NCBI GenBank assembly: GCA_963969365.1
Contig: OZ017749.1
Span: forward strand, 3,596,001 to 3,660,000
DNA: 64,000 nucleotides
From: Asterochloris sp. CNOR1
Taxonomy: Eukaryota > Chlorophyta > Trebouxiophyceae > Trebouxiales > Trebouxiaceae
Reading direction: 5' to 3'
Below are positions 1 to 64,000 of this stretch, in pieces. The stretch's first letter is position 1, and each line of letters begins with the position of its first letter. The position numbers and the translations under genes were made by a program. Below the pieces are notes generated by a model. It made no database searches, was not told the origin of the DNA, and saw only the letters and a program-made list of their open reading frames with translations.

Positions 1-28
1 TGAGCAGTCCCACCTTGTCTGGTTGCAG

Positions 29-868
29 GAGGTGCCGTGGGTCGAAGACAGAATTGATGAACTGGCTGTCGTCCTGCCTGACATGCTGGGCAAGCTGGAA
101 CGCATGAAGGCAGACATGCTGTTGGCCCTTGTATCAGACACAGAGGTGGCCACTGCTGTCTGCCGCATGGCTGCAACTTGGCAGGTCGTGTGTGGTGGCT
201 GTTATGTTGTCAGCTGAATGGCCAACTGAGCACTGCCAGCATCTGGAAGGGCCCTGCCTGCTCCACACTGCGACTGCAGAGGAGCATCAGTGTCTGCAGG
301 TCATTGCTCAGAAAGTTGTAAGACTGGCAGAGGCACTGCCTGGTGTCAATGTCTCCCAGATGGTTGCCAGGCAGCCCCGTATCCTCTTCAAATTTTCTTT
401 GGAAGCACTGACAGCAAATGCCAGCGCCCTCAGGTGAGGTTGACATCCTGTGGACCCAGAGGAGCGCGCCAATTTCTTGCTATATCTGCATGTGGCGGCC
501 TGTCTTGTAGTGTGCACGCGAATGGGCTGGATTTCGTCTGTCAAGTGCCCTCCGGGTGAACATCTGTCCTGCTATCCACCTGAGTGTTGCAGGCAGCCAT
601 CCCCACTGCATCTGCTTGCCATCTCTGGCTGCAGCACAAGTCTCCTGCCAGCAGAAGACTGGTGTGCATGCAGGCAGGCTCTGCCCAATGCAGATCTGGG
701 GAAGCTGCTCGCCAGGGAGCCTCTGATGCTTACTGTTGACGTGCAAGCATGCCTTCAAGAAGTCAGGCGCCTGTTGCCTGATATAGACCCGGTCGCCTAC
801 CTGACTAACAACCCTGAAGGTGTGCTGGACATGGAGCAGTCTGCCCTGCCCTCTGCCTTGGATGGCAA
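29..868 (+). CDS. mTERF-like helical-repeat protein, 3' part
   Basis: The 5' end lies outside the window. Three consecutive exons can be read. The first, 29-184, follows an acceptor ending TTGCAG. The second, 300-434, begins VIAQKVVRLAEALPG. The third, about 673-868, contains LPNADLGKLLAREPLML and LLPDIDPVAYLTNNPE. Each exon carries the pattern leucine-proline-x-aspartate/valine followed by an ARxP-L-L helix pair. This resembles the mTERF repeats of organelle-targeted nucleic-acid-binding proteins in plants and algae. In that family such repeats stack into a superhelix that binds organellar DNA or RNA. The assignment rests on repeat resemblance only, and the 3' end is not certain because the reading stays open past 822. 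Another helical-repeat protein is possible. Confidence 0.5.
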
Positions 869-869
869 C

Positions 870-1518
870 CTGGTGGAGTGAAGGCATGTGCTCAGACCTG
901 AAAGTTCTTTGAAGCTTGTATATCTGTCTAGACTCCATCCAGCAGAGTATGCACAGCTTGAGCTGCTTTACGATGCCAAAGCTGCATAGTGTTGTTCTAC
1001 GTTGCCCTGAGCTTGAAAGTGAGCTGTGCCTGTGCTGATCCTTTTGGCTGGCAGAACAATGTGTTGCCATTCGCTGTCTTGGTGGTTTCTGGTCCTGATG
1101 GTGAAGCCAGACTGCCAGCCTTTAGGTGGACTCTGGACATGGACCGTCCATCCATAGAGCACCTTGGGAGAGCTGCTGGTTCTCGGGAGATGGCATGGCC
1201 TTGTTGCTTGTGCATTGAGGGTGTGAGGCCTGCCAGCACTTTTGTATAGCACTGCAGCGATGCAGCCAATCCCTCAGCACCCCTTTTGTGAATGCTTCTC
1301 TGCAGCCGCTCACGCCATGTCCTCCTGAAGTTCTTGCCGCCGTAGATCCACCATCTGGTGCACTCCCTGAGCACTTCAGTATGACACAGTCCTTTGGTGC
1401 AGCTCTGATTTGATTGCTGCTCACTGCAGAGGGACTGAGTGCCAGACTGCAGGCCTGCCAGCTTAGCACATGCCTACGGCTGTCTGCAGGAACCACATGT
1501 GTAACGTTAGTGTTGATG
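870..1518. other. non-coding or unassigned stretch
   Basis: No exon that I can support. Several short open frames exist on both strands, but none shows a recognisable domain or a convincing pair of splice sites. It is probably the 3' untranslated or intergenic sequence after the mTERF-like gene, running up to the fossil element that begins near 1519. Confidence 0.4.
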
Positions 1519-3738
1519 CTAAGGCTTTAGAGATGTAACGTTGGCACTGGCGCCAGTGTCAAGCAACACCTTAAAGGGCTGCCCTGCAGATGTAGCAGAA
1601 TATAACATTGAGAGTCGCTCAGGGTCAGCACTGGAAGTTGCAAATGCATGAGACAAAGACCCAGAGCTGGGCCGCCATGAGGGCTGCCCAGGTGCATCAT
1701 GGTGAATAAGCATGTGCTGAGTGCACCGCTTAAGGGTGCCATTGGCATCCTCAAACAGTAGATGCCCTTTTGGAAACTGAGTGACAAGCTGCATGCATGG
1801 ATGCATATGCCCCTGAGCAAATGTAGCCAAGGTGCTTGCTTAACCTGGGGCACTGCAATGCAAGCTGAAGTTGTCATGGGCGCAGCAGACTTGCAGCGCC
1901 CATAGTGTTGGATGCTGTGCTCAATAAGCAAGGTAGGTGGAGCCAGCCAGATGTGAGTGGGGCCTGCAACATGCGAAGCAAGGAGTGGATGGTCTGCATC
2001 ACAACACGTGCATGGGCTTTGCAACCGCCCACTATGGCATATGCAGCCATGCTGAAGGCCTTGCCACAATAAGTCTCAATCTGTTGCATGGCCGCCTTGG
2101 TGAAGGTCAAGTGCACCAGAGCATCTGTGCAAGGCAGTGGGGGCAGAGTAGCATCATCAATGCTGCTGAGTGCCACCGCCAACACTGGAGGAGAGGGTGC
2201 AGGCTGGTCAAGCTGAGCATTGCCAAGATGCCAGCCCACCTGTGGTTGCTAGGCCTGCCCAGCCATGCCAGGCTCCAGAGCGCGCAGCCTGCCACGAGCC
2301 AGCACCAGCTGGTTCTCGGGCAGATCGCACTTCCGCCAATTGCCGCTGCAATTCTTGAGAAAGCAAGCACCAGCTGCCTTCTCCCCCTTCTTGCGATCAG
2401 GGAACTTGAGGAGGGCATGGTCAGAGTCAGCCAGCCTGACGTCAGTAGAGGAGCGCAGACGCTCAGCAAAGCCGTCTGAAGTAGAGGGCCTTGCAGCATC
2501 CTCATTCGGGTGCTTGCAGGAGGCAGGCACGCCGACATTGATGCCCAGAAGGTCTGCAGTACTGCACTAATGCGTTCATGAAATTGGTTAGCAGGTTTGG
2601 CACTTCGCATCGAGCAGCCAAAAGCACCAGCAACATGTGGGGCTGCATCGGCAATCCCACTGATACTCTCCTGCATGCCACCAACAGCCAAACAGCTTTT
2701 GTCAGCTTTGTAGAGTCAGCATATGGCTCATGTATATGTCAGGGGGTCACATGACACAGCGTTGCGCACTGAACAACTCAAACCCTGCACAAAGCGCATG
2801 ATCCTGTCATTCTCCGAGATTGGCATGTCAGTGATGTCTGCACAGGTGCGCATAAAACTTTTGTAGTACGATTCCACAGACCCAAGTTGCTTGAGGTTCT
2901 GCAATTTAGTACGCGCAACCATATACTGACTGAAAGTGCCAATGGTCAGCTTGAGCCCTTGCTCAGAATCAGACCACTCAACAGCGGCACTGTTGTACAA
3001 GGAAGCCAGTGACCTACAGCATGTGAGGGCTGGACCTTCTAAGAAGGTAGAAGCCACAGACACATACTGCATTGGGTCCACCTGGGCCAGCCCTAAATAA
3101 GTCAGCATAGCATGCAGGAAGTCATGCACAGCGCCAGCACCCTTAGCATCACCTCCAGACTTGGATGGCTTTGCAGCAAGCTCAAACAAGGGCCAACTAT
3201 TGGGCCGCTCACCCTCAAACTCCTTGTTGAGCGCCATGGACTTGGCCAGCGCAACCTGAGTCTCGCCAAGCACAGTATTAGTCTTGGCAAGCTTATGGTT
3301 GTCAGCGGCAAGCGCAGCATTGGCATTGAGAAGCATGTCCTGCATGCCAGCGACCAGCCTAAGCAGAGCCTCAAGGCTGAGCTCAGTCAGAACCATGCCT
3401 CGTTTGAACTGCAAGGCTGCTGCAATATATGCAGGAAATCGCATGCGCTCAATGGTGAGGTCACTGCCATCAGGGCTCACACTTATGTCCATCAAGGCAG
3501 AAATGTGTGCATAAGGGGACAGCTGGCCCTCCCTTGAAGGCTCAGCGGAGTCCTCTGCATCAGGAGCAGGGGTTCTGGCACGGCCACACACTGCGTCAAC
3601 CAAGGCCACAGCCTACTCAGAGGCAGAAGTAGGGGCAACATAAGGCGATTCCACACCAGCATCAGGCATGGGGTTGTCCACCACCAGCTTCTTCAAGGCA
3701 TCGGCAGCCTGGGCAATAGCTTTGGTGGAAGCCATAAC
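1519..3738 (-). mobile_element. fossil LTR-type retroelement fragment (gag and aspartic protease)
   Basis: Read on the minus strand, a long gag-like region (about 3738 to 2728) has a hydrophilic, coiled-coil-like N-terminal half. Its second half resembles the capsid region of plant and algal Ty3/Pol-type gag proteins. A basic cysteine-bearing stretch lies near 2300-2530. The segment ends at about 1519-1600 with the retropepsin-type active-site motif LLDTGASANVT. The order gag then protease is that of LTR retroelements. No reverse transcriptase, integrase or clear terminal repeats were found, so this is a truncated copy. It is broken, with several interruptions, and should be treated as an old fossil. 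Its position just outside the duplicated block that begins near 4.6 kb may be coincidence. Confidence 0.75.
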
Positions 3739-4600
3739 AAAACTGCAGCTCAGCAATGCAAGTTAACGCCCTTGTAAGAGGGCATGTAAGGAATTTTTTT
3801 TGGTGGTTGCACCATTTTTCACTTCAAAGGGTGTTGCTTCAGAGTGCACAGGGATAGGTACTGGCCCAAGGTAAAGAATGAAACCTCCGAGACCACAATG
3901 TAGTATGAATGAACACTGGACGCCACAGACACAGCTCAACACAAGCCAGGGGGCTTGGAGCAAGTGAAAAGCTGGCAAATGCAGGCCAGACCTCAAGGGA
4001 ATAGGAGGGCTGGTAGGAGTGCAGCGCTGGTGGTAGCGCTGGGTGATTGCTGGGCTGTACTGGCTGTATTGCTGATAAACTTGTATGATAGAAGGATGAT
4101 GGTTTTGGAACCTGGTTAGAGGTGAGTGTCTGAAGTCCTGGGGAATGCCCAGGAACTTCCAGAAGTGAGTAGTTAGGCCCTTTTATAGTTAGCTGATTGA
4201 CAGCAATCAGAAGCTGAAGTTCAGGAAACCCTCTTGCAGCGTGTGAATCACCCAAGAAGGTCTGAAATAGCAGCTCTTGATTATGGAGCACCCTGCAGTG
4301 CTACAACATGCCAGCAAGTTTGAAGGATGCATATGTTCTAAAGGCGTGTCTTCTCAGGACACTCAGCTTAGCCTGCAGAGGCAGTTTGGTCTTGACCAGA
4401 CTCCAGCGCTGAGTGGTTAGGCCATCTGGCAGCTGCATGACATGGGCACCTGTCCCCTGCTTGAAGTATGTCTGGCAAAACAGCACACAACAGGGAAGCA
4501 CAGTCATACACAAAACCCTTTACATCGTGACGCTCAGTGCCACTACTAGGAAAGTCACCACCTGCACTTGTTGTACGTAGCCACAGATTCAATCTGTACT
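3739..4600. other. intergenic stretch beside the fossil element
   Basis: No gene can be supported. Given the minus-strand orientation of the neighbouring gag fragment, this is where the element's leader and upstream terminal repeat would lie. I could not recognise a terminal repeat pair or a primer-binding site, so that origin remains a guess. Confidence 0.3.
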
Positions 4601-4834
4601 ACGGCCCAGAGAGTGAGACTCTCACTGAGGTCGGCTGTACACTAAAGCCCCCTTGGGGTTTTTTATCCTTCTCTTTTCCTTCTAAAACCGTTACTCGATT
4701 ACTAAAAATGACAATAGTTCAAGGCCAACCGAATTTGTGCGCTTGTGCCTGAGGTGTTGCAGAGCTCTTTCATGCCAACTGTCGTATGATGCTTTGGGAA
4801 CCGTGCTGAGCAGCTCACCTCGTGGCCTACCAAG

Positions 4835-7800
4835 ATGCGGTCGTCCCGGCTGGCGGCATGGGGCTTTGCTGTGTTGTTTCAAGTGGGTCCCTTGCCATGA
4901 CAGCGATAGAGCTGGCTGCCTGCCGGTGCCTCCGGACGTGCACAACGTCCTGACTGTCTGCACAGTTAAAGATGCCATGCCACCTACAGCTCTCCTCGTT
5001 GGGCCGGTTGTGCTCATCCTCTTCATGTGCAGGCCTTGATAGTCTCCGGGCACGCCAGAGACGTCAAGTGCGAGGCTCGTGACTATATCAACGCCGAGCA
5101 GGGATTTCTAACAGATCGCCACCTTTTCCCAAGTACGTCCAGTTCTGTGCTCAGCTGCATGGGCACGCCCTTTCCCAAAAGGGCATCCCCTTCCAGGATG
5201 TTTGCGTCCTGCCTTGGAAACAGGGTCACCTGCTGCCCCTGTTTCCAAGGCAGGACGCAAACATACTGGAAGCTTGCTGCGTGTTGCAAAGACAATTGTC
5301 TGGCCAAGGTGATGGCAAGCTTGCTTACATGTTCCAAGAGAGACAATTGCACTGCTAGGACCTGGAGGCTTGACGCACCCATCCGCCTCCACGTTTGCTT
5401 GCTTCATGCAGGCTCGTCCTTTTTTGATGACCCCAGATACAAAAAGGTGACTTGTTTTCCCAGTCACAGGGCGGGGCTTTCTGCAAACATCACAGCTGCA
5501 GCCTCTACAGGCTGCTAAGCATCCCTGGTGCTCACACAATCTGGCTTTTTCCAGGTCGGGTTTTACAACAAGCAGTGTACAGAGCTAGCAGGAGACTTCC
5601 TTGACACAGGCTCAGAAGTGAGACATGCTGCAAGAAGTGATTGTCACGTCGTGACAATTATCGAGCACATCAGGGGCTGGCATCATACTGATGAGGTGTT
5701 CTGGTTGTCTGCAGTTTGTTTTACTATTGTATGCCGGCAGCTGGACTACAAAAGAGGGGTTCTGGCAAGTGTTGGCCTTCAGGCTATGCCACAGCAGCAC
5801 CTGTCAGGCTCAGGATTGTCTCACCGAACCCAACCACTTGACTGCAGGCTGCCTAATGTGGCACATCATTTTGCACAAACGCTCAACCTGTCCACTCTGG
5901 CAATTGATTCAAGAGGCAGGGGTACGCGGGCATGCTAGCAAGCTGAGCGCAATCACCTCAACTGGCCTTGCACCCAACTGCTCAGCTGAGGTCTGGTTGG
6001 GTGCTGCAGGTGCCAGCTGCGGGATTGAGGAAGTTCCGGGATTCACTGCGAGTGAGGCAGCAAGGCTGAATTTCAGCACCTGATCCCGCTCTTGTGTTTA
6101 GACAAGCAACATTTGCTGTTGCAGATGTCGAGGATGTCCAGGCAGCAGTAGACTATGTGGGGTCGCTCGGCAATCGATATGCGGCAGGCCTCATGGGCCA
6201 CAGCTCGGGAGGCGCCACAGCATTCATGCACGCAGCCCAGCTTGGTACCATTCCTGCGGTGTGGGTGATTGAGCCTGGCCCGATAAAGACTCTCTCGAGT
6301 GAGCTCTGTTACAGCACCTGCCTGCTCACCGTGCAATGGCAACAGCAGGCATCTGGCGGAACTTCCATGCAGCAGGCATGCCATTGCCACAACCCAGTCT
6401 GGTAACCCAGTCTGGCACTCAGATTTTTTAGTGCTGCCAGCTGGTCTGCATGCACATGGTCTCACTGATCAGGGACTTTCTCGAAGGCATGCACTGATGT
6501 TGCCAGCACAGCCATGGACCAATGTGTTGGCTGCCATCTGCTGAAAGGCTTGCACTTAAACATGCTGATCCCTTATTGCAGCTTGGCGGTGGGGACTTTT
6601 TCTGGAACGGGGCGTCATTCAAGAGCCGTGGCAGCAGCGCGACGAGGCTGACCTTTGGCAGCTGCAGGGAGAAACAGAAGCGTGGCCATGCCGGTGGCAC
6701 CTGTCGCGTGAGGTCAGCTGAGCCAAAAGCAGCCCAGACTCTGATGCTGTTGCCTCTGTATCCTGCTGGTATTGGCAGCCTTGACTTGCACTTTAGTGTC
6801 CAAGGGCGCAGCTCAATTCCACCCACTGGTATAGTTGGAGGTTCCGGGAGGCCTTGTTCTGCACAGGAATCTCTGCACGCCTGTCTTGGCAGAAATTTTC
6901 TTGCATGTGCACCCCCAGCGTCAGATTGGAAGTGCAGTGAGGTGCAACACGTGTTGCAAGAGGCACTCCTCTGCTCCACTAGATGTGCTAGCGCCTGTCT
7001 GCAGGGGTTCAATGAGCTGGCCACAGTGGACCTTGCAGCAGAAGCTGCCAAGCTGCCCAGCAATATGCACCTGTACTTCCTGAAAGCTGACATGGAGGTA
7101 GGAGGACATCAAGCTGGCAGTCACAGCTTCCATAGCTAGTGGCTCCACCTGCTGTATTCATGGGTGCAAGGGACTTGATGCTCTGTGGTTGGTTTCATGA
7201 CCAGACATACAGTCTGTACCATTGAGGACATCAACACAGGACCCAAATTTCAAGGCTCCATCTGCGCTGTCTGCCTCAAACTCCAGACTCACAGTTGCAT
7301 GATCACTTGCACAATGTGCTTTCAGCCTCAAGTTGGGCTGTGAAGCCGCCAAGCTGGTAAAGGTGTCTGCCTGCCTGCAGCCTCTCTTCGAAATTGACAA
7401 CCTCAATGCCACTGGCGCCTTCAGCCGCCTTCCAGCCTACCGCGACATGCTTTTTGTGGACGAGTTTCACCACTTCCTGAATCACTTTGACGTCTTCCTG
7501 ACCTTCATGGTGGACTCTTTGAAGCATGAGATGGCCCAACCCCACTTCTACCAAAACTACATACAGAAGCGGGCAACTGCCGGCCAGCAGAGCTGCACCC
7601 AGGGCGCACAGAGCCAACAGGCGGCTCGGGCGCTGCCAGAGCACCACAGGTTGCTGGCAATGGACGACCTCAAGACAATCAAGGCAGAGCCCAACAAACT
7701 GATCTGGCGGACACCCTACACCACAGAAGGCTCAAAGGGTGAGTCCCCTGCTGCAGTACACAGGGTGACCTTGAAGTGTTTGCGATGCTGTTTGCTGCCA

Positions 7801-10631
7801 TGCGACTTAGAGGCACCTCTGTGCCCGGGAGATTTGACTGCAGTCCTGCATATGCACGTGCTGAATGGCATCATGTCCAGCACATTGCAGCTGCAGCAGC
7901 AGCTTTGGCGCCCGCCAAACCCACGTGTGCAAGGCGTTTGCTTGGAACGCAATTGGGTTTGCACAGATTGGGCCCTGTCTGAGCACAAGCACTGCACCCA
8001 GTTGCTTTTGTGAGCTTGTACCCGCGAGTCTCAGCTGTCTGCTGTTTGCAATGCAGGGCTGGTGAACCCAGCAAGCACCTTGGACCCTAGCCGTGGCTGG
8101 ATCACCACTGTTGTCCCCATGGCCACTTACAATGATGACGCCCCGACTCAGGTTGGTCTGGGCAGTCACCTGCCACCTACATTTGTGTAGGCATTGACAG
8201 GATCAAGTTGCGCCAAACAGGCCTCTGCTTTGCCCATGGCTGCAAAGCAGAAAGGTTCCTGATGAGCTGTGGACTTGGGAAGAGCGCCTTTCATGTCCAA
8301 ACGCAAAGGGTGTCCAGGGGCTCTTCTGTTCCATGCAGGGCGGGAGGACATGGCAGAAAGTGGTTGTGGGCTTCTCAGGCTCCCCAAAAAGCGCCAGGCC
8401 CAGTGTGCCCCAGGTCAAAGGCGCGGTCACACTTGACTTTGAGTCAAGCTCATTCGCTAGGACCATCAGGAGGACTCACGCCTCTAAGGAGGCTGGCATC
8501 AGCTTCAGCAGCTACAGGTGGGATCTTTAGGTGCCAGGCAGGGTGATCCCAACACTTGCAGCCTATAGATCGGGTCTTCGGTTGCCTTACGTCAGAGCGA
8601 GGGGGTCTCTGACGGTCTCGCGCCTGCCAGATGGACCACGTCAACATTCAGCACCTGGATGCACCTCAGTGGTGTGTCTCGCAGCTTTGATCCTTGCACG
8701 CACCCTCCGGCACTGCAACCTGGCTGACGGTCAGCTGCCTCTCAGCAGCAGCCAAAGATTATATGTTTGCTCATGCAGGCCGTTCATGATGGATGGAGAG
8801 CCTCACGTCTCCTATGCAATGGCAATCTTCGATGCCTCCCTGAACCTGACCACTGCCAGTCCCAACAACCAGAAAATGCGCATCCAGGCCACGGGCATTG
8901 GCCGCCTGAACTTCAAGAGCAAGCAGGCGAGTAGTGTTCACTTGGGTGGATTGCTGAGGTGGCTGCCATGAGGACATTTGCAACCACTCTCAGCAGTGAG
9001 GCTGTCAGTCGATGCTCTTGAGCGCTTATGTAAAGTGCCTCATCAAGGCACTTCTGAAAGTAAGTCTGATGTTTATTGCCTGCCTCTGCAATGCAGCTGG
9101 TGAGCGTTATCGAATTCCTGGAGCCCCTCATCCCACGCAGAGAGCCCCTGTGCTGCGACAAGGTACGGCAGCAGCCCTCCATTGGCATCTGCTGCATTGC
9201 CAAGGCTGCATCACCTGCACCAGTCCAGCTTGCCGTACAGGCTGGCAAGGAGATGTCCTGTTCTGAGGCTGCCTACAGAAGCTGAGCCCTTCTGGTGCCT
9301 TCATACTGCGTCCTCACCAAGATGGGTCGTTGGGGCTGAGAATTGATCTGTCAGTCACGTAGAAGCAGTGCATGCAGAAGTAGGGCCTGCTGGGCAGCTT
9401 GCATTGCCAAGCTACAACCCTGCCTACAGGGTCGGGGCCAGCTATTCATTGTCATGCTCACCGCGGACTTGCTTCCCGCTGCTTGCCACCTCGTATAGGG
9501 ATATCTGCCCCTGCTGCTGCAGAACTGGGGCCTGCTGGAGCTGCCCACCGGCCAGGGAGAGGAGCATCAGCTCCACATCTTCTACACCATGTTGCCCTGC
9601 TTCACAGTCTTTGGGTACAACCCCAGTGCACCCACTGGGGCAGACTTCAAGTCAGCCAGATGCCTCTCTCCCGCCTACAGCAACCTGGTGCAGAACAAGA
9701 CCGGGCTCGACATGCACGACGTCAGGATCTCTGGCCACCCTGTGGTGTCTCGGCGCCGTGACGATGGCAGGCCCTCAGAGCTGCTGTTCCTGGCGCACCA
9801 CTCATGGAGGCAGCATGGTGGAGCAGCTCATTGGGCAGTGCTGGTGGATGTTGCAACCTGGCAGGTGGGCACCTCTGACATTACACACAGGGGCATGTGC
9901 GCTCTTGTGCAAGGTGGACTCGCACTTTGCTCTGTGCATTGCAGTACCAGCACCTACGACCCTTTGCCTGCCTGAGTGTCCTGGCCAGCGTGATTCTGCT
10001 GGTCTCCAGCCATTTGCTCATGAGCTGCTGCTACCATGCTTCTGCTGCTTCAGCAGTTGCTGTCTTGCTGAGCGCTACCAGTGGCCTTGCAGGTGACTCA
10101 AATCTCCATGAAGCCTGTCCTCCACCATGAGCAGTTCACCCTCTACAACGAGTTTGTGAACAATGTCATCTCTCTTGGGTCCTACCATCTGGAAGGCGAA
10201 GTGATGCGCATCTTCTTTGGTGAGCCAGACTCTCAGCTTGAGCTGCATGCAGCCAGCCATCTGCAGGCACCGTTCAGCCACCATGCAACATTCACCGCAT
10301 CAGCAGCATATGCCAGGCCGAGAATAACAGAGAAGCACATGACGCCTGGCTCATGCCCACACTCTTCCACAGCAGTGGCCAAAGTATGCGGCTGCCGGGA
10401 CTGGGTCACGCAACAGGTGATGTACTTGCTCTGCCTGCAGGTAACGGCGACAAGTTCGCCAGTTATGCGGACGTTGACATGCACTCCGTCGAGTATTTTA
10501 CTCTGGACAGCTCTAAGTCAGAAGTGGTTGCACATAATGATGTGATGCTGGGAGACAGAGTCAACGGCGGCACCACTCAGAAAGCTTACATGTCCATGGC
10601 CGCGTGGAAGCGGCACAGACTGCTACTCTGA
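4835..10631 (+). CDS. secreted alpha/beta-hydrolase-like protein, copy 1
   Basis: Multi-exon gene of about 750 residues, unrecognised as a whole. Exon 1 (4835-4882) encodes the hydrophobic start MRSSRLAAWGFAVLFQ. Exon 2 (5033-5132) continues in phase with ALIVSGHARDV, so the N-terminus reads as a signal peptide. Further exons are 5412-5446, 5555 to about 5640, and one near 6018. The exon at about 6127-6299 contains the nucleophile elbow GHSSGGATA preceded by VEDVQAAVDYVGSLG, as in alpha/beta-hydrolases of the lipase/chlorophyllase kind. Later exons lie near 6581, 7007, 7330-7738, 8058, 8325, 8781, 9096, 9520-9865, 10090-10220 and 10441-10631. The C-terminal half (motifs LLELPTGQGEEHQLHIF and LHHEQFTLYN) matches no family I know. 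The stop is the TGA at 10629. No lesion was seen in exons shared with copy 2, so both may work. Confidence 0.65.
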
Positions 10632-11300
10632 TCAACTCTGATCTTCCCTGGCCTCCGCTGTCTGCTGCATATAGTCAGAAGTGTATTGCCCTCCTTGGCC
10701 CCCCTTATGCCCTCCAATAGAACAGATGCCCACCGCCATAGTCAGGCTGGGGCTGCATGATGAAGTGCAGCACATGCTGCCCAGCCTGCGCCGCTGAGTG
10801 CCGATTCGCGTTGCTGCCCACCGCGTTGCTGCCCACCGCATTGCTGCCCACCATTAGCATTCACCAGATCCCGAGAATGTCAGTGCCTCATGCCTCAGTT
10901 TGCTGCCCATTGCAACACCATTCGCCATTGGCAGCAACCTTTTCAACCACCTGTAATCTTCACCACCTGTACAGTGTCTTCACAGCACACAGCACCGCAT
11001 CACCTGTTCTCTTGTTTGGGCTTGTGGCAGGGCAGCCTCATCCCGCTCTGCAAAGGACTCGCCTTCACTTTACATGTGCTGCTGCTCAGCTGGAGTCTCT
11101 TGCTGATGAAGGTTGCCCGGGAGGGTGCACCAGAGCCCAGGCGGTTTACTGTTACCAAGCCCAGAGATGAGCCCCGAACTAGGTTACACGGCCATGCACT
11201 GCACTTGCACTTGCGGATCACCAGATCTCAGGCCAGCATAAGAGGTGGTCTGCAGACCTTGCTTCCCAATGCAAACCTCTGTCCACTCCCTCCTCTGCTC
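10632..11300. other. intergenic stretch, duplicated
   Basis: This is 3' flank of the first hydrolase-like gene and upstream sequence of the PP2C remnant. It matches 18599-19340 with many differences. It contains the short direct repeat GCGTTGCTGCCCACC, three times near 10808-10853. No gene was seen. Confidence 0.5.
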
Positions 11301-12725
11301 ATAAGCCACGGCCTCAAGAACAGGCCGCAACACTTGTGTCAGCAGCACAGGCAAGGCTTGGTGCCACGCAGCAGCGTCAAAGGAGGCACCTATGCAGCAT
11401 GGAAGCATCTCGCTGCAGGGCGCCTCCACATCCCAGAACAAGGACAGATGTGGTGTTGCTGTGAGTATTCACTGCTGCTCCTCGGCCTACAGTGCTACCT
11501 CCTTATCTGAGACTGCCTCATGCACATTCTGTTCTGTCATGTGCTGCATTATGCAAGCAGCACAGCTGCTCTGCACCAGCCGCCTATGCGCAGCAGCTCA
11601 TGTGCTGAGGCAGGCGCGCTGCTGTGCGCAATCCACTGCACAGAGCTGCTGCCCTCTGCGTGAATCCAAACCTGCATGAATGACAACTCACCGCCACAAG
11701 GCAGGTCTCTCCCAGACAGGCAGGGAGCTGCCCTTGCCTGATCAGCTGGACCCCATCTCATGTACTTGCCTACACTGCAGGTCACCAGAGAGGCTGGAAG
11801 GGCCAGCCATGTATGCAGTGCATGATACACTGCCCCCTGACACACTGCAGGCTTGTGGCAATGCCGGCACAATTGGGTTCTTGGCTCAATGCTGGCCAGC
11901 TGTGGCTGCTGGCTGTCATCACGGTATCGTCAGGCCATGGCCATTCGCTTCGAGCACGCCAGCTAAGGGGTGCCAGATGTTCTCACTGCCACTTGTGGCC
12001 TCTGAACAGAAAAGAGGAAGCAGGGGCAGCAGCAGCAGCAGAGGACGGGCAACCTTGTGGTGTTTCAACAGCCAGCTGGGCTGCGCCAGATGCTCCTGTG
12101 TGCAGGGCACAACTGAACCAGACAGCACTCCAGCATATAATACAATAAAATTTGCTGCTGTGCACCAACACCAGGGCCATGCTGCAGGGCGGACGAGGGG
12201 TGGGTTCTTGATTGAAACAGCAGACGCTGCCCATGGCCACACTACAGGTTCAGTTGCGGCATCTTGGGACCAGCACACCCATCGTGGCGTGTTGGCTGTT
12301 GGCTCAGGAGCCCAAGTTCATAGCATGCTGCAGGTCACAGGGCAAACTGTTGAGGGACAGCCCCAGCTGCCCCAACGCGTCAGCCAACCCCAGTCAGTTC
12401 CCCGCCAAGTTGAGCTCTGGCTTGACTGCAGGGATTTTGAGATGGCTGATGGGGCCCAGCTCACTTGGTAAGGCAGCTGGCAACTTCTGGCAGCAGACAA
12501 ACTCTGACTGTAGCCCTGCCCGTGCGCAGCTAATCCTAGTCTGGACTACCTCACTCTTTGTGACGCGTGTCAGCTGATCTTGACGGCAGGTCATAGATGA
12601 GGCCAATGAGGGGCAGCCCTGTGCCTATGTGGGTGTGTTTCATGGCGACAGCAGCACCCACCTCAGACTGGCTTGGATCAAACTTTAGCGACTCTGTTGA
12701 GCAGCACTGCAGGACGGGCAGACTC
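11301..12725 (+). pseudogene. 5'-fragment pseudogene of PP2C phosphatase
   Basis: Left-copy remnant of the PP2C gene at 19341-22819. The counterpart of exon 1 (about 11301-11460) still reads QHGSISLQGASTSQNKDR where the intact gene has QHGAISLQGTSRSRNEDR. The metal-site glutamate is thus changed (NED to NKD) and the potential start codons are lost (ATA for ATG). The counterpart of exon 2 (about 12592-12725) reads VGVFHGD in place of VGVFDGHGG, so the key DGHGG motif is gone. It soon runs into a stop and is cut off by the duplication breakpoint. Exons 3-5 are absent. The gene was truncated at birth by the duplication and has decayed freely since. The diverged metal-site residues argue against function. 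Confidence 0.9.
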
Positions 12726-12895
12726 AGACCGAGACTCTGAGTCACTCACTGAGTCAGTCTTCCCCCTTGAAGAACGTAACCGCAACCGTTTTGGGGCAAA
12801 TATCGAAGGCCTTTGCATGTTTGAACCTTCGCGAAGATCACGCCACCTGCCGCATAAAGGATCTGGGACCGTGCTCAGTTCCACTTGTGGCTACA

Positions 12896-15800
12896 ATGCG
12901 GTCGTGCCTGCTGGCGGCATGGAGCTTTGCTGTGTTGTTTCAAGTGGGTCCCTTGCCATTTCAGCGAGATATCTGGCTGCTGGGTGACCTCCGAAAGTGC
13001 TCTGCAGTACACTAAGCCTGCACTTTTACACTAAGCGGTGCCACCCACACATTTCCCCTCTTGATGTTTGCCCTCAACCACTTTGTGTGCAGGCTTTTGT
13101 AATCTCTGGGCATGCCAGAGATGTCAGTTGCTGGGCTCATACCTTTATCGACGCCAAGGAGGGTTATGTATCTGTCACAACACATCGCGACCTGTTCCCA
13201 GGCAAGTCCAGTTCTGTGCTCAGCTGCATGGGCATGCCCTCCCCTGAAGCAGGCCCCTTCAGAGCACTTCTTTTCTGTTGTGAAATTCATGTCTTTGTGT
13301 ACCCTCGGATCCAAGGTCGCTGCCATCGCCCACAAGGCCTTAGCTTGCTGCGTGCTGTCTTGCCAACATGATGATATGTTTTCGAGGAGAGACAATGGCA
13401 ATGCTAGGACATGTGATTTGACGCAATCATCTGCCTCCACGTTTCCTTGCTTCATGCAGGCTCACCCTTTTTTGATGACCCCAGATACAAGAAGGTGACT
13501 CGTATCCCCAGTCACAGGGCGGGGCTTTCTGCAGACATCACAGCTGCAGCCTCTTCAGGCTGCTAAGCATCCCTGCGCAGGCATGCTGCTCACACAACCT
13601 GGCTTTTTCAGGTTGGCTTTTACAATAAGCACTGCACAGAGCTAGCGGGAAACTTTCTTGACACAGGCTCAGAAGTAAGACATGCTGCAACGGCTGTTAA
13701 CGTGACAGTCACTGAGCGCATTATGTGCTGGTGTCCTACTGCTGATGTTTCCTGCTTGTCTGCAGTTTGTATTACTGTTGTACGCTGGCAGCTGGACTAC
13801 AAAAGAGGGATTTTGGCAAGTGTTGTCCTTGAGGCTATGCCACAGCAGCACCTATCAGGCCCAGACTTCTCTGACCAGACCCAACCAAATGACTGCAGGT
13901 TGCCTGATGTGGCACACCATTTTGCACAAGCGCTCAATCTGTCCACTCTCGCAATTGACTCAAGAGGCAGGGGTACGCGGGCATCTAGCAAGCTGAGTGC
14001 CATCGCCTCACCTGGCCTTGCACTTAACTGCTCAGCTGAGGTCTGCCTGTGTTTTGCAGGTGCCAGCTGCGGTATCGAGGAAGTCCCAGGATACACTGCA
14101 AGTGAGGCAGCAAGGCTGACTTCCAGCCCTACCTGTGACAACAACCTGGCCTCAATCATGTGTTCAGACAGGCAGCACATGCTGGTGCAGATGTTGAGGA
14201 CATTCAGGCAGCCGTGGACTATGTGGGGTCACTCGGAGATCGATATGCGGCAGGCCTCATGGGCCACAGCACTGGAGGCGCCACTGCCTTCATGCACGCA
14301 GCCCAGCTGGGCAGCATCCCTGCGGTGTGGGTGATAGAGCCTGGCCCAATGAAAACTATCTCGAGTAAGTCCTTGCTGCACTTGCCTGCTTGCTTTGAAA
14401 CGGCAACAGCGGGCAAGTGCCTGCTGAAAATTTTCATGCAGCAGGCATGGCCTTGCCACAACACAGCCTGGCATGCATCAAGTGCTGCCAGCTGTGTCTG
14501 TCTGCATCTGATCTCACTGATCAGAGAGCTTCTAGCTGTGCCAGGCACGGATGTTGCCAGCCCAGCCATGGAACAATGGATTGACTGCCATCTGCTGAAA
14601 GGTTTGCAAATGAACATGCTGATGTCTTATTGCAGCTTGGCGCTGGAACCATTTCATGGAACGAGGCGCTGTCCAAGAACCGAGGCAGCAGCGCGACGAG
14701 GCTGACCTTTGGCAGCTGCAAGGAGAAACCGTGAAATGGCCATGCCGGTGGCGTCTGTCGCATGAGGTCAGCTGAACCCAAGAGCAGCCCAGATGCTGAT
14801 GCATTCTGCTAATGGCGGTACCTCTTGACCTGCAATGTTTGCTCCAAATGCGTCACACGTTTCTACCATCAACAGGCGTAGTCGGAGTTTCAGGGAGGCC
14901 TTGTTGTGAGTTTGCACACGTATCTCTGCAGGTCTGTGTGGGCACCGATCTGTCTTGCATTGTAAGAGCCACTGTTCGATCTTCAAGTGCAGCGTGGGTG
15001 CTGCATGTCCTCCAAGAGGCACTGCTCTGCTGTACCACATGAGCCAGCGCCTGTCTGCAGGGGTTCACTGAGCTGGCAACGATGGACCCTGCAGTAGAAG
15101 CTGCCAACATACCCAGCGACATGCACCTGTATTTCCTGAAGGCTGGCATGGAGGTGAGAGGACTTCAGGCTGTAACAGCTTCTACGGCCAGCAGCTTCAC
15201 CTGCTGGATGTCAAGTTGCAAGGGACGTGACCCTCTGTGGTTGGCATCATGGCGCTAGTTCTCACAGTGGTGCACCTGAGCCTGTGTGGCCGGCAGTTCT
15301 TGTGTTGGCAGCAGCGCAGCTTGCATTAGCTTCATGAAAAAGAGGTCAGACATTCTGCCTGTATCATTCAAGATGCTGCACAAAGCCATGTGCCAAAGTC
15401 CCATGTTTGTGGTCTGCCTGCCGCCTTATAGTGACATCTACATGCTGAACTGCACAGAGTGCTTTCAGCTACATAGTGGGCTGTGAGGCTTCTGAGCTGG
15501 TAAAAGTGTTTGCCTGCCTGCAGGCTCCAGACGAGATGGATGTGCTGAATGCCACCGGTGCTTTCAACCGCCTTCAAGCCTACCACAGCATGCTGTTTGA
15601 GAACGAGATTCATCACTTCTCACACAACTTTGACCGCTTCCTGGCCTTCATGGTGGACACTTTAAGGGCTGAGATGGCCCAACCCCACTTCTACCAAGAC
15701 TACATGCAGAAGCGGGCAACTGCCAGCCAGCAGAGCTGCACCCAGGGCGCACAGAGCCAACAGGCGGCTCGGGCGCTGCCAGAGCACCACAGGTTGCTGG

Positions 15801-18598
15801 CAATGGACGACCTCAAGACAATCAAGGCAGAGCCCAACAAACTGATCTGGCGCACATTCACCACAGAAGGCTCAAAGGGTGAGTCCCCTGCTGCAACACA
15901 CAGGGTGACCTCAAAGGGTTTGCGAAGCTGCTTGCTGCCATGCGAGTTAGAGGCGCCTCTGTGCCCGGGAGATTTGACTGCAGTCCTGCATATGCACGTG
16001 CTGAATGGCATCATGTCCAGCACATTGCAGCTGCAGCAGCAGCTTTGGCGCCCGCCAAACCCACGTGTGCAAGGCGTTTGCTTGGAACGCAATTGGGTTT
16101 GCACAGATTGGGCCCTGTCTGAGCACAAGCACTGCACCCAGTTGCTTTTGTGAGCTTGTACCCGCGAGTCTCAGCTGTCTGCTGTTTGCAATGCAGGGCT
16201 GGTGAACCCAGCAAGCACCTTGGACCCTAGCCGTGGCTGGATCACCACTGTTGTCCCCATGGCCACTTACAATGATGACGCCCCGACTCAGGTTGGTCTG
16301 GGCAGTCAACTGCCACCTACATTTGTGTAGGCATCGACAGGATCAAGTTGCGCCAAACAGGCCTCTGCTTTGCCCATGGCTGCAAAGCAGAAAGGTTCCT
16401 GGTGAGCTGTGGACTTGGGAAGAGCGCCTTTCATGTCCAAACGCAAAGGGTGTCCAGGGGCGCTACTGTGCCGTACAGGGTGGGAGGACGTGGCAGAAGG
16501 TGGTTGTGGGCTTCTCAGGCCCCCCAACAAGCGCCAGGCCCAGTGTGCCGCAGGTCAAAGGCGCGGCCGCACTTGACTTTGAGTCAAGCTCATTTGCTAG
16601 GACCATAAGGAGGACTCATGCCTCCAAGGAGGCTGGCATCAGCTTCAGCAGCTACAGGTGGGAATATAGCTGCCTAGGCAGGGCGATTGCAACACTTGCA
16701 GCCCACAGTAAAGGTCTTCGGTTGCTTTGCAATAGAGCCAGGGCATCTTGGACGGTCTTGCGTCTGCCAGAGGGACCACATCAATCTTCAGCAGCACTGC
16801 TGCAGCTCACTGATGTGTGTCGCAGCTGTGAGCATTGCACACAGCCTTTGGCATTGTAATCTGGCTGACTGTCTACAGCTGCCTCTCAGCACCACCTGCA
16901 AGATGCTATGTTTGCTGCCACATGCAGGCCGTTCATGATGGATGGAGAGCCTCACGTCTCCTATGCAATGGCAATCTTTGATGCCTCCCTGAACCTGACC
17001 ACTGCCAGTCCCAACAATCAGAAAATGCGCATCCAGGCCACGGGCATTGGGCGCCTAAATATCAAGAGCAAGCAGGCGAGTAGTGTTCAGTCAGGCCGCA
17101 ACTTAGCAGACATCAGTTGAGTAGATTGCTGAGGTGGCTGCCAATGAGGGACAGTTGCTTCCACCTTCAGCGGTCAGGCTGTCAGTCGATGCTCCTGAGC
17201 GCTTTTGTAGACCGCCTCATTGTCCTGAAAGAAAGTCTGATGTCTCTTGCCTGCCTCTGCAATGCAGCTGGTGAGCGTCATTGAGTTCCTGGAGCCCCTC
17301 ATCCCACGCAGAGAGCCCCTGTGCTGCGACAAGGTGCGGCAGCAACCCACCATTGGCATCCCTTGCACTGCCAAAAAGATGCACTACCTGCACCAATCCC
17401 ATTTGCCGTAAAGGCTGGCAAGGAGAAGTCCCACAATTCGGCCGCCTGCAATTGAAGCTGAGCCCTACGTGTGCCTTCACACTGTGTGCTCACCAAAATG
17501 AGTCATTGGGGCTGAGAACTGACCTGTCAGTTACGTAGGAGGAGAGCTTGCAGAGCTAGGGCTTGCTGGGCAGCCTGCAATGCCAAGCTACAACCCTGCC
17601 CACAGAGCTGGGGCCTTGCTAAAAGTTGTCATGCTTAGCGCGGACTTGCTTCCTGCTGCTTGCCAACCCGCATCGGGACATCTATCCCTGCTGCTGCAGA
17701 ACTGGGGCCTGCTGGAGCTGCCCACCGGCCAGGGAGAGGAGCATCAGCTCCACATCTTCTACACTATGTTGCCCTGCCTCACAGTCTTTGGTTACAACCC
17801 CAGTGCACCCACCGGGGCAGACTTCAAGTCAGCCAGATGCCTGTCTCCCGCCTACAGCAACCTGGTGCAGAACAAGACCGGGCTCGACATGCACGACGTC
17901 AGGATCTCTGGCCACCCTGTGGTGTCTCGGCGCCGTGACGATGGCAGGCCCTCAGAGCTGCTGTTCCTGGCGCACCACTCATGGAGGCAGCATGGTGGAG
18001 CAGCTCATTGGGCAGTGCTAGTGGATGTTGAGACTTGCCAGGTGGGCACCTCTGACCTTAGACACAGGGGCATGTGCGCTCTTGTGCCAGGCGGACTCGC
18101 GTTCTGCTCCATACTTTGCGGTGCCAGCACCTATGCTACCAGTGGCCTTGCAGGTCACTCACATCTCCATCAAGCCTGTCCTCCACCATGAGCAGTTTAC
18201 CCTCTACAACGACTTTGTCACCAACGTCATCTCTCTTGGGTCCTACCACCTCGATGGTGACGTGATGCGCATCTTCTTTGGTGAGCCATACTCTCTGCTT
18301 AAACATTCTCCTGTCTGGCTCATGCCCACAATCAGTCACAGCGATGGCCCAAAGCTTGCGGTTGTCGTGACTGGGTTACGCAACAGGCAGGGTATCTGCA
18401 CTGCCTGCAGGTAATGGCGACAAATTTGCCAGCTATGCGGATGTCGACATGCGCTCCGTTGAGTATTTTGCTCTGGACAGCCCTGAATCAGAATTGGTTG
18501 CACAAAATGATGTGATGCTGGGAGACAGAGTCAACGGCGGCACCACTCAGAAAGCTTACATGTCCATGGCTGCATGGAAGCACAGACATTTACTCTGA
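12896..18598 (+). CDS. secreted alpha/beta-hydrolase-like protein, copy 2
   Basis: Tandem paralogue of the gene at 4835-10631 with the same exon order. Exon 1 (12896-12943) gives MRSCLLAAWSFAVLFQ, and the next exon continues AFVISGHARDVSCWAH, together a signal peptide. Exon 2 ends at CCAG before gcaagt, a GC-type donor where copy 1 has gtacgt. The exon near 14190-14365 carries GHSTGGATAFMHAAQLG, a serine nucleophile elbow. It is followed in phase by a tryptophan- and arginine-rich exon ending RDEADLWQLQGET near 14640-14730. Later exons lie near 15065-15155, 15465-15880, 16198-16290, 16465-16660, 16928-17075, 17265-17330, 17698-18040, 18155-18280 and 18412-18598. The stop is the TGA at 18596. 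The role is unknown. Secretion and a hydrolase fold are inferred from sequence. Confidence 0.65.
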
Positions 18599-19340
18599 TG
18601 CCCCACGGCCGCTGCTGTCTGCTGAATACAGTAAGAAAAGTGTTGCCCTCCTTGGCCCCCCTTACGCCCCCCAATAGAACAGATGCCCACTGCCATAGCC
18701 AGGATGGGGCTGCATGATGAAGTGCAGCACATGCTGCACGGCTTGCGCCGCTGAGCGCCACTTTATGTTACTGCCCACCACGTTGCTGCGCGTCATTAGC
18801 ACGAATCAGATCCCAAGAGCGTTACCACCTGTGCTGACCTCATGTCAGTGCCCCACGCCTCAGATTTGCTGCCAATTGCAACACCACTTGCCACTGGCAG
18901 CACCCTTTTCAACCACGTGTATCCTTTACCTCTTGTACAGTCTCTTCACGGCGCACAGTGCCTCAGAGCTGGTCGTCACCTGTTCTCATGTTGGGGCTTG
19001 TAGCAACCTCATCCTGCTCTGCATAGGCGTCAAATCCATTCTGCCGCTGCACAGCTGGTTATTGTGCTGATGAAGGTTGCAGGGGAGGGTGCCCAAAGCC
19101 CAGGCAGGCCGATGGCGGAGTGATGCATGCAGCCACCAATCCAGCGAGATACCAGCAGGCCCACCTCCAGAGTACACACAGCCAGGCTGCAGGCCAGACC
19201 CCACACACCGTCGTTTGGGCCGAATCAGGTTGCCCATCTGGGATCTTGGGCTTGCGGTCCATCTGATCCAAGCCAGCATGAGAGGGAGTCTTCAGGCCCT
19301 GCTTCCCAATGCAAGCCTCTGGCCACTCTATCCTGTGCCA
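18599..19340. other. intergenic stretch between hydrolase copy 2 and PP2C
   Basis: Counterpart of 10632-11300. It should hold the 3' end of the hydrolase-like transcript and the promoter of the PP2C gene. No recognisable regulatory motif or extra gene was found. The PP2C reading frame stays open upstream to about 19077, so a longer N-terminus cannot be excluded. Confidence 0.5.
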
Positions 19341-22300
19341 ATGAGCCACGGCCTGAAGAAAAGGCACCAACACTCATGCAGGCAGCACAGACAAGGCCTG
19401 GTGTGCCATGCAGTGGCGGCAAAGGAGGCACTTATGCAGCATGGAGCAATCTCGCTGCAAGGCACCTCCAGATCCCGGAACGAGGACAGATATGATGTTG
19501 CTGTGAGTGCCCAGTGCTGCTCCTACATTGATCATGGATATCTGGGATTGCCTCATGCACATGCTGGTCGGTCCCACGCAGCATATGCATGCAGCCCAGC
19601 TGCTCTGCACCAGCCGGTCTCAGACCGCAGCAGCTCATGCGCTGAAGCAGGCCAGCCGCTGTGAGCAGCCCATTGTGCAGAATTCTGCTGCCCTGCGCCT
19701 GACTTCTCTGTTGCAAAGATGACGGACGGCCCCTGCAACACTGCTGGTCCTGACAGAACAGGCAAGGCGCAGCCTTTCGCTTGAAGGAGGACAGCTAGCC
19801 CCCCCTACAATATGTACCTGCCTACACTGCAGGTCACCAGTGAGATTCAAGCCAGCCATGTGCACAATACAAGTCACATGGCCCCTGGCCACATTGCAGG
19901 CTTCTGGCAATGCTGGCACACTTGGGTTCAGGGCTGATTGCCAGGCGGCCGCCGATGCTGGCAGGTGGTCGCAGTGGACGCAGACCATGGTGTTTTGCTT
20001 CAAGCATGCCAGCTGGGGGGTGCCCAGATGCTCTCAATGCCGCCTGTAGCTTGTGGACAGTGATGAAAAAGAACAAGAAGCAGAGCCCTGTCAGCCAGCT
20101 GTCAGCCAGCTGGCTGACAGAATGCTGCTTCTTGATCCTCTGCCTCGCTGTTCACAAGCTCCTGTGTGCAGGGCACACAGACACCAGACAGCACTCCAGC
20201 TCATGGTGGAACCCAACATGCTGCCCTGCACCAACCCCTGGGGCCACAGTGCAGGGCGGCCCAGGGGGGCGCATCATTGATTGAAGCAGCAGACACTGCC
20301 CATGTCCACACTACAGGATCAGCTGCGGCATCTCAGGACCAAGTCTGGCCTGCTGGTTGGTAGCTTAGGAGCCCGTGTGCAGTGCAGGCTGCAGGTCACG
20401 GGAACCGGCGATGAGGGGCCAGTCGCATCCTAGCAGCCACCCAGCTGCCAGCCCCATCACACGTCAGGCTCTTGCATGCATGCTGCACCCAGCCCCAGTC
20501 AGGACAAGCTTGCTGTTTCACAAATGTCTGATTGATTGGCCTTTGACTGCAGGTCATAGAGGAGGCTGATGAGGGGCAGCCCTTTGCCTATGTGGGCGTA
20601 TTTGATGGCCACGGCGGCGTTCCCACCTCAGACTGGCTGGAGTCCAACTTCAGTGATTTTGTTGACCAGCACTGGGACGGGCCTCAGCGCGCTGTCCAGA
20701 GCATCACAGAGGCCTTCATGCAGGTGTGCCCTGCTGCAGCGTGGCTGACAGCAGTGACGGAGGACAGCGCAGTGCACAGTGTCACTACGGCCGTCTCTGC
20801 AGGTGCTGCCGGCCCCAGCGCGGACTGCAAAGCATCACAGAGGCCTTGAGACAAGCCGTGCAGCTGGCTGCGAGGGCATCAACAGGTTTCTTGTCTTCCT
20901 GTCTGACTGTCTGTGGACAGGCAAAGCTGCCTCCCATGAGCCACTCCTCCTGCCACCCCTCGACATTTGCTGCCTCGGCTGTCAGCCCTTGCAGACTGCA
21001 CAACTCAGCCACTGGTGGCCGCTCAGCAGACGGCGCTGCCAGCAGCCTTGCATACAGTATTGTATGAACAGTGGGTGCTCAGAACTGCGCCCTGCTGTCC
21101 ACTGCAGGCAGACAAGAAGCTGCTGGCGCCCAAGCGGGGCTTCCTGGGAGGCATGGGGGAGCGCGGCGTGGGCGGCTCCAAGTGCGGTGCCACGGCCGCA
21201 GTCGCGCTGCTGTACAAGGATGCGCAGGGGCGCAAACAGCTGCTGGCAGCCAACGCTGGCGATGCGCGTGTGGTGCTGGCGCGCAATGGCAAGGCCGTGC
21301 AGCTGACCACAGACCACGTGCCGGATATGTGAGCCTGGGGTCTGTGCAAGGCTTGTGACTGCTGCCCAGGGTGCCATCTGTCCCGCAACGGCGAGGCCGT
21401 GGAAGGGACCACTGCCCATGTGCCCAATATGTGAGCCTTTGCCTGGCCATGCTGCACAGCACTGCTGAGGGTTCGTGCCCGCAGTATGTGTGCTGCTCAC
21501 GCCATGCATTTGGCCTGTATCGGCAAGACTGTGCAGCTGACCACAGAGCACATGCTGGACATGTGAGCAGGCATGCAATGGTCAGGCTGCGCTGCATCCA
21601 GGTGGCAGGTGCAGGGTTGTGAGGCCCATCGCAGCCCACATGAGCGTGCAGACATGCGCTAAGGCTTTGTCGCAATGGTGCCTGCTGAACAGGGTGTACT
21701 TCCAGCTTGCCGACCACAGACCTGTGCAGCACATGTAGGCGCCTGCCTGGCCATGCTGCAGCCACTGACTTTGTGGGGAAGGGGGTTTGTGATGGCTGAT
21801 CACTGAACAGCGGTTGACATGTGAGCGCTGCAGGTTGCCATGGGGGTGCGATTGCTCTAAGGCTGTGCAAATCATCATGCACTGTGTGCCAGATCATTGG
21901 GCATGTCTGCTGGGCGTGCCCGTGCTGCATGTGTGCGCCTTGGCAGCGTTGTGGTGCCCATGGTCTGCACAATTCCATGCCTGTCTGCTTGTCCTTGACT
22001 GGTACGTGTGGGTGCTGTGACTGACAATCCCTCTGCAGCAGCTTGGCAGCTTCTGAGTTGCTGCTAGTCTGTCCATCTGTCTTCAGCTGCCATCTATGGG
22101 CTGCGACAGGCGCTGCCTTCATCTGGTGCAGGGAGGCTGAAAGGCTCAGGATTGAGAGGCTGAACCCTAACCCTAAGTTCCCGTTGGTGAGGTATATTGG
22201 TGGGACATGGCGAGTTGGAGGACTGCTGGCTCTATCTCGGGCCTTTGGCGATGCCTACCTGAAGGGCACCGGGCAGTTTGAGGGCGTCGCAGCTGGCAGC

Positions 22301-22819
22301 GATGGGTACAGCTCAGGTTTTGGTGTCATCGCCCAGCCGGACGTCACATTGACAGAGCTGCAGGGTGAGAGATGATGCAGGGCAATGCTCTAAGGGATGT
22401 GCTGGACAGTGTTGATGTGCAGCTCTTGTTGTTGGGCATGAAATATGCCCGGCCTGTCAGAATGCTTGATAAAGCTGCAGCATGAGGTCGCACAAGTGGT
22501 GTTGTGTCTTTGTGTGGCATGCATGATGTTGGGCAGAGTGTACAGCAGCCTTCTAATACCTCTTCCAGCACCTGAAGCTGACAACACCGGCCCAGATGCA
22601 GGCGGTGACTCATGGGTCCTTGTGGCATCTGATGGCCTGTTTGAGAATGAGGTCAGAGGCGGTGGTGGTGGCCTGGAGAACCAGGCAGCAGTCGACATGT
22701 GCCTGGCGGCAGGGGACAGCAAGTCAGCAGAGGAGCTGGCTGAGAATCTTGCAGCCGCTGCAGTCCAGGCAGGCAGCACAGATGATGTCACAGTGGTTGT
22801 TTTGAAGCTCAACACCTGA
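19341..22819 (+). CDS. PP2C-type serine/threonine protein phosphatase
   Basis: Five exons join in phase: 19341-19502, 20553-20723, 21108-21328, 22132-22364 and 22569-22819, giving about 345 residues. Motifs appear in family order. They are SLQGTSRSRNEDRYDVA, then GVFDGHGG in exon 2, then KCGATAAVALL and ANAGDARVVLAR in exon 3. Next comes DHVPDMEAERLRIE across the exon 3-4 junction (the Met codon is split AT/G), then RVGGLLALSRAFGDAYLK. The last are VLVASDGLFEN and STDDVTVVVL in exon 5. The acidic metal-binding residues are all present. PP2C enzymes remove phosphate from serine and threonine using Mg or Mn. The substrate is unknown. The start is uncertain; an in-frame ATG at 19278 is an alternative. 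Introns 2 and 3 contain decayed copies of adjoining exon ends. Confidence 0.92.
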
Positions 22820-23041
22820 GCCTTCCCATTGATTTGAGACGCGTGATCATTTCATTCAAATGATTTCATTTATTCAGCTAGCAAGGCCAGACAGAGCAAC
22901 TGCCTCACGATGGTAACAAAAAGGTATCAGCCAGGCAGAAGTGCTGCAAAGGGCACCCTCATATATCATGATTGAATGTTGAATTGAAGCGGTGGATCTG
23001 AAGCAGACAACACAACACACGGACAGAACTATGTGAAAACT
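22820..23041. other. intergenic spacer between convergent genes
   Basis: A 222-bp spacer between the stop codons of the PP2C gene (+) and the TIC62-like gene (-). It is more AT-rich than its surroundings, with a repeated TTTCATT-like motif near 22850-22872. It should hold both 3' untranslated ends and poly(A) sites. Confidence 0.5.
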
Positions 23042-26000
23042 TCAGAGAACCATAGAGTACAGCTCAGAAGCAGGGCGCGGCAGCTCGCCTTGCTCTGCAA
23101 TGACCTCAACAACCTGCAGCAACACAGCTGGAAGCTTGTGGACCAAGACAGGCGACTGATCATTGTGAGAAAGACCAAGCTTGGTGCCTGCGGATGTGGG
23201 CCAAAGCCTGGATGCGGCGGCAAGGCAATGTACAAAGCAGCGAAGGGTGAACCTGTCACTGAAGGTGACCTGGTGGAGTTGCAGGAGCTTGGGACAGGCC
23301 TCGTTGCTGTATGTGCCCTGGTCAGCAGCGCGCTGTACAATCCGACATGGCAGTCATGGCAGCAGCCATGTGCTCAAAGCGGAAGCGATGCAGCAGCTTT
23401 GCACTGCATGCCCCTCACTGACAACCTGCCACAGCCCAAAGACACAGGCGATGGGCAAAGGCACTGCACTGCTGGGTATGGCAGCCAGTGCAGCAGGCAT
23501 CTGCTCAGGGTGCAAGCGATGCATCTGCTGTGTGCAGCAGCTGCGCAGTGGGCGCACCTTGTTGCTGGCAGCCCCCTCCACCAGAGCCTCAACACACAAG
23601 TCGGCCACCTGCGAGCGCAGAATGCTGCCAGGGCGCCTCTTAGGCGGCAGACCGAAGATGTTGGGTCCTGCACATGCAGGACATGGCATGGTCACCATGC
23701 AGAAGCAGCCCTGATGTGGTTCATGGCTGTGCCGGCTGTGCGACCAGCATGGAACCTCACAACACAGCCCACTGTCACTGTGAAGAGGCAGCCTTGATGT
23801 GAATGATGGCTGCACTGGCTGTGCCTCCTGCAAGGGGCCTCAGACCAAACAACACAGCCCAAGCTGCAGCACCTGGCCCTCCAAGACATGCATCAGCATG
23901 TGGGCCCCTGCCCATGCATGGCGGGGTGCAGTCACTGTGCAGAGGCAGCCCTGACGTGCTCGATGCCTGTGCTGGCCATGCGCCCTGCATGCAGCCGCAT
24001 CGCCCGCGCTGGCCATGCAGGTTGCGTGCGGCGTACGCTCGTTGAGGGGTTGACTGGCTTTTGACTAACGCACCAGGATGTGGGCCTGGCCCAGCACACG
24101 CATGGCAAAGCATGACAGGTGAGCAGAGGCAGCCCGGCGGTGCTTGATGCCAGCAACCAACCATGCACCTGCAGTCGTTCATTGCGACACTGGCAATTGC
24201 TGAGGCGCCTGCCTGGGTGGAGCAGTGCATAAGGGCCCCCTGCCGCTGCCATTCAGCTCTGGGCTGTGCTCTGGTGGTGCCAAGCGGCTTGTTCCCAGCT
24301 ATCTTGTGCTGCTGCCAGGGACAGAGCCACCTCCAGTGTCTACAAACTGCTGACAAGCACCGGCTCCAGTGGCGCCTTGAGGTGCCGCCGCTCCTCTCGG
24401 TGTGCCTGCTCAGCACGGCCTGAGAACCTCCGGGCAGAGCAAGAACTCACCTGTCATGATGATGCCGCCCTCCCTCTGCCCATCACGGACCTGATCCTGG
24501 AGGCCACCTGCAGGGCAAGCAACCCTATGTCACACCCATGTGCTGCAATATTCAACCCTCACACAGCATGCAGTGGGCATGCAGCTTATGCTTTTTCCTT
24601 TTCAACTTTTCTCTCTCTGTTTAGTCTCTGTGGTATGGCTTTTTCTGTTTGCTCTTTTTCTTTCTGGTTAGCTCTCTGCAGCCTCCTGTGCTCTACCAAC
24701 AATTGGGCTGCACTTGCAGTGATGAGAACCCAGCACGATTGCATGTGGTGAGACTTGTTGGCATGCGCAGCAGCAGCTGCAAGAGCAAGAGCTGACCAGG
24801 CAGGATGAGTGCAGGCCTGGGCATGCCACGCAGCAACCATGAGGAAATGGCTCTCCAGCAGGCAGCAGCAGCAGCCACAGAAGCTCACCCGGGCGGATGA
24901 TGGTGTAGTCCAAGCCAGAGCGCTGCAGCTCCTCCTCTGCCCTCTTCTTCCAGAAAAGAATCTGCACGAGGCAACTTCTGAGACTGCGCTGAGCTGGCGC
25001 AAGGGTTGTTGGCGTGGCTGCCAGTCACGCTAGATGCCATGGACTGGGGTCCTCAGCGCCAGCATGCACACACACAGATGGGCCAGCATGCACAGTGAGT
25101 GTAGCACTGCAGTTAACCGTTCTGCGTGCTGTCACAAGCATGCACAATGAACACAGTTTGGCAAGCAGAGCATGGACTGAACAGAGCGGCTCACCCCCCA
25201 AAAGAGGTTGAGTGGAAAGAGGGGGTCATCAGTGCCAATGGAGGTGACCAGAACAAACTTCTTCACACCTGCTGCCTTGGCTGCCGCAATCAGGTTGACG
25301 GTGCCCTGCAGAGAGCAGCAGACTGCTCAAGATCTGCTGTCTCTGGGCATTCATTGACGCATGCATTCTTTAGGCCCAGCAGCATACTCAGCAGCCCTGC
25401 AGACACCCTGCATTGTGCAGCAAGCAGCGCACAGCAGGCACATGGCTCAGCAGCAGCCCAGGCATGCCAGCAAGCGTGCCAGCAAGGTGAGAGTGGATAA
25501 GCATGCTCGAGGAAGTTTCCGTTGAGTGGCATGTCTTCGCCAGTATGGCTATGATATCCCTGTCAGGCAGGTGTGCAGCCAGAGTGTGTCTTGCCTGTGC
25601 AGGCCACGAGCCGCACCCTGCACCAAGCCAACTCCACCGGCACAGCAGCCACAGCACCAGCAAAAGGACACATCTTGGCCAAGCAATGCTTGCCTGATAG
25701 TCGACATTGTAGGGCGCCAGCGGCTGGAAGAGGCCTCCCTTTGCGCCTGTGGCACAGATGACCATGTTGCTGCAGGCACAGCGCACTCATCATTACAATA
25801 ACAATTGCTCAACATGGATAGCAGCGGGTGCCCCTGACTTATCATGACTTGCTCAGCGACAGACGCCCCGCCAGTGCCTATGCTGGCTGCACCCATCCTG
25901 ACACTGCACAGCGGCAGACACCTGGCAGGCGCCTGTGTTGCCTGCACCCAGCTCAATGCTGCACGGCAACAGACGCCTTGCAAGCACCTGCCCGTTCTGC

Positions 26001-27777
26001 ATACAGCTTGAAAAGGCACAGCAGCAGATGCGTGGCAGACGCCTGTGCTGGCCTGCACCCATCTTGACACTGCACAGCGGGAGACACCTTGCAAGCAGCA
26101 GTACAGCCTGAATACAGCTTGAGATTGCACAGCAGCACATGCCTGATCAGTGCCTGATGGCTACAGCATCTTTGACACTGCACCGCGGCCGACACCCAGC
26201 AGGCGCCTGTGCTGCCTGTACCCAGCTTTAAGCAGCACAGCGGCAGACTCCTGGCCAGTGTCTGTGATCATTGGACTCGTACAATGAGCAAGACTCCCAC
26301 ACAGTCAGCTGCGACCTTGCCGAAGGGGACGAAACATCTTAGCAAGAGAAGCAGACCATATGCTGAAAGCATTGATCTCGGTAAACTCTGCAGGCAAGTG
26401 CCAAGGCTGCACAGGCAGGCCCAAGCATGGGCTGCTGGCACATCGTTCCAGGCCTCACCAGTTGGCCAGTGGCTGTGGCAAGGTGTTGTACTGGTACACA
26501 TCTCCCTGGTGCAGCGTCACCCCCATCTCCGGGCCAGGCAGCTCACGGTACTGCAGGCAGCCATAACCCCTCAGTGCAGCCGGTGGCAAAAGTGCACTGG
26601 ACCAGCAAGGGCTGGTCAGTGCAGCCTGTGACAGGTATGACTCCTGTGCCCTCCAGGCCCGCCAGGCAACTGACACGCCTTGGGCCCCATATGCAGCCAA
26701 GGGGCGGCTGGGCACCCCATGAAAGGCACTAGCTGCTCAATGCAGCTCATGACAGGCATGCACAGAGTAGGCTTGTCCCTACACCACCTGTTGCTGCTAT
26801 GTGAACTGTGTGTGCATGCCAGTGAGTACACAGCACAGCCCAGGGACAGGCCGCTTTTGGTAAAACGGAGCCAGGCCATGCCTTGGGAGAAGCAGATTGG
26901 AGTTGTTGACACAAGCTGTGCCGTCTGGGCTGTGTTGCCGGTTTGGTGAATGTAGTGAGTCAAGAGTGCGCTTGCGGCAATTGTGATCCTGGCAGTTCCT
27001 TGGGGAACCAGGCTGAGCTCCTTGACATGAGCTGTGCCATGCAGATTGCTGTGTCACTCGTCTAAGCATGCCACTGAGTCTAGAGTGCATCTCGTGGGCC
27101 AGGCAGCTTGCAGCATTCAACAACCTGCCATGTTATGGTGCTCCAGGCTGAGCTTGCAGTGACATGAGCTGTTCCGATGCGTGGCAAAACAGTGTGCAGT
27201 TCATGCCCTGCGCAACCTGAGGCCAGGGACTGTAGGCGCCCCACAAGCACTCCAGCACTGACAGACTCACCCCTTTGGCAAAATCCCTCACAAGCGCTTT
27301 CACTGTTGCGCCCTCCCTGGCAAGCCTCTGCACCACCTGTCGCCCGACTCCACCAGTTGCGCCAGCAACCAGCACCCTGGCATCCTTGAAGCGCTCACTG
27401 CCAGCTGCGTTGACCAAGGAAGGACGTCTGGGCAGTGCTGTGCAGCAGTGGCTTCCTTCAAGTGCTTGCCACAAACATGCACACAATTTGGAGCTGACCT
27501 GAGGGCTGAGCTAAGGGGCTGCTGATTGGCACTACCTCAGCATCTGAGGGCTCCTCAAGCAAAGTATTGGCTCGCCTGCGTGACCTGCCAGGGGTCCCTG
27601 CAGGTATGCCGGCATGTCAGGTGATGCTCGCAACCATTGCTCACCAAACACCATCAAGGTACCTGCAGCAGCCCGTGCCCTGATGTGCAGAGCCCTTCTG
27701 GCGGGGGACCTGCTTGATGTGACCACACATGCTGAATTAGATGACTGGGGCTTTGCCCAGACTGTTGCCAGAGCCAT
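23042..27777 (-). CDS. TIC62-like chloroplast NAD(P)-binding Rossmann protein (atypical SDR)
   Basis: Nine exons join in phase on the minus strand: 27777-27663, 27404-27271, 26550-26459, 25769-25694, 25305-25195, 24961-24889, 24507-24451, 23667-23558 and 23113-23042, giving 279 residues. The N-terminus, MALATVWAKPQSSNSACVV followed by Arg- and Ala-rich sequence, looks like a chloroplast transit peptide. The dinucleotide-binding loop is VLVAGATGGVGRQVVQRL. Then come ICATGAKG, FVLVTSIGTDDPLFPLNLFW, a YTIIRPGGL motif, and the C-terminal VVEVIAEQGELPRP. Order and motifs match the Rossmann domain of TIC62 and related atypical SDR proteins, which bind NADP(H) and ferredoxin-NADP reductase in chloroplasts. 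The proline-rich FNR-binding repeats of land-plant TIC62 are absent. The intron after exon 4 starts with GC (gcaagc). Two introns are filled with minisatellite-like repeats. Confidence 0.9.
23685..24160. repeat. diverged intronic repeats in the TIC62-like gene
   Basis: Within the intron between exons 7 and 8 there are at least four diverged copies of a unit. It begins near GCAGAGGCAGCCCTGA and continues with GATGGCTGTGCTGGC-like sequence and a C/T-rich GCCCTGCA end. Copies start near 23698, 23786, 23938 and 24123, with spacings of about 90-185 bp. Confidence 0.65.
25850..26250. repeat. intronic minisatellite in the TIC62-like gene
   Basis: The intron between exons 3 and 4 contains about six to eight copies of a ~55-75 bp unit. 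Its core runs GCACAGCGGCAGACACC, then GGCAGGCGCCTGTG and CTGCACCCAGCT, with substitutions and small gaps. The copies cover nearly the whole interval. No coding sense is apparent. Confidence 0.8.
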
Positions 27778-27947
27778 GTTTATTACTATCGGTGATGCAG
27801 GGATCTGAAAGGCCACGAAGTACTTCAGAAGAAGGAAAGAGAACTTCAAAGGAAAGTCAGCAGACTGGGCAGAGAACCTCAGACAGTCAAGCAACTTGAC
27901 AAAAATTGGTGGTCCCCTCATTAGATCACCAGGACCAGCTGTAGATG

Positions 27948-30806
27948 TCAAAGGAGGAGCGATATGGGTCTGTTCATGGCAACATTCAAGGCGGCAAACT
28001 GCCCTATATGCAACAGGGCCTCACAGTCCCAGTCGCCATACTGCCTGATGTCCACCACATCCAGCGAGGCATGCTTTGCCAGCCAGTCAAAGGGCTCTCG
28101 CAGCATGCAGCAGTCTCCAGCAATATTGGGCTCCTGCCACGCAAGGCTGAGTAGGTCCAGGCAGGTCATCTGGAGCACCTCACGGGGCAGGCCATTGAGG
28201 GAGCAGGCATGCAGGTCAAGCACCTGCAAGGAGGTGAGCTGCGACATCTCTTTTGGCAGGCTGCCGATGGGGTTGTGGTCCAGCTGCAACTCATGCAGCT
28301 GCGGGATTGCGCATAATTCTGTGGGAACAAACAAGATGCCTGCTGAGCTGAGCTCTAGGATGGTCAGGGCAGTCCACAGCCTGACATTGTCGCCTGGGAA
28401 CCACTTTCCCTCAGAAAAGTTGTTGCCAGAGAACGAGGCGTGCCTCAGGTTTGGCGCCAGCTCAGGCAGGAAGTCAGGGATGTAGCTTAGGCCGGCCCCT
28501 TCAAGCTGCAGCTTGGTCAGGCTGCCGCACGGCCCCCGGGCTGTCCAGAGGTCCATGTTTAAGGGCAGGTCAATCAAAGCCAGCTTCTGCAGATGGGGGC
28601 CCAACGCAGGGACTGCCAGGTCCTGCACCTGCAGGCAGGCAGACAACCAGTCACACAAGAGTGCCAGGTCCTGCACCTGCAAGCATGCAAGGCAAGGCTG
28701 AGCAGGGAAAGCTGCAGCACTGCAGCGCAAGAGCAGCCACATCACACCAAGCCTGCAGATTGCGTCAACTGCTGAGTAGGCACCTGCATGCAGGCACCCA
28801 TGTTGCTGCGCAATGTGAGCTACATGCAGCTGTGGTTCACCATCAAGCCTTCATGTGGAACAGGAAGAATGCTACGGCACGTGACAGGTGCACGCGTGCA
28901 GTTGCTGCAGCATGCCTGCTGGCACAGCTTGCATCTGGCAGAGCCCTGCCTCTTTGCCTGTTGGCCTCACTAGATTCGGAGAAGCCTGGCAATGTGTACA
29001 GCCTCATGTGTACAGCCTCTCCATTCCTACCCTCCATGCAGCATGCTACATGGCCAAGCATGTCAGACAGGGTGAGTGCAGCCTCACATTGGCCATGTCC
29101 TCCATCTTCAGCCTGCGCAGCTCTGGCAACCCGAAAATGCAGGGCGCCACCGATGTTGTCTTTGCGGCACTCTGAATTCCTAACTCCTGCAGCCTTGACA
29201 GCGCCGAGAACTGCTCAGGCACCTGCAGCCAGTGGGGACTTGGTGGAGCCAGCTCATGACATGAAATAGGTCCAGCAACTGCAGCCTGGACAGCTCTGAG
29301 GAGCCAGTTGGTGGCTCTGAGGAAGGTGGTACTTGAAACAGCTGGCCCAGCAGTGGGGGTGTTTTAGCATTTGCACCCCAGACAACACTGAGGAGTAACA
29401 GGCCCTGCAATCAGCAGCACACAAGGATGCAAGGCTGCAGGCTCAGCATGAGTCGGAGCGGCTGCACCTCCGGCAGCCCAGTGCCCCACAGTGCTGGGGT
29501 GCACGCTGCTGGCTCAGGCCACCTCTGCAGCCCTACAAGACGCATCAGGTGGTCACTGCATCAGCACCACTGGCACCAGCTCCTCCAGTTCCCTAAACAT
29601 TGGGGCTGCCCCAGCCTGTGCAACAAAGCACAACCTGTTCATGCCTGTCAGGTGACCACTGCTCAGTGTACTATACACACTGGCAGCTAGCACTTGCAAA
29701 CAAGAGACCAACAGCTCCTGGTAGCCTCTGGCAGCCCTGCAAAGCCTGCACATGTTGCTGCAGCCTCCTAAGCACGCCCCCTGCCACGTCCCTTAGCCAC
29801 CCCTGAGCATGCGACACAAAGCCTCCTGTGTCCAATCCTCCAGCCCACCTCTGGCAGCCCCACGAAGCCCTGCACAGGCTCCTCCAGCCTGTGGCTCAGG
29901 CGCAGGGATGTGAGCGCAGTCAAGCTGGCCAGGGCGGCAGCACTGCTTTCTTGCAGCCTCTCCAGAGACTCGTCCAGGTGCAAGCGCTGCAGGCATGCCC
30001 CCAGCTGGGGGTTTTGGGGGGCCCGCTGGAAGATGTCCGACGTCAGCACCTCGCCACCTGTAACACAGAGCTCATGTTCACGGCTCATCACCTCCTGGGT
30101 CTTGCGGGCCTGAATGCTACTTGAGCTGCCAGATAAGAAGTAGAAAAGCTAAAGTCCAGCAGGTCAGCCCCAAGCAGCTGCATGCTTGGAGCGGCAAGCA
30201 CAGGCTGGTGCTTTGTCGCCATGCACTGCAGCCATGCAGGCGCAGCACCTATGCTCACCTGTGGCACTGAGGTGCAGCGGGATCCGCTGCTCAGCCATGG
30301 CTCCCACCAGCACGGGAAGCGTGCTGGCCATGACGCGGGTCTGCCCGGTGTCCGTGGTCTCCTGATAGTTCAGGCCATCAAAGCGCAGCCACAGGCTGGC
30401 GATGCCTGCGCTGCGCTTGCCTAGCCAGGCCGCCAGCTTGTAAACCAGGTACAGACTGCTCTCATCAAAGTCGCGGAGGCACAGGTGTCCCCACAGGTCA
30501 TTGAAACCAGGCCTGCACACAGAGCACAGCCATGGGTCACTAACAGTATATCTTTTTACGAAGCAGATGCTGTCTATGCACAGCAGGTTCCAACCAAGGA
30601 CTCAAGCAGAGCAGTGTTCAGGCTCTGGATAGCACTGTGCTGCTGCACGACAGCATTGGCACTCACCTGTCCATGACTTTGCGGCACTGCTGGCTGACCA
30701 GTGGCATCTGGAGCTTGGTCTTCGTGTCCAGCAGCCTGATTATTCTCATGAGCAGATCATCTGGGAGCTGAGGCCCCATGCTGCGTTTGTTGCTGGAGGG
30801 CTCCAT
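27948..30806 (-). CDS. F-box / leucine-rich-repeat protein
   Basis: Exon 1 (30806-30667) encodes an F-box-like start, LPDDLLMRIIRLLDTKTKL followed by LVSQQCRKVMD. Exon 2 (30512-30259) and exon 3 (30057 to about 29849) join in phase. They contain leucine-rich segments such as LQRLHLDESLERLQE and LTALTSLRLSHRLEE. Middle exons are less certain; one near 29226-29070 reads LSRLQELGIQ and LPELRRLKMEDM. The last exon (28628-27948) holds regular LRRs, LTILELSSAGILFVPTEL, LHELQLDHNPIGSLPKEM and LQVLDLHACSLNGLPREV, and ends at the stop at 27948. F-box/LRR proteins usually recruit substrates to SCF ubiquitin ligases, with the LRRs choosing the target. The target here is unknown. The start codon is 96 bp from that of the divergent PER1 gene. 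Confidence 0.85.
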
Positions 30807-30902
30807 GCTTGAAGCAGCTGAGGTCTTGCTGAGCCACTAAGCTGTCATAGACAGAATATACGGGTCGTCCGGTGGCAAATTGTCTTGTTTAGGTCGTCTG
30901 TC
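30807..30902. promoter_or_regulatory. short bidirectional promoter region
   Basis: Only 96 bp separate the start codon of the F-box/LRR gene (-) from that of the PER1 gene (+). Both promoters and both 5' untranslated regions must overlap here or extend into the partner gene. No clear TATA element or palindromic operator was seen. Confidence 0.6.
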
Positions 30903-32406
30903 ATGAGCGCCAAAAAACTCATGGCCAGACTCTTGATGATCTGCTGCCTGGCAGGCCTACTCCGCGAGGCTCATGCCAGCCACGGCGATCGTGATGCAGC
31001 ATTCCAGTCCTGCGTCAGCAGCTGTCAAGCTGAGGGCTGTGTCAGGCTGCCGGTGGACAAGCAGGCCAAGCTGGGTTCCAACAGCATTGCGTGTGACGCA
31101 GCCTGCCCAGAGCGCAATGGACTGGAGGTGCCATGGGCGCTGCAGGCGATGCGCTGGTCCTGCGCCGATGACTGCAAGTGCGTCCACTTCATCTGATGTC
31201 TTCTTCAGCAGACACAAGTGCTCAAACAGCCAGCACACCTGGCCTATGACCACCACTGCAGCTCCGCCATTCAGATGAGTTTGGCAGGGAGTCCACCAAG
31301 AGCCTCTCCCTGCCTGCAGGTACCGCTGCATGCACTTGCGTGAGTACTTCAAGCAGCGCATCTACAGGCGCCAGGCCCGCCCCCTGGACAAGTACTTTGG
31401 CAAGTGGCCCTTCCGCCGCGTGTGGGGGGTGCAGGAGCCCATGTCTGTGCTGTTCTCCATCTGCAATCTTGTGGTGAGGGCTGCCTGTGCTGAAGGAATT
31501 TGCCGCAGGGTTCCTTCAGGCACCTGCTGCAGGCTAGGAGTTTTGGGACAATGCTCCCTCAACCCTGACTCAAGACACAGAAGAGTGCAAATTCTTCCTG
31601 CTGCAGCAGGCAAAGCTGCACTGTTTGGGCATGGTGGTCCAGGCGACTGTAGCACTGCAGACTGAGAGGTGTCAGAATTAGCTTGGGCACTGTTCCCTCA
31701 AGCCTGACTGGCACCCCACGAGTCCTCCAAACACGTGCTGCCGCTGCAGGCACAGCTGCACTGTCTGGGCAAGGTCGTCCTGGCGGCCGTCAGAGACTGG
31801 AGGGCAACCCGCAGCAGCAGCAACCGGCTGAGCTACGCCTACTGGCCGTTGTGGATATTGTATGGCGCAGTCTCCATCAACGCCTGGCTGTGGTCAGTGG
31901 TGTTCCATGCCAGGGACACCCCACGCACAGAGAGGCTTGACTACATGAGCGCTGACGCAGATGTGGCACTGGCGCTCTTCATCTCAGCCATGCGCACCAC
32001 AGAGCAGCCTGCTCACTTGTGGTTTGTGTGGGCAGCGCCAGTGTGCCTACTGCTCAGCTGCCATGTCTACTACATGCTGTACGTGCTATTCGACTACGGG
32101 CTGAACATGAAGCTGTGCTTGGGGGCAGGCATCCTGCAGATGGCGCTGTGGTGTTGGTTTGTACACAGGCGCCAGCATCAGCACCGAAACACACTTTACG
32201 CTTTTGTGTTGCTCATGAACTCTGCCTTGCTCTTAGAAGTGCTGGACTTCCAGCCCATCAAGGGATTGCTGGATGCCCATGCAGTCTGGCACGCCTGCAC
32301 CATCCCCTTGACATATTTGTGGTACGACTTTGTGTTTGCTGACGCCGAATGGGTGCGCATGTCAGCAAGGGTGGCATCTCCAAGCAAAAAGATTCATGCC
32401 AGATGA
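30903..32406 (+). CDS. PGAP3: PER1/PGAP3 family GPI-lipid remodelling protein
   Basis: Three exons, 30903-31177, 31320-31473 and 31750-32406, join in phase to about 361 residues. The chosen ATG gives MSAKKLMARLLMICCLAGLL, a signal peptide. The luminal part has the family's paired cysteines, ending in WSCADDCKYRCM across the first splice junction, then the conserved KYFGKWPFRRVWGVQEP. Exon 3 encodes several membrane spans with WSVVFHARDTPRTERLDYMS, the conserved His/Asp/Arg catalytic region. Near the C-terminus is LLDAHAVWHACTIPLT with further conserved histidines. Per1 in yeast and PGAP3 in animals remove an acyl chain from GPI anchors in the ER or Golgi. All key residues are present, and the length is close to that of the family. 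Intron 2 holds a decayed copy of the exon-3 start. Confidence 0.95.
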
Positions 32407-32537
32407 ACTTGACTAGCAGCATAAGCAAATGGGGGAGCCAGATGAAATGAAGGCGTTGTCTGGGATTGACTGAGTCACCAAGGGGTTTGTCAAATGAATA
32501 TGGGCAGGTCGCAATGCATGACATTTGTGGGACTTAC

Positions 32538-35500
32538 TCACTGTCGGGTGAGCTGCAAGAGCAGCTGATGCCGAAGAGCAGGGTCAGTTGCAGCCTGCCC
32601 CCTCGTGGCAAGGGTGATAGTGCTGCTTGCATGCTTCTCTACACCACGCGCCACCATACACATGTGGGCTGCCTCACAGACCACCATGACCCCCATTGAC
32701 TCAGCCATGTGCTGCACAGCATCAGCTATCTGCTGAGTCAGCCTCTCCTGGATCTGAAGCCTCCAGCTGAACATCTCCACTGCCTGGCGGATGACAGCCT
32801 CATCGGTCCTGTGGCGGGCACCAACCACAGCCACCCTGGCTGTGCCATGGAAGGGCAGCATGTGGTGCTCGCACTGGGATGAAAAGCGCAGGCTGAACTG
32901 CAGGACCTCATGGGGCGAGGCCAGCGCCTGGCTGCGCAGCGGCATGAGCTGCTGGGCTCCAGAGGTGGAGCCCAACAGGAGGTGGACATAGCGCTCGGGG
33001 GAGCTCAGGAGGCCCTGCAGGGAATGCAGGTGCAGGCTGTGAACAAATCACGAGCAGGCAGACACACTGCATGGGGACTGGTAGAAGCCCTGAAGATGAG
33101 GCACACACTCGGAGTCAGAAGGAGGCGGAGGCCAGCAGACAGATGGACATAGCTGCAGGCTCACAGCAAGCCCACTCGAGCTCGCTGGGGATTGCTACTG
33201 GCGCTGCAGGGAGGCAGCGGCAGGCTTGACAGAAGGCCAGGACGCAGGTGAGCATAGTGCTCTCGGCAGCGCTAATGCTCCTGCCAGGCTGGCAGGCTGG
33301 GCTCAAGTTTGGCAGTGCAGCCCTGAGATGAAGCACCAGCAGGCGGGCGTCAAGCACTGGCTGCAGGTGCAAGCTGACATGCAGAGCAGAACCTGCTGTG
33401 ATAGCATGCGACAGGGCTGTGCATGCAGTCAACCAGGCCAGCGCCAAGCGCAAAGCAGGCAAGGGGCGGCCACAAATACAAGGCCCCCACCTCTCTGTCT
33501 GGGTTCTCCCCGATCTCCACCAGGATGGTTCGCACGGCTCGCTGCATGTCTGCGCAGCTCACTCCATGCCGCCTTGTCCCCAAGCACTCCCCAGCACCCG
33601 CTGCCAAACCCCCCAGGGCCGTGGCGCTGCCGACAAAGGGCCCTGCAGCGCTGGCAGGTGCAGGCGCTGCTGTCGCAGAGATGGACTCGGCCTCTGCCTC
33701 GTCCAGGTCAGGGCTGGAGGGTGGTTGGACCTCCAGCCCTGGCAGGGGCCCCCCCTCAGCGTCCATTGCACTGGGCAGGTCCTCAGCGTTGCTGAAGTAG
33801 TGCACCGAGGCGACGGTGCCGCAGGTGGCATTGCGTGCGAAGATGCGCTGGGAGGCGTTGCTGGCCAGAAAGGAGGCTGCAGGGGACTCTGGGCTGGAGC
33901 TGAGGAGGGCCTCCCCATCAAAGCTCTGCCCGGGGGCCAGCAGCGAGCTCTGCTGCTGCTGCTGGGCATCCTGGAGGGCCTCGGGGCCGGCGGGGCGGAC
34001 CCGCTTCATGGCCATGGCCCGGCGGCTCTTGCGCTGCTGGCGCAGGCGGCTGTGCACGGTGGGGCTGGCGCAGCCTGGCTCGGGGCAGCCTGCTGGCTGC
34101 GCAGGCCCTGGGGCAGCAGTTGGGGTGATGGGCTCCTGGATGGATGTCCCGGCCCCTGCAGCACTGCTGTGGCTGGAGGCGTCCAGCTGCACGCGTGTCT
34201 GGGGCAGCGCTTTGGTCGGCACCTGGATGCCGTGCAGCTGGAGTAGCACCAGGAACTCCTGCAGAGGCAGAAGGGGAGCCTTCTGAGCAGACAGCGTCTG
34301 GGCATGAATGTGTGGCTTGCAGCACTGCCTGCAGCGGCCGCAGGGAAGGGTTTCTGGGCTCAGCATTCATTGTGCACTTGGGCAGCGCCCCAGGAAAGAG
34401 TCCCAAGCAGCAGCCCACATGAAGCTTGCAGCGGTTCCGCACAAGGTGCAGCATCTGTGCTGCAAAAGTATCAGCTGAGTGCTGGAAGTCAGCATGCAGG
34501 GCCACTGGGCGAGCAAAGGCAATCAAGCTGTAGACTCGGAAGCCGCTGTGGCAGCAGAGGGCAGGGTGGCGGGCAGAAGAAGGCCACGGGCACCGACTGA
34601 CCTGCATGCTCATGCCCTGGGAGTCCTCAAAGCAGCCGCTGGCCGCCGTGCTGACTGAGTATGATGCCTCGGGGCCATCAGCCAGGTGCCGTGCTTCCAG
34701 GACGATGGCAGCCCCCAGGGGCTGCAAGGACTGCAGGGCACAACGGCGAGGGTCAGTGGGCCAGCCACTGAGGGGCAGCGTGTCGGTGTGAGGCACGCCC
34801 CAGCAGTGCAAGGCAGCCTGTCATGGAGTGGAGCCATGTTCAAGTGTTGTGGCTGCCATGTGCCAGATGTGTGCGCTTGGCAGCCTGCAGCAGCACTGTT
34901 GACGGCACCATAGCTGCTGCCGCAGCACTGCTGCATGCCATCACAGGCCCTGCGCCAGATCTTCATCTATGTAGATGTTAGGAAAAGCTTGCTCCTCCAT
35001 CGGCATCAGCATGGAAGCGAGGCCCACCTGCTGCAGGGCCGCCAGCATTTGGTTGGTCAGCCTCTGCTGCGACTGCAACTGACGTGCAAACAGCTTGGCC
35101 AGCCGCGCCAGCTTGCTGAGCCCCAGGACGACCCCTTCACGTGGCATGTAGGCCACATGGCAGCGCCCGTAGAAGGGGAGCAGCGTGGCCTCGCTGGTGG
35201 AGGCAAACTCAATGTCTCGCACAATGACCATGCCGTCTGGGGACTGGGTCAACAGGGGCTCATGGAAGAGAGCGCCTCCAATCACGCTGCAGGCAGTAGA
35301 GGGGTGTGAGGTGCATGCACGTGGACTGGCAGCCTTCCCTGCTCATTGGCGCTGCCGTCTGGCGACTGGGTCAGCATGACAGAGCGCCGCTGTAGATATG
35401 CTGCAGGTAGGGGGAGGGGGTGATGGGCACGTGCAGACTGGTATGCGCTGCTGCAGCCTAGGGTGGCACAAGCCACCAGATGACCAGACCAGGTTGCTTG

Positions 35501-36084
35501 GCAGGAGAATCTGCGATGTCTCTGGGCTGCAACAGTATCAGCTGGTCTGTTGTGCACACAGCCGAGCGCAGTCAGTGCCTGATTTGCGCACAGCATTGCG
35601 CACCTGTGCAAGTCCTGTCTGTAGCCAGACGACACGTCAACCCACGCCTTTGCCACTCTCTGCACATTGCGGCAGCATTCATTCAGCCATGCTGCTTGCA
35701 TTCAATTGATGTCTGAGCAACAGCAGGGCTCTCATGCAGCAGGGTGCTGCTGTATATCCGTCCGGTGAGTGGTAAAGGCACTGTGTGGCAAGCGGCAGCA
35801 CTTGCCTTTGGTGTGTCTCTCAAGCCTTCTCGCGCTGTATCCTCTCCCAGCCCCTTCAGCAGCACCGTCACAGCCTCCTCCAGCCGCTGCAGATCAGCTT
35901 CTGGCTGACACAGTGTGCTCTCTGCTAACGACTCGCCGTCGGTGGACATGGCGGAGCTGGAGCTGCACACCATTTTGATCAGCCCACTGCTTATGCCTGG
36001 CACGAAGAGCCGGCTGTCACAGGACTCACTGACTTTCTTGCTAACTTCTTGTTGTCCCAGCCCTTCGGGACAGGCTGTTAGCAT
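32538..36084 (-). CDS. GCH1: GTP cyclohydrolase I, plant-type two-domain enzyme
   Basis: Six exons, 36084-35806, 35659-35604, 35286-35028, 34730-34602, 34258-33491 and 33014-32538, join in phase to about 655 residues. The family turns GTP into dihydroneopterin triphosphate, the first step of folate synthesis. Domain 1 contains LLKGLGEDTAREGLRDTPKR and VVLGLSKLARLAKLFARQLQ. Its zinc motif is degenerate (STSEATLLPF). Domain 2 has EIGENPDRE, then the intact zinc motif SSQCEHHMLPF, FSWRLQIQERLTQQIADAV and AHMCMVARGVEK. Plant enzymes likewise have two domains that are each incomplete. The protein is longer than the ~460-residue plant enzymes because of a linker of about 190 residues rich in Ala, Pro, Ser and Gln in exon 5. 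Exon 1 ends at a GC donor (gcaagt). The start may instead be at 35973 or 35949. Confidence 0.95.
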
Positions 36085-36855
36085 ATCGAAGGATAGAAGT
36101 TTGCAGCAGCAGGGGTGCAGGAGCTACAAAGGTGAGTTCCAGCCAATCTGCAGAGGCAGTGCAGCCCACATAAGAGGTCGTCAGTGTTGCACTGCAGCCT
36201 CTGTGGCACTGGACTCAATACAAGCCAGGTCTGTTCATGGACAGACTTGGAAGACTGTGCCTTTGTCCTGGAGCCAGACCATCTAGCCATTGCACGTGCC
36301 AAGCAGAGCAGCATAGGCTGTCGCACAGATGCTGCACTGTGGTGTGATATGCTGAGTTGCCAGCAATGGGGAAAGGTTGCCAGGCAAGGAATGATCTACT
36401 GGCCTTGACCTGATTAAGATTCTGTAGCTAGAAATACCGATTAGTGACGGTTGACTTGCATGCAGCCCCTATCACTGCAGCCTGCCAACACCACATGTTT
36501 CCACCTGTCTGGGGTGGGGGTACAGGTCAGCAAGCCAGTCACAGCATGGCTTCCATTATGCAGCCTTACACACAGACCCTCAGGATCTCCAGGCTTGTGT
36601 GTCCACATGCCTGCATGTGTCTGGCTGCAGTGGACTCACACCCACATGTGGAAGTTGTCAACTGCAGTGCAGCTAGCCGCCGCAGCACCCAGGCATATAG
36701 TTGTGTCCACAAGCCAGCCAGCTCGTCACTTCTTGTTCACACATCACGTTACAAACGATGTTGTGCTCATCCTCACAAAATTGGAGCAGGGCTTATCCCG
36801 TCTGAACGCAGATATGGGCATTCCTTTTGCAGGGAATCAAAAGAGGGAACAGGGA
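36085..36855. other. intergenic stretch
   Basis: Upstream of GTP cyclohydrolase and downstream of the first LEA gene, both on the minus strand. A plus-strand open stretch at about 36444-36914 has no recognisable domain and overlaps the LEA stop region, so I do not call it a gene. Confidence 0.4.
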
Positions 36856-38203
36856 TCAGTTGGCTGCCTTCTTGGCCTTGCCCTCCGCCTGCAACAGCAT
36901 CCAATTTGAGTTGATAGGGTGATCTAGGTGGAGAAGACAGAAACCAATAGATGACATTTTGCTACCAACAAGCTGATGAAGCCATGCTGCTGTTGATGCC
37001 TACCTCGCTAGCAGCGCCCTTGGCACTCCCCTGGAAGAGACACGAGCAGTCAGAGAGAGACACATGTCATGGAAACAGCAGTGGGCAGAATCAGCATAAG
37101 CAAAAAGCTGGTACTGGTGCTGAAAGCGTGACACGAATGACTGAGCAGCCCTTAAGAGTGTGTGTGAGAAACACATGCTGTACCTTGGCATCCTTAGCAG
37201 CGCCCTGCAGCAGCAAGGGTGGAGTGTATCAGCAAACTGCTGCAATGCTGGCGATGAGCAACCCACATCACATGTGCTTACCTTTGCCTCCCCAGTGGCA
37301 TCCTTAGCAGCCTCCTTGGTCTTGCCAGCAGCGCCTGCAGCACAACACATGGGCAATGGATATTGGAAGCTTGTCACATAGTGAAGGACTTGTGTGCACA
37401 TATGTAAAAACATGACTGCACCATCACAGCTGACATGGGCCACTGAGTGCATGGCAGCAGCACACCAACACCTCCATCAGATGCCCAGCCACCTGCTGTT
37501 AAGCAGAGGTGGTTTGCCGGTCAGCGTCAGCCTCACCCTTCACGTTGTCCTTCACATCACCAGCTGCGTCCTTGACAGCCTCCTTAGCCTCCTGCAGCAC
37601 ACATTACTCATCCAGATCAGCTCCCCACCACAGCTTGCCCATCCAGACCACAGACAGCTCAAAAAGGGGACAGCACAGTAGAACTAAATCAATTGCAGCA
37701 TCATGTCCCCCATGTTTGCTCTGGCAGTGCTGACCTGTGCCTTGTCGCCCAAGTCCTGCAGACACCAGCAAAATCAGTGAGCAAAACTGTCTTAACCTGC
37801 AGGCCTACATTGCTGCAGCCTCAGCAGCTGCACACAGTGCATCGCTGCCAACAGATGCAGGCAGAGGCTGCCTGAGCCACAAGCTTTGCCATAGGCAAGT
37901 ACGCACCCAGGCAGCAGCTGACACAAATGCGGCAGCCGCCCCCTCCCAGCCCAGAACCAATGCCATGAATGCCTGGCAGCTTGTGAGGTGCCTCAGATCA
38001 CAAGTGATCTCATCATGCAGATAAACCCAAGAACTTCAGGTGCGGCTGCATCAGCTCGCGCAGGGGTTCCGATCAATGCATGGTCTCACCGCACGCACGA
38101 CGAACTGCCTGCGGGCAGCAGATGCTGGCCTGCGAGCCGGGGCTGAAGCCCTGGTCAGGCGCAGGGCGGGCCTTGTGTGAGACATGGTCATGGCTGACTG
38201 CAT
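36856..38203 (-). CDS. chloroplast LEA protein (hiC6-like, group 3), paralogue 1
   Basis: Seven exons join in phase to 107 residues: 38203-38090, 37755-37735, 37591-37537, 37334-37282, 37204-37184, 37030-37004 and 36888-36856. Exon 1 (114 nt) encodes MQSAMTMSHTRPALRLTRAS and a basic, Ser- and Ala-rich remainder ending RRQFVVRA, a typical chloroplast transit peptide. The mature part is a Lys-, Ala-, Asp- and Glu-rich helix of LEA 11-mer type, for example EAKEAVKDAAGDVKDNVKG and GAAGKTKEAAKDATGEAK. Three exons are microexons of 21, 21 and 27 nt. The pattern matches the cold-hardening hiC6 proteins of Chlorella, which protect chloroplast enzymes from freezing. That function is inferred. It is paralogous to the gene at 46690-48452. 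Confidence 0.9.
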
Positions 38204-38998
38204 ATTGGCTGCTGAAAATTTGTTGAGCACTGGGGTTGATGAGAGAGCTGGGAGTTGGAAGTGAAAGTACAGCTTCCGGCACAATCTGTAGGCAGAAAGA
38301 AAGGTGCTGAAATACCTTTGTTGAATTCATGATGCTATCTCGACCTTTCTGGCGGTGATGTAGGAGCATGCCCTTGGTACCTGGGGGCACTTTGACCCTG
38401 TTGCAAGGTGGGCATTGGCACATGGGCCAAAGAACAGCAGCAGGCTTGCCTGTGAATTGCTGGCTGTTGCCCCATCATGGCTGTTAATTGCCTGCACATC
38501 AAGCAAGTTGCTGCATCCCTGCTCGATGCTCAACACGTAGATGATCAATGCCTGCAGATCCTGCACAGAGCCTCCTTCTTTCCCCAACTTATTTGGCAGA
38601 TACCCACCAAGCTTCAGGACACAGGCAGCATGCCTTCATGCATTGTGTCCCTGGCAGCTCAATCAACCGATGCCTCAGCATGGCGCTTACACCTGATGAC
38701 TGCCGCTCCTGCTTCAGCCTTGAACCCCCAGCTTCTGTGCAATGCTGTAAGGCCTATGCACTTCTCTGCTGAAGGGGGTGTTCTGCTGTGGCAACACTTT
38801 GCAGTACCAATCACTGTATCCTGTCTTGTGTCTCAGTCAGCACTGGCAAGCTCCTTGGTGCCACACGGCAGCCAGCGGCGAAAGCAGCCTTTTACCCCAC
38901 TGTCAGTGATGCTTGACAGGTCAATGCAGAGGCGCTGACAAGGCGCAGGCTTTCATGCACAGGCTGGCAAGCTTACTTCCACCACAGCTGTGCCCAGC
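38204..38998. other. intergenic region between divergent LEA-type genes
   Basis: About 800 bp between the start of the minus-strand LEA gene and the putative start of the plus-strand LEA-like gene. Short open frames exist on both strands, but none can be defended. It probably contains both promoters. The first ~150 bp upstream of the LEA start codon are relatively AT-rich. Confidence 0.4.
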
Positions 38999-41900
38999 AT
39001 GAAGCATCTGGTGAGCATGCTGGGTCCTGCAGTCCCTGCAGCTGTCATGCTGGCGCCGGTGAGGCACTGTAATCTTAGACCACCGTGCTGCACAGCTTCT
39101 GCTGCGCCCTGCAGATGGTTGCCTTTCATGTGCAGGTTCCCACAGGTCACACTGGTGACCAGCATCCAGTTGCAGGATGCCAGCTCAAGTCAGCAACTTC
39201 TTGCACTTCTGCATGCAGTGCAGGTCATTGCCTGACTGAAGCAACATGCGCAGGAAGCTGTTCTTCTTGCTGTCTGCATGTATGACGTGGGTTCGACACA
39301 TGCAGGCAAGCTGGTCAGCAACCTGGGGGCCCAGGCCAGTCTGCTGACCCGCCTGCCGCCATCTACACAGGTCCTTCAGACGGCACCACCAGCACCACAG
39401 GTGCGGCATGCTGAGGGCCGCTCTGATGGCATTCGTTTGAATCGCAGGTCCATGCATCTGTCGCTGCCCCGGGGCGGCTCTGCATTTGGCCTTCCCACTC
39501 AAGCTGAGCAGCATGCAGGCTGGAGGCCAGACTGGCTGCTGCACTGCTTGTTGTGAAGTAGCACCCCATTCCTACAGAGGTCAAGGCATCGAGTTGCTCT
39601 CCTGTCAAGACCAGCATTCCCTGTGCCTGCAGGCAGTCAGCTGACCAGCCGTACCAGCCTGCTGGCCAGTGCCTGGGGCACCCTGAGAAGCAGTGTCAGC
39701 TTGCCTGTGGCGGAGGCTGAAGCCTGGACTGACTGGCAGGGTGACCAGCTTAGGAAGTGGCAGAAGCACTCTCTGGAGCAGGCCTACCAGTATGCAAGTG
39801 GGTGCAGCCCTGACACCGTGGCCCTGCGCAAGCCAATGCGGCCTGCACTGTGCCGCCTCTGCTCAGCTGGGTACTCTCCAAATTGGACAACAGCGCGATT
39901 TGGAAAGCAGATTGTCAGCGCCATAATGTATACTTGTCAGCTTGCCTCCAGCTCAGATGCACAGACGCTGCTGCTTGCCCTGCAGTCACCTGCCTGGCCC
40001 TGTGAGTTACTAATGCAGCAGCTGACCTGACACTGCTGCCTGCCTTGCCCAGGGAAACCAGGCCTTGAGCACAGCTCTACGCTTTTGGCTAGTATGACTT
40101 GTGTATGTGTGAGTTGGCTTTGTATGACTTGTCGCCTGCAGCCTGCAGGCATGGCGGACTACGCAGCAAGGCTGGCGCGTGCGGCAGCCAAGTATGCGGA
40201 GGCAGAGGCAGACGATGCCTGCAAGCAGCTGCCACACGACTTTGTGGCGACCAAGCCCCCTCACCAGCAGCGGGCAGCTGCTGCTGCTGTGGAGGCTGCC
40301 ATCTCTGCTGCAGACCAGGTTGGAGAGGTGCGCCGTGCATTGCTGCAAAGCAGCAGGCATGCATGACTGCTTGCAATTTTGTGCAGTGGCTGCCGCTGCT
40401 GCTGGCACATGTGACTGCTTGCACTTCAATGCACTGAATGCTGGCTATCCTCTGCCTAAGCTAGAGAGTTCATGCTTGGTCACCTAGTTGGCAGCCTGTG
40501 CTAGCAAGCTGTGAGCTAGGCCAAACTTGACCCATCAAGGTGCTAGCTACTTGGCAGCCTGGTCCTGCCAGACTCATGTTGAGGAGACTGACATCAGGGC
40601 AGGACACTGTCTGCTTCCCTGCCGCTGCTGCTGAAGGCTGGCCCTGAGCATTGAACCCTGCTGGCAGCACGCCAGAGCAGTAAGCCAGTCCTCCCTGCCT
40701 GGCAGGCGGCGGAGATGGCTGGCGAGGCTGCAGCTGTGGTGCTGGATTACATACAGGAGATCCCCAGGAGGGACGCCTCCTTCAGCATTCACTTGGTGAG
40801 GCATCTGTTGATCCCTGGCATGGCCTTGAAGTCAAGTGTGTGTCGCAGGCGCTGAAGCCCTTGCCTGCTTGTGTTCAAAGGCCATCACATGCTTCAGCCT
40901 GGTCGCTTTGTTGCATGCATCTTTGCAGTGCAGAAGGCTGCACACAACGCTCTCTCTGTGTCCTGGCCTACCTGCCTACCTGCAGTGCACGCAGGCGCAG
41001 CAGTGCAGAGCGGTGCCCATGACACTGCAGAAACTGCTGCAGGCTGCCGTCTGAGCTTCCACTTCTGCCTGCAAGAAAGGCACAGCAAGACCACCTGCAG
41101 GAGACTCTATCAGTCCACCTGTCTGCCTGCTGTTCCCACAGGCGCGGCAGCGTGTAGACCGCCCACAACACCTCTGCAGTCTGTCTTCAATCGCCTGCCT
41201 ACCTGCCCGCCTGCAGGCAGAAGAGGCAGTCCAGAGGGCGGCTCACGCCAGGCAGCTGGCAGATGCAGCCGAGGGCACCGCCCAGCAGGCCCTGCAGGTG
41301 GCCGACAGGATTCCCGACCCTCGCAGCGCTCTGGAGGACGTACGCCTGGTCGCGCGCAGGGTGCAGTTCGCAGCTGACAGGGCCAGGGACGCCGCAGACC
41401 GTGTCGACCAGGTGGGTGATTTCATATGCACAGGCTGATCTGCTGCATGGGGACTAGCAGCTCAGCTGCTGCACAGCTTCCAGAGAAACTGAGGAGGCCA
41501 CAGGCCTTGGGCTACTTCCCTGCAGTGCTTGACTGGGCAGACACTGGTTTTGCCTGCGTCACAGGATCCTGACCTGGCAGCATCAAGCATGGGCATGGAA
41601 ATGCATGCTGGCTACTTTCACATGTGTGCACTTGCACTCGTGCGCTGCTGCTAGCTGCAGAGAAATGTGCCAGCTGTACGTTTCTGCTCCTGAGGTCCTG
41701 CTTCAGGCAGTCCACATCAATCCAGTGGCCCTGTCTGCCATCTTTCTCCAGCACTGTCATTGTCTTGCATTGCTGAAGAACCTCATTGGGTGCAACTGAT
41801 ACTTGCTGCATCATACATGCCCGCGTTACAAGCGCAGCCAACATGCCCACCACCTCCTCATAGCCTTGTCCTTATGCTGCAAATGAAGAGGAGATTTGTT

Positions 41901-43247
41901 ACCCTGACTGGCACCAAGTCAAGTTTAGCAACCTGACATGGATGTGTACGATTTATCTCCAGCCCGTGCACTTTGTATCAGATGCTAATTCCAAACTCAC
42001 TTGTTCATCGACAATGTGTCAACCAACCCACATACTGCCGCAACCAGCCTGCCTCCAACAGCACGAACCCCCTCAACTATGCCATCTGCATGCTGTTGCA
42101 GGCAGTCATCATCGGCACGGCCAACTTGCCCACCAGCGAGGCAGGGCGCTTCATCGCTGACAGCGCCGCAGAGTTTGCTGGGGAGGGGTACCCCCAGCGT
42201 CTGGCAGGCTCTGCTGCTGAGAAGGCTGCTGACAAGGCCAGGCAGGCTGCCATCAAGATCGCAGAGCGCGCAAGGGAGGCTGCTGGCAGGTGTGCCTGCA
42301 TGGTGCCATACCGGTGCCCATCGACATATTGAGGAGGGCCATGCCAAGAGTCTGGCAGGCTTGGGGTCCAGGCTGCTGGCAAGGCCAAGCAGGCTGCCAC
42401 CAGGGCCGCACAGCGCACAAGGGAGGCTGCTGCCAGCGTGCCTGCATGGTGCTCCACCGGTGGTGCTCGATGTGCTTTACACACTTCAGGTTGTCTTGGT
42501 GGTGTCACGAGCAGCAGTGAGCGGACGGAGTAAGGTCAAGCAGGCTGCCACCTGAGCCGCAGAGTTGTCAAAAAGCCGCCAGCAGGTGTGCATGCCTGGC
42601 GCTCCGTCCTTGATGATCAGTCTTGTGATGGCCCAATGGCAGCCCATTCCGGACCAAATTAGACATCAGCTGATGGCATAGGCAGTGGCATGATCTGCAT
42701 AAACCGCTTGACAGCAGGATGTGGCCCTAATCAACCAGCACACACTGACTGCTGGGGTTGTGCTCCTGGCCGGGCCCCTGCCTGGAACAGCAGCGCCACT
42801 GTGTGCCTGCACAGCACTGCTGTGTGGCTGTACATTCAGTGGTGCTGCCGCCGCAGGAGTGCTGAGCAGGCCAAGGCATGTGGCAGGGGCATGGGCGAGG
42901 CGTTGGAGGCCACCTATGAGAACACCAAGGAGATGGCTGCCCGGGCAGCTGAGAGAGCCAGGGAGGCTGGCCAGCAGGCAGCAGAAAGCTCCAGGGAGAC
43001 AGCCAAGGGAGCCAAGGAGAGGGCCAAGGAGAGGGCTGCCAGCACAGCAAGCGAGCTTGACTCTCAGGGCCGCCAGGCTGTAAACGGCGGCCGCAGCAAG
43101 ACAGAAGACAGAGGCGATCCGGCTGCCAGAGAGGCTGCTGAGACAGCAGGCAGTGCCGTTGACAGGGCCAAGCAGGCTGCCAGAGAGACCTTCCAGGCCG
43201 CAGAGGACAGGGCTGAGCGGGGGGCTGACAAGGCACGCGAGGCATAG
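38999..43247 (+). CDS. alanine-rich LEA-like / helical-repeat protein
   Basis: The exons with the best support are 39633 to about 39800, 40150-40318, 40707-40796, 41220-41411, 42101-42288 and 42857-43247. They encode long amphipathic, Ala-, Glu-, Arg- and Lys-rich helices, for example YAARLARAAAKYAEAEADDA, QLADAAEGTAQQALQVAD, ADKARQAAIKIAERAREAAG and, at the end, KEMAARAAERAREAGQQAAE and VDRAKQAARETFQAAEDRAE. The last exon is like group-3 LEA proteins, with stop TAG at 43245. The N-terminus is unsure. An ATG at 38999 gives MKHLVSMLGPAVPAAVMLAP before a GT donor, but other starts are possible. It may act as a desiccation or cold protectant, but a structural coiled-coil or apolipoprotein-like role fits equally. 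Introns carry decayed copies of exon edges near 41000, 41140, 42355 and 42530. Confidence 0.7.
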
Positions 43248-43915
43248 CAGTCCAGCAGAGGTGGGCTGGGACTGTTCTGCTTGTCGGCAGAGCAGTGCAG
43301 GGGGTGCAGTATGCGAAGCCTGAGCTGGCGTACATCCAAACTCTACTCATCCTGTATGTTGTCAAGCATGGTCTGCCAACTCTACACATACCACTTTCGG
43401 TGGATGCCTGTACTGGTCGTGGTACATCATTTGCATGTGCAGATCATCTGCGTCCAGTCCAGCAAACAGCTGCAGCCTGATGGGCTGATGCTGTCTCCAA
43501 CGAGTTACTGTACAGCTAGCTGGCATGCAGCTGCTCACAATGCTACCCAGTGGCCACTCTGCTGTTCTCTCTGCATGATGCAGCCTGCCCATCTGCCCCG
43601 CAGCAGCGTTCAGGGTCTCAGGTGGCTGGTCATCCCTTGTGGCAAACCTGGACAGTAGGGCACCCAGCCTACTGGCCGCAAAATGCTTGAACGCCGCTTG
43701 AACCTGCACTGCCCCATCATGCAGGTTCAGGGAGACTGGCTGAATCTGAGGGGCAGATGTGTCTCACCCACAAGGCAGCAGTCAACTCAGAGAAGTCAGC
43801 ATACAGATACGAATGCCGGCTGCACTTCCATGTCTGAGGGGGCCACCTCCCTTGGCACGAGCTGGGCCAATGTAGATCGCCAGTTGAAACAACATGTTAC
43901 ATGAAACGTCAGAAG
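43248..43915. other. intergenic spacer between convergent genes
   Basis: 3' flanks of the LEA-like gene (+) and eL28 (-). No gene or RNA recognised. Confidence 0.45.
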
Positions 43916-45057
43916 CTAAGAAGTTGTCTTCTTCTTGTCGCCAAACTCCTTGCCGGCGCCTTTCTGCACCCGGATGCTCTTGTGAACTGCGCTTGCCCGC
44001 GCCAGAGCTGCTTTCTGCAGCAGGATGGGAATAGGTCAATGGCAAAGCCACGGGCTGGCTCTTGAGCATGTCTCTCCTTGCAGAAAATGCCTGACAGCCA
44101 AGCTTAAGCACGGGAACCAGTGCCTGAGCTCTGCAGGCTCAGCCCACCAGTGCCAGCACAAGTGGGTCCTCGCCTTGAGGCCTGGCCTGTATCCCGGCCC
44201 ATCCTTGCCTAGCAGCAAAGCTAATCCAGTGCCTGAGCGCTGCAGGCTCAGCACACCAGTGTCTGGTACACGTGTCCTCACCTTGAGGTCTGGCCTGTAC
44301 CCCTGCACCTCCTTGCCCAGGTTGCCTGACAGCAAGCGGATGTGCCTCTTGCGGGCGGCACCAACCTTGGCACTGACAGGGCGGTTCACGGAGCCTTTGC
44401 GATTCCGGACAACCTTCACATTTCCCTGGTCCTGCTCGATGTGCAGCGTCTTGTCATTGCAGATGCCTGCAGCAGAAACGCGCACGGTCATGATGTGAGG
44501 CATGGGATGGATGCAATCAGCAAGGCTGCTGCTATGTGAGCCTGGTCTTATTGTTGCAGATGCCTGCAGCGGGGTCCGCACAGCCGTGCTGTGAGGCATG
44601 GCTACTGCAGACAGCAAGGCTGCTCCATGGGCACAGCCTTGTTGGAACAGATGCCAGCAGTAGGGACCGTACGGCCATGATGTGTGGCATGGACTATGCA
44701 GACCGCAAGGCTGCTCCATGAGCACGGCCTTGTCGGTGCAGATGCCTGCAGCAGGGGCAATGTGGGCACAACAACACGCATGGCTGCTTGATGCGCAGGA
44801 TGCTGTCATTGCAAAAGCCTGCAGCAGGGACAGAATGGCTGCAATGAGAAGCACGCCCAGATGCACATGGGTCTTGCCATTGCATATGCCTGCAGACCTG
44901 AGTACTTGTATGAGTGCTTGTTGTACAAGTTTCCAGGCTCTTTGCTGAGGATGATGCCCCCGCCCTTGCGGTTGGTGCCGTTCAGGCCCTTGACAATGTG
45001 GCTGTTCCAGCCCTTCACAATCTGCCACACAAGCTGGGGGCTGTGCTCCTGGACCAT
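43916..45057 (-). CDS. RPL28: 60S ribosomal protein eL28
   Basis: Three exons, 45057-44898, 44466-44282 and 44014-43916, join in phase to 147 residues, close to the ~143 of plant eL28. Motifs are LVWQIVKGWNSHIVKGLNG, then SKEPGNLYNKHSYKYSG, which runs across the first junction into ICNDKTLHIEQ (plant: SGLANKKTVTIQ). Exon 2 ends with GYRPDLK and exon 3 begins KAALARASAVHKSIRV, as in plant eL28 YRPDLKKAALARLS. It is a structural protein of the large cytosolic ribosomal subunit. The start at 45057 fits the family length; an upstream in-frame ATG at 45087 would add ten residues. Intron 1 is built of about five tandem ~90-bp repeats that each contain a decayed copy of the acceptor and first bases of exon 2. 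Intron 2 has one copy of the exon-2 donor edge. Confidence 0.95.
44467..44897 (-). repeat. RPL28: ladder of exon-2 acceptor-edge copies in eL28 intron 1
   Basis: Five diverged repeats at spacings of about 93, 91, 90, 75 and 75 bp. Each contains, on the minus strand, CTGCAG followed by a version of GCATCTGCAATGACAAGAC, the true start of exon 2 at 44466. Copies are centred near 44559, 44650, 44740, 44817 and 44888. Sequences between the cores (GCTGCTCCATG and GGCATGG-like blocks on the plus strand) repeat too, so whole ~90-bp units were multiplied. They fill the entire intron. Confidence 0.88.
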
Positions 45058-46689
45058 GACGGCTGATGTGCTAGGAGCCTGCAGCATCAGCAGGTGGCAC
45101 TCTCGAGATTGGTGTCACACAGCATGCTCACTGGTGAAGGGCATTCCAGCAGGGCATGGAGCGCCTGCACACATACCTGACAATGCAAGGTTGCTGGACC
45201 AGATGCCTATTGTTCAGTAGATCTGAGCAGGGCGGCAGCAACCTAACCCTCGTGGTTTCAGAGCAGTCAAAAGAACTTGCTGATGTCCTCAGTGGCCCAC
45301 TGAGGCTGTAGAGGAAGGTATGCCACAGTCTTGAAGCAGCACCTGATTTGGTAGGCTTTGGCCCCGCTGTCTTTCGATGGTGCTTCTCGAGGCTGGAGCA
45401 GGCACTGTGTTCTCTCACTGCTGCGCCCATCAAGACATGGACTCACAAATCAATTCGTGGTGGCCGGCAGAGCAACAGCCACTGTTTCTAGAAAGGACGG
45501 AGAGACTGCAGCTGCTCGCAAGCAGGTCAGTGCGGCGGCTGCATGTCAAGGGTCTCTGAAGCATCAGGCACACCCAGTGTCGGAAGGTCCGTGCGGGAGA
45601 GCCTTGTGCAGGCGGGGCTGCAGTCTTTCTAGAGCTTTCCTCACAACTGCTGCTAGACAGCACAGCATTGCTGCCTCTGCGGCTTCAGAGGAAGTGCTCT
45701 CAGAGCAGCGCAGCAGGCCGCAGCTCCAGAGGATGTCATCCTTGTCTAACAATAGATGTGAGCCTGTCAGCGCCTGCAGCTGGAGCAGCAGCGGCAGGCA
45801 CAAATTGGGGTAAGGCATACATCCAGGCTTACTGGTGAGCTTCAGCCGCCGGCAGAAGCAAAAGCAAACCTGGCAGGTAAGTCAAGGAAGGCTGCAAATC
45901 CGATCTTGCCCTGTGTCAGCTTTTTAAGAATAGCAGTAGCAGCAGATGGAAGCTTGCAAGGCAGTACCCTTGCCCTAGCCCGGAGCGCTTGCAATGTGGC
46001 AACCACAAGCAGAGGGCTGACTGGTACCTCGCAGATGCCCACTTGATGCCTGGGAGGGAGCTGGACAAGGAGTGGCATGCAAGCCCTCCAGGGCGCCGCG
46101 TCCTGGATGAGGTGTGGGCTGCAGGCCTCTCAGCGCTACAGCAGGGCATGTTCCCGCAACAATCAAACTGCACAGCTGCCTGTCAGGACCAGCTCACTTG
46201 TCCATGCTCCTGACTTCGGGTGGGACAATGCCTGGCCTGGCCTGTGACAGACACAGGATGGCTGACCAGTCTCAAATGCTTCCAGAGCTTCATCATTGCA
46301 CCTTTGGTGCTGCTTTAAGAGCTCCCAACATTGAACATGCCCTGGAGAAGCTCCATCAACAAGCAGACTAGTGTGGCTGATGCATTAGCTGGCACTTAGC
46401 AATGCTGGAATTCACTGCAGCATGTGCTCCAGTTCAGGCGTTAGCACAAGCTCTACAGCCAGGAAACTGTAAGCAAAGCAGTAGAGAGCCACCAACCTCC
46501 GCTTGATCCCCGGCCTTGATGTTGCTACCTGCTGGATGACTAGCAGCTGCCCAGGTGAGGCTACAGCAGTGCTGGAACCCAGATTTGTTAAGAGCACAAC
46601 TCATTACAACATGTCACTCAATGCAAGCAATTTCACAAAACTGTTGCCAGCAAGGAGGGAGCATGGCAAAAGGACTGGCAATGTAGAGA
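45058..46689. other. unassigned interval, possible small plus-strand gene
   Basis: No family recognised. On the plus strand, stretches near 45460-45780 (HSIAASAASEEVLSEQRSRP) and 45990-46150 (WYLADAHLMPGRELDKEW, then LDEVWAAGLSALQQ) have protein-like composition. They could be exons of an unknown gene reading toward 46370. No convincing start, phase-consistent splicing or domain was found. The part next to 45057 is expected to contain the eL28 promoter. Confidence 0.25.
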
Positions 46690-48452
46690 TTAGTCCAGGG
46701 CACGCTTGGCGTCCTGTAGCAAGAGGTTGAACGTCAGCACTGGGCATACGGCAAAAGACTGGGAACTGGTTCTGCAGTTACTTAGGCAGCAGCATTGCAC
46801 CTGCTTTGCTCCCTTTGCGTTCCCCTCCAGCTCCTTGCCAGCGCCCTTGGCCTGTCCCTGCACAGAAAGGGCAGGCAGTCTGACCAGTTTTGCCAGGCAG
46901 CACACACCTGTCACAACAATGCTGCAAGCAGACCCACCTTGGCCTCCTTGGCGGCGCCCTGCAGCAGTCAAAGGACCAATTCAGCACACCTGAGCCGGGA
47001 ATTGTCCAGTGCAGAGAGATACGCACAACGCAGAAGAGGCATTGGTTTAGCTCTTACCTTGGCCTCACCACTGGCGTCCTTAGTGGACTCCTTGACCTTG
47101 CCAGCGGCGCCTGCAGGCACCAACATCAGCATCGGGATTGATTAGCAACAGTGATGACTGGCAGCCCACCACACGATTGCATGTGCACATGAGTCAGCAA
47201 AAGTGCGACAGCTGCCGGCCACGCAGTTGGGCAATTAGCTCAGGGTGCAGCACAGCATATTGCAATGGGGCCAAGCTCTTGCAGGTTCACAAAAAGAGCA
47301 GCAATCCTACAGTCAGCAGTCCCACAGCCACCACCCTCCGCGTATTCACGGGCGCAAGCTGAGTGCTGAGGCCATCTGGCCACACAATCAGCACTCTGGC
47401 CTGCTTGACACAACCCCTACTGAGCACAGCTGTCAGCTGTCATCACGCCATACTCAAGCACATCTACAGGTGCCAGCTGAAGGCAGTAAACCGCACAGCC
47501 CCACCCTTGACGGCGTCCTTGGCATCCTGTGCCGCTCCCTTGACAGCATTCTTGGCATCCTGCATTACATTGGAATCCAGAATTGAACAGCAGGCGAACC
47601 CCACTGGGGGGACAGGAGGGACTCAGTTTCCAGAGAACATGATTGCCTTTGCAGGCAGTTGCCAGCTGAGCATAAGGACCCACAAGAGGCACACGTTCCA
47701 GGCCAGGCAACTTGTGGCAGTTGAGGCTGGTGGGGTTAGGCAGGATGAGGAGGGCAAGAGGGGTTTGAGCGGGCATCTACCGGCTAGGCTTGCTATGGAT
47801 GCACAGCACAGCGGCAGAGAGAGGATAAGGCAGCATGAGCCTCCAGCTGGAGAGGGGGGTCGAGAGGGGTCCTGGCAAACGGTGCAGAGGTGATGATTCC
47901 AGCAAGTCACCTTGGCGGCATCACCCACGCTCTGCAGGCAGCAAATGGGGGCAGTGGTCAGCAAGCAAATCCAGTCCACCAGAACTGCGTGGTAAGTGCA
48001 AGCTGGTTGTCAGTTGACATGTGTCTGTGGTGGGCAGCGAACGATCAGCAGGCATAATTGCTACTGCAGCCCAAGCAGCGCTTTGTGTGTGAGTGCTGGC
48101 CCAGGGGCCCAGCAGCATTGCTAAGAAAGACACCCGGGCCTGCTGGCGGCTGTGGGGCAGCTGTGCTCTAGCTAACGCAGTCAATACGGTGGGCCTGCCC
48201 TGAGCATTTAAAACGATCAGGTGCCCTTGAATCAGGGCCTGATCAGGCAGCTGCCTGGGGAGACAAGTGGTGTGCTGTGGTCGGACCTCCTGCCGGCCTC
48301 CTTTCGCTTTGCTCAATCAACCTGATCCTTAGTCTCACCTCTGCGCGGACGGTCATCTGCCTCCTGGCAACAGGGCTCCGCCTGGCCACGGCGGTGGGCC
48401 TGGACAGCCTCTGGCTGGGTGTGGTGCGGGACAGCTGCATGGCGGACTGCAT
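46690..48452 (-). CDS. chloroplast LEA protein (hiC6-like, group 3), paralogue 2
   Basis: Seven exons, 48452-48339, 47931-47911, 47559-47505, 47110-47058, 46958-46938, 46857-46801 and 46713-46690, join in phase to 114 residues. Exon 1 again has 114 nt and encodes a transit peptide, MQSAMQLSRTTPSQRLSRPT with basic remainder ending in VRAE. The mature helix contains DAKNAVKGAAQDAKDAVKG, GAAGKVKESTKDASGEAK, the microexon peptide GAAKEAK and GQAKGAGKELEGNAKGAKQ, and ends DAKRALD. Exons 1-5 match paralogue 1 in length exactly (114, 21, 55, 53, 21 nt). The two therefore descend from one duplicated gene, while most of the mature sequence has changed. A chloroplast cold or desiccation protectant role is inferred from the hiC6 resemblance. 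Confidence 0.9.
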
Positions 48453-49647
48453 GATTGAGGTGTGAGTGACCGGAAGCTGTTTGAACGACTTGAGGAAAAG
48501 CTATCGCAAGATTTTGTTCACACATGTCTGCCTATCTGATAGCAGATTGACTAAAGAAATGTCCGACAGGCTGTGCTCAAGCCCAAGGTAGTGATGCCAC
48601 AACACAAGCAGGTACATCAGAACCGATACACTTCCTCAGACAGGAGTTGAAGACTCGATGGCACCGTTTACCGCAGCTGGCACATCCTCCACAAAGAAGG
48701 AGAGGACCTTGCACTCAAAGCCCCTATTCAAGCGAGCCGCTGTGCACTGCTGGCTTTGTTAGCCGTGCTGTAAACCCAGTGCAGCTGTTGCCAACAGCCA
48801 GCCCATAGACGCCGCATCTCACTCATCCCTACACCACAGAGAAACCTACCTGCAATTGGAGCAGGCATCTGGGTGCACTGCTGCTCATCACAACCTGCAT
48901 CGGAGCGTAGGCTACATGTGCAGACAGAGAGCATTGCCTGCTTGGTGCAGGTGAGGATGTGTCAATTGCTTGGCCATGCTAGTCCTGAAGGCTGTGGCTC
49001 CTTGTGTGAGGCAAGTTTGTGGGAACAAAACGAGCGCCTGTGAGGTGGGCTGGCAGCAGGATAACAATAGCCACCTGAAGAAAGTCCATGGCCTGGATGC
49101 ATGACTGGCCCCACAGCCGCCAGAGCGGAGCCACACTCAAAGCAAAGCAACAGCTTGTGGCTTTTGCTGTGGAGAACATGAACAAATGTGCCACCCTGCT
49201 GCAGATCTGCTGCTGCCGAACAGCCTGGTCTAGCCATAAAGAGGATGACGCTAAGGCTGCAGACAGATCAAATCTTGCAGCAAAAGTGTGGCAGATCAGA
49301 GCACAGTGGTGAGCATCTCACCTCTAAGTCAGCCATAGCCAAGCCATCACGTAAGGTCAGCTGAGCCGGCTTGACACCAGACAATTACTGTGTACCCCTG
49401 CAGGGGGGCCAGCATCCCATCTCATAAAAATGTTAGGTGTGCTTGACTTATGCCTGCCTCAGTGAAGCAGCCAGATGAGAGCTGATTTCGTCTGACACCC
49501 AAGTTGACCTAAGGCACAGCACGACCTTGATACTTTTTGTCGAGGTGTTACGGTAACACTCAATCATAGGAACACTTGCTTCAGTCCATTGAGCATCTGT
49601 GGGCTCAACTCAGAAAATTCCGAAACGCTGTCCACAACAAAGCCGCC
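48453..49647. other. intergenic region between divergent genes
   Basis: About 1.2 kb between the start codons of LEA paralogue 2 (-) and the large LEA-like gene (+). No gene supported. A plus-strand open stretch near 49088-49312 lacks recognisable features. The part from about 49320 to 49600 is lower in GC, contains AATGTTAGGTGTGCTTGAC-like sequence, and is the likely promoter side of the large gene. Confidence 0.45.
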
Positions 49648-52600
49648 ATGAAGCGTTTGATGCTGCTGGCCCTTCTGGCCTTCGTGCTGGCATTCGCATC
49701 GGTGAGATTAGGACTCCTGCTTAAGCAGGTGCCACCTGGAAGCTGTCCCTGTCACTGGGTGTCAGTAGGTGATTATGCTTCTGCACAGCGCAGTGCTGCC
49801 CCACACCTGCTGTGCTGCATCTTGCATGGGACGCAGACGTTGGCGCACACCCTCAGTGACTGAGAGCATCATGCAGACTATGTGAGATTCCCTCCTTGCT
49901 GTGCAGGCAAGCACACTCGACAGCGTCAAGGCCAAAGTTGGCCTTCACCAGGACACAGCGACTGACAGGTGAGAGCGCCTGCAGCAGCATCTTCGTGGTG
50001 CCTGTCTCCTAAGCATTCACAGCAAATTGCACACAGGCTGTACTGCCTGCCTGTATGACCTGGTGAATAGAGTCTGGCCTGTCCTCCCAGGTGTGCCAAT
50101 CAGTGGGATCGGTGGGGTTGCCTTCAATACCTCAGTTTGCTGTCTTTACCAGGAGTCTGCAAGTCCTCTGTGCCTTGCTTGCACTGGCAGATGCCTTCAT
50201 GTGCAGGTGGCACCTTGGCATGTGACCTGCTCTCATGCATGCTGGATGTGCGATCTGCAGTTGTGATGTACTGTGGCCTTCTGCCTGCCTTCCAGCAGCT
50301 TCCTTTGGACAGATTGCCTGCAGGGCTTGTGTCAGCTGCTTCCCATGCGGCTGCAGCCTTTACACTGCTGGGACAGTGTATTACACTTTGTATGCCTGCC
50401 GTGCCAGTGCAGCCGCTTAACACGCTGCAATCAAGCTGCAAGACCTGCTCAAATGCAGGCTGGCTCCCCGTACCAAAAAGCCTGCGCGTTCTGCAGGGTC
50501 AGGGCAGTCGCCTCAGTAGACGCTGGAACTGCAGCCTCCAGAGCTCTCAACTTGTGTCTTGTCACCCCTCCTGCCTTGCAGGGCTCCGGCAGCCGCCTCA
50601 GCTGGCGCACTTGCACCTCACGAAACCCCGATGTATGCGGTCTTCCTGACCACCCCTCCACCACCTCTACTTGCAGGGCCCTGCACAGCTGCCAAGGCCC
50701 CCACTGGCTCACAGCCCAGATTTCCTCCCACTGCAATGAGTTCCCACTGCAATCACCTCCCCCACCTCTGCCTGCAGGGCCCGCGCGGCGGCCTCAGATG
50801 CAGCAGCCAAGGCCCAGGAGTACGCCGAGAAGGCTGCAGAGGCAACCCGCCAGCAGGCCGGCCAGGCCGCAGACCTCGGGGGTGAGTTTGCACATCATGC
50901 TGTTCGGGCTGCCCGCGGCCAACCTGCCGGGGCCGGCATCTGGCAGAGCCTCAAGGACAAGGTTCGGGGCACCCCTGCACAGGGGCAGGCACAGGATGCC
51001 GGGGCTGCTGCCGGCCAGTTTGCCCACGACACAGCCGCCACTGCCGGCCGCTATGCCTCTGATGCTGCTGGCTATGCCTCGAGCAAGGGCAAGCAGGGCG
51101 CCTCAGCTGCAGGAGACTACCTGTCAGAGTTTGGGGCCCACGCCAGCAACACTGCCCGCGGGCAGGACAGCGTGTGGACCAAGCTCAGGGCAGCTCTTTT
51201 TGGGGAGTCCACTGCCGAGCGCCACGGCAAGGCAGCAGGGCAGTACGCCTCAGATGCCTCAGCCACAGCTGGGCAGTACGCGTCCGACGCCGCAGCCACA
51301 GCCAAGCAGTACGCCAGGCAGACCGCCGACAAGGCCACACAGACTGGCAGCGACCTGGCAGGCAGCGCCAAGCAGCAGGCAGCCGAGTTTGCGCAGCATA
51401 CTCAGCAACAGGCCCAGGGTGGGTCCACTGGCGTGTGGGCCTCCCTCAAGACCATGTTTGGGGGCCAGCCCAGCCCAGCAGCCTCAGCCGGCGACACAGC
51501 AGGGCAGTACCTGTACAAGGGCAAGGCCGCAGCCTCAGATGCTGCTGGGCAGGCAGCTGACAAGAGCAGCGATTTGGCAGCCTCAGCCAAGGCAGCTGCA
51601 GGTGACCAGGCCCCAGAACAACCCTTCTCCACCCAAGCCCTCAGCCGCCCTCCGCGCCTCCGCATGCACCGAAGCCCGATGTGCCCTGTCTGCATCGAAG
51701 TGTGCCGTGGTCCTGCGCCTGTCATGAGCCCTGCTGGCTGCACACCATTGTCAACCTTCGTCCTCACTCAACATCTGAAGCCTGCTGTGCCCTGCCTGCA
51801 TCACAGCCTCCTGTGCTTTGCTGCGCCCGCTGCTGACAGACATTTCCTGCTGGCTGCATGTAATGCGCAACCTTCAACCTATACCTACAGCAATATGCAT
51901 GCGCTTAAGACCTTAGAACCCTCCAGAACTCCCCAAGCCTCCTGCCTGCACTCCCTTGAACACCTAGAGGCCCCTAGAGCTGCCCTTTCACACAGCTGAC
52001 CCCTGCCGCTGCACCTGCCTGCAGGCGATGCAGTCGCCCGTGCCCAGGCAGCCGCAGCTGAGGCAAAGGAGGCCGCCGCAGAGTTTGCAGACCACGCCAC
52101 CAACCGGGCACAGGGCCAGAACCCTGGCATCTGGAGCACCATCAAGAGCAAGGTGACAGGTGGCAGCCCCGCATCCAGCGCCGGCGACACGGTGGGGAAC
52201 ACCCTGAACCAGGCTGGGCAGCAGGCTGCTGATGGCTGGGACTCAGCCAAGGAGACTGCCTCCGACTATGCACGTAAGCTGTAGTCTTAAGGCATGTATG
52301 CTCGTAGGGCACTAAACTTCAACTTTTGTGACTGCGCAAGTCAATTGTAGTCGTGGAACTCCCTTGTGGGTCCTGTTTGTTCTTGGGATACGGGTGCAGG
52401 TGCATGGAAGGAGGCTACTGACAGCTGTGACCCGCTCACAGCAGTCTCGTGTGGGGTGTGTCTCTATTGCCTGTCATCGTGAGTGTAAGCAGTGCAAGGA
52501 TGGGCAGCATGCTCATCGGCTTGATTGGGCAGAGCAGGTTGATGTCAGGCGCTGCTGTGTGGCATGTCCAGTTGTGTGTGTCAAAGGTTAAGCACCATGC

Positions 52601-55600
52601 TCAACTCATCTCATCTGAGTGCAGCCACCTCCTGCAAATGCTGCGTGCCTGCAAAGTATGGCGGGTGCTGTTTGCCTGGTCTACATCAGCCCCATACTTT
52701 AACTTGCTGCACGAGACTTCAGACTTACCCTAATTGTGCTGCAGGTGCTGCTGCTGACAAAGCCATGGCTGCGGCTGAGGCTGCTAAGGAGGCTGCAGCA
52801 GAGGCAGCACGCTACGCCAGCGGCTCTGCCTCAGTAGGCACCCAGAAGGCCAAGGAGACCGCCGGAGCAGCATATGACGCCGCAGGGGATGCTGCCGGAG
52901 CAGCCAAGCACAAGGGCAAAAAGGTGACTGCTGTCAGAGCAGTGAGCACAGCAGCAGGTATCAGTGGTGCCTACGGTTGTTGCCTGAGTGCATCCCAGCA
53001 ACAGCTGCCATAAAGAGGAGACTGGCAAGCAGCAATGAGCTCAATGCTTTGCGCAGCTGATTGCTCTCTGCATGTCGGCTCAAGGCTTTGTTGAGGTGAG
53101 CTGAAGCAGATTCTGTGTACAACTGTTTTGTCATCTTGTGCGATTTTGTCTGCAGCAGCCATAGCACCGCTGTGCTGATGTGGGATTGTGTGGTTTTTGC
53201 AGTTTTCTGTTTTTTTCCTCACTGAGATAGGCACGCCAATGCTGCTGTCTGCATCACACTCGGACTTGCAGACAGCTACACATTGTGCCCAGGGATGCTA
53301 TTCCCAATCTTAGGAAGCATTTTACACAGCCTTTCCACACCTGCAGGCAGCTGGCAGCACTGTTCAGTATGCTGAGGAGACCCTGGACTCAGCTAAGGAC
53401 GCGGCCAACAGCGCAGCTGCCAAGGCTAGGCAGGCTGCCGGCTCCGCCGCAGGCACTGCCCAGCAGACTGCTGGCTCAGCTGCAGGCACTGCAAAGCAGA
53501 CTGCCAACAGCGCCGCAGGCACTGCAAAGCAGACTGCCAACAGTGCTGCAGGCACTGCCCAGCAGACCGCCAACAGTGCTACCCAAACTGCCAGCAACGC
53601 TGCTGGCCAGGCCAAGGACACCATCGCTGGTGAGTGTCAGCTTCTGTTTTGCCTCATGGAAATGGGATCCACCTCATTGCCTTCCTCAGTATTCTGCCCA
53701 GCAAGATGCATAGGGCTTCTATGTGCCTGGCCTGCACTTGCGCTGAGGTGCCAGGAGGAAGCAGTGCTGGTGGTCGCCTGCACAAGCCAGCTAGGTGCTG
53801 TGAAGTGCCAGCAGAGGTCAGCCTTGTACAGCCCAAGCAGTGCATACAGCATCAGTGCTGTCTGCCTGTAGAGCTGTGCAATGCCACTAGGGGCAACTGT
53901 CAGCAAAGGCCAGCGTTTCACTGCCATGCAGTACATCCACCACTGTGTACCTGCCTGTGAAACCATGCGATGGGGCACTGCCAGCTCTCTTGCTGTCAAA
54001 CAGTGCATCCACTGCAGATGCTGTGCGATTGCTGCCCGCCTGCAGGTGCATGTTGCTACCAGGAACACTGCCAGCAAAAGCTGTTCCCCAACCGGCCTTT
54101 GCCAAGCAGTGCAGCCACCCCATTACTGTTTTGTCATGTCCAGCTGCCAGCAACGCGAGCCCTATACTTGAAGAAAGAAAGCACAGCAGTCACCTAAAGC
54201 GCTGCTTGCATGCAGAGGTGTACGATGCCACCAAGGGCACCGTCAAGGACGCGAGCGCCTCAGCCTCAGCCACTTTCACGCAGTACAAGTCATGGATTGA
54301 GTGGGAGACCAAGCGGTCCTCCAACAGCCTGTCCAAGACTCTGCAGGTCAGCCCTGGCTGCAGCCTGTTGCTGGTGAGGTGGTGACAGGCACTCTCTCTG
54401 CTGTACGGCGGGGCAGCAGCGTGCCATTGCCTGCTGCCAAGGCCTTTGCAGGTCCCTGCAGGGGTTTCAATTCCAGGTTGCCACCTGATGCAGAGCCGTC
54501 ACATGCTGCTGTCAGATCTGTTCACAACCCTGCTGACGACAGCTGCTGCTGCAGCTTTTGTCAGCAATGTGCTTGGGACGTGTCGGCCACCCGATTTGCA
54601 TGTCTTGCACGGCTTGCTAGCAACCTCCGGCCGTCAATGTAGATGCCATCAGGATGTGCCTGCAGGTGTCAGCTGCCAGCCTTGCTGAGCGACGAGCTGG
54701 AGGGTCTTATGCGACACACTGTGATCTGGACTGCCTCTGCTCAGACGATATGCATTGCTGCTGCAGGAGATGCAGGACCTGGCTTCTGGTAAGGCCAAGG
54801 CTGCTGCTGACACCACTTCTGACAAAGCCAGCAAGGCTTCCAAGAAGACACAGGCCAGCGGCAAGGAGGCACAGAAGGCTGCGGCAGCCAAGCTGGAGCA
54901 GGTGAGCGCCATGTGCCGTTTCACCGTTTGTTGGTTTGGTGCATGTATCATTCTGCTGCAGATCTGAGGGGCTTGGTTTTAAACTCATCCTGCTGTGCAA
55001 AACGAGCACGCCTGCCACAGGAGTGCCTATGCTGACTTAGGTGAACAGCCTGCTCCAGCTTGCGTGGTAGCTTGCAGCACAGCCTGCCTCTCTTTCATTT
55101 TGCTCAGCATTCAGTGTGTGGGTAAAGCAAGCCTTGCCAGTCTGTCCCTGAGTGGACTGCTGACCTACATGCACATGTGTCTTGTATGCTAATGTAATGG
55201 AGCTGAAGAAGGAAGCAGGGACAGCTTGAACGTAGCTCTTGCCTTGCTCATGACATGATTTTGTATGAAAGGCTTGCCCTGGGTGTCATTCAAGGCTGCT
55301 GCTGTGCAAATGCCTCAACAGCCATCTTCAATTGCTGTGCTGCAGCTGAAGAAGGAGGCAGCAGACAGCCTCAAGGCCAGTGAGCAGTCTGCAGAGGCCC
55401 AGCAGAAGGCTGCTTCCAAGCAGTGGGGTTCCACGAAGGGGTCAGCCAAGAGCGCTGCCCAGACTGCATGGGACTCAGCTCAGAAGGCCCGCAATGAGGT
55501 GGGAAAGCCTGTGTCAATTGTGTTCCTGCTGCAAATACTTGAGCGTGGGTACAGGGGAGCCATTCTGTCTACAGAGTGCAGCACTTGGTGCAGCTAGAGA

Positions 55601-55852
55601 AGGGGCCTGTTGACATCTTTGGTTGTGTTATGCTGCGCAGCCTGCATTTCGTGTGTTACTGGCAAGGCAGCACTTTGTGCTGCAGCCTGCATCCGTTAAA
55701 GCATTGCAAACCATTGTGATGGGTCTACTTCACATCCTGCTGCTGCGCTGCAGGCAAGCAAGAAGGCTTCTGAATACGAGAAGAGCCTGACGTCTGCATA
55801 CAACCAGGCCAAGGCCAAGCTCAAGGAGACTTACAGCAAGTCTGAGCTGTGA
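49648..55852 (+). CDS. large secreted LEA-like protein with four W-x-x-L-K modules
   Basis: Ten exons join in phase to 722 residues: 49648-49701, 49907-49968, 50778-51601, 52025-52273, 52745-52923, 53347-53629, 54216-54346, 54767-54901, 55346-55498 and 55754-55852. Exon 1 is MKRLMLLALLAFVLAFAS, a clear signal peptide, so the protein enters the secretory pathway. The rest is Ala-, Gln-, Lys- and Asp-rich amphipathic helix of LEA type, for example QYASDASATAGQYASDAAAT and GTAKQTANSAAGTAKQTANS. Four copies of a Trp-containing motif (IWQSLKDKVRG, VWTKLRAALFG, VWASLKTMFGG, IWSTIKSKVTG) lie near residues 92, 170, 257 and 348, each followed by a Ser/Gly-rich spacer and A-G-D/Q-T. No transmembrane segment beyond the signal. 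An extracellular or ER-lumen dehydration or ice-related protectant is plausible, not shown. Intron 2 holds a ladder of exon-3 edge copies. Confidence 0.88.
50310..50777 (+). repeat. ladder of exon-3 acceptor-edge copies in intron 2
   Basis: Four decayed copies of the last intron bases plus the first ~45 bases of exon 3. Their acceptor-like TGCAG ends fall at 50323, 50496, 50581 and 50676; the true one is at 50777. The best copy, after 50581, reads GGCTCCGGCAGCCGCCTCAG where exon 3 reads GGCCCGCGCGGCGGCCTCAG. The preceding pyrimidine-rich CACCCCTCC-like tracts repeat as well. Confidence 0.8.
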
Positions 55853-56280
55853 GATGATTTCTGAACATACAGCTTGAACCCTGAACTCAGCCAACATTAG
55901 GATGTCCATGCAGTTTTGATGCCATCAGTGTGTTTCATTGGCATCCACAGTCAATTTCATCAGAGCTTTGTTACATGCATGCTCCTGAGACATGCCCGAT
56001 CGCATCAAAATGCCACAGCCGCTACTCAACGTAGCACTTTCGTGTACTACATACAAATATGGCCTTGGCATCCGGTACAGCACTCGATATGGACTCCTGT
56101 CGCCACCGTCAGACCCACCGCTCCGACAGCAGGGCTGACTGGCCACAGAAGAGGCAGAGCACACCTACTAGGTGGGCTTATCGAGGATTCAGGGTCAAAG
56201 TATTGTTGAACTGGCTGGGTATTGTTGCCTAAGGGTGAACATGCACATGGATCCTGCAGGGCTACACCTAAACAGTGGTC
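55853..56280. other. intergenic spacer
   Basis: A 428-bp spacer between the large LEA-like gene and the septin gene, both on the plus strand. It should hold the 3' end of the former and the septin promoter. Nothing specific seen. Confidence 0.5.
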
Positions 56281-59200
56281 ATGGCAGAGCGGTCGAGCAG
56301 CGATGCAGCAGGCAGCGAGCAGTCTGCCAGCACCTCCAAAAATGGCAGGAATGGCAGGGACAGTCCAGAGGCAGTGGGCTCCCCCAAGCAGCCTGGCAAT
56401 GGTGGCAGCAGCTCCAGGGCTGAGCATGCTGGCTCAGGCTCGCAGACCCCTCACCCAGCATTCATTGGAGAGCTGCCAGGTCAGCCTGCATTGCTGCTAG
56501 TCCCCCACCATGCATGTTCGTTGGTCATCAGGCCGCGTTTGGCAAGCACATGAATGGCAGCTGCAAGGCTCTGTCAGATGCGTCTGCTCATCGTGCTGCT
56601 TCTCAATTGTTCTTCTCTTGGGTGCATTGCTTCTCGGATGCCAACCTGCTCAGCACTGCCTGCTGCTGTCTTTGAGCAAGCCTTTGATGTGCAGAGGCCA
56701 ACAGGCCCCAGGACATCACCAATGGGTCCATCCTGGGCGCACACCGGCCGCAGCCCACGAAGGCCTGGAGGATTCGCTTCGTGAAGTTGCTCATCGTGGG
56801 GGACAGCGGGCTGGTGCGCTTGGGTGCTGTCTCCAAGCTGCCCAGCCAGCCATGCCTGTGCAACCACTGGCTCCCAGCCATGCTTCACTGAGAAGCAGGG
56901 TCACAGCTGCGTCTTGCTACTGGGCTGCATGTGCACGCTTTGTAGAGCAGCATTTGCTATGCAGCTGCTGGGAGCTGCATATTGCTTGATGCTGCAAGCA
57001 GGACTTACAGGCTCAGAGGCCCTGCCAGCTGCCCAGGGGCCAGCCTGATGCACTCCAGGGGGTTCTGCACAGTGCCTGCCTTCAGAAAGTTGTGGCCCGT
57101 ACGCAAAGGTCAAAGCACAATGGGCTTGGCGGCTACTCGGGCAGCCTGATGCAGCCAGGTGTGCTGCACAGCGCCTGCCTTGCCGGTCTGGTGGCCCCAG
57201 CCCCAGTATCCAAGACTGGCCCTGGAGAGGCATGACTGCAGGAAGCCTGGCTGATGCTGACGAGCAGCCCGCCACATCATCTGTGACCACGGATCTGCAG
57301 GGGAAGACGACCTTAGCGCGTTCGCTCCTGGCAGTGCCCGGCACGGACTTCCAGCTGCACGATGGGACGGCCACCTCCCAGGAGCAGTTTGACCGCGACC
57401 CCGAGTCGCTGTGCTCCACCATCAGCTGGGAGGACGAGGATGACCGAGTGAAGTGGGTCTGGAAGGTGAGTCTGATTTGTTATAACGGCCAAAGCTGATG
57501 AGTAGTCCTCTCCCCAGAGTGTGATGAGGCCAGGCAACTGATCAGGCAATCACGCTAAGAGTGGGACCGGACGCCGCCCTCCTTTGAAGGAGTCATGACA
57601 GCTCACTGGCCTAACTCAATGAAGCCAATCGTGCTTCGCTGAGTGTGAGTACATGCAATAATACAAGACGATCAGTGCCCCTGGTGCCCGTGCCGTCGAG
57701 CTGTGAAGCCTTGGACTTGCATTCCTGCTACCATGCAGCATTGTGAGATGGGCGGCACCGCTTGATCACTTGCAGTGGCCGCTGAGCATTGCAGCAGGGT
57801 GTGCCAGCTGGCTGGGGTCATGTTGCAAGCCACCCTTTCAGCTGCAAGCCCAACAGGGAGGCTGCTGACATGGCAGGCTGCTGCAGGCTCACCTGAGAGC
57901 TTCCCTGCTGCCTGCCCCCTGGGCTGGCAGATTCCCTTGCACACTCCACTTCATCATGTCTCGGCACCCTGAAGGCAGCAAGCTGGTGCCAGGCCTGAAC
58001 AGATGCAAGTGGACTGCCAGCGTGTCCAGACCTGAGCCTCTGACCCCGCTGACATGACTCTGCTGTGCCCTCACTGATCCTGCCTGATGTGCCTCTATTG
58101 TGCGTTCACCCCCCCTGCCAGATGTTCTGTTGCTGTCCTGCTTTTTGTTCTTTTTCTTTGTATTCACCTACCCAATACATGTGTACCTGCTGCAGATCCA
58201 GGACACGCCAGGACACGGGGATCATATCAACATTTGGGATGCCATCCGGGGCATGACGCGCTATGTGCAGCAGCAGAACAGACTCTGGCTAGTGAGCTCT
58301 GCTGCATCAGATCCACTTGTAGGCTTGAATAGAGAGACACGATGGATGAGATGGCCCCAGGCTTAATGCCACGCTCCTTACCTTGCATGGGCCTTCAAAG
58401 AAACTACGCTGTGCCCAAGTGACGTGTCATCCTGTTGATGCTGTGAGGCCCACTAGAGTCCCCACACTATGGCATACTCCCTTTCTTCCCAATTTGCGCT
58501 TGCAGTGCCAGATCTGGGCATGTCTGTAGCAACACAGCCCAGTTGCACATGGCATGCACTGCATGCTCGGCCTTGATGCTGCCCATTGTATTGTGACGTG
58601 CAGAAGGCAGAAAGGGGGCCCCAGGAGTGTGACCTGGACTGCACTTGACTGCGGTCCAGATGCGCCGCACCGCACCGCCGACTGGACAGGGGATCTGCTG
58701 CTCTGCAGAGTGCAGCTGGGCCATTCCCTGCAACCTGGATACTGCGGGCCCACACCACTAATTACCAACCTTTTCAGTGCTGCTGCCTCTGCAGAAAGCG
58801 GAGATGGACCGCAGCCGCGATGTAGACATGGCCGAAGTGGATGACCCAAGGGTGGACCTCTGCCTCTTCTGCCTGCCGCCCCACCGGCTGCGTCCCGTGG
58901 ACGTGCGCTACATGGCGGAGCTGGGCAAGGTGGTGCCTATCCTGCCCATCGTGACTAAGGCGGACACTATGAGCACTGCGGAGGCGGCCAAGTACCGGCG
59001 AGAGGTGTACAATCGGCTGCAGAGCCCAGGGGTGCCTGGCAGCAAAGGTGAGGGCACCGGCAGAAGGTGCTGAAAGGCCAGAGGTGTGCCAGGCCTGCCT
59101 GACGCCTCACCAGCTGCACCCCCCATGGATGAATGCAACATGGCGGAGCTGGCCAAGGCACTGAAGAACCCCTGGCGTGCACGGTCTGATAAGTCTGGGC

Positions 59201-61564
59201 TCTTTTGTGTGTCTTGCATACACCTGGCTACAGACCTGGTGGGTGCCCAGCAGCAAAGGGTGGCTTTGCCTCGTTTGTGTTTGCGGCGCGCTGAGCTTCA
59301 AATGGCTGAAGAAAGTAGGGGTCCCCAACAGAACATGTGGATGGCAACCATTGGAACTAATGACTGCTGCTTGTCAGCATCTGAGGACACGAACCATGTG
59401 CGAGCGGCTTCAAATACAGTCTTTGTGCAGCAGCCCTGGGCGGCTGCATGTTGCTGCTGGCTGACACGTGCCTGGCTGACATGTGCTTTGTTGGCTGTAC
59501 CTCAGCGATTGGGCCCAGCACCTCTTATTGCGGTCCAGCCGGCCGCACCTCTGCTGTGTATGCGGCAGAGTGAACGGGCCCTAAGGGCCTGCTGCCCTTT
59601 GTTTACTGTCTCACCCTTGAAGAGCTGCCTGACTTTGCGTGCTGTGCACGGCACCCCTGGGGGGGTGAATGGGGAGCTGGCAGTGGCTTTGCTCGCCGTC
59701 TGGAGCATACATGGTTTGCACCTAGCTGCCCTGCATGTGGGTGCAGTCACAAATGGGGTTAGGGCCCTAGCACTGCTGCACTGGTGGGCTCTCGACCGAG
59801 TTGTGTGCAATAGCCCGCCTGCGCCTGCAGGCAGGCCCCTTCAGTGCCTGACACTATGCATGAGCTGCAGCCCTGAAACGGAGTCAGGGGCTCACCCAGA
59901 ACTCGTGATGCGTCTGTCTGCTGGCTGCTTCGTGGGCAGGTGCCTGCGGGCAGGCTCAGGCCCTCCCACCAGCTGTATAGATTGTATGGTGAGCCTGACG
60001 TCTGGCCCGCATGCGCTGCAGCCCTGGGAGGGGTGCATGGGCCCATCAACGTGTTCCAGTTCGACGAGGACACCCTGCAGCGGGCGGGCCTCCTGCAGAC
60101 CCAGCAGAGCCAGTCTGTGCCGCCCTTCCTGGTGGTGGCCAGCAACACGGTCAACCAGGTGAGTAAGCGGGGCTGCCTGTGTCTAGGTTGTTTGAGATGT
60201 GGAGCCTTCATGCTCCATTGGTCTCCCCATGTCATAGCAGCTGAAGCATGAGGTTCTCATCTGCTCTGCACCTGCATGGTCCAAGCTGCAGGCTTCTTCG
60301 CAGGGTACTGGCTCTATCTCAGCAGCAGCAAGGCGGCCGTGTGGTCCAGCCTGGTACCTGGCTGTCCAAATGCTGCGCCAGGCGGCAGTGACTCCCTTCC
60401 CAGACAGCTCAATGTGGGACGTCTGCGTGGCGCCCGTTTGTCAAGCCCATCGAATTGGCTGATTTGATCGGCTGATTCTGCGGCCTTCCACTGCTGCTGC
60501 AGGATAAGCTGCACGAGGAGCAGCCTGTGTTCTGGCCGGAGCGGCGGTATCCATGGGGCACAGCAGAGGCCATGAACGTGCAGCACTCAGACCTGCTGCA
60601 CCTGCGCCTGCTGCTCATGAAGGAGGCCTGTGAACAGATCTCGGCCGAGAAGCGAGTCAGGTGACCTGCTCTCTCTGTGGAGCTCCGCGTTTTCCACCTG
60701 CTTGCTGCAATGCTCGCGACCGGCTCATTGCAGGGGGCATCTGCTTTGCATGCGCAGTCTGGTCTCTGCTGACTATGAAGGGCTGGTGGTGCATGAGGGG
60801 GGATCTGAGCTCCAGCTCAATAGGTTTGGCTACACAGCTCAGAGCAGGATGCACCTGCAGATTGGTTCTGTCTTGACAGAGGTATAACGCTGCTTTGTCC
60901 TTGAATGTCGAACACTGGACCTGCGCCTGCTACTCACAACAGTGCCCTTGAATAGAGCATGTCACGCGGCCTGTTGTCTGCATGGAGGCATTGCTGTCGC
61001 CACAAGCTGGTTCCTTGCGCATTCCCAGCACAGCTTCTTTACAAAAAGCATCATGTTGGCTAACCAGCTGGAGGGCAATGATGCAGAAGTAGTTTTCTGC
61101 CTCAAGTAGCCATTCAGGGTGCACCTGCTCTGTGCATGCGGTGTGGTCTCTGCTGGCCTGGAAGATGACCGATCTTCCCTGTGGCTGAATTATGGATGTG
61201 TTGTGCAGATGGAAACAGCCAGATACCAAGGGCCTCAGCGCAGCAGACAGACGTAGGACGTACAGGCTGCCCTCAGGCTGCTGCCCTTGCCTGCAGGTAC
61301 CATGTGTGGCGGCGGGCCTATCTCAAGAAGAAGCATGCGCGCCTGAGCACCCTGCTGAGCTTTGCGGGGACAGTGGTGGTGCTGGTGGGCGCAGGGTATT
61401 GGGCAGCCAAGAAGAATGTCACACTAGGCACAGTGGCAGACACTGTCAAGGATGTGCAGCACAAGGCGCAACACAAGGCACAGCACAAGGCGAAGGCAGC
61501 AGCAGAGGAGGTGCAGCCAAAGCCAGAAAAGGCGAAAGGGAAGAAGCTGTTTGGCATTTTCTGA
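56281..61564 (+). CDS. septin with C-terminal transmembrane segment
   Basis: Eight exons, 56281-56479, 56695-56813, 57301-57465, 58196-58291, 58795-59047, 60022-60158, 60503-60660 and 61297-61564, join in phase to 464 residues. A Ser/Gly-rich N-terminus of ~80 residues precedes FVKLLIVGDSGL at the end of exon 2 and GKTTLARSLL at the start of exon 3, so the P-loop is split by an intron. The G3 motif is IQDTPGHGDHINIW. The G4 region is VVPILPIVTKADTMS. The septin-specific element is YPWGTAEAMN with HSDLLHLRLLLM. The C-terminus carries a hydrophobic span, FAGTVVVLVGAGYWAA, then a Lys-rich tail with KAQH three times. Septins are filament-forming GTPases at membranes and division sites. Chlorophyte septins known to me also carry a C-terminal membrane segment. 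The ATG at 56281 is the first in frame. Confidence 0.95.
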
Positions 61565-62297
61565 CTGGGCAGCAGCTGGCACCAGACTGAGGTGGCAGCT
61601 GGAAGAGTTGTGGCTGGGAAGTTGTGAGAGTGTCCCTTTTTTTGAATCTGCAGCTGGTTCCAGGTGCACTGTGCGTTTGACTGTACATTGAGTGACCAGA
61701 ATCTGTACTGTATATGCATGCTGAACACCAGCCAAGTCAGGCATTTCTGCGCCTACATGCAACCACTTCTTTACCGCCTGTGCCAATTGCAATTGTTTAC
61801 ACATGCTACAGACGCAACCTCTCAAACTGTCACAGGGCAGCCTCAGGCTCTTAATGCCAGTTCATAGACACCAGTAAGACCTGCAGCTGGGGGAGGGGCA
61901 AGTTGCCATCAATAGGCCAGTACAGGAGCCAATGGTCATAGCTAGCACACTGCCAGGGCCAGAAACAGTGACATGGCCAAGCTAGCTTGGTGCCTCTTCA
62001 GCACTGAGGAGGCACCAATCCACTTGTTGGTGGCGCACGCGAGGCACCAGCACCATCAGCATACAGCAAATGAATGCGCTGAGAGCATGGTGGCAGGGAA
62101 GAGCAGCCGGGCAGCCCATGGGATTCAAAAGCACAGTAACACTGACAGTTTGCTGAGCAGCAGGTGTACACAGGTCATGCAACTCAAATGCCCACCCCAG
62201 ACTTGACTTGTCATCAGGTCCAAGTCCTGCATTTTGTGACCCTCAGATCATCTAGAGACGGGCATCACAGTGAACCGCTGCCAGTTGTGACCTCAGC
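61565..62297. other. intergenic stretch
   Basis: Septin 3' flank and following spacer. An open frame at about 61973-62206 has no recognisable domain or codon bias I could defend. No RNA gene seen. Confidence 0.4.
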
Positions 62298-62947
62298 ATG
62301 AAGCAGGCACACATAGGCGCTGGCAGTGCTGCAAACTCAGAGTACCCAGAGACAGCCAAAGCAAACGCCGAACTGGCCAGCAGGCTGGGGGCTGAGGCTG
62401 GGGGCGTCGGCAGCAACCAGCCTAACACAGCCAATGTAAGTGGTCTGCTGGAGTCCAGCTTGCCAGCACCACCGACATGTGTCAGCACCTGAGCGCATGC
62501 ATGCATATTGGCCATGGCAAGAGGGGCAAACACATACATGCACTGCTGCAGCAAGAGTACCAGGCCAACACACATGGTCAGCAGGGAAGCAACCGGTCCA
62601 ATAAGGAGGCACCCACCAAGCCAGGTGCACACCTCTATGTCTGCCTGTGTGGTGCAGCGGCCTCTTGCCCCTGCCTGCATGCTGCTGCAGGCTGTCCTGA
62701 TCTCTCGACCTCTGCAGCAGTTATTGAGGTTCTCTTCTCCCTGCTATCTGCAGGTGTGTACAAGAAGGATGGCAACAAGTAAGCGAGGCATCAGTCCAGG
62801 GCTGCAATACTGCAAAGCTGCTGAGCATGTTATCAATCATATCTGCAAAATGCCTCTTTCGGCACCATTGCTGGCTCTGTCAGCAGCCAGGCGCCAGTTG
62901 AATGTACTCCCCAATGAAGAGAAGCCATTTGAGTCTGCAAATAAGGT
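62298..62947 (+). CDS. possible small gene of unknown function
   Basis: A first exon starting at ATG 62298 reads MKQAHIGAGSAANSEYPETA, continues Ala- and Glu-rich, and ends at GCCAAT before the strong donor gtaagt at 62437. An acceptor ending ATCTGCAG at 62753 precedes a frame that stays open to about 62947 in one phase. In another phase it encodes only VYKKDGNK and a stop at about 62782. The short form would give a ~54-residue Ala-rich peptide. No family was recognised. The strong donor is the main support. Confidence 0.3.
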
Positions 62948-62949
62948 GT

Positions 62950-64000
62950 GATTGGTGCACCTGCTGCCGGTGCTGATTGAGCCTGTGCTGCTGACATGTA
63001 TCACATTGCTTCCAGCTAAATCATGCCATGGGCTGCCTCTAACTGGCTCTTCAGGGCTAGCTCTCAGGCCCATCACACATATCATGAACGTAGAAGTGAT
63101 GCAGCACCTAGGGCATGCATGGAGGCCAAGTCAAAGTTGAAATGGCTGGTGGCAGCCATGCAGCAGCATCCCCACCACGGTGCTAGATTGATGCAGTGGG
63201 CAACGATCCCAGGCATGGCTGGTATTGATTGTCCACACCAGTCGGTGTGCAGAATGGCAGAATGCAGGCTGGGCAGTATCTGGGTTGCAGTCTGATGGAG
63301 CCGTGCACAGCTAAACTTTAGGTTGAAGCTTTTCGTTTATATGGTAGACGTTGCAGTATTGTCTTCATGATTTGTATCTCCATGATCTGTATGCAAATCA
63401 TGAATGCTGGGTGCTGCATTTAGCCTTTGATGGGGGTGCCTGCCAAGCAGAGCAGTGCTGTCAGGTCTGCATGCTCTATCTATACCGCAAGGCAGGCAGG
63501 GCGTGAGAGGCCGTTGAGGTTGATCTGCATGTCAGGGCACAAGATCAACATCTGCACAAGCTGGAATGCAAGGAGGCAGCGTAGCAGGAGCCAGGCCAGT
63601 GGTGCTGGACATAGCAGAGGAGGACCCTGAGCATCTGGTCGCCTTGGACCTAAATGCCCTGGAGGCTATGCCTGGCTGCTAGTCCATATGGCTGCCTACG
63701 AGTGCAATCTAGGGCTGCCCTGGTGAGGCATTTAGCAGTGGTTTTGGGCTGTCTTCTAAAGTGCTTAAGTAGCCCTGCCAAAAAATACCAGCAGAGAAAG
63801 GAGCTGCGGCAGCTCCCGGCCATGTGTGGCTGCTCTTAATAGTGATAAAAGTGCAGATCTGAAGCTGATGCGTCACACTCAGCAGGGCATCCCACCGCTA
63901 TCTGGCAAGGTGCCCATGTACCCCTGAAAAACACAACCTCTCACCAGCTCCACATGCTTGAGCTGGCATGAAATCAGTCAATGATCCCATGGAGCACTTG
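62950..64000. other. unassigned end of window
   Basis: No gene can be supported. One short stretch, 63566-63682 (+), has coding-like sequence (ARPVVLDIAEEDPEHLVALD) ending in a stop, and could be the last exon of a gene. Without a visible upstream partner it is left as a note. The interval 63300-63420 is AT-richer, with direct repeats of ATGATTTGTAT-like sequence near 63368-63405. Confidence 0.35.

Follow-up and report, generated by a model that had tools for sequence, protein, structure and literature searches.

Exon edges copied into adjoining introns of Asterochloris sp. CNOR1: probable intron lengthening by short tandem duplication

Genes of the window and their exon-edge copies

The window is a 64-kb stretch (64,000 nucleotides) of Asterochloris sp. 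CNOR1 contig OZ017749.1, holding among others genes for PP2C, an SDR (NAD(P)H-binding reductase), F-box/LRR, PER1, GTP cyclohydrolase I, eL28 and a septin, the LEA-like genes LEA1-4 and a pair of alpha/beta-hydrolase paralogues. For the edge test described below, 14 genes with 74 introns were modelled by per-gene runs of a gene finder with fixed tables, followed by hand curation that relied on reading frame, splice consensus and continuity of the protein; one end is misplaced by one base in 3 of the 74 introns. The finder called the copies small exons in PP2C, PER1, LEA2, eL28 and LEA4. Taking these out by hand was a judgement, and other doubtful exons, e.g. in GTP cyclohydrolase and septin, were also taken out by hand. 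The edge test left out three stretches without a gene model: the second alpha/beta-hydrolase copy (12.9-18.6 kb), the PP2C 5' end and the SDR 3' end. An Rfam scan of the window gave no structured-RNA match at the gathering score, and scans of viral and genome contig collections confirmed no relative. Copies are described here by their offset, by the p value of the edge test and, where one of 19 chosen seeds was extended, by the homology span divided by the copy offset (span/offset); the similarity of the rest of the unit at the identical offset is given for some of them.

In PP2C (plus strand), the 3' edge of exon 20553-20723 (20680-20716) is copied at 20811-20847 within intron 20724-21107 (31/37 identical, offset 131, p=0.0007). 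The unit is untraceable past the seed (0/94 bases), and span/offset is 0.44. The donor edge of the exon ending at 21328 has copies at 21378-21438 and 21511-21568 in intron 21329-22131 (48/61 and 47/58 identical) and a further weak copy near 21723-21760, the whole feature covering 21276-21760. Here, homology takes up 0.96 of the 102-bp spacing, though the remainder of the unit falls short of significance (p=0.41). The SDR gene (minus strand) contains a ~55-bp tandem array without exon sequence in intron 2 (25834-26266; span 378 at offset 53-55; Tandem Repeats Finder, 25876-26255), and a repeated unit in intron 6 (23658-24155; 74/102 identical at offset 240), which overlaps the exon at 23667 by 10 nt and is classed as intron-only in the family count below. 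Its intron 1 has a 21-nt match 565 bp away that lacks a tandem appearance.

Three edges are copied in F-box/LRR (minus strand). The acceptor edge of intron 5 (28629-28783) at 28628 is copied 48 bp upstream with 17/18 exon bases matching, and the copy continues as ~48-bp units (28611-28763; span 113 at offsets 40-48; rest of unit p=0.18). Intron 3 holds a donor-edge copy (29718-29880, offset 123-133, 34/42 identical, p=0.0007) with GC at the scored splice position, and an acceptor-edge copy (29187-29300, offset 92, 19/22 identical, p=0.0007). A 140-bp tandem duplication straddles the acceptor at 31750 of PER1 intron 2 (31474-31749; feature 31543-31802, plus strand), with 90/122 bases identical and span/offset 0.84. 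In GTP cyclohydrolase I (minus strand), a ~122-bp duplication straddles the acceptor at 35286 of intron 2 (35287-35603; feature 35160-35429), with 29/36 exon bases matching, span/offset 0.76, identity 0.69 and rest-of-unit p=0.016.

In LEA2 intron 4 (plus strand), a tandem duplication of ~147 bp spans the donor at 42290 (42179-42602; 109/138 identical, span/offset 0.93), and an additional copy lies near 42532-42602. The 147-nt offset is divisible by three and the copy may be an additional coding repeat, which makes this the least certain case. The large LEA-like gene LEA4 (plus strand) shows acceptor-edge-like copies in intron 2 (49969-50777; feature 50393-50811) at offsets 101, 196, 281 and 376, with ungapped edge matches of 24/27, 25/33 and 30/43 and 24/32 between copies; the edge test is weak here (p=0.12). 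Two other LEA4 introns pass it at p=0.0007: intron 6 (53835-54262, offset 344, 34/49 identical, span/offset 0.25) and intron 8 (55193-55374, offset 143, 24/29 identical, span/offset 0.26, rest-of-unit p=0.034). Both lie beyond 20724-50777, the interval of the initial annotation, as does intron 5 of the septin gene (59048-60021, plus strand). On its donor side, the last ~200 nt of the exon are duplicated together with the donor (58848-59259, offset 211-228; ungapped matches at offsets 226, 228 and 211; p=0.0007; rest-of-unit p=0.036). This is the longest copy, taking in ~200 of 253 exon bases. Its acceptor edge also passes (p=0.0007), with a copy at offset 151 (59858-60045, 28/37 identical) and the best gapped match at offset 367 instead; the unit of this copy is untraceable (rest-of-unit p=0.85).

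The best-preserved case is eL28 intron 2 (44015-44281, minus strand), where a 108-bp tandem duplication straddles the donor (44117-44320; 81/97 identical, span/offset 0.88) and the copied donor reads AAG|GCGAGG. Intron 1 of the same gene (44467-44897) is a ~93-bp tandem array whose first unit lies inside the coding exon (44432-44895). Acceptor-edge copies occur at offsets 97, 188, 279, 352 and 423, the span is 319 at offset 93-94 (236/331 identical), and 386 of the 431 intron bases lie inside detectable duplicates.

Similarity of exon edges to their own introns

The edge test used exonic bases only as query, i.e. the last or first 50 nt of an exon, and compared the match in the adjoining intron with 1,500 draws, matched for length, from other genes' introns in the window (floor p=0.0007). 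Of 148 edges, 136 were scored, the remaining 12 having an exon piece below 30 nt. Seventeen edges (6 donor, 11 acceptor) beat all 1,500 draws, and these 17 at the floor are the discoveries at BH 5%. They are spread over 15 of the 74 introns and nine genes, and 10/87 edges remain significant when the repeat-coding genes (LEA1-4, F-box/LRR) are excluded. This comparison had been set beforehand as the check on the initial annotation, and the excess of exon-edge copies in adjoining introns is confirmed as real, at donor and acceptor edges alike as had been claimed. Of the seven genes named there, on our reading of the list, PP2C, F-box/LRR, PER1, GTP cyclohydrolase, the LEA-like gene at 40-43 kb and eL28 pass, whereas the seventh, the large LEA-like gene, drops out with the intron ending at 50777.

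No excess of inverted copies was found: among reverse-complemented edges, 0/136 reached p<=0.0034 and 2/136 p<=0.01, which bears out the direct orientation described initially. Likewise, when each edge was set against a randomly chosen, non-adjacent intron of its own gene, 0/121 reached p<=0.005 and one p<=0.01; the copies are not dispersed insertions. Edges compared with the intron on the other side of their exon matched in 4/66 cases at p<=0.005, with less than one expected; the signal is therefore local, yet extends past the junction itself. When the query window was moved 0, 50, 100, 150 and 200 nt into the exon, 17/129, 3/87, 4/59, 2/33 and 1/23 matched at p<=0.01, so that windows away from the junction match less often without reaching zero. 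For 12 of the 17 edges the best copy lies 48-234 bp away, and for the other five 279-565. Edge copies occur in 12/41 introns inside 20724-50777 and in 3/33 outside it, and introns carrying them are longer than the others (median 476 versus 268, p=0.0003).

A check free of gene models gave 124 direct, ungapped self-matches at offsets 20-999 (match +1, mismatch -1, score >=16) against ~3.8 expected. The expectation was derived by sampling 400 random offsets between 3 and 40 kb, where 16.8 million cells gave 1 hit.

Duplication geometry, copy decay and origin of the copies

The span/offset ratio is 0.76-0.96 in 5 of the 19 seeds (eL28 intron 2, LEA2, PER1, GTP cyclohydrolase and PP2C intron 2), the span exceeds the offset in another five, which are arrays (F-box introns 3 and 5, eL28 intron 1, SDR intron 2 and septin intron 2), and the ratio is just 0.16-0.66 in the remaining nine. 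The rest of the unit is similar at the identical offset in 7/17 families (p<=0.036) and not significantly so in 10/17; for these ten, and the nine short seeds, a tandem geometry is thus unsupported, and head-to-tail intragenic duplication is found in the best-preserved families only. At least three adjacent units of constant period are seen in eL28 intron 1 (3.4 units) and SDR intron 2 (7.0 units), and such an array is unsupported for most other families. Alignments of 80-nt edges cover one edge each, and none takes in a whole exon with both splice sites.

In our view, ordinary short tandem duplication has probably lengthened these introns, with selection acting as a filter that preserves the exons and lets the introns grow. 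Units of about 50-230 bp would be duplicated and some would expand into small arrays. A unit straddling a splice junction would leave a duplicated exon edge with its splice signal in the intron and, provided that splicing keeps the outer site, the protein would be unchanged and the intron one unit longer. Duplications entering the reading frame would be lost. The intronic copy would then drift as non-coding DNA while selection holds the exon copy, and edge copies would for this reason stay recognisable longer than purely intronic ones. The copies are local and directly oriented, head-to-tail in the best cases, drifting as non-coding sequence, and accompanied by intron-only duplications; reading frame and Pfam continuity suggest that the outer splice site is still used. 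Selection probably acts as the filter, and slippage, unequal exchange or template-switch repair, indistinguishable here, may have been the mutational route. The initial proposal that introns lengthen by direct local duplications across splice junctions is supported.

Preferential duplication of exon edges might instead come from a process coupled to splice junctions or to transcription, e.g. repair synthesis at R-loops that span exon-intron boundaries, a sharpened form of the initial proposal. In support of this speculation, 18 of the 28 duplicate families contain exon and intron sequence, i.e. 64% compared with 41-47% under uniform placement, although the excess is marginal (p 0.011, 0.038 and 0.055 for three age ranges) and varies with the decay model assumed, and the edge class is slightly favoured by requiring 12 exon bases in the observed families and 16 in the expectation. 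Furthermore, families cover 60/17,514 non-genic bases (one family) versus 3,335/25,113 intronic ones. A purely uniform process would place families in non-genic DNA, and their near-absence there counts against uniformity. However, the deficit is weaker by families (p=0.025 for the whole window, 0.104 beyond 20.5 kb) than by pairs, where the contrast (50 intronic versus 1 non-genic at score >=16) is inflated by multi-copy arrays. The other ten families are intron-only, which together with the borderline excess and copies ungraded by distance makes a special edge-copying mechanism unneeded; such a mechanism, as first proposed, is not borne out, and we regard it as improbable. A slightly better chance, still small, is given to junction-favouring duplication, coupled to transcribed intron-containing DNA in this lineage, acting as a mutational ratchet: a junction-straddling duplication would survive only by lengthening the intron, and introns would grow unit by unit, as exons cannot.

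The alpha/beta-hydrolase paralogues differ in length by at least 40 nt at nine places (four intronic), with no significant local duplicate among them (lowest p 0.066), so that the process is uneven among genes or not recent. A comparison of LEA1 and LEA3 introns gave short, weak matches only.

Real alternative or extra exons misread in our gene models are a very improbable source of the copies. The finder did accept copies as exons in the five genes named above, and the offset in LEA2 would keep the frame. However, mismatch rates are about equal at codon positions 1 and 2 (0.14, 0.15 and 0.22 at positions 1, 2 and 3; 28/194, 30/198 and 42/191; 16 of the 17 edges, SDR intron 1 excluded), 11/17 best-copy offsets break the reading frame, and Pfam domains run continuous in the predicted models with the copies spliced out, covering 32-255/255 of PP2C (7.9e-33), 1-257/257 of Per1 and 1-115/115 of L28e. 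The codon-position pattern is that of an unconstrained copy compared with an exon varying mainly at position 3. By alignment, AG is retained in 13/15 acceptor copies and GT in 4/9 donor copies, a contrast (Fisher p=0.06) that we do not rely on; functional decoy sites do not appear to be supported.

Creation of introns, rather than their lengthening, by tandem duplication of exonic sequence is marginally less probable still. It is suggested by eL28 intron 1, where the farthest copy, resembling the downstream exon start (24/30 identical), begins 8 nt past the donor, so that the original donor side of the intron is gone. However, at p<=0.02 an intron start resembles the downstream exon in this one case of 63, and an intron end the upstream exon in 0/64, so introns newly formed between two copies of a single exonic stretch are not seen. 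This missing donor side is also the single hint that a working splice site has moved, a claim that no result otherwise favours. Similarity of the five copies to the working site, in order of distance, is 0.64, 0.64, 0.71, 0.71 and 0.47, and two inner copies are most alike mutually (0.78). As the nearest copy is not the most similar and this inner pair is closest, the ladder behaves as a tandem array, and the stepwise growth at the working site proposed initially is not supported.

Chance likeness of CTGCAG- and CAG/TGC-rich sequence, with the hexamer very frequent in introns (5.06 per kb), has next to no probability as the cause and is ruled out, as the initial annotation had argued, since the comparison drew on coding-side bases only, and no such matching is seen with reverse complements, with non-adjacent introns of the gene itself or with other genes' introns of matched length.

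Significance and comparison with known systems

In comparative genomics of Chlamydomonas, the selective advantage of introns well above minimum length is described as unknown and the driver of intron length as likely ancient (PMC8226300). The ratchet outlined above, if true, would explain long green-algal introns without any benefit of length. Under the preferred reading of selection-filtered tandem duplication, edge copies form a readable fossil record of intron lengthening: exon edges are held by selection, and an intronic copy therefore marks a single, roughly datable event. The copies in 15/74 introns suggest that one could measure across the genome how often such events happen, how large they are and how well they survive, and likewise study how decoy splice signals decay.

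Minisatellite-like tandem arrays occur in introns, and two cases here are of this kind, with a ~93-bp unit in eL28 intron 1 and a ~55-bp unit in SDR intron 2. In contrast, most edge families here show one detectable extra copy, and the first unit of the eL28 array sits in a coding exon. Introner elements are related elements inserted at many genes and, like the copies here, they change the intron content of a genome. The copies described here match the adjoining exon and not the introns of other genes; similar sequence in introns of unrelated genes was not found within this window, where 17 edges match their own intron beyond 1,500 other-gene draws, in keeping with the difference drawn initially.

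In Drosophila intron sliding with exon duplication, as described in PMC2891723, one exonic copy likewise becomes intronic, and the intron position is new; here there is no reason to think so, except possibly for eL28 intron 1. The Arabidopsis TOUCH3 gene, as cited in PMC4974935, also involves intragenic tandem duplication of exon and intron sequence. There, whole introns with both flanks multiply and are kept, whereas here one edge is copied and would fall out of use. In the literature searched, with most subscription papers outside its coverage, junction-straddling duplications were not found as a source of intron length.

Among the closest systems is tandem genomic duplication, a mechanism of intron gain whereby an exon acquires an intron through duplication of an internal AGGT (Rogers 1989, Hellsten et al. 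2011, Gao and Lynch 2009; all as presented in PMC3443670 and PMC4974935). As in those descriptions, the unit is short, tandem and intragenic, and the extra unit would be spliced out, which could leave the coding sequence unchanged. In contrast to them, the unit here straddles an existing junction and lengthens the intron. Junction-straddling tandem duplication is thus most likely a new variant of tandem genomic duplication, one that lengthens introns.

Gene models in the window

Base counts gave a GC content of 57% for the window, and its genes are intron-rich. From reading frames, 14 genes and 74 introns were modelled. Pfam backs the models of PP2C, the NAD(P)H-binding reductase (SDR), F-box/LRR, Per1, GTP cyclohydrolase I, ribosomal eL28 and septin, and returned no match for LEA2 or for the first 252 residues of LEA4 (LEA1–LEA4 are labels coined in this analysis for LEA-like genes). 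Three of the 74 modelled introns are GC-AG, with exon ends at 25694 (-) in SDR, 35806 (-) in GTP cyclohydrolase and 8926 (+) in an alpha/beta-hydrolase gene (one base off in the model). Over the whole window, the density of CTGCAG is 5.06 per kb in introns vs 2.85 per kb in non-genic DNA.

Two small LEA-like paralogues, at 36856–38208 and 46690–48434, share one seven-exon layout, and matches between their introns are short and weak. The large LEA-like gene has 33-nt (11-codon) tandem repeats in one of its coding exons, at 53392–53592. By eye, a telomere-like CCCTAACCCTAA was seen within a PP2C coding exon (22163–22176), and a long open frame on the - strand at 2750–3735 resembles a retrotransposon gag gene.

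Copies of exon edges in adjoining introns

The initial annotation had described decayed copies of exon edges, together with their splice signals, inside the adjoining introns, and the copies proved to be real. Independently of the gene models, 124 local direct matches with offsets (copy spacings) of 20–999 were found in the window, vs about four expected. Seventeen of 136 edges, i.e. the last or first 50 exon nt at a junction, scored higher against their own adjoining intron than against any of 1,500 equally long intron segments drawn from the other genes, and the discoveries at BH 5% were the same 17. Only coding bases entered this comparison, and 12 edges with less than 30 nt of exon were left out. 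In reverse orientation none of the 136 edges reached p ≤ 0.0034. At p ≤ 0.005, no edge (0/121) matched a single non-adjacent intron drawn at random from its own gene, and 4/66 matched the intron at the opposite end of their exon. The rate at p ≤ 0.01 was 17/129 exon windows at the junction and 3/87, 4/59, 2/33 and 1/23 at 50, 100, 150 and 200 nt from it. Taken together, the control introns and distance windows show a local signal that peaks at the junction and a weaker excess in its surroundings.

The aligned exon part of the 17 significant edges spans 18–67 nt, with an identity of 76–94% in 16 and 69% in one. Mismatches at codon positions 1, 2 and 3 were 28/194, 30/198 and 42/191 (all significant edges but that of SDR intron 1, 16 in total; frames picked by script). 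As an exon copy in use would differ chiefly at position 3, this suggests that the edge copies are non-coding. Furthermore, 11 of the 17 offsets are not divisible by three.

The homologous splice positions scored, 24 in all, comprise 15 acceptor and 9 donor copies. AG is retained in 13 of the 15 acceptor copies vs GT in 3 of the 9 donor copies; four of the 15 come from the weak LEA4 intron 2 family, aligned on its CTGCAG. Alignment-based placement of the PP2C +406 copy raises the donor count to 4/9 (Fisher p = 0.06 for AG vs GT over the 24 positions). Some putative decoys, at eL28 offsets 279 and 352 and PP2C offset 234, score like working sites.

Tandem geometry and the array in eL28 intron 1

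Geometry was assessed on 19 chosen seeds by strict gapped extension. Five edge families (eL28 intron 2, LEA2 intron 4, PER1 intron 2, GTP cyclohydrolase intron 2 and PP2C intron 2) show homology across 0.76–0.96 of the offset, as head-to-tail duplication predicts. In another five seeds (F-box introns 3 and 5, the eL28 intron 1 array, SDR intron 2 and septin intron 2) it is longer than one duplicated unit. Only 0.16–0.66 is covered in the remaining nine, so either the unit is not traceable there or array members are skipped by the pair. When far offsets served as control, similarity of the remainder of the unit reached p ≤ 0.036 in 7 of 17 families, leaving 10 without significant similarity.

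The eL28 intron 1 is an unbroken array of ~93-bp units spanning 319 nt, the first unit lying inside the exon, and detectable duplicates cover 386 of its 431 bases. Its outermost copy starts 8 nt past the donor and matches the downstream exon start at 24 of 30 positions, leaving almost no pre-array intron visible; in this case alone, the intron itself may have been created by duplication. At 44871–44897 the intron opens with GT, directly followed by CTGCAG and the copy of the downstream exon start, donor and acceptor-like site almost touching. The signature of intron gain was found as an intron start resembling the downstream exon in 1 of 63 introns (eL28 intron 1), and as an intron end resembling the upstream exon in 0 of 64.

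It had been proposed that introns grow stepwise at the working splice site, leaving a ladder of decoys. The ladders are not graded with distance: from near to far, identity to the edge in eL28 intron 1 is 0.64, 0.64, 0.71, 0.71 and 0.47, and the inner copies at offsets 188 and 279 are most alike (0.78 to each other). This argues against stepwise growth, and the eL28 ladder appears to have evolved as a tandem array.

Placement, paralogue comparison and known systems

The most economical account is ordinary short tandem duplication combined with selection. Only duplications that leave the exon unchanged would survive, so that introns would lengthen, and copies held by the exon would remain recognisable longer. 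At a score of at least 16, the families comprise 18 exon+intron, 10 intron-only, 1 non-genic, 3 exon-only and 3 mixed. Where duplications fall evenly and only those leaving a copy in an intron survive, 41% of families are predicted to have at least 16 exon bases; a decay simulation with the exon copy protected predicts 41–47% edge families, depending on age range. The observed 18/28 gives p = 0.011, 0.038 and 0.055 against the simulation, with a slight bias in favour of the observed class, which needed just 12 exon bases. With these borderline values and the 12-base criterion, a preference of duplications for the junction is possible and not needed by the family counts. Families occupy 60 of 17,514 non-genic bases vs 3,335 of 25,113 intron bases. 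The corresponding contrast is 1 vs 50 for pairs, which are not independent within arrays, and 1 vs 10 for families (P = 0.025 in the whole window, 0.104 beyond 20.5 kb). Some non-genic stretches may be young or derive from transposons.

Two alpha/beta-hydrolase-like paralogues lie in a ~8 kb tandem segmental duplication (4740–12715 and 12890–20723). Thirteen of their 16 introns are 70–88% identical and three 94–97%; introns 10–11 and the exon between them are 96–100% identical, which suggests local gene conversion. An acceptor-edge-like copy (9373–9393 vs 9518–9538, with its counterpart) is common to both paralogues and fails the edge test (p = 0.10); if real, it would predate the gene duplication. 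The two differ by nine length differences of at least 40 nt, four of them in introns, and not one proved significant as a local duplicate (lowest p 0.066). The pair thus shows no visible tandem lengthening since duplication, and the process either varies between genes or is not recent. Seen by eye, a long inverted repeat with arms of ~30 bases lies in intron 1 of the first copy (5182–5270), and a decayed piece of PP2C exon near 12588–12715.

Introns of the Coccomyxa genome average 240 bp, and passages of the paper describing it make no mention of edge copies (PMC3446292). Tandem genomic duplication, as described in passages of two earlier papers, is a route of intron gain, whereas in the account favoured here an existing intron is lengthened (PMC3443670, PMC4974935).
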